From positions 1-34,082 of IMG/VR virus record IMGVR_UViG_3300005528_000120: a stretch of DNA of 34,082 nucleotides, one strand, 5' to 3'. The DNA is from a virus. Position 1 is the stretch's first letter. Each line of letters begins with the position of its first letter. The notes below the pieces were generated by a model. That model saw only the letters and a list, made by a program, of their open reading frames with translations, had not been told where the DNA came from and searched no databases. Below, piece after piece: positions 1-34,082 of this stretch. The translations under genes and the position numbers were made by a program.

Positions 1-42
1 CCCCCCACCGCACCACCCCCTATGTTTTCCAATTTCGCCAAA

Positions 43-283
43 GTGACGGCACTCCCGTCACGCCACAAGGCCCGCAACATAAACCGCAGGCGATTACAGT
101 GACGGAGTGACAGCACTTTTAATCTCTTTCATTTCCAGTATTTCATTCCACACAGAAATGCGGCTTGAGATACTGAATGCCATCAAGAGCTACGTCACAG
201 CGTCACCAATCGCGTTCCACCTTACATTTTGGGCGTTCCACGGTGACGGAGTGACGCTCACAGGGGCGTCATCGCACCGTCAC
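43..283. repeat. GTGACG repeat cluster in the gene-free left end
   Basis: The first 332 bases hold no convincing gene. They carry many copies of GTGACG in both orientations: a hairpin-like pair (GTGACGG at 43-49, CCGTCAC at 55-61), the double site GTGACGGAGTGAC at 99-111 and again at 243-255, an inverted double site GTCACAGCGTCAC at 194-206, and a single CCGTCAC at 277-283. Paired half-sites with constant 3-base spacers look like binding sites for a dimeric protein. Candidates are a replication origin, a packaging-initiation (pac/cos) site or an operator. If the genome is circular, the cluster lies between the helicase gene and the terminase small-subunit gene, which favours packaging or late control. 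Function is inferred; the repeats themselves are plain. Confidence 0.7.
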
Positions 284-332
284 AAGCCGCATTTCCAATC
301 GTTGCGCCAATCGTGGGCGCAAATGGTCTGCG

Positions 333-1952
333 CTATTCGTTTGGAGGGGCGATGATCCACCCCTTCCACCTGTTCGTGTCCTTCTTTTGAAGTCGAACAT
401 CACGCACCGTCTCCTCATCGTGCAATCGTCCTAGTAGCGTCGAGCACTTGCTCGAATGTTGGAATAGCTTCTTGGCCATGGTGGAGACGTTACACACGTA
501 GCCACCCTCGCCTGTCAAAAGCATTTGCAGCGTCTCCGCCCTTCCGCACCACAGCCGTAGCCTCACGCCAGTGCGTGGATCTTCCACGTCTTTGTCGCCA
601 AGGATGTCCCAAAGCGCCGCATTCGTGACGCATGCCGATGGCTCATCATCAGGTGACCATCCACCTTTCGTGGTAAAAGTGGCCATGTCGATCAGCCGCA
701 GCAGCTCCGCATGCGGTGTGTCGTCAAAGAGCCCCTCTTTGATCACCGGCGCATGGTATTCTTTGAAACCAAAGCGCGTGGCAGTGCGTCCATCCGTATA
801 GCTCAGCATCTCTTCGGGGATCGTGAATTCGTTCATGAGCCAGTGCAAATAATGCGGAAGCTCCTCCGCCATCACCTCACGGAAGCGACGCTGGCTCTCA
901 ATGCTATCCCGATCAATGATCGGCAGCGGCACCTTTCGGCAGTGAAAGATGAGCACCTTATCGCCAAAATCCCCCGTAATCAGGGGAAGACTGCGCAGCT
1001 TATCCTTGTCATCATTCACCGAGATCGTCAGCCGCCAGAAGGGCGACACCGTGCAAGGCTCCGTCCGCATCAAGCGCATGCGCTGCGCCGGATTCGCCAC
1101 CACCTGCTTGATCTTCTCCGCCAGGCTTGTGCGATCCACCGTGCGCTGCGACGGCATCGGGATCTCCGAAAGCATCAGGTGCTCCGCCGCAAACACATCC
1201 CCGTTGAATTCATCGCTCTCGAAAAGGAACTTCGCCGGGTCCGCAAAGCGCCCATAGCCACCCAGCAGCGGAGTGATGATCTGTTCTTGTAGCCGATTCT
1301 TTCCGCAGCCCGCAGGGCCCGTCAAAATCAGCGCATGGCCTGCACGCCAGTGCCCAGGCTCACCCTCACGGATCGCCTGCGCCGCCACCTTGCACCACGC
1401 GTGAAAATAAACGCTCTGATCGATGCCGCTGCCATCCTGCGTGCGATTTAGCAGCCCCTCGATCAACTGACGCATATGCGGCCACTCGCCCGGCTTCGGC
1501 TCCACCAACTGCGGCTCATGCTTCACCAGCACTTTTTCGCCGCTGTCCAGCTTGTGAATGCCGCTCTTGTAGCCGGGCAGACTTGGCAGCACGCCATCCA
1601 GCGCACGCTCACGGCGAGCATGCAGCAGCACCTGCTTGCTCTCGCTCAGCATCTCATTCTCACGCGCCTTGATCGCGATCATGCGCCCTGGCAGCGCCCG
1701 CATCGCATCCACCACCGCATCCTTTGTCCACTGCGCCCATCGACGATCCGGCCCCCTCATCACAAAGGCATCGCCACGCTCGTGATTCCAGTAGAGCGAC
1801 AGCTCCTCGCACACCGCCCCCGCATCAAACACACGCGGAGCCACAGCCCCGCCTGCTTCAAACGAAGCTGGCGCATCCTTTGCGCTCTTCTTCACGCGTC
1901 CCCTACGCGGATTTGGCTCCTGCGATGCTTTCGATGTGCGTTTGGTTGCCAC
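333..1952 (-). CDS. Phage P-loop helicase, D5/DUF5906-like (primase-associated)
   Basis: A 539-residue protein with a Walker A loop GPAGCGKN at about residues 212-219 and an Asn-Asp-Asp segment (ISVNDDKD) further on that resembles motif C of superfamily 3 helicases. The N-terminal 40 residues are Lys/Arg-rich and probably disordered. Phage proteins of this kind unwind DNA at the replication fork beside a primase, and a CHC2 primase lies just upstream (2013-3308). The start is GTG at 1952, chosen because AAGGAAG lies about 10 bases before it, one of the few good Shine-Dalgarno matches here. It is the last gene of the minus-strand early operon. The helicase role rests on family resemblance by eye; a packaging or maintenance ATPase is less likely. 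Confidence 0.75.
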   Translation of the reverse strand: MATKRTSKASQEPNPRRGRVKKSAKDAPASFEAGGAVAPRVFDAGAVCEELSLYWNHERGDAFVMRGPDRRWAQWTKDAVVDAMRALPGRMIAIKARENEMLSESKQVLLHARRERALDGVLPSLPGYKSGIHKLDSGEKVLVKHEPQLVEPKPGEWPHMRQLIEGLLNRTQDGSGIDQSVYFHAWCKVAAQAIREGEPGHWRAGHALILTGPAGCGKNRLQEQIITPLLGGYGRFADPAKFLFESDEFNGDVFAAEHLMLSEIPMPSQRTVDRTSLAEKIKQVVANPAQRMRLMRTEPCTVSPFWRLTISVNDDKDKLRSLPLITGDFGDKVLIFHCRKVPLPIIDRDSIESQRRFREVMAEELPHYLHWLMNEFTIPEEMLSYTDGRTATRFGFKEYHAPVIKEGLFDDTPHAELLRLIDMATFTTKGGWSPDDEPSACVTNAALWDILGDKDVEDPRTGVRLRLWCGRAETLQMLLTGEGGYVCNVSTMAKKLFQHSSKCSTLLGRLHDEETVRDVRLQKKDTNRWKGWIIAPPNE

Positions 1953-2012
1953 GGTTGATCTTCCTTTTTTTCAAAATTGCCTGTTTGGTTGCTCACTTAC
2001 CCATCTGTCATT

Positions 2013-3308
2013 TTAGAAATCCCAACATCGAAACGCCTCGCTCACCGCATCGATCTCGATCACCTCACTGCCACACTTCGCTAAATCATTGAGATCCTTC
2101 ACCGGCGTCCCATCCGGCATCGTGAGGCCCGGCGTCTCGATCCGCACGTCCACGCCATCGATCTCACGCCTGCCCCATGCCTCGACGTCCTCGCGCACAT
2201 AGACCGGTCCCACGCAAAACGTCTCGACCGCAGCCCCCGCCGCCGTGATCTGCTCCGTCCAGCGCACCGCCGCTTCCATGCCAGGCATGCTGCGCTTCTT
2301 AGCTTTGACCTCTGACGTCTCACCATTCATCGGCACCCCATCCTTCAATGGGTCCGCATCCACCATGATCCGCACCCGCTTCCCTGCAAAGTAGCTGAGA
2401 GACTCCTCATGCATCCGGTTTCCCGCGCCGAGCATGCACACCACTGCCACACGATCGAGCATCCCATGCCGCCGCAGGAAATGATACCCCGCCAGCATGT
2501 CCGGTCCTCCTTCCACCAGCAGCACCCCGCAGCGATTCCCCATCGTGCTTGCACCGAGCGGCCAGCTTTTGCCTCGAGTGCTCCAGCTCTTGATCCCCGC
2601 GCCCTCGCGCACCGGATACAGCGCATTATCCATCCGGCGAAACTCCGCCACCCGCCTCGTCGCATCGATCGCGCACCAGCTCGGAAAAGTCTCCGCCGCC
2701 ACGCAATTGACGTCATTGAGCCGGCAGTGCCTCCCATGCACCTCGCAGCGCGGTAACCACTTGCCATTTTCCCGTTGATACAAAGGCCATCCCTCCACTG
2801 GCACCGCCACGCGACCATGCACTCGCCCCGCGATCCATACCGCCTCCGCATCCAGCCCGCGATGCTTCGCGATCAATGCCGCCTCTTCTTCTCGCAGGTG
2901 ACGCAGTGGCGGCAGTTCGGGCCGGAGTAAAGCCTCATCAGGCCGCCTTTCCGGTTGCCTCGCGATGGGCCGCTCCCGCTTCGGGCCCTGCGCGATGCCA
3001 TCGCCCAGGCTCACACCCGCCTCACGCGCCAGTTCCTCCACCGCCTGCTTAAAGTCGCACTTACGCACCTCCTGCCAAAACGCGATCACATCCCCCGTCC
3101 ATCCGCAGCCAAAGCACTTGAAGCGAGTCCGAAAACTCGTCCCGCCTCCGATGTTAAAGCTTGCCGACTTCTCCGAGTGAAACGGGCACGGCGCCACAAA
3201 GTGCCCCTCCTTCACCCGCTTCATCCCGCCTACACGACACCACTCCGCCGCACGCACCGCATCCACGCGGTCCAGCACCTCCAGTTTGATGTCTTCCAAA
3301 TCTCTCAT
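2013..3308 (-). CDS. DnaG-type phage primase (CHC2 zinc finger plus Toprim)
   Basis: A 431-residue protein. The N-terminus has a CHC2 zinc finger with Cys41, His44, Cys65 and Cys68 (APCPFHSEK and FKCFGCGW), followed by a Toprim domain with the acidic motifs LLVEGGPDM and RIMVDADP that bind metal. It would make RNA primers for phage DNA replication beside the helicase encoded at 333-1952. ATG at 3308 is preferred over the in-frame TTG at 3314. The ParB-like gene ends 13 bases upstream. The stretch GETSEVKAKK is coded by a 16-base sequence (2308-2323) that also occurs in the ParB-like gene, suggesting a small repeat insertion between conserved blocks. Confidence 0.88.
   Translation of the reverse strand: MRDLEDIKLEVLDRVDAVRAAEWCRVGGMKRVKEGHFVAPCPFHSEKSASFNIGGGTSFRTRFKCFGCGWTGDVIAFWQEVRKCDFKQAVEELAREAGVSLGDGIAQGPKRERPIARQPERRPDEALLRPELPPLRHLREEEAALIAKHRGLDAEAVWIAGRVHGRVAVPVEGWPLYQRENGKWLPRCEVHGRHCRLNDVNCVAAETFPSWCAIDATRRVAEFRRMDNALYPVREGAGIKSWSTRGKSWPLGASTMGNRCGVLLVEGGPDMLAGYHFLRRHGMLDRVAVVCMLGAGNRMHEESLSYFAGKRVRIMVDADPLKDGVPMNGETSEVKAKKRSMPGMEAAVRWTEQITAAGAAVETFCVGPVYVREDVEAWGRREIDGVDVRIETPGLTMPDGTPVKDLNDLAKCGSEVIEIDAVSEAFRCWDF
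2308..2323. repeat. 16-base copy of a SEVR-type repeat inside the primase gene
   Basis: ACCTCTGACGTCTCAC on the plus strand is identical to 3670-3685 in the ParB-like gene. In both genes it is read in the same frame as Glu-Thr-Ser-Glu-Val. It falls between conserved primase motifs where an insertion would be tolerated. Confidence 0.7.
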
Positions 3309-3320
3309 GTGCAAAGATTT

Positions 3321-4700
3321 TCAGCCCTCGATCCCCAGCGCCTGTTCCACCACATGCAGCGTCGATTCATCAGGTGGCTCTCGGAGAGCCAGCGCCACGC
3401 AGGCCAGCAGGCACCAGCGCAAACCTTTGCGTTTCACCTCATCACGGTTCAGCTCACCCATCATCGCCGCGTAGTTTTCTTCTGGGATTTGATACGCGAT
3501 ATCACGCCAAAGGATCTCCATCAGCGATTCCCAGATCGCATTCTGCATCGCCGCCTCTGGCCGCAGCATCAGCGCCCCATGAATCTTCCGCCAGCGCACC
3601 TCGTCAAAAGCAGATGCCGCAGCCTCATCTTGCCAATCCTGAGACACTTCACATTCCGCCTCACCACTCACCTCTGACGTCTCACTTCTCACTTCTGACG
3701 CCTTCCGCTCCACTTTCCCCTTTTCTCCACGCGCCTTCAAAACACGCACCTCGTTCGTGCTATCCGCATCCTTCACGGCTGCTATCTTCACGATGCACAC
3801 ATGCTTTTGGATTCGGGCCATTGCCGGAGCCACATGCCACGGCACACCGAGATCCATCGCCAGTTTGCCCCATGTCATCGGCTCCCCTGGGTTCACCAGC
3901 AGACTGTCCTCGATGTGCTCTTCACACAAAGCGTAGGCACTCTGCGGCAGCGCCTCACTCATCACAAACTGCTCACGATCCTCCCATGTCACCACATCGA
4001 TCAGTATTCCATCCCACCCCATACCCATAAACTGACGTTTCAGCTTCGGCGCCAGCACTGCCCATTCCTTGCGCCAGCGTTCCGGCTTCAGGAATTGATT
4101 CTCGATAAATACTCGTGCCTGTCCCTCCGTCATCGGCTCTTGAGTGATCGGATTGTTCAGCACCCCATCCATGGCCAACTCCATCTGCTCCTTCGTCAAC
4201 TGCCGCAGCATCCCCGCCGTGCCGAGAGCCAGCTTGCCTTTATACACCGCCTCCTGCACCCGATGCGGCAGCGTCCCGAGGTCCAGATAAAGCTGCACCG
4301 TCTCCGCGCTGCGATGCATCACACCAATCAAGCGTTCTTTCTCGATCCCCATCTCCATCGCCGTCCGTGAGGCCAGCGCCAGCTCCCGCGAATCAAACGG
4401 GTCCGCACCATTCTGCATGGTGATCAAATGCAGAAACGCCTCATTCTCATCAAAAGGCCAGATCTTTGCCCACAGCGCCTCAAATCCGAGCCTCGCCGCC
4501 GCCTCCCGCCGACGATGCCCCTGCATCAGCCGTAGCACCCCCTGCGCATCGCGGAACACATGCACATCCTCACGGATGCCCTCCTGCCGCAGTTGCTCAG
4601 TAAAGCTCTCCATCTCCCGCAGATCACCCCCGCGCGGATTCCGCGCCCAGGGCTCAATGAGTTTCAAATCAATCAGTTCTCGTGTTGGTTCAGTTTTCAT
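3321..4700 (-). CDS. ParB/Srx-like DNA-binding protein
   Basis: A 459-residue protein. The N-terminal third matches the ParB/sulfiredoxin fold: LIDLKLIEPWARNPR, then the signature MQGHRRREAAARLGF at about residues 59-73, followed by a helical region (residues 100-200) typical of the ParB HTH segment. Phage ParB-like proteins may bind or nick DNA or act in partition or regulation; no ParA gene is present, so classical partition is unlikely. ATG at 4700 is chosen because the ParB domain begins there; no Shine-Dalgarno is visible and an A-rich tract precedes it. A linker near residues 340-350 (SEVRSETSEVSGE) comes from a low-complexity DNA repeat at 3664-3706. Confidence 0.75.
   Translation of the reverse strand: MKTEPTRELIDLKLIEPWARNPRGGDLREMESFTEQLRQEGIREDVHVFRDAQGVLRLMQGHRRREAAARLGFEALWAKIWPFDENEAFLHLITMQNGADPFDSRELALASRTAMEMGIEKERLIGVMHRSAETVQLYLDLGTLPHRVQEAVYKGKLALGTAGMLRQLTKEQMELAMDGVLNNPITQEPMTEGQARVFIENQFLKPERWRKEWAVLAPKLKRQFMGMGWDGILIDVVTWEDREQFVMSEALPQSAYALCEEHIEDSLLVNPGEPMTWGKLAMDLGVPWHVAPAMARIQKHVCIVKIAAVKDADSTNEVRVLKARGEKGKVERKASEVRSETSEVSGEAECEVSQDWQDEAAASAFDEVRWRKIHGALMLRPEAAMQNAIWESLMEILWRDIAYQIPEENYAAMMGELNRDEVKRKGLRWCLLACVALALREPPDESTLHVVEQALGIEG
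3664..3706. repeat. SEVR-type low-complexity repeat inside the ParB-like gene
   Basis: On the minus strand the short units GTGAGAAGTGAGAC and GTCAGAGGTGAG follow each other and encode Ser-Glu-Val-Arg-Ser-Glu-Thr-Ser-Glu-Val-Ser-Gly-Glu. From memory, similar Ser-Glu-Val-Arg runs are frequent in Verrucomicrobiota and Planctomycetes genomes. The 16 bases 3670-3685 recur exactly in the primase gene. Confidence 0.65.
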
Positions 4701-4747
4701 CGTGTTCGTTTTTTTTGTTCGTTGTTCACGCTTCAGCGTGTGCCTTG

Positions 4748-5329
4748 TCAGTCCTGCAACTGTGCCGCGATCCTCAGCAGCTCTTTCGCCGTCATCTCGC
4801 ATCCCTGATGGAAAATGACGCTGCCCTTGCGCGTCAGCACATAGGGCACATCCATCTTCACCAGTTCGCTCGACTGCGGCCGCTGGCTCTCGATCCACTG
4901 GCGCTGCTCCGAAAGCGTGCGCACATGATTGCTCGCAAACACCTGCCGCACCTGCGCCCCCGTTAGATGCCGCACCGGCACGCGCAGCGTATCCGGCTGG
5001 CCCTCCTTCATCACCATCACCTCCACCGGCTCCAGCATCAGCCGTTCCTGTTCACTCATCGGCAGGCGCTCCAGTTTCCGCGCCGCCGGATACTCCGCCA
5101 GCAAAAGCTGCGGCACTAATTGATTGCGGCCAATCTTCTCCAGTTGTGCCAGCACATCCAGCGGCAGGTCCGCCTGATCGGCGATTTCCCCCAGCGCCAG
5201 ACCATCCTGCTCGATGATCTCCACCAGCAGTTTGCCCGCTTTCTTCCACGTTTCCACTCCGGTGAAAATGGCTTGTTGCAGATCCGCGATGCGGCCCTGC
5301 GTTGCTTGAATCGTTGTGTCTGTTTTCAT
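4748..5329 (-). CDS. Unknown early protein, 193 residues
   Basis: Not recognised. The protein is soluble, helical and rich in Glu/Gln/Leu. The segment GLALGEIADQADLPLDVLAQLEKIG (about residues 44-68) has the spacing of a helix-turn-helix, so DNA binding is possible. ATG at 5329 is supported by AAGGAAG about 8 bases upstream, which overlaps the last codons of the preceding gene (stop at 5332), so the two are tightly arranged. It lies directly before the ParB-like gene in the same operon. It could be a replication accessory or regulatory protein; the sequence does not decide. Confidence 0.65.
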   Translation of the reverse strand: MKTDTTIQATQGRIADLQQAIFTGVETWKKAGKLLVEIIEQDGLALGEIADQADLPLDVLAQLEKIGRNQLVPQLLLAEYPAARKLERLPMSEQERLMLEPVEVMVMKEGQPDTLRVPVRHLTGAQVRQVFASNHVRTLSEQRQWIESQRPQSSELVKMDVPYVLTRKGSVIFHQGCEMTAKELLRIAAQLQD

Positions 5330-5331
5330 TG

Positions 5332-6321
5332 TTATGCTTCCTTGTTGGTTGATTGCTTCCGGGCCTCTTCCTCACGACGCGCCCAGCCGCCCAGCAGGCT
5401 GACCGCGTGAAACTTTTGAAACCACCGCCGCGCCCCCACTGTGCTAGCCACGCCAGCTTTCACCGCCCGGCGGATTGCTTTAATCACGCCCTTGTTGTCA
5501 TCTTGGATCGTCCTCCAATTGAACAATGGTTTTACCATCGCAGCCACATCACGCGCTCGATACCGATCATCCGTTTTCGAGTTAAAAACGGACGTATAAG
5601 GCCCTGCATTTTCCAAAGCCTCATTCAGTTGCCCAACAAGCATCGTCCTCCCTTGTTTAAGACAAGGCCCAATCCTGTATTTGAATGGCATCACAGGCAG
5701 TTCTGCCACCACGTGACGAAACTCGTCCCAATGATAATTTGGACAATAAACCGATCCACCTTCAAAATGATGCACCGCCTCGATTGTAGGTGCTAATCCC
5801 TTCAGGCAATTTGAGAACGACATCGAAGTTTTGCTCTCAGCTTTCAACAGCAACGACAATTCCACATCGCCCCGACTCTCAAAGCATCGATCCACATCGC
5901 CCGTGTAAAAGTTGATGTAAGCTCTGATCGCATCAAACCGGACTAGACATTGTGAATCCACTTTAACCCGACCGCTCCAAAGCGAATAGCCAGTCTCCAA
6001 AATTTTGACTGCTCGCTTGACCCCTTCTTTACGGGCGTCATTCAGATTGAGCCACTCTGCACCTTTCGCTTGCTGGGATTTTTGCACCCAATAATTAAGC
6101 AAACCCTTCTGCTCGTTGAAAAAAGACTCAAAATACACCCCTCCAAGACATCCGTATCCACCATAATTCTGAAAGCTCTCGCGAGCTAAAAACAAGGCGT
6201 CACCCACCGATGCAATCACAATCACATCGCAATTCAAATTACGGTTCCCATTTGGCGAAAAAACCACCGCGCGAATCAGCGGCGCATGTTCGTCGAAATT
6301 GGTGCCGTAATGCGTCATCAC
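5332..6321 (-). CDS. Unknown protein, 329 residues, AT-richer than its neighbours
   Basis: Not recognised. It starts by a 4-base ATGA overlap with the stop of the 6318-7052 gene, so it is translationally coupled. An N-terminal stretch (AVVFSPNGNRNLNCDVIVIASVGDALFLA) looks like beta strands of an alpha/beta fold; the C-terminal 60 residues are basic (KAIRRAVKAGVAST, ARRWFQKF). Base composition is visibly more AT-rich than in the surrounding operon, with many Phe/Tyr/Asn/Lys codons, which suggests later acquisition. No nuclease, polymerase or methylase motif could be picked out. The alternative second ATG (6318) would break the overlap. Confidence 0.65.
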   Translation of the reverse strand: MMTHYGTNFDEHAPLIRAVVFSPNGNRNLNCDVIVIASVGDALFLARESFQNYGGYGCLGGVYFESFFNEQKGLLNYWVQKSQQAKGAEWLNLNDARKEGVKRAVKILETGYSLWSGRVKVDSQCLVRFDAIRAYINFYTGDVDRCFESRGDVELSLLLKAESKTSMSFSNCLKGLAPTIEAVHHFEGGSVYCPNYHWDEFRHVVAELPVMPFKYRIGPCLKQGRTMLVGQLNEALENAGPYTSVFNSKTDDRYRARDVAAMVKPLFNWRTIQDDNKGVIKAIRRAVKAGVASTVGARRWFQKFHAVSLLGGWARREEEARKQSTNKEA

Positions 6322-7052
6322 GCCGCCCTCCCTTCCACCTTCGTCGTCCCGCGCTTTGCCCGGTTCCTCTTCCCCTTCATCGCCACACTCAGCGCCTCGC
6401 GGCAGTGGCTGCGTTTCATAAACCAGAATTCTCCGGTGCCTTTGCGACCGTTCACGCGCTGGGCCCGATGCACCATTTCCAGCACCAAACTCTTCATCGC
6501 CGCACTCATCGCGCTCCGCTTATTCTCAGCCGTCAGCCCGATCGCCAAGCCCATCGTCGCAAAACTCCGCGCAATCGGCGGCCTCAAGCTTTGATCCGGC
6601 ACAAACGCATACACCAGGCACAGCGCACGCTTGCCCACTTCACGCTCACCCCATCCGCGTGCCGTCAGCATCTCCACCAAAAGCCGGCCACTCACCGTTT
6701 CCCACTCGATCGCTTGGCAGCGGCTCATCGCCGCACGCACCTGCTGCCAATCTTTACGGCCATGCCACAGATCCTCCGCCAGCAGATCCGGCGCTAGATG
6801 CGCCACCACCACCGCCAGCCGATCGCGGATCTCCCTCACCGTCGTCACACCCGTCGTGATCGCCATCACCAGCGTGATCAGGCACCGCGCACGCTCCACA
6901 CCCATCATTTGGCCTCCATCATTGCCATGGCCAGCAGCATCCTCCATGACCATCAGCAGCTCATCCGGTGCGCGACCATGCAGCGCATCAAAGCCCAAAT
7001 CAAAAGCCTCCTCCTGCGCGATGTCGTGATACTCGTTCGTGTAATGTTCCAT
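6318..7052 (-). CDS. Unknown early protein, 244 residues
   Basis: Not recognised. It is predominantly helical, acidic at the N-terminus (YHDIAQEEAFDLGFDALHG) and strongly basic at the C-terminus (FMKRSHCREALSVAMKGKRNRAKRG), the kind of tail that often contacts nucleic acid. It begins 20 bases after the end of the 7073-7375 gene and is coupled through ATGA to the next gene (5332-6321). The position between small DNA-binding-type genes and the replication genes suggests a replication or recombination accessory role, but no motif shows it. Confidence 0.62.
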   Translation of the reverse strand: MEHYTNEYHDIAQEEAFDLGFDALHGRAPDELLMVMEDAAGHGNDGGQMMGVERARCLITLVMAITTGVTTVREIRDRLAVVVAHLAPDLLAEDLWHGRKDWQQVRAAMSRCQAIEWETVSGRLLVEMLTARGWGEREVGKRALCLVYAFVPDQSLRPPIARSFATMGLAIGLTAENKRSAMSAAMKSLVLEMVHRAQRVNGRKGTGEFWFMKRSHCREALSVAMKGKRNRAKRGTTKVEGRAA

Positions 7053-7072
7053 GGTGCGTGCAATCAGAAAAG

Positions 7073-7375
7073 TTATAGCAGCCAGCCCCAGCGTTCCTCC
7101 AATCGCCGCGCCTGCTCACGCATCCGTTCCTCGCAGGCAGTGATCAGATTGGCGCAGGCCTTCATGCACGTGCGGGCCGTAGCCAATTCCAGAGCCACCG
7201 TCATCCGGTCCATCTCCGTCAAGGCCGCATGGCCCAGCAGCGTCTCCATCAGCCGCACCTGCTCGGCCCATTGCTCCATTTTCAGTCGGGCTTGCGTCAA
7301 TTCATGCACCGGATGATTCTGCACTGCAGACAGGGCAGGGGATGAATCACTCAACTTCAGCGGCAGCGCACTCAT
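7073..7375 (-). CDS. Unknown early protein, 100 residues, helical
   Basis: Not recognised. After about 25 residues the chain is almost entirely amphipathic helix (ELTQARLKMEQWAEQVRLME onward) and ends EERMREQARRLEERWGWLL, so a coiled coil or helical bundle is expected. It has several Cys residues (ARTCMKACANLITACEE). Its ATG overlaps the previous stop by 4 bases (7372-7375). Confidence 0.6.
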   Translation of the reverse strand: MSALPLKLSDSSPALSAVQNHPVHELTQARLKMEQWAEQVRLMETLLGHAALTEMDRMTVALELATARTCMKACANLITACEERMREQARRLEERWGWLL

Positions 7376-7671
7376 GCAGCCCTCCTTCTCTTCGAGGTTC
7401 CAGCTGCATAGGCCTCAGCCGCCAGCACCGCAGGCCTCGCATACAGCGCATGCCATCCCCGCGTGCCCTTCATCGCCTGCAGGCCCCATTCACGGCACTT
7501 CCGTGCCAAATTAAAAAGCCGATCCTCAGGCTCGGTGCCCGCTACCTTCCAGCGTTCGCAGAGTTGCTCTGCCGTCAGCGGCGCCGTGGCATCCACCTCA
7601 CGTTTCAACTCACGTATGTCAGCCAGGAGAAGATCCAGGCACTCGCGCAGTTCTTGCACACCACGGTTCAT
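7372..7671 (-). CDS. Small early protein with a possible excisionase-like HTH
   Basis: A 99-residue protein. After an N-terminal helix (VQELRECLDLLLADIRELKREV) comes LTAEQLCERWKVAGTEPEDRLFNLARKCREWGL, which resembles the winged-helix excisionase/MerR pattern in which a Leu-Thr-x-x-Glu-hydrophobic-Cys/Ala start leads into the first helix. The tail is basic (TSKRRRAA). It could be a DNA-architectural or excisionase-type protein, useful in a phage with an integrase, but it lies in the early operon away from attP. It is coupled by ATGA to both neighbours. Confidence 0.6.
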   Translation of the reverse strand: MNRGVQELRECLDLLLADIRELKREVDATAPLTAEQLCERWKVAGTEPEDRLFNLARKCREWGLQAMKGTRGWHALYARPAVLAAEAYAAGTSKRRRAA

Positions 7672-7886
7672 ACCTTGGCCTCCTTTCCATGCTCAGATTC
7701 ACGCCGCCAAATCTCCAGCTGGCCCTCCACACTACCCGCCAGCACGCTCGTCACCACCAGCAGTGGTAGCGTTTGCTCATCGTCCATGGATAAACTCTGC
7801 ACATGTCGCAGCGTGGCATCCATCTGCATCGTCAGCACCACACCCTGCGGGCCAGTGATCGTCACATGATATTCCGTGGCAGTCAT
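7668..7886 (-). CDS. Unknown early protein, 72 residues
   Basis: Not recognised. It starts MTATEYHVTITGPQGVVLTM, alternating beta-type residues, then MDATLRHVQSLSMDDEQTLP and a mixed C-terminus ending in SEHGKEAKV. The ATG at 7886 is set by the ATGA overlap with the membrane-protein gene 7883-8041; a longer in-frame start at 7964 would run deep into that gene and is not used here. Its own stop overlaps the next start (7668-7671). Confidence 0.6.
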   Translation of the reverse strand: MTATEYHVTITGPQGVVLTMQMDATLRHVQSLSMDDEQTLPLLVVTSVLAGSVEGQLEIWRRESEHGKEAKV

Positions 7887-8041
7887 AGCTCGCCTCCTTT
7901 CATCAAAAGGTAAGCACCCCAAAGCGCCAGCAGCAGGCAAGCCATCGAGCTCAGCCGATCCCACAGCGTCTCATCCGTCACCATTCCCACCAGCGCATTT
8001 GCGGTGTGGAGGATTACTATGGTAGCAATGTATTCATTCAT
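7883..8041 (-). CDS. Small membrane protein, 52 residues
   Basis: A short gene supported by perfect ATGA overlaps at both ends: its ATG (8041) overlaps the stop at 8038, and its TGA (7883) overlaps the ATG at 7886. The protein has two hydrophobic stretches, EYIATIVILHTANALVGMV and SSMACLLLALWGAYLLM, separated by TDETLWDRL, so probably two membrane passes. It follows another membrane protein (8038-8382) in the early operon. Possible jobs are host membrane takeover or superinfection control; nothing in the sequence decides. Confidence 0.62.
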   Translation of the reverse strand: MNEYIATIVILHTANALVGMVTDETLWDRLSSMACLLLALWGAYLLMKGGEL

Positions 8042-8382
8042 ACACCTGCTCCCTCCTTTGCATCTTGCTCTTCTTTCGCTTCCAGCCGCAGCTCATGCTC
8101 GTCATACCACGAATCATGCATCGCACGTTGTGCGCATACCCCTAGCCACATCAGCACCAGCGTGCCTATCAATGCAAAAGCCACCCAATCCGGCACACCA
8201 AAGCCCGCCATGCGAACGTTCAACGTAGAATTAACAACGCTGAATGAACTCTGCGACCACATGCCATACAGCCACAGTCCGATCGCTAGGAGTATGACGA
8301 AAATCCACAGCGCCAAACTGAGTGGGCGTTTCCATTTTGGAGAACGGCGGCGCGGTCCCATGTATTCAATGCCAAAATTCAT
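8038..8382 (-). CDS. Two-pass membrane protein, 114 residues
   Basis: Basic N-terminus (GPRRRSPKWKRP) followed by a membrane segment LALWIFVILLAIGLWLYGMW, a loop of about 25 residues, a second segment WVAFALIGTLVLMWLGVCA, and an acidic helical tail (YDEHELRLEAKEEQDAKEG). By the positive-inside rule both ends should be cytoplasmic. The start at 8382 overlaps the sigma-factor stop by 4 bases (8379-8382), so it is translated together with the sigma factor. Function is unknown. An association with the sigma factor, for example membrane sequestration, is only a guess from the coupling. Confidence 0.7.
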   Translation of the reverse strand: MNFGIEYMGPRRRSPKWKRPLSLALWIFVILLAIGLWLYGMWSQSSFSVVNSTLNVRMAGFGVPDWVAFALIGTLVLMWLGVCAQRAMHDSWYDEHELRLEAKEEQDAKEGAGV

Positions 8383-9179
8383 CGTGTGGTGGTGTTGTTT
8401 TGAGGTTGCTCTGTCTGAATAAAATGCCGCCCGTTGCGCGTCAGGATCACCGGTGCAGGATGCGTTCCTCGCTCGATGCGCCTTTGAAGCGCCTGCGGTG
8501 TCGTGCCTAGCTTGGCCGCTTCATTGGCCATCCACTCCTTCATCGGTGCGTGCCCAGCAGGCACCTGCATCATGACCCGCTTCACTTTCGCAGGCCTCAC
8601 CGTCAGTCCCATCGCCAGTCGCAGCTTACGCATCGCGCTTTCCACCAGCTGCTGCACCCACGTATGACTGCAGCCCATCTCCACGGCCACCTCACGCTGC
8701 AGTCGGCCACCCATCACGCATTGCACGATCACCTGTTGCTCCGCTGGCTTTAGATCACGCAGGGCCAGCTGCAGCTTCATGCTGCGGTCATCCGCCTCCC
8801 ATGCGTCATCCTCCATCAGTGGCAGTGTTTCTGCCAAAGGTCGTTCACCGGCTTTGCATGGCTCATCCAGCCAAAGGTATTTTACCCCGGCGCCAGCCGG
8901 AAAGCGCACCAGGTGACTCTTCCGAGCCACAAAATTGCGCATGAGGTTGTAAATCGCTTTGCCCGCAAAACTCAGGAAAGTCACCCCACGGCTCACATCA
9001 AAATGCGCCGCCGCCCACATCAGGCCCATCCGACCCTCCTGCATGAGGTCATCCTCATACATTTTCAGGTGCGGCAGGCGATTGATCCACCGCTGCGTCT
9101 GCACGCGGAGAAACCTCTCATGCATCGCCACCGCAGCAGTGGCATCCAGTCGATCGTCCTTTTTAGTTGTTAAACTCAT
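8379..9179 (-). CDS. Phage sigma-70-family RNA polymerase sigma factor
   Basis: A 266-residue protein. Residues about 40-90 match sigma region 2: YEDDLMQEGRMGLMWAAAHF followed by FLSFAGKAIYNLMRNFV, the core-binding and -10-recognition helices. Residues about 145-195 match region 4: LKPAEQQVIVQCVMGGRLQR then EVAVEMGCSHTWVQQLVESA, a helix-turn-helix for -35 contact. After region 4 there are about 70 more residues containing a further helical motif (MKEWMANEAAKLGTTPQALQ), unusual for a small sigma factor. It would redirect host RNA polymerase to phage promoters. It lies near the start of the early operon, just behind a large hairpin (9202-9262). Confidence 0.85.
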   Translation of the reverse strand: MSLTTKKDDRLDATAAVAMHERFLRVQTQRWINRLPHLKMYEDDLMQEGRMGLMWAAAHFDVSRGVTFLSFAGKAIYNLMRNFVARKSHLVRFPAGAGVKYLWLDEPCKAGERPLAETLPLMEDDAWEADDRSMKLQLALRDLKPAEQQVIVQCVMGGRLQREVAVEMGCSHTWVQQLVESAMRKLRLAMGLTVRPAKVKRVMMQVPAGHAPMKEWMANEAAKLGTTPQALQRRIERGTHPAPVILTRNGRHFIQTEQPQNNTTTR

Positions 9180-9201
9180 CTTCTTCTGTGTTTGGTAAAA
9201 T

Positions 9202-9262
9202 CCCGCTCCGTTGGAGCTCCCCCGATGGGGAAATCGTCAACCCCAGAGCCCCAACGGGCGGG
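9202..9262 (-). terminator. Large hairpin with short U-run before the sigma-factor gene
   Basis: Arms 9202-9219 and 9246-9262 pair over about 16 base pairs with one bulge and one mismatch; an inner TGGGG/CCCCA pair (226-230 with 241-245 of the 9200 block) can extend it. On the minus strand the stem is followed by ATTTTACC. It lies between the 9269-9460 gene and the sigma gene, so it can act as a partial terminator or attenuator controlling entry into the early operon. Confidence 0.6.
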
Positions 9263-9268
9263 AAAGGG

Positions 9269-9460
9269 TCAGGCCGCCATCGCCGCTTCGATTGCCGGCG
9301 GTGGAGTCGGTGATTGTGGCAAGCAGGCCCGGCGCATGCGCAGCGCCTCGATCAGCACTGTTTCGATTGGCACTTGCCTGGTCATGCTTTCTTCAAGCAG
9401 CTCGCGCTGCTCATCAGGGGTGAGAGAGGTGCTGAAGTCTAAGGTCAGTGTGGCTTTCAT
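9269..9460 (-). CDS. Small ribbon-helix-helix-like protein, Cro-position regulator
   Basis: A 63-residue protein: MKATLTLDFSTSLTPDEQRE gives a short strand and turn, followed by LLEESMTRQVPIETVLIEAL, two helices in the ribbon-helix-helix pattern, and a Pro/Ala tail. It is the first gene of the leftward operon and diverges from the repressor, the position of Cro in lambdoid phages. The pattern DE-x2-LL-E-x8-ETVLIEAL is shared with the C-terminal part of the repressor (DELHLLLAEA, ETIIAEAIRL). ATG at 9460 is chosen over an upstream start at 9535 because the latter would read through the promoter and operators. Confidence 0.62.
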   Translation of the reverse strand: MKATLTLDFSTSLTPDEQRELLEESMTRQVPIETVLIEALRMRRACLPQSPTPPPAIEAAMAA

Positions 9461-9467
9461 ATATCCA

Positions 9468-9558
9468 ATGGGTAACAAGATATGATTTAAAGAACCCAAT
9501 GGGTATGTCAAAAGAAAAGTTGGACATTGTATCAAAATGGGTAAAAAATGTTACCCAT
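9468..9558. promoter_or_regulatory. Operator array of ATGGGTA sites
   Basis: ATGGGTA occurs at 9468-9474, 9499-9505 and 9537-9543, with an inverted TACCCAT at 9552-9558. The first two are part of CCAATGGGTA. The last two form a 7-base inverted repeat around an 8-base spacer overlapping the repressor start codons, which suggests that the repressor controls its own synthesis. The array fills the gap between the two divergent regulator genes. Confidence 0.65.
9482..9511 (-). promoter_or_regulatory. Leftward early promoter candidate
   Basis: On the minus strand a perfect -35 TTGACA (9506-9511) is followed after 18 bases by AATCAT (9482-9487), a weaker -10. One operator-like ATGGGTA copy lies in the spacer (9499-9505) and another (9468-9474) just past the expected start point, so a repressor bound there would block it. 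It would drive the 9460 gene and the early operon. Confidence 0.5.
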
Positions 9559-9934
9559 GAAAGCAGAACAACTCGAAACCCTCAGAAAATCGCGAGGCTT
9601 GACTCGTGAAGAACTCGCCAACGAACTCGGCGGATGCACCGCTCAAGCCATCGTCAAATGGGAGCGCGGTGAACGTAGCATCCCAGCATGGGTCGAAGAA
9701 AAAATGATGAGAAGCATTCCCATCACTCTCCCACTGGATGAACTGCACCTCCTTCTTGCTGAGGCACAAGCCAGCGGCAAATCAGCGGAAACCATCATCG
9801 CCGAAGCCATACGGCTATGGCTCAAAGCCCAGCGGCCCGCCGAAAACATTTTGCCCATCTTGGCAAGGCAGGAAGTCGAATACAAGCCTCACGCAAAACG
9901 CAGCAAAGCTGCCGAAGACCTCCCCAAACCCTAA
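9548..9934 (+). CDS. Phage repressor: XRE helix-turn-helix plus ribbon-helix-helix-like tail
   Basis: A 128-residue protein. Residues about 7-50 are a Cro/C1-type helix-turn-helix (LETLRKSRGLTREELANELG, then AIVKWERGERSIP). Residues 57-95 (ITLPLDELHLLLAEAQASGK, then ETIIAEAIRLWL) look like a ribbon-helix-helix or dimerisation domain. No LexA-type protease domain is visible, so RecA-driven self-cleavage is not expected. It is one of only two plus-strand genes and faces the early operon across the ATGGGTA operators. The start may be ATG 9548 or 9557; an inverted operator overlaps both. The downstream membrane-protein gene begins 11 bases after its stop and is probably co-expressed in the lysogen. 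Confidence 0.82.
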   Translation: MLPMKAEQLETLRKSRGLTREELANELGGCTAQAIVKWERGERSIPAWVEEKMMRSIPITLPLDELHLLLAEAQASGKSAETIIAEAIRLWLKAQRPAENILPILARQEVEYKPHAKRSKAAEDLPKP

Positions 9935-9945
9935 AAAACCCAACC

Positions 9946-10344
9946 ATGCAGCCCACCTATACCTCGCCTGCGCCTGTCACCACCGCCAAGCGCCTCACCC
10001 GGACCGTCACTACCAGCGGCAGCGGGTGCGTCACGGTTATCTTTGCCAGCCTTGGCATCGTGATCGGCATCGCTTCCATCATGTCGGGCGGGAATTTGAT
10101 CGGCCTCATCCTTGCCGCCATCCTCATCGCTATCGGCGTCATGACCGAACCGAAACAACTGTTTCAATCCTACTGCTCCGCCTGCGGCAACGACGTAGCT
10201 GCCACCTCGCGCCTCTGCCCGCACTGCCACCACCAGCTGCTCGCCGCCAAAGCCCCTCGCTCAGCTTGGCGTCCGATCCTGTGGGCCATTTTCATCACCT
10301 CCATGGCCCTCGCCGCCTTCTTTCTTTGGACCTGCTTCCGCTAA
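9946..10344 (+). CDS. Zinc-ribbon membrane protein of the lysogeny operon
   Basis: A 132-residue protein. ATG at 9946 is chosen, following the repressor stop by 11 bases. After a Thr/Ser-rich N-terminus come two hydrophobic segments (CVTVIFASLGIVIGIASIM and LIGLILAAILIAIGVM), a zinc ribbon CSACGND...CPHCHH (two CxxC pairs about 15 residues apart), and a third segment (ILWAIFITSMALAAFFLW). It is expressed with the repressor, so it is probably made in the lysogen. Superinfection exclusion or host-envelope modification is a reasonable but unproven role. A strong terminator follows. Confidence 0.7.
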   Translation: MQPTYTSPAPVTTAKRLTRTVTTSGSGCVTVIFASLGIVIGIASIMSGGNLIGLILAAILIAIGVMTEPKQLFQSYCSACGNDVAATSRLCPHCHHQLLAAKAPRSAWRPILWAIFITSMALAAFFLWTCFR

Positions 10345-10370
10345 GCATGACGCGATCCACTCCAACCCAC

Positions 10371-10399
10371 AAAAAGCCGCTCACATCGAGCGGCTTTTT
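10371..10399. terminator. Bidirectional terminator between lysogeny operon and integrase
   Basis: AAAAAGCCGCTC (10371-10382) pairs perfectly with GAGCGGCTTTTT (10388-10399) around a 5-base loop ACATC. There is an A-run on one side and a T-run on the other, so it works for both converging genes. Confidence 0.9.
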
Positions 10400-10411
10400 T
10401 CATGTCCATCC

Positions 10412-11572
10412 TTACGGTTTCAAAGCCCAAAAGCGCTCCGCTTCTTTGCGAGTTTTCAACGCACGGTAGTGACGATGCAGCATCGTCGCGCTCTCGTGCC
10501 CCATCTGCGCTTGCAGCTTAGCCTCATCTTGGTGCAGTGCATGATGCATGGAAGCATAGGTGTGCCGCAGCGCATTGTGCGGCCAATCACCCTGCACAGC
10601 TTTCACCTTTCTCTCGGTCATTCCTTTTTCGCAGGATCCCACAGCCCATCCTAGCGATCGCCGAAACATCCGCCAACGCGCATCCCAAAACGTCCCACAA
10701 ATCAATCCTGCCCGTTGGGATGCAGGCACTCCCGCCCGCAGCCATGCCACCGCATTCACCGAAAGATCCACCACACGGCGTCGGCGTGTCTTAGCTTTTG
10801 CACCAGCGATCACAACCGTTCGCTCATGTAAATCCACTGCCGACCAATCCAATCGCTGGATCTCCGCCGGCCTAAGTCCACCAAACAAACCCAGCACCAC
10901 AAAGCCCATCATTGTGCGTTGTTTCAGCGCCCCCCGCAGCAGCAGCTCACACTGTCCTACCGTTAGCGTCGCGATCTCATCGTCGCCCATACGTGACTTC
11001 TCAATCTGCAGTGTCGGATTCATCGTGCATAACCCCTCCCGCATCGCCCAGGCAAAAAACGCCCGCACATCCCCCAGGTAATTGTTGCGCGTTTTCGGTC
11101 CCCATCCCGAGGCCCGCAGCCAAGCCTCCACTTCATCACGTTTGACCTCATGCACCAGTCGCAGCGGCAACCAGCGAGCCAGCGACCCCAATGAAACTCC
11201 CAACTGGCGATGATACCGCACGCTGCATCCAGCATCCTCCTTTGCTTGGCGAAAGCGCATCACCGCCGCAGGCAGCAGCAAAGGATCACTCAGGCGTCGA
11301 GCATGAGCCGTGTAAAACTCCACCGCCTCCAGCAAAGAAGCGCCCGAAGCATTCAAGCGCTCTTTCAGCATCAAAAACTCCCCCATTTCAGCAGGAGAGG
11401 CCATCACCCCCAGCATCCCCAATCGTTTCTTCGCCCCCCCAGCCACACGCAGCGCCGTCTCCGCCGCCTCACGCGACTCAAAAGAAATCATCTTTCGCCG
11501 ACCGTTCACCAGCCCATAATCCAGCTGCCAAGAAACTGAACCGGAAGAATGCACACGTCGGCGAATAATCAT
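10412..11572 (-). CDS. int: Tyrosine-recombinase phage integrase
   Basis: A 386-residue protein with the full catalytic set of tyrosine recombinases: Arg234 in GGLRPAEI, a Lys near 261 (GAKAKTRRRR), His332-x3-Arg336 in HNALRHTYAS, His359 in MGHES, and the nucleophile Tyr369 in MLHRHYRAL. The N-terminal 60 residues resemble an arm-type DNA-binding domain, followed by a SAM-like core-binding domain (about 85-180). It catalyses integration at, and with a helper excision from, a host attachment site. ATG at 11572 is 19 bases from the first GTGTTACGT arm site of attP, the usual int-attP arrangement. Confidence 0.93.
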   Translation of the reverse strand: MIIRRRVHSSGSVSWQLDYGLVNGRRKMISFESREAAETALRVAGGAKKRLGMLGVMASPAEMGEFLMLKERLNASGASLLEAVEFYTAHARRLSDPLLLPAAVMRFRQAKEDAGCSVRYHRQLGVSLGSLARWLPLRLVHEVKRDEVEAWLRASGWGPKTRNNYLGDVRAFFAWAMREGLCTMNPTLQIEKSRMGDDEIATLTVGQCELLLRGALKQRTMMGFVVLGLFGGLRPAEIQRLDWSAVDLHERTVVIAGAKAKTRRRRVVDLSVNAVAWLRAGVPASQRAGLICGTFWDARWRMFRRSLGWAVGSCEKGMTERKVKAVQGDWPHNALRHTYASMHHALHQDEAKLQAQMGHESATMLHRHYRALKTRKEAERFWALKP

Positions 11573-11590
11573 CCCTCCACCAACGGCCTC

Positions 11591-11761
11591 GTGTTACGTC
11601 GTGTTACGTCTAAAAAGCATTTTTGAGCATTTTGGAGCATTTCCGTCCACTTTCCGCCCTACGTAACACCCTTTTCGCACAGTGCCTGAGACAGGACTCG
11701 AACTAGACTTGGGTTCTTGTAAAATGGGGCTTTGCAGGGGCGTGTTACGTTTGTGTTACGT
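11591..11761. other. attP: attP region with five integrase arm-type sites
   Basis: The 9-mer GTGTTACGT occurs at 11591-11599 and 11601-11609 (10-base period), as the inverted ACGTAACAC at 11661-11669, and at 11742-11750 and 11753-11761 (11-base period). These flank a tRNA 3'-end-like core (11683-11703). Paired arm sites on both sides of a core and next to int is the layout of phage attP. The last arm site overlaps the endolysin stop codon (11756-11758). Confidence 0.8.
11683..11703 (-). other. att core: tRNA 3'-end fragment
   Basis: On the minus strand this reads as a T-loop (GTTCGAGT), the 3' side of the T-stem (CCTGT) and of the acceptor stem (CTCAGGC) and the discriminator A. The sequence before the T-loop does not pair with CCTGT and no anticodon arm precedes it, so this is not a working tRNA. 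It matches the phage-carried copy of a tRNA gene 3' end, which restores the host tRNA on integration. The host tRNA would begin GCCTGAG; a leucine type is possible but unproven. Confidence 0.75.
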
Positions 11762-12319
11762 CGTAGCTTGGAAATGCTGGGCATCCCGGCCCCAAAAGGC
11801 TCCTGCTGAGAGCCAGCCTTCTTTGGCGAAGATTTCCATGACCTCGAGGGGCATGGTGGATCGGGTGGGCCATGGGGAGTGGTTGGCATTGCTATCAGGA
11901 TCCAGATCGATCGCGGCGGCACGTGCGTGAAGGCTAGGCAGAGTGCCACCGCGCATGGTGCGATGGTTAAAGCAGCCCGCATATTTCTCCAAGACTTTAC
12001 GATACGGGCTTTGGCTGATGGCGGTCAAAATGCGCTTCAGGCTTTCCGCTACCTTGGCATGGCAGCGTATGATGCGAACGGATTTGCCGTCATACAGCAT
12101 GCCAAGTGGAGCCACGTTGATTGTAGTCAATTTGGACTCATCGCCAGCAGGTCCATAAAATTGGGTCAAAGAGGCTTGATTCGCATTAGGCCAAGGACTC
12201 GGACTAGGCATCAATTTACGCAAGTAATCCTGACATGCGGCGATGCTTTTTGGCCCCCAGAAACCGTCTGGTTCTACGCCAATTTTGGCCTGCATCTTTT
12301 GGATTTCCTGCTGAGTCAT
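11756..12319 (-). CDS. Endolysin, M15 peptidase (VanY/L-Ala-D-Glu type)
   Basis: A 187-residue protein. The C-terminal half has the zinc-peptidase M15 pattern: SLHARAAAIDLD with His131 and Asp138, and RDAQHFQ with His182, the three metal ligands. The usual Gly of the SxHxxGxAxD motif is Ala here. The N-terminal 40 residues (MQAKIGVEPDGFWGPKSIAA) resemble a peptidoglycan-binding repeat with its typical DGxxGPKT element. It would cut cross-linking peptides of the host wall at lysis. ATG at 12319 overlaps the TGA of a 31-residue membrane peptide gene; the longer TTG start at 12355 is not used. No signal sequence is seen, so it needs the holin. Confidence 0.85.
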   Translation of the reverse strand: MTQQEIQKMQAKIGVEPDGFWGPKSIAACQDYLRKLMPSPSPWPNANQASLTQFYGPAGDESKLTTINVAPLGMLYDGKSVRIIRCHAKVAESLKRILTAISQSPYRKVLEKYAGCFNHRTMRGGTLPSLHARAAAIDLDPDSNANHSPWPTRSTMPLEVMEIFAKEGWLSAGAFWGRDAQHFQATT

Positions 12320-12411
12320 GGTTTGGGTGAGGTGTAAAGGATGATGAGGCACCAAATGACCAGGGTGATCGCTGCAAATGTGAAGCCTATGATCTCAGCC
12401 AGGGATGTCAT
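12316..12411 (-). CDS. 31-residue membrane peptide coupled to the endolysin
   Basis: A very short reading frame: MTSLAEIIGFTFAAITLVIW, then CLIILYTSPKP. It has one membrane segment of about 20 residues, a short N-terminus and a Lys-Pro end. Its TGA overlaps the endolysin ATG (ATGA), so the two are translationally coupled, which argues for real expression. A role as holin partner, antiholin or endolysin-release factor fits the location; no family was recognised. Confidence 0.55.
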   Translation of the reverse strand: MTSLAEIIGFTFAAITLVIWCLIILYTSPKP

Positions 12412-12439
12412 AAGTCATGGCTTTGATGCTGCACTGCTT

Positions 12440-12664
12440 TCAAGGCGTTAGGGCTTCACGGACACGCTTCATGTAGAGATCCGCGGAATACCAGCGCTCG
12501 GGGCCCTGGGGGATGTAGATGCCTTGCAAGGTATGCAGAGGCATGGCGGCGGGCAGCTCAAGGACGTCTGGACTGTAAAGCTGCATGGAGTTGACGACGG
12601 TAGGCGAGTGCGATGCGCAATTCGTCAGCCCGAGCGCGATCAGCAGGAGTGGCAGCAGCTTCAT
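12440..12664 (-). CDS. Rz1: Outer-membrane spanin lipoprotein (Rz1-like)
   Basis: A 74-residue protein starting MKLLPLLLIALGLTNCASHS: a charged start, a hydrophobic core and the lipobox Leu-Thr-Asn-Cys with Cys16 as the lipidation site. The mature part is about 59 residues. The first half of the gene lies in another frame inside the 12558-12791 gene (overlap 12558-12664), the classic nested Rz/Rz1 arrangement. With its inner-membrane partner it would fuse the two host membranes after wall degradation. The longer start at 12769 would spoil the signal peptide. Confidence 0.75.
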   Translation of the reverse strand: MKLLPLLLIALGLTNCASHSPTVVNSMQLYSPDVLELPAAMPLHTLQGIYIPQGPERWYSADLYMKRVREALTP

Positions 12665-12791
12665 GGGCAAGGATTTGTTTGGAAAGAGATTCGCATTCAC
12701 CGGTGACGCGCCATTGCAGCCAGAGAGGTAAGACGCGTAGAGCGGCAGCAGCAGCCTCCAGGGCGGCAATGACAGCGGTCAGCAAGGTCAT
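12558..12791 (-). CDS. Rz: Inner-membrane spanin (Rz-like)
   Basis: A 77-residue protein with an N-terminal membrane segment (LLTAVIAALEAAAAALRVLP) and a periplasmic helical part (ECESLSKQILAHEAAATPAD, then RARADELRIALAYRRQLHAA) suited to coiled coil. It is shorter than lambda Rz, but the nested lipoprotein gene in a second frame identifies the pair. It begins 12 bases after the holin gene. The call rests on architecture rather than sequence family. Confidence 0.65.
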   Translation of the reverse strand: MTLLTAVIAALEAAAAALRVLPLWLQWRVTGECESLSKQILAHEAAATPADRARADELRIALAYRRQLHAALQSRRP

Positions 12792-12803
12792 GCATGAATC
12801 CGT

Positions 12804-12989
12804 TTAGACGCCGGTTTTATTGCCATCTTTGGCGGCAAGCAGACCTAGACCTGTGAGAATGCCGATGGCTTTGTTGAGTTCATCAGCGTATTCAGGGAGC
12901 CAAGTGGTGATGATGGCGCTGGCGATGGCGACGATGCCGATGACCGAGGTTTTCCAGTTTTTCAGTAAGGAGCGGAAGAAGGTTTTCAT
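12804..12989 (-). CDS. Holin candidate
   Basis: A 61-residue protein: a basic start (MKTFFRSLLKNWKTS), a membrane segment (VIGIVAIASAIITTWLP), an acidic loop (EYADELNK), a second segment (AIGILTGLGLLAA), and a charged end (KDGNKTGV). Two-pass small proteins with this pattern directly upstream of spanins and endolysin are usually holins, which open the inner membrane at a programmed time. A TTGACA box lies 16 bases before the start (13006-13012). Confidence 0.72.
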   Translation of the reverse strand: MKTFFRSLLKNWKTSVIGIVAIASAIITTWLPEYADELNKAIGILTGLGLLAAKDGNKTGV

Positions 12990-13026
12990 GACAGTGGAGT
13001 GCCACTGTCAATTTCCGCCAGATGGG

Positions 13027-13506
13027 TTACTGCGGAGGATTGCCGCAATCGACCGCTGAATGCGGCAGAATGCGGTAATCTGCGGCGATGCGGTATTCGC
13101 GGCCTTCTTTCACGGGGCGTGGCGTGATTTCACCGCTGAGGATCATGTCTTGCACTTCACGCACAGAGATTTTTTCGAGGCTAGCGACATCCGATGTGGT
13201 GAGGTAAAGGCGATGGCTTTTTTGCTCGACCGCTTGAGCGCTGGCACCGGCCTCGCCGGTGATGACGCTGGTGCTTTGCGAGGGAGCACCGCCTGCAGGA
13301 CGATGGATGACGAGATTGAGCAGACCAATGAGCACCGCCGTAATGAGCATCCAGGTGATTTTATTCAACGAGGCGTCGATTTTTGAAACGGTGGTTTCAG
13401 TCATGTGCATGCGAGAGGAAAGCCCTTCGCTGCTATCGTCATCCCCGAAGAGGGCACGTTCACAACGAGTGAGGCGGTTATCGAGTTCGGCAGGATCATG
13501 ACCCAT
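13027..13506 (-). CDS. XhlA-like membrane protein with helix-turn-helix-like C-terminus
   Basis: A 159-residue protein. Residues 1-50 are a polar, helical lead (LDNRLTRCERALF ... MTETTVSKIDASLNK), then a membrane segment ITWMLITAVLIGLLNLVI; this half resembles XhlA-type proteins often found beside holins. After a Ser/Ala-rich linker, residues about 98-140 (LYLTTSDVASLEKISVREVQ, then MILSGEITPRPV, EGREYRIAADY) look like an excisionase/MerR-type helix-turn-helix. A DNA-binding-type fold on a membrane anchor in a lysis cassette is odd. The ATG at 13506 has a TTTGACT box exactly 13 bases upstream. Confidence 0.62.
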   Translation of the reverse strand: MGHDPAELDNRLTRCERALFGDDDSSEGLSSRMHMTETTVSKIDASLNKITWMLITAVLIGLLNLVIHRPAGGAPSQSTSVITGEAGASAQAVEQKSHRLYLTTSDVASLEKISVREVQDMILSGEITPRPVKEGREYRIAADYRILPHSAVDCGNPPQ

Positions 13507-13516
13507 ATGAGGCGGG

Positions 13517-13684
13517 TTAAGTCAAATGCTGCGGCGTGGGTGATGCTTCATCAGCGGTGGGTTGCACAACTAAAGCCAAGATTTGCATGGCTTGAATGAA
13601 CCGACTGAACTCAGGCGGAGTCAGCGTCAGCTTTTGGCTGGCAAGGATTTGGTCAATGACTGAGAAGGCTTCGAGCGGTTTCAT
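13517..13684 (-). CDS. Unknown 55-residue protein between fibre and lysis genes
   Basis: A short gene supported by a 4-base ATGA overlap with the 13681-13938 gene. The protein (MKPLEAFSVIDQILASQKLT ... PPEFSRFIQAMQILALVVQP ... HLT) is soluble and helical, with a Pro/Thr-rich end. The pairing of a small protein of this kind with the preceding 85-residue one directly after the tail fibre suggests a fibre chaperone or spacer gene. Not recognised. Confidence 0.55.
   Translation of the reverse strand: MKPLEAFSVIDQILASQKLTLTPPEFSRFIQAMQILALVVQPTADEASPTPQHLT
13520..13526 (-). promoter_or_regulatory. TTTGAC box before the 13506 gene
   Basis: TTTGACT on the minus strand ends 13 bases before the ATG at 13506. 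It has the same position relative to the start as the boxes before 17293, 24227, 24600, 29342 and 31344. Confidence 0.55.
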
Positions 13685-13938
13685 GGGATTTTGCTGGCAA
13701 TAGCTTGTTGGATATTTGCGATGAGATTAACCCGATCCTCATACGGCAAAGATTTAGCGGCTTCAACCAAGCGGGAAGAAGCTGCGTTGAAGTCTTGTTC
13801 AACGTAGGAAGCAATTTCAGCGTTGAGCGACCGCAGAAGATAGGCTTGCTCGGTTAAAGGTGGCTCATTGTTTTGAGCGCGTTTGGTGAGGCTTGCGGAT
13901 TGCTCTGCGTTTAGGTCAAGAGTAAGGCTGATAATCAT
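13681..13938 (-). CDS. Unknown 85-residue protein after the tail fibre
   Basis: Not recognised. The ATG at 13938 overlaps the fibre stop (ATGA), preferred over an in-frame start at 13977 inside the fibre gene. The protein begins with a short strand (MIISLTLDLNAEQS) and continues as helices (LTKRAQNNEPPLTEQAYLLR, then ASYVEQDFNAASSRLVEAAK). The opening strand followed by two helices recalls small ribbon-helix-helix or assembly-factor proteins. The coupling to the fibre suggests a fibre-assembly chaperone, an inference from position. Confidence 0.55.
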   Translation of the reverse strand: MIISLTLDLNAEQSASLTKRAQNNEPPLTEQAYLLRSLNAEIASYVEQDFNAASSRLVEAAKSLPYEDRVNLIANIQQAIASKIP

Positions 13939-16937
13939 GGTTGTGTTGCTAGTGTTGAAGTTGTTCCATCGCTCCACTTTACGACTAGGCGCGTTTTACC
14001 AGAGCCATTGTCTTCAGCATAAAGTCGGAGCCGATCTGCGGCAGGAGTGCCGGGTGCTGTCATTTCGAGCATTTCCAGCGCGGAGCCAGTTGTTCCAGCA
14101 CTGCCATTCCGAAATGCAAGAACATCAGTGGTTTCTCCATAAATGGTGCCATATCGAGTAACTGCATTGGTATCTGTGAAACGTAATGCAGCATTGGTTT
14201 GCCCAATCTGTAAATTATTAATTCTGAACTCACTGCCAAAGGCACCAAGATTTAAGGTGGCAGAACGGTCACTGCCACGCAGGGTAATGACTGCTGAGTT
14301 ATCGTTTGCCCCAACTAACAAACTGCCGCGTTGAGCAGTGCATTCCAGCAACGAAGTTGAGCCTCCAGTGCCACCCAATAAACGCAACGCCGTTGAACTG
14401 GTCCCACTGTTTGTATTCGTAATTGCATACTCCAAACCACGACAAGTAGTGCCAACAGAGTTCCAAGTTTGGCTCAACGACAAACCAGCCGTGGTGAGCG
14501 AGCCAGCATTGATCGTTTGCGCTGCCGTAAATGTATTTGCGCCCAAGATTGCCAGCGTTCCACTGGCGCTCATGGCGTTTGCCAGACTTGCGGCCACGTT
14601 GGAGCCTAGGCCGGAAATGCCGGTGGAAACCGGTAGCCCGGTGCAATTGGTAAGCGTGCCGCTGGCTGGAGTGCCTAAGATAGCAGCCGTTCCGGTTTGC
14701 GGGATGAGCATCGTGCGCCAATTGGTAGTGCTGATAGCACGGCAGATCAGATTGAAGCCGACAGGCAAAGAAACTGCGGCATTGGCTGCAATGGCATCCA
14801 GTTGTTGTCCAGAAGCTGGATAAACATTCACAGGATTTGCAGCAGCATTGGTGATGTAAATCAAACGTCCTGCTGCAGCTGAGGGTAAGGTAATGCCGGA
14901 TGGGTTGCTGGCAGCGGTGGTGATCAGGTTGTTATCATTGGTCAGAGCTCCTTGGCCTTGTGCATCCGTGCCAGCCGTGACTGCAGCCGTGGTGGTGAGG
15001 AAGAGTGCAGGATCTTGGACGACAGGTGTGTTTAGAGTGGGGCTTGTGGCAAAAACCAAAGCTCCGGATCCGGTTTCACCGGTGACGAGTGTGGCCAAGT
15101 TGGCACTGGTCGGCGTGGCAAGGAAATTGGCTGCAGCGGTGCCCGTTTGAGCAATGAGCATGGTGCGCCAAGCGGTGGTGCTGATGGCACGGCAAATGAG
15201 ATTGAAGCCGACAGGCAAAGAAACTGAGGCATTGGCTGCAAGAGCATCCAGCGTGGCGCCAGTGGCAGGATAGACATTGACCGGATTGGCTCCGGCATTG
15301 GTGATGTAAATGCGCCGACCGACCGTAGCTGTGGGTAGTGTCACGCCAGAAGGGTTGGCAGCGGCGGTGGTGATCAGATTGTTATCGGTCGTCAGAGCCC
15401 CTTGGCCTTGCGCATTGGTGCCAGCCGTGACTGCAGCGCTGGTGCTGAACGTGATGGTCGGTGTGGTAATGCTCGGTGAAGAGTTAAAAACCAAAGAGCC
15501 CGATCCGGTTTCATTGGTGACCATCGCGGCCAAGTTGGCACTGGTCGGTGAGGAAATAAAATTGGCTGCAGCAGTGCCCGTTTGAGCAATGAGCATCGTG
15601 CGCCAAGCGGTGGTGCTGATGGCACGGCAAATGAGATTGAAGCCGACAGGCAAAGAAACTGAGGCATTGGCTGCAAGAGCATCCAGCGTGGCACCGGTAT
15701 CTGGATAAACGTTGACTGGATTGGCTCCGGCATTGGTGATGTAAATGCGCCGACCGACCGTGGCTGTGGGTAGTGTCACTCCAGAAGGGTTGGCAGCGGC
15801 GGTGGTGATGAGGTTGCTATCCGTTGTCAGAGCCCCTTGGCCTTGCGCATTAGTGCCAGCCGTGACAGCAGCGGTGGTGCTGAATGTGATGGTAGGTGTG
15901 GTGATGCTTGGCGATGTGCCAAAAACCAAAGAGCCGGATCCGGTTTCATCCGTGACTGCCGCCGCCAAATTCGATGAGGAGGGAGTGGCTAACCAGGTAT
16001 CAATGCCTGTGCCTGGTGTGACTGTGGCCAAACTTGTCAGTTGCAAGGTGCTGCGAGCTGCTGCCGCATCTGCATCGTCGATGAGCGTGCGACCAAAACT
16101 TGATAGATCCGTGACTGCTGCGGTGCCGGATCCGGTAAAGTAAGCCAATTTATCCGCTGCACTGGTTAGACCGGAGATGGCATTGAGATTGGCATTGGCG
16201 GTTTGATAGACCCAGCCAACGCGGATAAAGAGGGCACCATTGCTGCTATGAGCATGCACCACAGCAGCCACTTGCACGATCTGGCCGGTGGTCGGGGCGA
16301 TGTTAGTCAAGCTGCCACTGGTGCTGCCGGCATAAAGGATATCACCATCCACCCAGGTTTGTGAGTAATCCATCCCATCCGTTTCAATGCCGCGTAGGAG
16401 GCCAAAAGCAATGACATAGCCTTCTTCTCCATCGGCTAAAACTTCAGCGGTGAGGCCCATGAAATAAGTGGCTGGGCCAGTGCCATTCCATGGCTGGATA
16501 AGTAATTTTCCGCTGTTCCCCGTGGTGCCAGCAAACATGACGGGCACACCTTTGGTGATGGCGCTGCCGGTGCTATTACGCACGTGAAAAAGCACGTGCT
16601 GGCCTACCTGCATGGCAAAGCCATTGAGCTGGAGGTCCAGCGTTTCACGATCGCTATTCCATATCATTTCGCCTTGTGTGGCAAGGCTGCCGGTGGGCGT
16701 GGTATCAAAGGCAAGACGATTCAGATTGGCGAGGTCGCCAGCATCACTCTGCGTGATTGGCCCGGATTGCACGAGCTTGCCGGTGGTGCCATCAAAACGA
16801 GCCAGGGCGTTATCCGTGGCTGAAGCAGGGCCCACGACATCCCCGCCTGCCAAAGCAGAAACATCCACGGTGACAGCACCTTGGGCATCCACGGTGACAA
16901 TTGGTGCAGCGGAAACAGTGAGAAAGACGTCACTCAT
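13935..16937 (-). CDS. Tail fibre / receptor-binding protein, 1000 residues
   Basis: A long protein very rich in Thr, Ala, Ser, Asn and Gly, with beta-type sequence throughout. The N-terminus (SATDNALARFDGTTGKLVQS) and the C-terminus (APGTPAADRLRLYAEDNGSG, then TRLVVKWSDGTT) are of a type common in phage fibres. Residues about 318-758 consist of three tandem repeats of 145-150 residues (14666-15985). The ATG at 16937 overlaps the stop of the upstream gene (ATGA). It would form a trimeric fibre recognising the host surface. No intramolecular chaperone or enzyme motif was found. Confidence 0.82.
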   Translation of the reverse strand: MSDVFLTVSAAPIVTVDAQGAVTVDVSALAGGDVVGPASATDNALARFDGTTGKLVQSGPITQSDAGDLANLNRLAFDTTPTGSLATQGEMIWNSDRETLDLQLNGFAMQVGQHVLFHVRNSTGSAITKGVPVMFAGTTGNSGKLLIQPWNGTGPATYFMGLTAEVLADGEEGYVIAFGLLRGIETDGMDYSQTWVDGDILYAGSTSGSLTNIAPTTGQIVQVAAVVHAHSSNGALFIRVGWVYQTANANLNAISGLTSAADKLAYFTGSGTAAVTDLSSFGRTLIDDADAAAARSTLQLTSLATVTPGTGIDTWLATPSSSNLAAAVTDETGSGSLVFGTSPSITTPTITFSTTAAVTAGTNAQGQGALTTDSNLITTAAANPSGVTLPTATVGRRIYITNAGANPVNVYPDTGATLDALAANASVSLPVGFNLICRAISTTAWRTMLIAQTGTAAANFISSPTSANLAAMVTNETGSGSLVFNSSPSITTPTITFSTSAAVTAGTNAQGQGALTTDNNLITTAAANPSGVTLPTATVGRRIYITNAGANPVNVYPATGATLDALAANASVSLPVGFNLICRAISTTAWRTMLIAQTGTAAANFLATPTSANLATLVTGETGSGALVFATSPTLNTPVVQDPALFLTTTAAVTAGTDAQGQGALTNDNNLITTAASNPSGITLPSAAAGRLIYITNAAANPVNVYPASGQQLDAIAANAAVSLPVGFNLICRAISTTNWRTMLIPQTGTAAILGTPASGTLTNCTGLPVSTGISGLGSNVAASLANAMSASGTLAILGANTFTAAQTINAGSLTTAGLSLSQTWNSVGTTCRGLEYAITNTNSGTSSTALRLLGGTGGSTSLLECTAQRGSLLVGANDNSAVITLRGSDRSATLNLGAFGSEFRINNLQIGQTNAALRFTDTNAVTRYGTIYGETTDVLAFRNGSAGTTGSALEMLEMTAPGTPAADRLRLYAEDNGSGKTRLVVKWSDGTTSTLATQP
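14666..15985 (-). repeat. Three tandem repeats in the tail fibre gene
   Basis: Units 15551-15985, 15116-15550 (435 bases each) and 14666-15115 (450 bases), anchored by an almost identical 40-base stretch starting at 15622, 15187 and 14737. The first two units encode nearly the same 145 residues; the third has diverged. Each contains LPVGFNLICRAIST, WRTMLI and QTGTAA. Confidence 0.9.
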
Positions 16938-17293
16938 GGCGTGGTGGTGTAATCGTTGAGCACGTCGAGAGTGCCTTGCAGATAGGTATTCACGACGCCG
17001 GAGGCGCTGGTGGTTTGGATCTGCCAATACCAGGTGCCAGGGGCGAGGTCGAGTGCTTGCGGTGGCACGCTAAAGGTCCAGGTGGCGGCATTGGTGATGG
17101 TGATGTCTCCATCTGCCGAGGTGAGTTCGAGCTCAGGATCGGTGGCGGTGGGATCGACTTTAAAAGCCATGATCACACTGGCCAGCGCACTGGCTGGAGC
17201 CGGGGTGATGGCGATGGATGAGATGCCAGTCCAGGTATCATGCTGGACGGTGCTTAGGAGTTCGTTCAGATCATCGGAGCTGCCGGGTTTCAC
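16934..17293 (-). CDS. Small tail-tip or fibre-connector protein, 119 residues
   Basis: A 119-residue beta-rich protein (SSIAITPAPASALASVIMAF, then LTSADGDITITNAATWTFSV, and LDLAPGTWYWQIQTTSASG) resembling the immunoglobulin-like or BppU-N-terminal type found in baseplate proteins, often the adaptor between tail tip and fibre. The start is GTG at 17293, decided by a TTTGACA box exactly 13 bases upstream. The stop overlaps the fibre ATG. Confidence 0.6.
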   Translation of the reverse strand: MKPGSSDDLNELLSTVQHDTWTGISSIAITPAPASALASVIMAFKVDPTATDPELELTSADGDITITNAATWTFSVPPQALDLAPGTWYWQIQTTSASGVVNTYLQGTLDVLNDYTTTP

Positions 17294-17306
17294 GTAGCAG
17301 GGCCGA

Positions 17307-17313
17307 TGTCAAA
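17307..17313 (-). promoter_or_regulatory. TTTGAC box before the 17293 gene
   Basis: TTTGACA on the minus strand ends 13 bases before the GTG start at 17293. Its TGA also serves as the stop codon of the upstream gene. Confidence 0.6.
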
Positions 17314-17725
17314 AGTAACAAGCTAGAACAATGCTTTCGAGCGTTTCACCTTCAGCCACGGTGAAGTTGTTGGTGACAGTAGCACCGCCGAAAGTGTAGG
17401 CTGTTTCATCGCCATCAATGGTCACATACATTTTGATGGGTATTTTTGACGCGGTTTGAGTGACAATGAAAGTCTGATCTCCAGGTCCGCCGACGGGATT
17501 GGTCCATGGTAAATAATCGGCCCATACATTGCCAGTGCGTCCTTGAGCAAATTCAGGAGGGGTGCCGCCACTCAGGGTCATGGAGCCCAAAGTCAAAGGA
17601 GCACCATTGACGCTGGTATCAGCGGTTAAAACTCCAAAATCACCTAGAGGCAAATATCCGCCAAAGCCGATGACATTACCGGGCTCCAGATATTGCAAGC
17701 CCATGGATGGAGTGGGCACGGTCAT
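17309..17725 (-). CDS. Tail-tip structural protein, 138 residues
   Basis: Not assigned to a family. It is Gly-rich and beta-type (LEPGNVIGFGGYLPLGDFGV, then TSVNGAPLTLGSMTLSG). It contains the segment KIPIKMYVTIDGDETAYTFG and ends in VLACYF. The ATG at 17725 overlaps the stop of the upstream gene by 4 bases, so the longer frame to 17830 is not used. It lies between tape measure and fibre, where tail-tip components are encoded. Confidence 0.62.
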   Translation of the reverse strand: MTVPTPSMGLQYLEPGNVIGFGGYLPLGDFGVLTADTSVNGAPLTLGSMTLSGGTPPEFAQGRTGNVWADYLPWTNPVGGPGDQTFIVTQTASKIPIKMYVTIDGDETAYTFGGATVTNNFTVAEGETLESIVLACYF

Positions 17726-18273
17726 GAGGTCCAGTAATAAAAATACGGCGAGATGCGAATCTGTGCCGATAAATTGAACCACTGATAACGCGTGATGGCG
17801 ACGGGAGAGGCGGCCCTGTTGATGGTGCAAAGCAAGACGCGACCATAAGACGTATCACTCACTTGAGCACTAGACGAGACTTCGATGCTTGTGGAAGTGA
17901 TGGTGCCGCCGATGACGTAACCGTCCTCCGTAGTGCGATTGACTGCACAACGGAGATACACATAATTCATGCCTGAAAGCAGGCTGATATCTGCCACAAC
18001 CGGCGTGAAAGTCGTGACCCCATCATTGATGGAGCCTGGTGTGAGCCTGAGTTTATTGCCATTATTCTCCAAGGTTGGAGCCCATGCTCCCTTGAAAGTG
18101 CCGCCAGCGCCGCCACCTGGGGCAGCATGGAAAGACACGCCATTGGCAGTTTCCTGCACCCGCACGGTGCGACTGCTCTTGGGCATGAGCCTGCGAATCA
18201 TGCCGGCCAACTGGCGGATGTGCTGGGCCTTAATCGGCTCCCCAGGATAAGGATTCGGAAGATTGGCAATCAT
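17722..18273 (-). CDS. Tail-tip structural protein, 183 residues
   Basis: The N-terminus is NPYPGEPIKAQHIRQLAGMI followed by RRLMPKSSRTVRV, a helix used in many phage tail proteins for docking; the rest is beta-rich (GGTFKGAWAPTLENNGNKLR, then NYVYLRCAVNR and SYGRVLLCTIN). It is probably a tail-tip or minor tail protein. It starts at 18273, 3 bases after the stop of the upstream gene, and overlaps the next gene by ATGA. Confidence 0.62.
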   Translation of the reverse strand: MIANLPNPYPGEPIKAQHIRQLAGMIRRLMPKSSRTVRVQETANGVSFHAAPGGGAGGTFKGAWAPTLENNGNKLRLTPGSINDGVTTFTPVVADISLLSGMNYVYLRCAVNRTTEDGYVIGGTITSTSIEVSSSAQVSDTSYGRVLLCTINRAASPVAITRYQWFNLSAQIRISPYFYYWTS

Positions 18274-18276
18274 CTG

Positions 18277-19038
18277 TTAGCTGTAAAGATCGTTATCCCA
18301 AACATCGCCAGCCGGTGAGCTTTCCCAAACGTAAGTGGTTTCAAAGGTGCCGCCGACCCAGCCATTGGCAGTGGAGCCCATGAAAAGCCAATTGGAGGAT
18401 CCAATGCTAGGTGCAGGCCCAGGAGGAGTGGATTTTTTCCCGATGGAATAAGGCACACTCCATGAACCGCCGAGCCTGCGATAGCGCCAGATGTATTTTG
18501 GAGCGAGGTAACTGACGGTGCCGCCTTCGATTTTATCTGCGCATTCTTCCCCGCGAGAACTGACCAACCCATCACGGCGGGCATTGCCATCGGCATCGAG
18601 AGGGCCGAGCTGAATCATCATGCCAAGGATGCGCAAGTCCTCACTGGCCAGGCTTTGATAACGTGGATGGCGCAGGATGCTGACGGATTCCAAGGAGGCT
18701 TCCAAATCATAGAAGTCTGTGATGGGAGTGCCTACATTCCCAGGATAACCTGGGATCGGGCTAGGCGCATTGGGATCCGAGTTTTCGACGGCATTGCCAT
18801 AGCGATACTGGACTTCCGCAATGTTACCTTCCTGCAAGGCGATGGAGTAACCGCGCAGCGTGAGAGTGTTTCCCAGAATCTGCAGCGCGGTGCCGAGCGC
18901 TGGATGCGAGGCAGGATCCAGAGCAGACTCCGTTTTCATGATCACCGGCACGGTGTGAGTGACGCCGCCCTGATCGGAAACATCGATGGTGCGGCCTACG
19001 GTGGGTGTGGCAATTTTTCCAAGCTGAGTGGCGGCCAT
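18277..19038 (-). CDS. Minor tail protein, 253 residues
   Basis: Directly after the tape measure, where siphoviruses encode distal-tail or tail-tip proteins. The protein is beta-rich with long Gly/Ser/Pro loops (NSDPNAPSPIPGYPGNVGTP) and an aromatic C-terminal part (YIWRYRRLGGSWSVPYSIGK, then SNWLFMGSTANGWVGGTF). No Dit or Tal family motif was recognised with certainty. The start is 1 base after the tape-measure stop. Confidence 0.62.
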   Translation of the reverse strand: MAATQLGKIATPTVGRTIDVSDQGGVTHTVPVIMKTESALDPASHPALGTALQILGNTLTLRGYSIALQEGNIAEVQYRYGNAVENSDPNAPSPIPGYPGNVGTPITDFYDLEASLESVSILRHPRYQSLASEDLRILGMMIQLGPLDADGNARRDGLVSSRGEECADKIEGGTVSYLAPKYIWRYRRLGGSWSVPYSIGKKSTPPGPAPSIGSSNWLFMGSTANGWVGGTFETTYVWESSPAGDVWDNDLYS

Positions 19039-19039
19039 G

Positions 19040-20380
19040 TTATTGATAGGTCATGTTGAACTTTTTCACCGCTTTCTCGATCTCGGAAAGGTAAGCGTTT
19101 CCTTTGTCCATGCTGCGAGCTTGTTGTTGCAGCACGGCACTTTGTTTGACGAGCTCCGAGATCATGCGTGAGGCTCCATTGCTGAGTGGATTCATTGAAG
19201 TGCCGCGGCCATAGCTGGTATCGACATCTCCTTTCAGGCCACCGAAGGCGACACCTTGCAGGGCAGAGGCTTGAGCGGAAAGCTTGCGGGATTGCTCATT
19301 GAGTTGGGATTGGATGATTTGGGAGAAAGGGTTAAGGAAAGCAGGCATGCTATTTCGCAGACTGCTCATGATGCTTTCTGGCAAACTTTGAATGCCAAAT
19401 CCACCGGCTGTCATACCCGCACGCTTTCCCACCGATGTGCTGGTAGGTGACGAATCAAGTTTGCTGCCGCTCAAATCACTAATAGCCTTGAATGCTTCAC
19501 CGATACTTTTGCCATCGGTGATCATTAATCCAATCGCAGCCGTGGTGTTTGCCAAGGTATCATTGATGACTTTGAACGTGTTAAAACCAATCTTTGTAAC
19601 GCCTCCAATTGCACCGCCAAGCTCACGAAAAAGATCGATGTTTTCGCGAAGCATGTTTGCCATGTTACCAAGTCCCGAAACACCTTCGCCAACAAATCCA
19701 CTGGCTAACGCCACTGTGGCCTCATCCACTGCTGTGCCAATATCAGCCAGCGATTCGTCAAGTCCAGCAGAAGCGCGTGTTAACTGACTGAATCCTTGAA
19801 TGAGGGTATTGACGAACTGCTCGGCGCTGATATTCATCTTTTGCAGCGCATCAGTGTCCGATGTGCCAAACATGTTTTTCATCACGCTGCGCACTTGCGG
19901 CACACGCTCGGCAATTTGGTTAATCTCCTCAGCGCTGACCTTGCCTTTGCTGATGATTTGCGTCAGGGCCAAGATTACGCCGTCGAGATCGGATGAGGTG
20001 CCACCAGCCAGCGATAGTGCATTACCAAATTCAATGATGGCAGATTTGCTCATTTCTGCGGTTACTCCCACAGATCGCAATTTGATATCTGCCTGAACGG
20101 CTTGTTTGAAATCGACGCCTGGCAGTCTGGATGCTTCACTCAATTCATTGATGCGGTCCGATGCCTTTTCCGCGCTGCCTTCCAAGGTCGTCATGCCTCG
20201 CTTCATGCGATCAAACTCCGTTACTGTCTGTGTCGCTTGTTTAATCAGGGCTGTCAGTCCAATACCTGCAACGGCAGCAGTCAGACCCGATGCGGCTCCT
20301 TTAACCATTTGTGGCAAACCATCCACGGCTTTTTGAAAAGACCTGGCATCAGCTCCAATTTCGACAACGACGGCGGACAT
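19040..20380 (-). CDS. Tail tape measure protein
   Basis: A 446-residue protein with the N-terminal tape-measure domain: FQKAVDGLPQMVKGAASGLT, then FDRMKRGMTTLEGSAEKASD, LSLAGGTSSDLDGVILALTQ and GKVSAEEINQIAERVP. Hydrophobic Ala/Gly-rich helices occur in the middle (IGGVTKIGFNTFKVIND, LANTTAAIGLMITDG). Tape measure length sets tail length; 446 residues is short, predicting a tail of very roughly 65-70 nm at about 1.5 angstrom per residue. It follows the G/GT chaperone genes, the usual order. A TTTGACA box lies 16 bases before its start. Confidence 0.88.
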   Translation of the reverse strand: MSAVVVEIGADARSFQKAVDGLPQMVKGAASGLTAAVAGIGLTALIKQATQTVTEFDRMKRGMTTLEGSAEKASDRINELSEASRLPGVDFKQAVQADIKLRSVGVTAEMSKSAIIEFGNALSLAGGTSSDLDGVILALTQIISKGKVSAEEINQIAERVPQVRSVMKNMFGTSDTDALQKMNISAEQFVNTLIQGFSQLTRASAGLDESLADIGTAVDEATVALASGFVGEGVSGLGNMANMLRENIDLFRELGGAIGGVTKIGFNTFKVINDTLANTTAAIGLMITDGKSIGEAFKAISDLSGSKLDSSPTSTSVGKRAGMTAGGFGIQSLPESIMSSLRNSMPAFLNPFSQIIQSQLNEQSRKLSAQASALQGVAFGGLKGDVDTSYGRGTSMNPLSNGASRMISELVKQSAVLQQQARSMDKGNAYLSEIEKAVKKFNMTYQ

Positions 20381-20398
20381 ATCGTGTGGCGGTGGATG

Positions 20399-20967
20399 TC
20401 AAAGGTCCACACCGGCCCATGGATCATCTAAATCCACCGCGGGCACAGGTGCATCCGTGGCGATCATTTGCCAGGACGACGTTTTGTAGGTGCGCAGGCC
20501 TTGGCGGCGGAGCTCGGCATGGATGAATCCTAACAGCTGCCACAGCGGCCAATGCCAGCCGACCTGGCGTGGATCATGCCCACACCTCACGGCCTGCCAG
20601 ATGAGAGCGATAGCGACGTCTGGCTCATCGCTATCGTCTAGGCCAAAGGGGAGGTGGCTCCGGCGGGAGGTTCCGCTTCGACGAAGGCGGCCTTCATGCG
20701 CTCGATGTCCCGCGTCATGCTTTTAAAAATGCCAGGATAGGCCGCAAGATCGAGGCTATAAGCATGCCGTTTGGCTGCCGCGAGGATTTCGTCATCACTG
20801 GCGTTTTCAATGGCAGCGATTTCTGCGGTGTGGAGGTAGTGCCACAAGGTAGCTGCGTGCAGCTGCTGGGCCTGATCCGCTGCAGGGGCAGTGATCATGG
20901 GGCAGTTTAAGCGGAGCAGCAGGGCATAGCTGGCAGCGGAGAGAGGGCGCATGGCGGGTGTGGGCAT
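20399..20967 (-). CDS. Tail assembly chaperone fusion GT, made by -1 frameshift
   Basis: Translation begins as the G protein at 20967, slips one base back at CCCTTTG (20644-20650) and continues in the -1 frame to TGA at 20399, giving about 189 residues. The T part begins GLDDSDEPDVAIALIWQAVR and runs on through HDPRQVGWHWPLWQLL to an Asp-rich end (VDLDDPWAGVDL). The frame is open across the whole overlap. The GTG at 20590 inside it is probably not a real start. Lambda makes gpGT in the same manner; the fusion binds the tape measure and tube protein during tail assembly. Confidence 0.82.
20608..20650 (-). promoter_or_regulatory. Programmed -1 frameshift signal
   Basis: On the minus strand the heptamer C CCT TTG fits X XXY YYZ in the G frame and lies one codon before the G stop. 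Seven bases further on, a perfect 9-base-pair stem (20628-20636 with 20608-20616, sequence CGATAGCGA and its complement) closes an 11-base loop. Slippery site, spacer and stem are those of a classical -1 frameshift element. Confidence 0.88.
20638..20967 (-). CDS. Tail assembly chaperone G
   Basis: A 109-residue, helix-rich protein (AADQAQQLHAATLWHYLHTA, then NASDDEILAAAKRHAYSLDL and IERMKAAFVEAEPP). The position two genes after the tube protein and directly before the tape measure, and the frameshift signal at its end, identify it as the lambda G counterpart. ATG at 20967 is chosen; the longer frame to 21348 overlaps another gene. G is the product when no slippage occurs and is expected in excess over GT. 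Confidence 0.8.
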   Translation of the reverse strand: MPTPAMRPLSAASYALLLRLNCPMITAPAADQAQQLHAATLWHYLHTAEIAAIENASDDEILAAAKRHAYSLDLAAYPGIFKSMTRDIERMKAAFVEAEPPAGATSPLA

Positions 20968-21004
20968 CAAGCGAGTTGTTGCAGGAAGAAGTTTCGAGAA
21001 TAGG

Positions 21005-21415
21005 TCAAGACTTCTGGCATGAGAGGCATTGAGATTCGAGGGCTTGCAGCCGCTGCTCGATGCTGCGCTCGGTTTCCGAGGGACGGCGAGGGCGCTGGAC
21101 GGCTTCCACAAAGCGATGATGCAGCGTGGCAATGCGATCGCCGCCATCATTCCAGCCGATCTCGTAAATGGCAGTGAGCAAATCATCGAGGTCATCTGGA
21201 GGATCGAGGACAATGTGCAGGTGCGGGTAATGCGTTTGCCGCACAAAGCTGTGGGAAGTGGTGTGATCCGCGTGACGCATTTCACCGGCCTCACGAAATC
21301 CACGAGCCTGCAAAAACTGCACGACTTCCATTTTAAAACCACGGGCAAGGAGATCGGTCATTTCCGCATCGGTCATGCGTTTTTGATCGGCGATGAGTTG
21401 AGAGATAGAGGGCAT
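21005..21415 (-). CDS. Unknown tail-module protein, 136 residues
   Basis: Not recognised. Mixed alpha/beta protein with several His residues (RHADHTTSHSFVRQTHYPHL) and a charged helical end (RPRRPSETERSIEQRLQALE) with two Cys near the C-terminus. It shares one base with the upstream stop (TGATG at 21413-21417), so it is coupled to the 21415-21840 gene. Both lie between tube protein and chaperone, where lambda has none; they may be accessory tail or head proteins. Confidence 0.58.
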   Translation of the reverse strand: MPSISQLIADQKRMTDAEMTDLLARGFKMEVVQFLQARGFREAGEMRHADHTTSHSFVRQTHYPHLHIVLDPPDDLDDLLTAIYEIGWNDGGDRIATLHHRFVEAVQRPRRPSETERSIEQRLQALESQCLSCQKS

Positions 21416-21840
21416 CAGCGTTTGAGAGTTTTGAGGATGCTTTCGCGAATGGCGCGGGGATCATTGGGGCCGAGTAGGCCGATTTTTCCACCACGGCCAC
21501 GAATGACGTGCATGTGATGTTGGCTGTCTTTGCAGTGATCCACGGCCACGCTCATGTTTTCAAAGGCCGCTTTGATGTAGGCCAGTGGGTGTTCGGGGTG
21601 GCCATCCATCCATGTTTTGGAATGCCAGGCGGCGATCATTTCGGCGGTTTGGTATTGACCGCAGAGACTGGTGGGAGCCATGAACCAAGTCTGACGAGGT
21701 TTGCCATCCGGTGTTTCTCCGGCGTAGATGGTAGGCCATTCGACGGGCTGAATGCCGAGAGCGGTGAGGGCAGCAAAAAGCCGCGTGTCCGTGATGGAAT
21801 GCGGACGCGCGGCACTAATGAATCGTTCAGATTGGGGCAT
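21415..21840 (-). CDS. Unknown tail-module protein, 141 residues
   Basis: Not recognised. It begins MPQSERFISAARPHSITDTR, then LFAALTALGIQPVEWPTIYA and a His/Trp-containing central part (IAAWHSKTWMDGHPEHPLAY). The C-terminus is basic with HMHVIRGRGGKIGLLGPNDP. It lies after the tail tube gene and is coupled to the next gene. No catalytic pattern is clear. Confidence 0.58.
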   Translation of the reverse strand: MPQSERFISAARPHSITDTRLFAALTALGIQPVEWPTIYAGETPDGKPRQTWFMAPTSLCGQYQTAEMIAAWHSKTWMDGHPEHPLAYIKAAFENMSVAVDHCKDSQHHMHVIRGRGGKIGLLGPNDPRAIRESILKTLKR

Positions 21841-21879
21841 ATCTAGGAAGGGTGCGCAGGCTAGGGCCTGCCTCAGTCA

Positions 21880-22263
21880 TTAGGCATCGCTATCCATGAA
21901 AGGTGAGGCGACGAACTCGAGACTGAAGGTGTGGAAATCCGCATTGGCACCACGCTGGCGGGCACCGACGAGGACGGTATCACCAAAGCCACTGGAGGCA
22001 GCGGCACGGTAGAAATCCGTGGGAGTATTCGCGAGCGAGACTTTCACCGCGAGACGTGTGGTGAACGGAGTGGCAGCAGGCACGAGTGCCTCGAGCGTGA
22101 CATTGAGTTCATCCCCCCAAAGGCAGAGGCCGACTTTTTCTCCTTGAGAGTCCACCACAAAACGGCGTTCCGTGCTGAAGCTGGCGTCTTGGTTTTGCAG
22201 GATCATGCCGGTTTGAGCGGTCAAGCCTTGCACTGCATCGGTTCCGAGAAAGGTGGCGGCCAT
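21880..22263 (-). CDS. Major tail (tube) protein candidate, 127 residues
   Basis: A beta-rich protein (ATFLGTDAVQGLTAQTGMIL, RRFVVDSQGEKVGLCLWGDE, LNVTLEALVPAATP, HTFSLEFVASPFMD) of a size and pattern usual for phage tail tube subunits, situated between the tail-completion gene and the G/GT chaperones, where the tube gene belongs. ATG at 22263 is chosen; the frame extends to 22551 only as a shadow of the neighbouring gene. A TTTGACA box at 22300-22306 lies 36 bases upstream. Confidence 0.6.
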   Translation of the reverse strand: MAATFLGTDAVQGLTAQTGMILQNQDASFSTERRFVVDSQGEKVGLCLWGDELNVTLEALVPAATPFTTRLAVKVSLANTPTDFYRAAASSGFGDTVLVGARQRGANADFHTFSLEFVASPFMDSDA

Positions 22264-22301
22264 GGAAAAGGGAGAGGGGTGAAGTTGTGGGTGCAGCGGT
22301 G

Positions 22302-22757
22302 TCAAATGGCGCGGCCTTGGGCACGGATGAGGAAAGTAAGGCGGGTGCAAAAGGTGCCATCCTCCGTTTCCTTTTCGAAGCGTTGGCTCATGAATTGATA
22401 CCAGTAACAGTGCAAAGCATCCGTGGCGGTGAGGGCGGCTTTGACCACGCTGATATCCGCCAGCCAGGACATGAGCCGGCCAGCATTGAGTTTGTGATTG
22501 GCGAGGGTGGTGGTGGTGTGCTGGGTGAGATACTCGATCTCCACCGTGCAATCCATGACACCAGGCAGATCGGGATTGACGGCAGACATGGCATCACAAG
22601 CGATGACACAGCGCGGAGATTCGAGGGCTTCCGTCTCCGTGTGGGAGGTGAGCACTTGCAGGCCGGTGAGACTGGCAGAAGCGAGGATGCTCTCGATGTA
22701 AGTGGCAAGCGCAGTCTCGAGTTTGAGATTGAGGGGAGTGTGATCGGTGTTTGGCAT
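22302..22757 (-). CDS. Tail terminator/completion protein candidate, 151 residues
   Basis: The position immediately before the tube gene and the mixed alpha/beta pattern (LNLKLETALATYIESILASA, then SPRCVIACDAMSAVNPDLPG, and CTVEIEYLTQHTTTTLANHK) fit a gpU/minor-tail completion protein that caps the tail tube. No family signature was verified. It starts 9 bases after the upstream stop. Confidence 0.55.
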   Translation of the reverse strand: MPNTDHTPLNLKLETALATYIESILASASLTGLQVLTSHTETEALESPRCVIACDAMSAVNPDLPGVMDCTVEIEYLTQHTTTTLANHKLNAGRLMSWLADISVVKAALTATDALHCYWYQFMSQRFEKETEDGTFCTRLTFLIRAQGRAI

Positions 22758-22766
22758 GGCAGTGGA

Positions 22767-23579
22767 TCAGGTGCGAGCGAGCTGGGCTCTAAGTTTGGCG
22801 CGGATTTCTTCTTTGATGCGGTGGCCAAGGCGTTTGGCGCGTTTGTCCGAATCGAGCACCCAGCGGGCACGGCGCTCGACATCGGCATTCGTGGCGTAGG
22901 CACGGGTATTGGTAAGGCGGAGCCGTAATGAGGCGGGGCCTTCAATCGGCATGTAGGTGCCTGCGGCGTGGCGTTTGGCGACTTTTGGCACGCGCACTTT
23001 GAGTGCTTGAGCCGCAGCGGCCCAGCCACCGGCGAGTTTTCCGACTTTGGCCAGCTGCTGACGCAGAAAAGCTTGATACACCGATTGCGGCACGACGGGT
23101 GCCTGCCAGATGTCCCATTTTCCTTGGCGGATGCGTTTGATTTCACGGCCACGCATGCGGCCACGCAGGAAGCGTGACTGGTGCAGGGTTTGCAAAGTAT
23201 CCAGTGTGGCCTGTGGCATAAAAAAAGGCCGTTGCACGCCGACGAGAGTGCCATCCCCCTCAACCCATAGCAGCACGTTTTCCTCATGCCTCATGCGCCG
23301 AGCGGCACGCTGCATGATGGCATCGGTCATGGGCACGGCCATTTTTTTGAGGTCACGCTTGATGGCGGCTTCACCTGCAGCCACCGCTGGTTCACCTTTA
23401 CTGCCGCTTTGCAGCAGTTTCCCCTGATGGCCCGGTGGCGTGATGCCGATGATATCCCGCACAAAGCCCATGGCATCCGTGCGCACGGTTTTATCGAGGA
23501 TGGCTTTTTGATCGACGGCGCTGAACTGTTTGAATGCGGCTTTTAGACCCGCCGTGTGGATGCGGACGGTGGGTGTCAT
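22767..23579 (-). CDS. Head-tail or tail completion protein (gp10-like), 270 residues
   Basis: A basic protein (RRMRHEENVLLWVEGDGTL, RFLRGRMRGREIKRIRQGK, DSDKRAKRLGHRIKEEIRAK) with an N-terminal part (VRIHTAGLKAAFKQFSAVDQ) reminiscent of HK97 gp10-type tail-completion proteins, which begin with a similar amphipathic helix. Its length is about twice the usual, with the extra part basic. It lies between the head-completion genes and the tail terminator. The box in register before its start is degenerate (GCTGACC). Confidence 0.55.
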   Translation of the reverse strand: MTPTVRIHTAGLKAAFKQFSAVDQKAILDKTVRTDAMGFVRDIIGITPPGHQGKLLQSGSKGEPAVAAGEAAIKRDLKKMAVPMTDAIMQRAARRMRHEENVLLWVEGDGTLVGVQRPFFMPQATLDTLQTLHQSRFLRGRMRGREIKRIRQGKWDIWQAPVVPQSVYQAFLRQQLAKVGKLAGGWAAAAQALKVRVPKVAKRHAAGTYMPIEGPASLRLRLTNTRAYATNADVERRARWVLDSDKRAKRLGHRIKEEIRAKLRAQLART

Positions 23580-23594
23580 GGCAAGGGTGAAGGG

Positions 23595-24227
23595 TCAGCC
23601 TTTGATATCGAGCTGCATGCGCAAAGCCGCGATGGCGGGGATGACAGCGGTGGCGGTGGCGCTATCCGTGCAGACAATGCTGACTCGTATATCGAGAGTG
23701 TCACCTGCCAGCAGACCGGTGGCCGTGAGATCAAAGGCTTTTTCCGAGAAGGTGAGGCTATTCATGGTCACAGCAGCCGTGGTGACGAGATCCGAGCCGG
23801 TGACATTGCCATCATTGCTGACTTCATAAGCCTCAAAATCAATGGTGCAGCTGGTGGAGGCCACGCTGGTGATCATGCCGGCAATGGCGGAGAGACGCAC
23901 GCTTTCCGCGGCGACATATTCCGGCGGCAAAGTGAAAAGGAAACGAGCACGCCGGGTGGTGGCACCTGCGTTTTTCAAATCGCCAGCGGAAATGTATGGG
24001 GCATGGGTGCCATAGGTGCCACCAGTGCTGAGGCCTAAATCATCGCTGGCTGCGGTGGTGATGGGCGTTTGAAAAGCATCCCAGATGCGCAGATCGGAAA
24101 AGGGAATGCCGTAGATGGCAAAATTATCCTGGGCCAAAAAAGAGCGGCTTTGCGCGGGCAGCAACTGCCCATCGACTTGGAGATTGCCGGAGACTTGGAG
24201 ATTGCCATCGATGCGATTGGTAGCCAT
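23595..24227 (-). CDS. Capsid- or connector-associated structural protein, 210 residues
   Basis: A beta-rich protein (RIDGNLQVSGNLQVDGQLLP, YVAAESVRLSAIAGMITSVA, DLTATGLLAGDTLDIRVSIV). The N-terminal NLQVSGNLQV pattern is of the kind seen in trimeric stalk proteins, so a head fibre or decoration protein is possible. ATG at 24227 is chosen because a TTTGACA box ends exactly 13 bases before it; the alternative ATG at 24236 would be out of register. Not assigned to a family. Confidence 0.6.
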   Translation of the reverse strand: MATNRIDGNLQVSGNLQVDGQLLPAQSRSFLAQDNFAIYGIPFSDLRIWDAFQTPITTAASDDLGLSTGGTYGTHAPYISAGDLKNAGATTRRARFLFTLPPEYVAAESVRLSAIAGMITSVASTSCTIDFEAYEVSNDGNVTGSDLVTTAAVTMNSLTFSEKAFDLTATGLLAGDTLDIRVSIVCTDSATATAVIPAIAALRMQLDIKG

Positions 24228-24240
24228 GTCCCGCATGGCA

Positions 24241-24247
24241 TGTCAAA
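24241..24247 (-). promoter_or_regulatory. TTTGAC box before the 24227 gene
   Basis: TTTGACA on the minus strand ends 13 bases before ATG 24227. It does not coincide with a stop codon here. Confidence 0.6.
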
Positions 24248-24258
24248 AGCGGCAGGCA

Positions 24259-24600
24259 TTAACTGACCGCTTCCATGGCCTCAATGGTCCAGAGAACGCG
24301 GTGGCTGTCGAGCGTGGCACGTTTGATCCGAAAGCTGCGACCACGCAGGGTGAGATTGAGGCGCTTGAGGATGCCGGTGGTGGCATCAAAGAGAACGGAT
24401 TCCGCGAGGTCGGTGCTGGGCACGGTGATCAGTAACATACGGCCCATGCGGAAGCCGCCTTTAGCATCTTCAATCTGAGTGGTGCGCTCAATGGCAGCAA
24501 CGTCATATGTTTTACCGCTGAGAGTGATGGTCTGCGGGTAAGCGGTGCTGAGAGCCTGCTGGTGGCGCTCATGCGCAGATCGAAGGGCGGCGGCGGTCAT
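24259..24600 (-). CDS. Head completion/adaptor protein candidate, 113 residues
   Basis: A mixed alpha/beta protein (AAALRSAHERHQQALSTAYP, TITLSGKTYDVAAIERTTQI, GRMLLITVPSTDLAESVLFD, LNLTLRGRSFRIKR). The first gene after the glycosyltransferase block, and logically the next structural gene after the capsid, so a head-tail connector or head-completion protein. A terminator-like hairpin and a TTTGACT box lie directly before it, implying an independent transcription or translation start. Confidence 0.55.
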   Translation of the reverse strand: MTAAALRSAHERHQQALSTAYPQTITLSGKTYDVAAIERTTQIEDAKGGFRMGRMLLITVPSTDLAESVLFDATTGILKRLNLTLRGRSFRIKRATLDSHRVLWTIEAMEAVS

Positions 24601-24613
24601 GCAGTGGGGTAGA

Positions 24614-24620
24614 AGTCAAA
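24614..24620 (-). promoter_or_regulatory. TTTGAC box before the 24600 gene
   Basis: TTTGACT on the minus strand ends 13 bases before ATG 24600. It lies in the T-rich tail of the terminator 24625-24662. Confidence 0.55.
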
Positions 24621-24624
24621 ACAA

Positions 24625-24662
24625 AACCCGCCGCGCTCTCAACCATAAAAGCGCGGCGGGTT
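24625..24662 (-). terminator. Terminator after the glycosyltransferase block
   Basis: Perfect 12-base arms AACCCGCCGCGC (24625-24636) and GCGCGGCGGGTT (24651-24662) with a 14-base loop, followed on the minus strand by TTTTGTTTTG. It ends the transcript of the 24695-25312 gene. Confidence 0.82.
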
Positions 24663-24694
24663 AAGCAACCAAACAACGGCAGAAGAAACCGTTA

Positions 24695-25312
24695 TCAAAA
24701 GGTGGCAGATGTCAAAGGTGCAGCCTCCGGTGCTAAGGTGTGACGGGCATCATGGCGATAGGTGTGGAGCACACGTGGGATGTGATGATCCTGAGTGACG
24801 TGGAGACGGGCTTGCTTGACCCAGGCGGCATCTTCGCCGTAATTGCAATCGAGGAACTGACAATGCGCGATGCGTTCACGCCGCCAGGCACAGACGTGCC
24901 AAGGGCCACGCGTGAGTTTTTGCCAACTTGGATCATCGAGGATGAGGTTTTCATCCCGTGCGCCGTGCTGGAAGATGACCTTGAAGGCTTTTCCATTGTA
25001 TAGGGCATCCTGCTCAAAGGTGATGACATGGGCCTGTGGAGATTCACGGATGGCCTGCAAGAGGCTGGGCACGTAATCGGCGGAAACCGTATCGTCATCA
25101 TCGACGAAGGCGATGTATTGGCCGCGTGCGCTGTTGAGTAAGGCTTGGCGTTTCAGGCCCACGCTGCGGTGGCGGTTGTCGTAGAGCACGAGGTGCTCCA
25201 CACTGGCTGGATTCGTGATCTGTGCGGCGATGTGCTGCACCAGCTCTTGGCATTGTGTGACACGTTCCCAGCATGCGGGAGTCAGGATGGAAAGGAGGGG
25301 TGGCGGTTTCAT
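24695..25312 (-). CDS. Glycosyltransferase family 2-like protein, 205 residues
   Basis: MKPPPLLSILTPACWERVTQ opens the fold; GLKRQALLNSARGQYIAFVD followed by DDDT gives the Asp-rich nucleotide-sugar/metal site of GT-A enzymes. Length suits a single catalytic domain. No membrane anchor is seen. ATG at 25312 overlaps the stop of the 64-residue gene (ATGA). It would transfer sugar to phage structural proteins or to host surface glycans; the target cannot be read from the sequence. A terminator follows. A TTTGACA sequence lies near its 3' end (24710-24716) without an adjacent start. Confidence 0.8.
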   Translation of the reverse strand: MKPPPLLSILTPACWERVTQCQELVQHIAAQITNPASVEHLVLYDNRHRSVGLKRQALLNSARGQYIAFVDDDDTVSADYVPSLLQAIRESPQAHVITFEQDALYNGKAFKVIFQHGARDENLILDDPSWQKLTRGPWHVCAWRRERIAHCQFLDCNYGEDAAWVKQARLHVTQDHHIPRVLHTYRHDARHTLAPEAAPLTSATF

Positions 25313-25503
25313 GGTGAATGAATGAAGGGTTGAAGTGTGGCGAGGGCATCCGCCAGTGAGTGAGGAGGGAGGTGCTGAATGCTTGTGTAAAACGAACGCA
25401 ATTTTTCCAAGCATTGATGAGCTTCTTGGATGGCCGTGTGCATGGCTTGCACTTTGGCCTCCAGTGAGGCAACCGCATCCGTCTCAGGTGTGGGTAGGCT
25501 CAT
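25309..25503 (-). CDS. Small coiled-coil protein between two glycosyltransferases
   Basis: A 64-residue protein with one helical stretch suited to coiled coil (VASLEAKVQAMHTAIQEAHQ, then CLEKLRSFYTSIQHL). It overlaps the end of the first glycosyltransferase gene by 20 bases and the start of the second by 4, so the three are translationally linked. It could be an adaptor for the two enzymes. Not recognised. Confidence 0.6.
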   Translation of the reverse strand: MSLPTPETDAVASLEAKVQAMHTAIQEAHQCLEKLRSFYTSIQHLPPHSLADALATLQPFIHSP

Positions 25504-27193
25504 AGCTTGGTGCAGCTGTCGCAGTTAATTCTTTGAAAATGGCTTCTCCCTCGATGTAGCGCTGGCGGCTGTTGTGCGTGGCATAGGTTTCATCCCATCC
25601 GGCTCCACCTTTAAAGAAGGGGTGATCATGCTCGATGACGATGTGCGTGGCATCGATGACAATACCATCGCGATACGCGGCCCATGAATAATAATCGTCC
25701 GAAAACACACTTTTAAACCGTGGGTGAAGAAAATAGCCCTGCTGCTCATATCGAGCACGGTTCATGATGGCGATGCAAAGCTGTTCATCTTGGCGATGAC
25801 CATCAGACACGCGCAGGACGGCAGGTTTTTGCCGATCCGGTGTTTGCGCAAAGGCTTCCTCAATGAGTGCATCCCAATGCATGGGTGGATTGAAATCGTC
25901 ATTGATCTGGATGAGGATCTGCCCGCAGCAGGCAGCGGCTGCAAGATTCCATGCGCCGACACTGGCTCCGTCTTTGTTTGTTTGGATGATGTGACGATAG
26001 ACGCAGAGGGGCACGCTTTGCTCATCATCAAAATCCATGACAAAAAGATGTTCGACGCGATCGGGATGCTTGGCACGATTCAGCCATTGACGGCGGGCAT
26101 CGGCGGCGAGTTTTGGCCGGCCACGAGTGGCATGCAGGAGGCTGATGACAGGCTGTGCTTGCGCTTTAAGATGATTGACCTCACGCACATCGGCCTCCGC
26201 AAATCGGCTATTGGCACGGAGTGCCATGCCGTGCAGATGGATGCCGAGCCAGCCGTAGTATTTCCCGCGGCGATTCCAGATGTATTCCGGCGGCTCACTG
26301 AGGCCGTGCATGGCTTCAGCATAGGCCAGAGCGGCGCGTGGATCCGCAAGACGGAGTTTGCAATTCACCATTTCTCCAAAGGCCTCACGCCGATACGGCA
26401 CGGCATTGAGGGCCTGGAGGAGGTATTGCTCCTGCGCCTTCGGATTCGTTGCCACCTGGGCGATATTGATCATGAGCTCATACCCTTCTTCAGGGCCGAT
26501 GTCAGGATGCTTTAAAGCTTGCTGGGCAATCTGCACGCCTTCCTCAATGCGGCCCACAAAGCGCATGCTTTGCCACAAATGAAAGAGGTGAGAAAGCGTG
26601 CGCTCGGCGGGCGGAATGTTTTCGAGGATGCGCAGATTGCGCTCATTGTTTGGCGTGCGGTCTTTGTGGGTGGCGTGGTGCCATTCAGGGGCCTCCTGCA
26701 CGATGACGCGGGGCTTTTCCATGTTCACTTTGAAGCTCTCATGGATGGGTGAGATCCATTTGCCAGCATCGCGCCGCAGGATGCGCTCACGCAGGACGCG
26801 CAGCTGATCCTCAGGCACGACGTAGGGCAGGGTGACGACATCGGGCCGCTCGGCGGCAATGCGTTTGCGGAGGGCCTGCCATTGCTCCAACGTGCCGCCA
26901 TAGACATCATCGGTATCTGCCCAGGCGATGTAATCGCCGGTGGCGAGCTTAAACGCGAGATTCCGCGCGGCGGCGAAGTCATCGACGTGAGGCCAATCGG
27001 CGTGCTCCGGTTTGTTGTGATACTCCGCAAAAATGCATCCGCGATCGAGGGCGATCTCACGTGTGAGATCCGGCTGCTGCGCACCGATGGCACGCACGAC
27101 AATGATTTCATCAAAGAGAGGCTGAAAAGAATCCAGAAAGCGCGGCATCCAGTGCTCCACATTTCCGGCGATGATGGCGAGGCTGATTTTCAT
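25484..27193 (-). CDS. Bidomain glycosyltransferase with TPR-like middle, 569 residues
   Basis: Residues 1-100 form a family 2 glycosyltransferase domain (MKISLAIIAGNVEHWMPRFL; ARNLAFKLATGDYIAWADTD followed by D, the DxD metal site). The middle (about 230-340) is helical in a TPR-like way. Residues about 345-560 look like a second GT-A domain (PVISLLHATRGRPKLAADAR, then QILIQINDDFNPPMHWDALI). It probably acts in the cytoplasm on a protein or a lipid-linked sugar. ATG 27193 is preferred over 27199; both come right after a T-run of a terminator-like hairpin and no Shine-Dalgarno is visible. It is the first gene of the cargo block between capsid and head-completion genes. Confidence 0.82.
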   Translation of the reverse strand: MKISLAIIAGNVEHWMPRFLDSFQPLFDEIIVVRAIGAQQPDLTREIALDRGCIFAEYHNKPEHADWPHVDDFAAARNLAFKLATGDYIAWADTDDVYGGTLEQWQALRKRIAAERPDVVTLPYVVPEDQLRVLRERILRRDAGKWISPIHESFKVNMEKPRVIVQEAPEWHHATHKDRTPNNERNLRILENIPPAERTLSHLFHLWQSMRFVGRIEEGVQIAQQALKHPDIGPEEGYELMINIAQVATNPKAQEQYLLQALNAVPYRREAFGEMVNCKLRLADPRAALAYAEAMHGLSEPPEYIWNRRGKYYGWLGIHLHGMALRANSRFAEADVREVNHLKAQAQPVISLLHATRGRPKLAADARRQWLNRAKHPDRVEHLFVMDFDDEQSVPLCVYRHIIQTNKDGASVGAWNLAAAACCGQILIQINDDFNPPMHWDALIEEAFAQTPDRQKPAVLRVSDGHRQDEQLCIAIMNRARYEQQGYFLHPRFKSVFSDDYYSWAAYRDGIVIDATHIVIEHDHPFFKGGAGWDETYATHNSRQRYIEGEAIFKELTATAAPSYEPTHT

Positions 27194-27200
27194 AGGCATA

Positions 27201-27234
27201 AAAAAACCCGCGCCGGTGGTGCTCCGAACGCGGG
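27201..27234 (-). terminator. Terminator after the major capsid gene
   Basis: On the minus strand the stem CCCGCG/CGCGGG (27229-27234 with 27207-27212, 16-base loop with possible inner pairs) is followed by seven T. The glycosyltransferase start codons follow directly after the T-run. Confidence 0.7.
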
Positions 27235-27257
27235 CGGGATTACTCCCAAGAGGTGAA

Positions 27258-27290
27258 CCGCCCGGCGCGAGCACCAATCGCGACGGGCGG
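27258..27290. promoter_or_regulatory. Second hairpin between capsid gene and cargo block
   Basis: CCGCCCG (27258-27264) pairs with CGGGCGG (27284-27290) and CGCGA (27266-27270) with TCGCG (27278-27282), loop of 7. The 8 bases 27269-27276 (GAGCACCA) are complementary to 27217-27224 in the loop of the terminator hairpin. There is no T-run, so this is not a simple terminator. Confidence 0.6.
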
Positions 27291-27304
27291 GAGGGGATGA
27301 CGGA

Positions 27305-28198
27305 TCAGGTCGTGGGTGTGGTGAAAACCTTCAGCGCATTGGTGACAGCTGCTGAATAACCAAACAGAATGTGGGTATTGATGAACCACGTGCCGGAAGC
27401 GCGATTCCAATGGCGGGTGTAGAGCATCGAGATGCCGCTGTCTGCATCCGTGAACTGCTCGAAAGCCGAGTATTCTTCCTGTGGCAGGTAGTTACCCAGA
27501 TTCCGCATGGCAACGGCGACCGCTTCCTGACCGGCGCAGAAGCCGATGAGGGAGATGGAATTTGTAGGCAGGATATCCGTGCCATACACATCCATGCCGA
27601 AGAGGCGACCCAGCTGACCTTCACGGATGGCATTGGTATCGCCACGGTTCAGGGCCAGAACGAGGTTCGTATCGGAGAGCAGGCCAGCCTCGACACTGAG
27701 GTTACCCACAAAGGACTTTGTTCCACGAACACCAGCAGCAACGAGCTGACGGCGAGCTTCGATGAGGCTGTTCCGGTTGTAGTTGGCGGAGGCGGTGGTG
27801 AGGACAGCATTGCCAAAGTTTGTGGTGGTGAGCACGCTGAACACATCCTGCAGGAGGCGCTGAGCAGTAGCCTGAGCGAGCTGACTGCCAAACTGCTCGA
27901 TGCGGCGAGCATTGGAGCTATCGGCGATCTGGCGAGGGGTGAGATCCACAGGGGTGATGTAGCGCTTATCCATCGTGACGGTGATGGCGCTGATGGTGCC
28001 GCCGGTTTGCTCATAAGCCGTGGCGCCTTGAACGAAACTGGTGGTGGTGACATTACCAAAGAGAGGCACAACCACAGCACTACCAGGTGCGGCGACTTCA
28101 TTGCTGAGATCGGTGGAGAAAATATTGAGCGGCATCAAGATTTCCGTCAATTGCTGGAAAACGGTTTGGCCGAAGAGGGTGTCGTTGAAAGTAACCAT
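27305..28198 (-). CDS. Major capsid protein
   Basis: A 297-residue protein directly after the protease/scaffold gene. The pattern (FSTDLSNEVAAPGSAVVVPL, MDKRYITPVDLTPRQIADSS, AQATAQRLLQDVFSVLT, SNGISL-type loop before LIGFCAGQEAVAVAMRNL) is that of HK97-fold phage capsid proteins: an N-arm, a long spine helix, and a C-terminal A-domain with a membrane-free hydrophobic core. No start box or Shine-Dalgarno is evident at 28198; a TTTGACA lies 45 bases upstream. The hairpin/terminator pair follows the gene. Confidence 0.85.
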   Translation of the reverse strand: MVTFNDTLFGQTVFQQLTEILMPLNIFSTDLSNEVAAPGSAVVVPLFGNVTTTSFVQGATAYEQTGGTISAITVTMDKRYITPVDLTPRQIADSSNARRIEQFGSQLAQATAQRLLQDVFSVLTTTNFGNAVLTTASANYNRNSLIEARRQLVAAGVRGTKSFVGNLSVEAGLLSDTNLVLALNRGDTNAIREGQLGRLFGMDVYGTDILPTNSISLIGFCAGQEAVAVAMRNLGNYLPQEEYSAFEQFTDADSGISMLYTRHWNRASGTWFINTHILFGYSAAVTNALKVFTTPTT

Positions 28199-28250
28199 GA
28201 GATTTTAAGGAGTGAGGTGTGAGAGGTGACGTGGGTGAAGAAGTGTCAAA

Positions 28251-29342
28251 TCAGGCGGCGGCAGCGAAAAAATTGGATGGCTTGCGGAGTTCCTCGCGAT
28301 GCTTGTTGAAGAAGCGGGTGCGCTCAGCAGCATCTGTGATCACGGCGTATTGTTCCGCGATGGTCATCTGCTCTTTGGGCTTGGCATGAGCCACAGCAGC
28401 GGCACCGCCTGCAGCAGCGGCTGCGCCATGGGTGATGAGTGCTTTGATGTTCGCAAGTTCACCTTCAAGTGCGATGATCTTGGCTTTCTCCGCAGCGGTG
28501 GCATCGGTGATGCGTGCGGCAAAGGCGGCTTTTACATCGGCATCTTCAAAATCGATGACAACGTTTTTGGCAGGTGGCTGCCATGCTTCGATGGCATTGC
28601 AGATTTCATCTTCGGAGGCGTTATCGGCAAAGGCGATGCCGATCTTTTTGGCGAGGGCGAGGAGGGCTTTCATTTGTGCTGGATTGAGGTAAGGAGGTGA
28701 ATCGGCATGCGCCGTGGATGACGCTGGAGTGTCAAACAATGCAGCAGGCCGATGTGTGAGATGCGCCGTGAGGCGGCTGGATTTGAAAGCGCTGGCGCTG
28801 AGAGCGACGGCATCGGTGAGCTCATCGGCAAAACCTTGTGCAACAGCTTCTTCACCGGTGAGCCACGTCTCGGCATCCATCATGGCGGTGAGGTCTTCAT
28901 CGCTCTTTTTCGTGCGGTCACGGTAAGCAGCAATGAGCGAGCCTTTGAGCTTATCGAGCAAATCGGCAAGCTGGCGCATGTCCGCTGCATCTCCCATGGC
29001 GACCCCACTGGGATTGTGAATCATGAGGTAGGCATTGCGCGGCATCTCGATGCGCGTGCCGGCCATCGCGATGACGGAGGCCATGGAGGCGGCAAGGCCT
29101 TCAATGCGGACGTTCACATTGCCGCGGGCCTTTAGCGCATGGTAAATGGCAAGACCGTCGAAAACTTCACCACCGGGTGAATGCAAACTGAGTGCGATCG
29201 GACGATTGGCTGGAATGCTTTTGAGCTCATCGAGAAAGTCTTTGGCGGTGACTCCCCAGAATCCAATTTCATCGTGGATGGAGATTTCAGCGGTGGGCGC
29301 ATCGGCGGCGTTTTTGATGTGATACCAAGATTTGCGGGACAT
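28251..29342 (-). CDS. ClpP-like prohead protease with C-terminal scaffold domain
   Basis: A 363-residue protein. Residues 1-180 are the S14/S49-type protease: LSLHSPGGEVFDGLAIYHAL, the nucleophile Ser86 in EGLAASMASVIAMAG, His109 in YLMIHNPSG, and an acidic residue near MMDAETWLTGEEAVAQGFAD. Residues about 220-350 are helical and Ala/Lys/Glu-rich (SEDEICNAIEAW, DADVKAAFAARITDATAAEK), a scaffolding domain. The protease cleaves scaffold and capsid proteins during head maturation. The TTTGAC-type box is at 29356-29362. A further TTTGACA lies inside the gene at the domain border (28730-28736). Confidence 0.87.
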   Translation of the reverse strand: MSRKSWYHIKNAADAPTAEISIHDEIGFWGVTAKDFLDELKSIPANRPIALSLHSPGGEVFDGLAIYHALKARGNVNVRIEGLAASMASVIAMAGTRIEMPRNAYLMIHNPSGVAMGDAADMRQLADLLDKLKGSLIAAYRDRTKKSDEDLTAMMDAETWLTGEEAVAQGFADELTDAVALSASAFKSSRLTAHLTHRPAALFDTPASSTAHADSPPYLNPAQMKALLALAKKIGIAFADNASEDEICNAIEAWQPPAKNVVIDFEDADVKAAFAARITDATAAEKAKIIALEGELANIKALITHGAAAAAGGAAAVAHAKPKEQMTIAEQYAVITDAAERTRFFNKHREELRKPSNFFAAAA

Positions 29343-29355
29343 GTTCCCCGCTGGG

Positions 29356-29362
29356 TGTCAAT
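29356..29362 (-). promoter_or_regulatory. TTTGAC-type box before the protease gene
   Basis: ATTGACA on the minus strand ends 13 bases before ATG 29342. It does not coincide with the portal stop codon (29363-29365). Confidence 0.58.
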
Positions 29363-31006
29363 TCATACAATGGAGTCGTCTTCTGCTTCGGAGATATCTT
29401 CAGCTGGATCTTCGACTTGATCCATTTCAGCGAGATCACTGGCAAGACTCTGAGGGGAAAGGGTGGTGAGCATGGAATTGCTCATCTGCGAGGTGCGCTG
29501 GCCGAGGGCGATGACGGTGGCAATGCTGGCGGGGATGCCACGTTCTTTGGCAGCTTCAATGGCGAACTCAATGAGCTCGAGCTTTTGCATGACAGCGGCC
29601 TCGCGGGTGCGGCGGCCATCATTGCCGGTGAGGAGCTCCACGAGATCGTCAGGGGTGATGAGGTTTTCCCCGAGGCGCTCCATTTGCGCTTTGTGATCCC
29701 GGCCTGCATCGGCAGACGGATCGGGATCAGTAACGAAATCAATGACGTTCCAATCCTCCACGGTGGCGTAACCACTGAGTGCTCCACCAGGCATCATGGC
29801 GGTGCCGATGACTTTTTCCCAGACCCATTGAATGAGCGGGTAGAGCTTGGCGCGGAGGCCTTCATGGGCACGTTTGACCTGCTCTAGCAGTCCGCGATAC
29901 TCCGTGCCGCCGACTTTGCCACGCATGAAGATCCACTCTGGCGGGTAACCAAACTCGAAGATGAAGGGATGTAACAGATCTTCGATGATCTGTTTAAACG
30001 GCACTCCTTCCGTGGGATTGGTGAAGAAATTGAACTCCTCATCGCTGGACAGCGGAATGAAGATGGCGCCCTCGCCGATCTCAACAAAGCGGCGACCTGT
30101 ATCGGTGGCGGGATTGCCGGCCTGCTCAGCGGTGAGCACCTGCTGCATGGCATTGAGAACTTTACCATCTTTGGTGGTGGTGGCTCCTAATAGTGCGGCA
30201 CGGACTTTGGCGCTGTGCTTGCGCAGGGCTTTGAGATCGAGAACATCGAGCAGGTCTTTGCCACTGGCGAAGATGGCCGGATCGCCATGATACTGATTGA
30301 TGCGGCTAGGGTCTTTCAGGTGAAAAACATTGCGATGCCCCATGGCGTTGACGGCAGAGATATCGGTCCACTTGCTGGAGCTAAGGCTGTTTCCACTGTC
30401 TTGATTGAGGCGGATTTTGACCAGCTGATCGAGGCCATTGTAGAAGAGGCCTTGGTAGCATCGCTCGGCAAGGGTGTCTTTGACATCCCCATCGGTGAGC
30501 TGATCACGCGTGAGGCTTTGCAGCTGGAAAGCGCGTTTGGATTTGTCATTGAGACTCCAGGTGATTCCCATGGGCTCAAAAACTGGCAGGATCAAAGCCT
30601 CGCCATCGCCGAGCATGGCGGAGAGCCAACCCGACTGCAGCTGATAAAAGGTCTGCTCTTTCCGCAGATCGACGGCGGGTGAATCAGCCCATTTGGCGAA
30701 AAGGGCAGTGGCATCGCGCATGAAGTCGGCATTGGTGCTGATGCTTTTGGCACCGATGCCTTTACCAACGGCCTCGCGTGGGAGTTGGCGGCAGGCGTAA
30801 CGCACTTGGGGAATGCCATTTTCGCTTTGCAGGTATCGGCTGATCTGCACGATATCGCGGCTCTTCTGAATGCGCTCGAGTTGTTTATTGCTCCACGGTT
30901 GCCACGTGGGCATGGCACGGTAACTGCCGGAGGATGCCGGCAGTGCATTCACGATGGGCGCGGCTGGGGCAATGGAGGTGGCTGATTTCGAACGGGAGCG
31001 CTTCAT
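29363..31006 (-). CDS. Portal protein (lambda-type)
   Basis: A 547-residue protein with features of lambda gpB-family portals: IVQISRYLQSENGIPQVRYA near the N-terminus, then GDGEALILPVFEP, AFQLQSLTRDQLTDGDV, YHGDPAIFASGKDLLDVLD, and the clip/wing segment FIFEFGYPPEWIFMRGKVGG. It forms the dodecameric ring through which DNA enters and leaves the head. ATG at 31006 overlaps the stop of the connector-like gene by 4 bases. Confidence 0.87.
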   Translation of the reverse strand: MKRSRSKSATSIAPAAPIVNALPASSGSYRAMPTWQPWSNKQLERIQKSRDIVQISRYLQSENGIPQVRYACRQLPREAVGKGIGAKSISTNADFMRDATALFAKWADSPAVDLRKEQTFYQLQSGWLSAMLGDGEALILPVFEPMGITWSLNDKSKRAFQLQSLTRDQLTDGDVKDTLAERCYQGLFYNGLDQLVKIRLNQDSGNSLSSSKWTDISAVNAMGHRNVFHLKDPSRINQYHGDPAIFASGKDLLDVLDLKALRKHSAKVRAALLGATTTKDGKVLNAMQQVLTAEQAGNPATDTGRRFVEIGEGAIFIPLSSDEEFNFFTNPTEGVPFKQIIEDLLHPFIFEFGYPPEWIFMRGKVGGTEYRGLLEQVKRAHEGLRAKLYPLIQWVWEKVIGTAMMPGGALSGYATVEDWNVIDFVTDPDPSADAGRDHKAQMERLGENLITPDDLVELLTGNDGRRTREAAVMQKLELIEFAIEAAKERGIPASIATVIALGQRTSQMSNSMLTTLSPQSLASDLAEMDQVEDPAEDISEAEDDSIV

Positions 31007-31344
31007 GAATCAAGAACTTCTGAGGGTGAGTAGCCGGAGGCGAAACGAATGCCGAAGGGACGTGAAAGCGATTTGGTGATTTCACCGGCGATCTCGCTTT
31101 CGGTTTCCTCGATGGCACGCTGGAGAGCTAGGCGTCGCTGCTCAGGACTGGAATCTCGAAACTGTGCGGTGTGCGATGATCCCTCAAACGCCGTGGTGGT
31201 AATCTCTGCACCAGTGCGATCTTCAGCGAGGATGAAATACTGAGCGATGAGCCATTTTTTCTGCGCGGTGAGATCGCTACCATGCAGCATCCGCGCATGG
31301 AAACGATAGTCTGAAACCAGATCGGAAATATCAACGGCGGGCAT
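31003..31344 (-). CDS. Head-tail joining protein candidate, 113 residues
   Basis: It lies between the large terminase and portal genes, the place of gpW in lambda. The protein starts MPAVDISDLVSDYRFHARML and is mostly helical (RRLALQRAIEETESEIAGEI), longer than lambda gpW (68 residues). A gpW-like connector is the best guess from order; a small head protein is the alternative. A TTTGACA box precedes its ATG by 13 bases. Confidence 0.58.
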   Translation of the reverse strand: MPAVDISDLVSDYRFHARMLHGSDLTAQKKWLIAQYFILAEDRTGAEITTTAFEGSSHTAQFRDSSPEQRRLALQRAIEETESEIAGEITKSLSRPFGIRFASGYSPSEVLDS

Positions 31345-31357
31345 GACGGCCCGCTGA

Positions 31358-31364
31358 TGTCAAA
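31358..31364 (-). promoter_or_regulatory. TTTGAC box before the 31344 gene
   Basis: TTTGACA on the minus strand ends 13 bases before ATG 31344. The terminase stop is at 31428, so no stop codon explains it. The 83-base gap holds nothing else clear. Confidence 0.6.
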
Positions 31365-31427
31365 AACCGAGGCGAACGTGCGCTGCGCCGAACTCAGCTG
31401 ATGCTCAATCGGTGAGCTGTTTGTTTG

Positions 31428-33269
31428 CTAAAACTTCACCAGCCCACCGGCTCGAAGAATCTGCGAATGAAGCATGGCGAGCTTGCCGCAGTCACCTTGG
31501 TGATCATTGGTGATTTCCTTCCATCGGCCAGTCTGGCGGTCTTTGGTTTGATTGGTGAAGCCAGTCAAAAGATGCGAGTCGGCATCGGTGGGGAAAATGA
31601 TGCGCGGGCCGCGGCGGCGCTGAATGCGGCGGCCATAAAGCTCGTCTTTGAGCTCAGTGTCGGAATACGTATAGAGTTCCAATGCATCACGGTTTCTGCT
31701 GGCAGCGCGGGTGACATTCCATCCGCGTCTCGCAGTGGGATCGCCTTTCGAAGGCCACAGGAAACCGCGTGAGGCCTGGCAGATGTCGTAGATCTCTTCG
31801 GTATTCCAGCCGCTATCAACAATGCCAGAAATGGGCACCATCGTCTCCATGGTGCCGGCCAGCGGAAAACGAAGGGAACGGAGGAACTCAGGATCGAGCA
31901 GGGCTTTTTCACTGGCGAGGCGGCCCCACTGAATCGCCATGAGATCGCCGTTTGGCATGAGTGCCCACACGGCCCAATCCGTGGCGCGTTCGCCAGGGTC
32001 GGCGTAGAGGCCGAGGTGGATGGGGCGCGATGGGATGACGCCGCGGGCGTAGCGCTCGGTGCCGCTACCCTCAGCTCCCGCGATGCATTTTTGCACGTGT
32101 TTATCGCCAATCTTGAACGCATAGATCGACCATGGGAGAGCAAGCCAGGAGTTGTAGAAGTTCTGCAGGCCGGTGGTGATCAAATCGCCTTTTTCGAGGA
32201 ACTCTTTGGCCATATCTCCAAAGCTTACTTTTGGCGCGTAAAAGGATGGGATGCGGAAGCTGCGATCGCTGAGTAGTGCATTCGGATTGTGATGCACGGC
32301 CTGCAACTTGGCAAGCATGGCGGGCTTGTGATCATCGGTGATCTCGCAGCCATTTTTCGGGCAAATGTAGCGGATGCTTTCACGCACACGAGAGATATCC
32401 CATGACCCATCAGCCCGCCGGGCATCAGGGCTCCAGATGAGTGAGCGGTAATGATCCGATACGGCGCGTTCTTGTTCTTCCTCAAGGGTGGCTTCCATCT
32501 CATCTTCGGGCACTGTTTCGCCGCCTTTGCGAATCTCGAACTCGAAAGGGAAGAAGTGGCCGCAGTGAGGGCAGGGGACGTGGAAATGCGTCTGCGTGCC
32601 GCGAAGGTAGGTGAGCCAGGCGAGGTGATTCGGCGTGTTCGGAGTGAAGTCCATCATCTGCAGCTCAAGGCCGCGGAATTCCTTGGTGCGCTCAAACGCA
32701 AGCTTGATTGGGTGCGCCTCTGGAGCCTGATCACGCTCATGATGAATGATCTTGGCGGCCTCGCAGATATAGACGATGCGCTGCGTGCTGCCGGAAGTGG
32801 ACGTGTCCGAATTGATGCCTTCAAACACGATGAAGCCGCCGCTCATCTGCATGGCGAGCTTGCGGAAGTTGTGCGCATCGAAGGGCTTGTGGATGCGCAG
32901 GCAGTGGTTTGCCTCGATGAGCGCGGCGAGACGTTTGTCGCTGATTTCGACGCGGAGCCAGTCTTCGGAATTGCCGAGGATCAACGTGGGCCCAGGCGCA
33001 TGCGGGATGCGGTAGGCGAGGATGAGGATGCAGCAGGTCGTTTTGCCTGTTTGTGATCCGCCGGTAACGGTGAGTGATCGCACCCCGCTCTGCGGATGTC
33101 CGCACGCGAGAATCTCGCGCATGTAAGGCCGTCGCTCGGTGCTGAACGGTCCAGGCGAGGCCGGTGCCATCGCGGCGGGGAGCACGAGATTTGACTCTGC
33201 CCACTCGACAACGGGCGGATCGGTGGTGAACTGGAAATCACCGCGCACGATATCGGCTATCAGACTCAT
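31428..33269 (-). CDS. Terminase large subunit, GpA family
   Basis: A 613-residue protein with Walker A GGSQTGKT at residues 70-77, the ATPase of the packaging motor, and a zinc ribbon (CPHCGHFFPFEFEI ... YICPKNGC). C-terminal acidic residues (GLYADPGERATDWAVWALMP, ISGIVDSGWNTEEIYDIC) are consistent with the nuclease domain. The likely Walker B is IVYICEAAKI, where Cys stands in place of the usual Asp before Glu. ATG at 33269 overlaps the small-subunit stop (33266-33268), so it is used instead of the in-frame start at 33350. It cuts and packages concatemeric DNA into proheads. Confidence 0.9.
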   Translation of the reverse strand: MSLIADIVRGDFQFTTDPPVVEWAESNLVLPAAMAPASPGPFSTERRPYMREILACGHPQSGVRSLTVTGGSQTGKTTCCILILAYRIPHAPGPTLILGNSEDWLRVEISDKRLAALIEANHCLRIHKPFDAHNFRKLAMQMSGGFIVFEGINSDTSTSGSTQRIVYICEAAKIIHHERDQAPEAHPIKLAFERTKEFRGLELQMMDFTPNTPNHLAWLTYLRGTQTHFHVPCPHCGHFFPFEFEIRKGGETVPEDEMEATLEEEQERAVSDHYRSLIWSPDARRADGSWDISRVRESIRYICPKNGCEITDDHKPAMLAKLQAVHHNPNALLSDRSFRIPSFYAPKVSFGDMAKEFLEKGDLITTGLQNFYNSWLALPWSIYAFKIGDKHVQKCIAGAEGSGTERYARGVIPSRPIHLGLYADPGERATDWAVWALMPNGDLMAIQWGRLASEKALLDPEFLRSLRFPLAGTMETMVPISGIVDSGWNTEEIYDICQASRGFLWPSKGDPTARRGWNVTRAASRNRDALELYTYSDTELKDELYGRRIQRRRGPRIIFPTDADSHLLTGFTNQTKDRQTGRWKEITNDHQGDCGKLAMLHSQILRAGGLVKF

Positions 33270-33991
33270 GCGGCTTTGAGCGAGGGCGCAAGCCCGGCAA
33301 GTCCCTCTAGCATGCGCTCGACGGCGGGCATGAATCGCTGGGTAAGCCATTGCTGCGTGCCGGCGATGGCCTGCTGTTGGTTGCCAGGATTGACCAGCGG
33401 GGCAAGTTCCGGCGGGGCATTGCGCATGAGCGAGGTCACCGGTAGCAAGAACTCGGAGCGGAAAGCGTGAAATTCATTCACCGGAATGAGCCGGCGGGCG
33501 TCGATTTGCCATGCCTGGTGCTTGGCAAAAGCATCGTTGTAGGCTTTGCGCAGATCGATGAGGATCTTGGCGTGCATAAGCATCATGGGGTGATCAGCCG
33601 GCACAGTGGCTCCCATGCGGTCTTTGTAGCCGCCGCGGCAGGCGTTCCATTGCCGGTAGTGCTCGCGCCACATGGTCCAGGCGGCTTTGAGCATGCGACC
33701 TGTCTCGGAAAGGTTTTCGTCGTCGATGCTGACTTCAGGCGGCGCGGCTGGCGGGCCAAGAGCGGCCATGTCAGCATCGACGGAAATGCAGACTGGTGAT
33801 GCAGGTGATTGGGCTACTTTATCACCGACAACGCCACGGGTGAACCGCTTGAAGTCGTCGGTGTTTTGCGCCGCGTGCCTTTGAGCCGTGCGCACAGTCG
33901 CCCCGATGCTCTCGGCATAAGCCTTGATCACCGCAGCAGACCAACCATGTGTGGCAGTTCGTCCCATGTCGCAATTTGCTTTATGCGACAT
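33266..33991 (-). CDS. Terminase small subunit candidate
   Basis: A 241-residue protein. The N-terminus (TATHGWSAAVIKAYAESIGA, then TVRTAQRHAA) is a helix-turn-helix suited to recognising the packaging site; the middle and end are helical (AWTMWREHYRQWNACRGGYK, MHAKILIDLRKAYNDAFAKH), as in small terminases that oligomerise. It directly precedes and is coupled to the large subunit. The start may be ATG 33991, ATG 33967 or GTG 34018; 33991 is listed. A perfect inverted repeat, CATGTCGCA/TGCGACATG, lies over the first two candidates, consistent with self-binding. Confidence 0.7.
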   Translation of the reverse strand: MSHKANCDMGRTATHGWSAAVIKAYAESIGATVRTAQRHAAQNTDDFKRFTRGVVGDKVAQSPASPVCISVDADMAALGPPAAPPEVSIDDENLSETGRMLKAAWTMWREHYRQWNACRGGYKDRMGATVPADHPMMLMHAKILIDLRKAYNDAFAKHQAWQIDARRLIPVNEFHAFRSEFLLPVTSLMRNAPPELAPLVNPGNQQQAIAGTQQWLTQRFMPAVERMLEGLAGLAPSLKAA

Positions 33992-34052
33992 GTCAAAGCC
34001 CAAAGCGACAAGCTGCACCGCGCAAACCTGTCGTTTTGTCGGTGTCGCGACA
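33965..34052. repeat. TGTCGC/GCGACA repeat cluster at the terminase start
   Basis: An inverted repeat CATGTCGCA (33965-33973) and TGCGACATG (33984-33992) with a 10-base spacer, a further GCGACA (34005-34010), and the palindrome TGTCGCGACA (34043-34052) give five half-sites in 88 bases. They overlap the terminase small-subunit start region. A binding site of the small terminase (pac/cos) or an operator for late genes is likely. The 64 bases beyond the gene contain nothing else recognised. Confidence 0.7.
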
Positions 34053-34082
34053 TCATTTGCTTTTGCGGATAGACATTAAACC

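Follow-up and report, generated by a model that had tools for sequence, protein, structure and literature searches.

In phage T4, late promoters (TATAAATA) consist of a single AT-rich -10 element placed ahead of many late genes, and in the leaderless transcripts of Thermus phages, as in the leaderless genes of actinobacteria, the mRNA starts directly at RUG and carries no Shine-Dalgarno sequence, with a -10 element located 6 to 7 nt upstream of the start. The late promoters read by the non-virion RNA polymerase of phage AR9 have the form AACA-6N-T(A/G), the last base of which is the transcription start (PMC5312081, PMC7598289). Cluster K mycobacteriophages carry start-associated sequences (SAS/ESAS) built on the 13-bp GGGATAGGAGCCC, for which a role in translation was suggested; these are conserved by gene family, and some have inverted repeats upstream (PMC3203893).

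We analyzed an IMG/VR virus record of 34,082 bases (the whole stretch is referred to as the window here), in which genes for a portal, a head protease, a major capsid protein, a terminase, a tape measure protein, and an integrase are recognizable; given the integrase gene, this phage is temperate. Its best named relative, together with a Cerasicoccus locus, is Akkermansia phage Moulinsart, whose terminase is 33.8% identical to that of the window and whose order of terminase, portal, and protease genes resembles it. A second phage carrying the motif described below lies inside genome G078, which belongs to the same phylum as Cerasicoccus. Taken together, these pointers suggest that the host is probably a member of the Verrucomicrobiota. 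A terminase search of 388 Verrucomicrobiota genomes returned distant matches only.

The motif is a short box, TTTGACA or a close variant, standing at a fixed distance from late-gene starts. The original prediction had placed it 13 nt before six start codons and 16 nt before two more, with a degenerate copy in register before 23579, and we recovered all of these on the minus strand:

31358..31364, minus strand: late box TTTGACA; predicted RNA start 31344, the A of the ATG, leaderless
29356..29362, minus strand: late box ATTGACA; predicted RNA start 29342, the A of the ATG of the head maturation protease
24614..24620, minus strand: late box TTTGACT; predicted RNA start 24600, the A of the ATG
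24241..24247, minus strand: late box TTTGACA; predicted RNA start 24227, the A of the ATG
17307..17313, minus strand: late box TTTGACA; predicted RNA start 17293, the G of the GTG
13520..13526, minus strand: late box TTTGACT; predicted RNA start 13506, the A of the ATG
20397..20403, minus strand: late box TTTGACA, 16 nt before the ATG of a tape-measure-like protein; predicted RNA start 20383, 3-nt leader
13006..13012, minus strand: late box ATTGACA, 16 nt before the ATG; predicted RNA start 12992, 3-nt leader
23593..23599, minus strand: degenerate box GCTGACC, 13 nt before ATG 23579; C-A step at the start, read from the sequence only

The ATG at 24227 is a later methionine of the listed open reading frame, and the ortholog in L006, which begins MATNRIDGN, also has its box at 13 nt. 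Finding six boxes at 13 nt is indeed far above chance, since only 0.008 to 0.02 would be expected for 40 starts (P for at least six, 4e-16 to 9e-14). The whole window holds 17 boxes on the minus strand and 3 on the plus strand; TTTGACA itself, with 2.3 copies expected per strand, occurs 11 times on the minus strand and once on the plus strand. No box was found at any of the early starts checked, as originally predicted. A TTTGACA at 9506-9512, near the early genes, resembles an ordinary -35 element of the early/lysogeny region. Short asymmetric sites in a single orientation at gene junctions of a temperate phage with an integrase could also be stoperator-like repressor-binding sites or sequences that mark module boundaries, but such sites do not require a fixed 13-nt distance to an ATG or to the pyrimidine-purine step described below, nor would their restriction to late genes be expected, and we consider this explanation extremely unlikely.

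The statement that the six box genes show no Shine-Dalgarno sequence also proved right: within the window, a match of at least 4 nt precedes 0 of 17 late starts versus 6 of 10 early starts. This brings up the second function that had been proposed for the box, namely, that UUUGACA at -20 to -14, where the mRNA leaves the 30S subunit, replaces the Shine-Dalgarno sequence as a translation signal. Most box genes do have the box at a fixed distance from the ATG, and starts that overlap a previous stop have no box. Five more late boxes, absent from the original prediction, stand at distances other than 13 nt, one of them ahead of a non-coding unit:

33991..33997, minus strand: late box TTTGACA ahead of the first gene of the late cluster; predicted RNA start 33977, leader of ~10 nt
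28730..28736, minus strand: late box TTTGACA within the protease coding sequence; an internal transcript encoding a nested scaffold is predicted
28244..28250, minus strand: late box TTTGACA immediately downstream of the stop codon of the protease gene; the ATG of the major capsid gene follows at a distance of 45 nt
22300..22306, minus strand: late box TTTGACA before a 127-amino-acid gene (ATG 22263); predicted RNA start 22286
24710..24716, minus strand: late box TTTGACA ahead of the non-coding unit; predicted RNA start 24696
24622..24696, minus strand: candidate non-coding RNA of ~75 nt with a 5' hairpin, a conserved TGGTTGCT, and a 17-bp terminator hairpin (24662-24625)

The first of these precedes a 233-amino-acid gene, presumed to encode the terminase small subunit, in a layout shared by G006 and G007. 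The box inside the protease gene is kept in L065, L066, L071, and L016, and the in-frame ATG at 28673, codon 224 of the protease, would yield the nested scaffold. For the major capsid gene, the predicted RNA start is 28230, with an almost G-free leader of ~32 nt; relatives retain this box at 35, 42, or 45 nt from the ATG, again with almost G-free leaders. The predicted leader of the 127-amino-acid gene has 23 nt and is G-less. A Shine-Dalgarno substitute should keep a constant distance to the start codon, but the distances range from 13 to 56 nt, with the capsid and scaffold boxes at 35 to 56 nt. In the 31-nt class, looping out a 17-nt hairpin would bring the distance to 14, which fits a translation signal better. 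Given that boxes stand 23 to 56 nt before starts, that one precedes a non-coding unit ending at its own terminator, and that the pyrimidine-purine step occurs 13 nt after boxes that have no start codon there, this explanation is disfavored, and we regard it as distinctly unlikely.

The non-coding unit is conserved and has two covarying hairpins, in which six pairs have changed on both sides. We looked for a conserved reading frame in it and found none, and an Rfam search of the window gave no match. An intrinsic terminator immediately precedes the box at 24614..24620, which begins within the T run of the terminator and is followed by the next gene. Strong terminators are directly followed by a box in the window and in G411, and in four other records a further box lies no more than 30 nt from such a terminator. 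Mean folding upstream of boxes equals the background, so that the link to terminators holds for a few sites only, and the idea of a hairpin always present upstream of the box was rejected.

To what extent related phages keep the box had been named as a way of refuting the prediction, and the relatives do keep it. In 17 close IMG/VR relatives (74 to 94% in the capsid), TTGAC before gene starts shows one sharp spacing peak, with 28 cases 14 nt after TTGAC (i.e., 13 nt after TTTGACA) versus 0 to 6 elsewhere, and the peak was seen again in a wider set of relatives. No spacing peak was seen at the loci of distant phages that come from other bacteria. Long box-bearing records hold 5 to 12 copies of TTTGACA on the late strand versus 0 to 2 on the other strand, with ~1.2 to 2.8 expected. 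In conserved genes, 13 nt is the commonest distance from box to start, and 14, 16, 23 to 24, 31, 35 to 45, and 56 nt also occur. Among individual sites, the box at 31358..31364 has ortholog boxes in L065, L067, and L016, that at 13520..13526 has orthologs in G006 and G008, and the protease box keeps its 13-nt spacing in relatives. A match in G384 similar to the protease box does not look phage-like and was set aside.

The box is also present in an unrelated, Verrucomicrobiota-associated phage family, represented by G078, whose GpA terminase, lambda portal, and P22-type coat are of types other than those of the window. IMG/VR relatives of this second family have the box at 13, 14, and 16 nt. 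Within G078, the sites cluster on one prophage-like contig (C15:6937-21633), and the list of sites, read by eye, shows no excess at the box spacing elsewhere in this genome. In host chromosomes, two surveys, one covering 115 genomes and the other 388, found low box counts per genome and no large excess. Since chromosomal starts are not enriched and the G078 sites cluster on one contig, a signal used throughout the Verrucomicrobiota hosts was rejected. Moulinsart, with its 34% identical terminase, has no box, and neither does the more distant G412. In the open literature, which was the scope of the search, we found no description of the motif.

What the box marks became clearer from the bases found 13 nt downstream of it. 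A matrix of 31 nonredundant sites with 13-nt spacing reads TTTGACAY, a C-rich spacer, a pyrimidine, and then ATG or GTG, with gene starts called by simple rules. Among 34 sites with a start codon at 13 nt (27 ATG and 7 GTG), the base at -1 is a pyrimidine in all 34, compared with 60% for starts without a box in these phages, a control that contains some wrong starts; TTG, although allowed, was found at none of the 31 sites. The start codons are thus plausible as initiators of leaderless units, being ATG or GTG with a purine preceded by a pyrimidine. The same step appears where there is no start codon to account for it, as after the boxes of the major capsid gene, the internal scaffold start, and the non-coding unit. 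Among 53 nonredundant boxes without a nearby start, 30 have a pyrimidine-purine step at 13 nt versus 23.5% over other offsets (P = 2e-7), the next best offset having 19 such boxes and none being comparable to 13 nt; sites were de-duplicated by similarity, but the orthologs counted are still related, and some boxes are surely chance occurrences. By eye, the step is present at 12 of the 13 late boxes of the window and shifted by one base at the remaining one. Of the starts at 14 nt, some are preceded by a purine. Judged from these sequences, the fixed 13-nt distance is a property of the box and not of the ATG: given that the step is there even without a start codon, the box would set the RNA start, and the ATG would be placed on it.

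We infer that the pyrimidine-purine step is the transcription start and that the late mRNAs are leaderless. The motif TTTGACAY-N11-YR is thus likely, as far as sequence comparison can tell, to be a phage late promoter from which late mRNAs with no leader, or almost none, mostly arise. The box would be its sole conserved upstream element, at -20 to -14, and the RNA would start 13 nt (±1) past the box, its first base being a purine that follows a pyrimidine. For many late genes, this purine would coincide with the first base of the ATG or GTG, leaving no leader; other late genes would have leaders of 1 to 3 nt or of ~10 to 45 nt, the latter often almost G-free (capsid, 127-amino-acid gene, and nested scaffold), and one box would drive the short non-coding unit, which ends at its terminator. 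The original prediction had offered a promoter element that yields late mRNAs almost without leaders, possibly read by the phage's own σ factor, or else a translation signal; the step found without a start codon favors the promoter element, while neither the σ factor nor the translation signal is borne out. The promoter reading is itself weakened by several observations: the matrix of 31 sites shows no second conserved element from -35 to the box and no conserved -10, the spacer after the box, which would have to be melted, is GC-rich, and no reader protein shared by the two phage families was found among the selected proteins compared.

An alternative is RNA processing, in which an endonuclease cuts a long transcript containing UUUGACAY at the pyrimidine-purine step 13 nt downstream, generating leaderless or short-leader mRNAs. 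RNA is easily cut at C-A steps, the fixed distance to the step is ruler-like, the C-rich spacer favors single strands, and DNA-melting features are absent. However, boxes are also found ahead of the first late gene and right after strong terminators, where a long precursor is less expected, and both A and G occur at the junction, as is common for transcription starts. Processing is therefore an unlikely source of these mRNAs, and the late promoter remains our preferred reading.

As a late promoter, the box resembles that of T4 in being a single element ahead of many late genes, but the T4 box is an AT-rich -10, whereas that of the window lies upstream of a GC-rich region. With the Thermus phage and actinobacterial leaderless genes it would share mRNAs that begin at the start codon, but in the window there is no -10 element and the box ends 13 nt upstream. 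The nearest working model is provided by the AR9 late promoters, which likewise combine a single short upstream element with a pyrimidine-purine initiator, lack a -35, and serve many late phage genes. In contrast to the box, however, the AR9 element lies at -11 and is uracil-dependent, and AR9 leaders measure 26 to 491 nt, while those predicted in the window mostly measure 0 to 3 nt. The nearest system by layout is that of cluster K, whose repeats are also short, asymmetric, in one orientation, and tied to the start codons of a subset of genes. TTTGACAY at -20 to -14, which in some cases lies away from any start and which marks the pyrimidine-purine step, is not a SAS, since sequence and position differ (PMC3203893). 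By its sequence, the box differs from both the AR9 and the cluster K elements in motif and in position. It would be a variant of the phage-specific late promoters, with an unusual geometry that leaves room for RNA processing or something more novel.

If this reading is right, many late genes have their own promoters and leaderless mRNAs, while early genes more often have Shine-Dalgarno sequences, so that the switch from early to late would change the mode of both transcription and translation. For uncultured phages that seem to be associated with Verrucomicrobiota, the motif would also help to locate small RNAs, internal starts (as for the scaffold), and the true starts of genes.

Regarding the factor that reads the box, a role as a σ70 -35 element is, as originally argued, impossible by geometry, because the start would fall inside the gene, and was rejected on this ground and for the missing TATAAT-like -10, which would be expected ~17 nt downstream; a σ70 consensus scan gave 11 hits versus 10.7 expected, none of them at a box. 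To our knowledge, the box distance matches the -10 or -35 element of no known σ factor, and an undescribed specificity factor could thus exist. Tentatively, the box may represent a promoter class with its sole element at -20 to -14 over a GC-rich spacer, outside the known σ contacts at -10 and -35, and common to unrelated phages of one host phylum, which would imply that leaderless late mRNAs have a specificity factor, or a way of being initiated, that is undescribed. The window does encode a candidate reader:

8379..9179, minus strand: phage σ factor with regions 2 and 4 and an additional domain at its C terminus; unlikely to be the general box reader

The presence of these σ regions is what speaks for the phage reading the same promoter with its own factor. 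Among the box-bearing viral records tested, however, Sigma70_r2 was matched only in the window (G000) and in G008, i.e., in one of nine long relatives, and not in G006, G007, G398, G400, G404, G405, G408, or G411; the three matches in G078 all lie on contigs other than C15. Given eight of nine long box-bearing relatives without a recognizable σ factor, and a box distance that suits no σ element, this assignment is very unlikely, and the phage σ factor as a general reader was rejected by its phyletic pattern. Some relatives share only the C-terminal domain of the window protein, without recognizable σ regions. No phage RNA polymerase, such as the multisubunit enzyme that goes with AR9-type promoters, was noticed among the part of the window's proteins scanned with Pfam and PHROGs. 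The reader may be a host factor or an unrecognized phage protein. A regulator common to both phage families was rejected, since an hhalign comparison of selected proteins found only a DUF5906/primase-type protein and a protein with a ParB-like N-domain. The ParB-like protein is itself encoded by a box gene in G078.

Within the head protease gene of the window, an in-frame internal start probably gives rise to a nested scaffold protein of 140 amino acids (28251-28673, minus strand). Lambda C/Nu3 likewise has a scaffold nested in the protease gene via an internal in-frame start; set beside it, the putative scaffold of the window has its own internal box, a TTTGACA late element preceding its start. 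The structural cluster also holds an insertion of two glycosyltransferase genes (24695-27277, minus strand).

A conserved candidate small RNA, with a 113-amino-acid late gene downstream, has counterparts in related loci:

24622-24696, minus strand: candidate small RNA, ~75 nt, window
L012:4705-4828; L070:5552-5674; L016:9484-9602; L006:10204-10313: counterparts

In the window and these loci, it comprises a hairpin at the 5′ side, TGGTTGCT, and a terminator, with TGGTTG in the terminator loop. The window sequence had no match in Rfam.

At its C-terminus, the phage sigma factor has an additional domain of ~60 amino acids, which in relatives occurs fused to different, non-sigma proteins. The proteins concerned are as follows:

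8379-9179, minus strand: sigma factor, window
G006:9579-10478; G007:24045-25037; G405:24947-26095: proteins in related records

Near the early/lysogeny switch lies TTTGACATACCCATTGGGT (9480-9540, minus strand), flanked by ACCCATT repeats; this site is probably an ordinary sigma-70 promoter plus operator.

The terminator-like hairpin GCCCGCGTTCGGAGCACCACCGGCGCGGGT, followed by a T run, occurs identically in six records (the window, G006, G007, G008, G405, and G408):

Offset 6877 from the 5′ end of the minus strand, minus strand: GCCCGCGTTCGGAGCACCACCGGCGCGGGT hairpin, window

Relatives with 31-nt box-to-ATG spacing (G398, G400, G404, and G411) have a hairpin of 17 nt, TCGTCA-N5-TGACGA, in the stretch that separates the box from the ATG of a gene encoding 593 to 594 amino acids.
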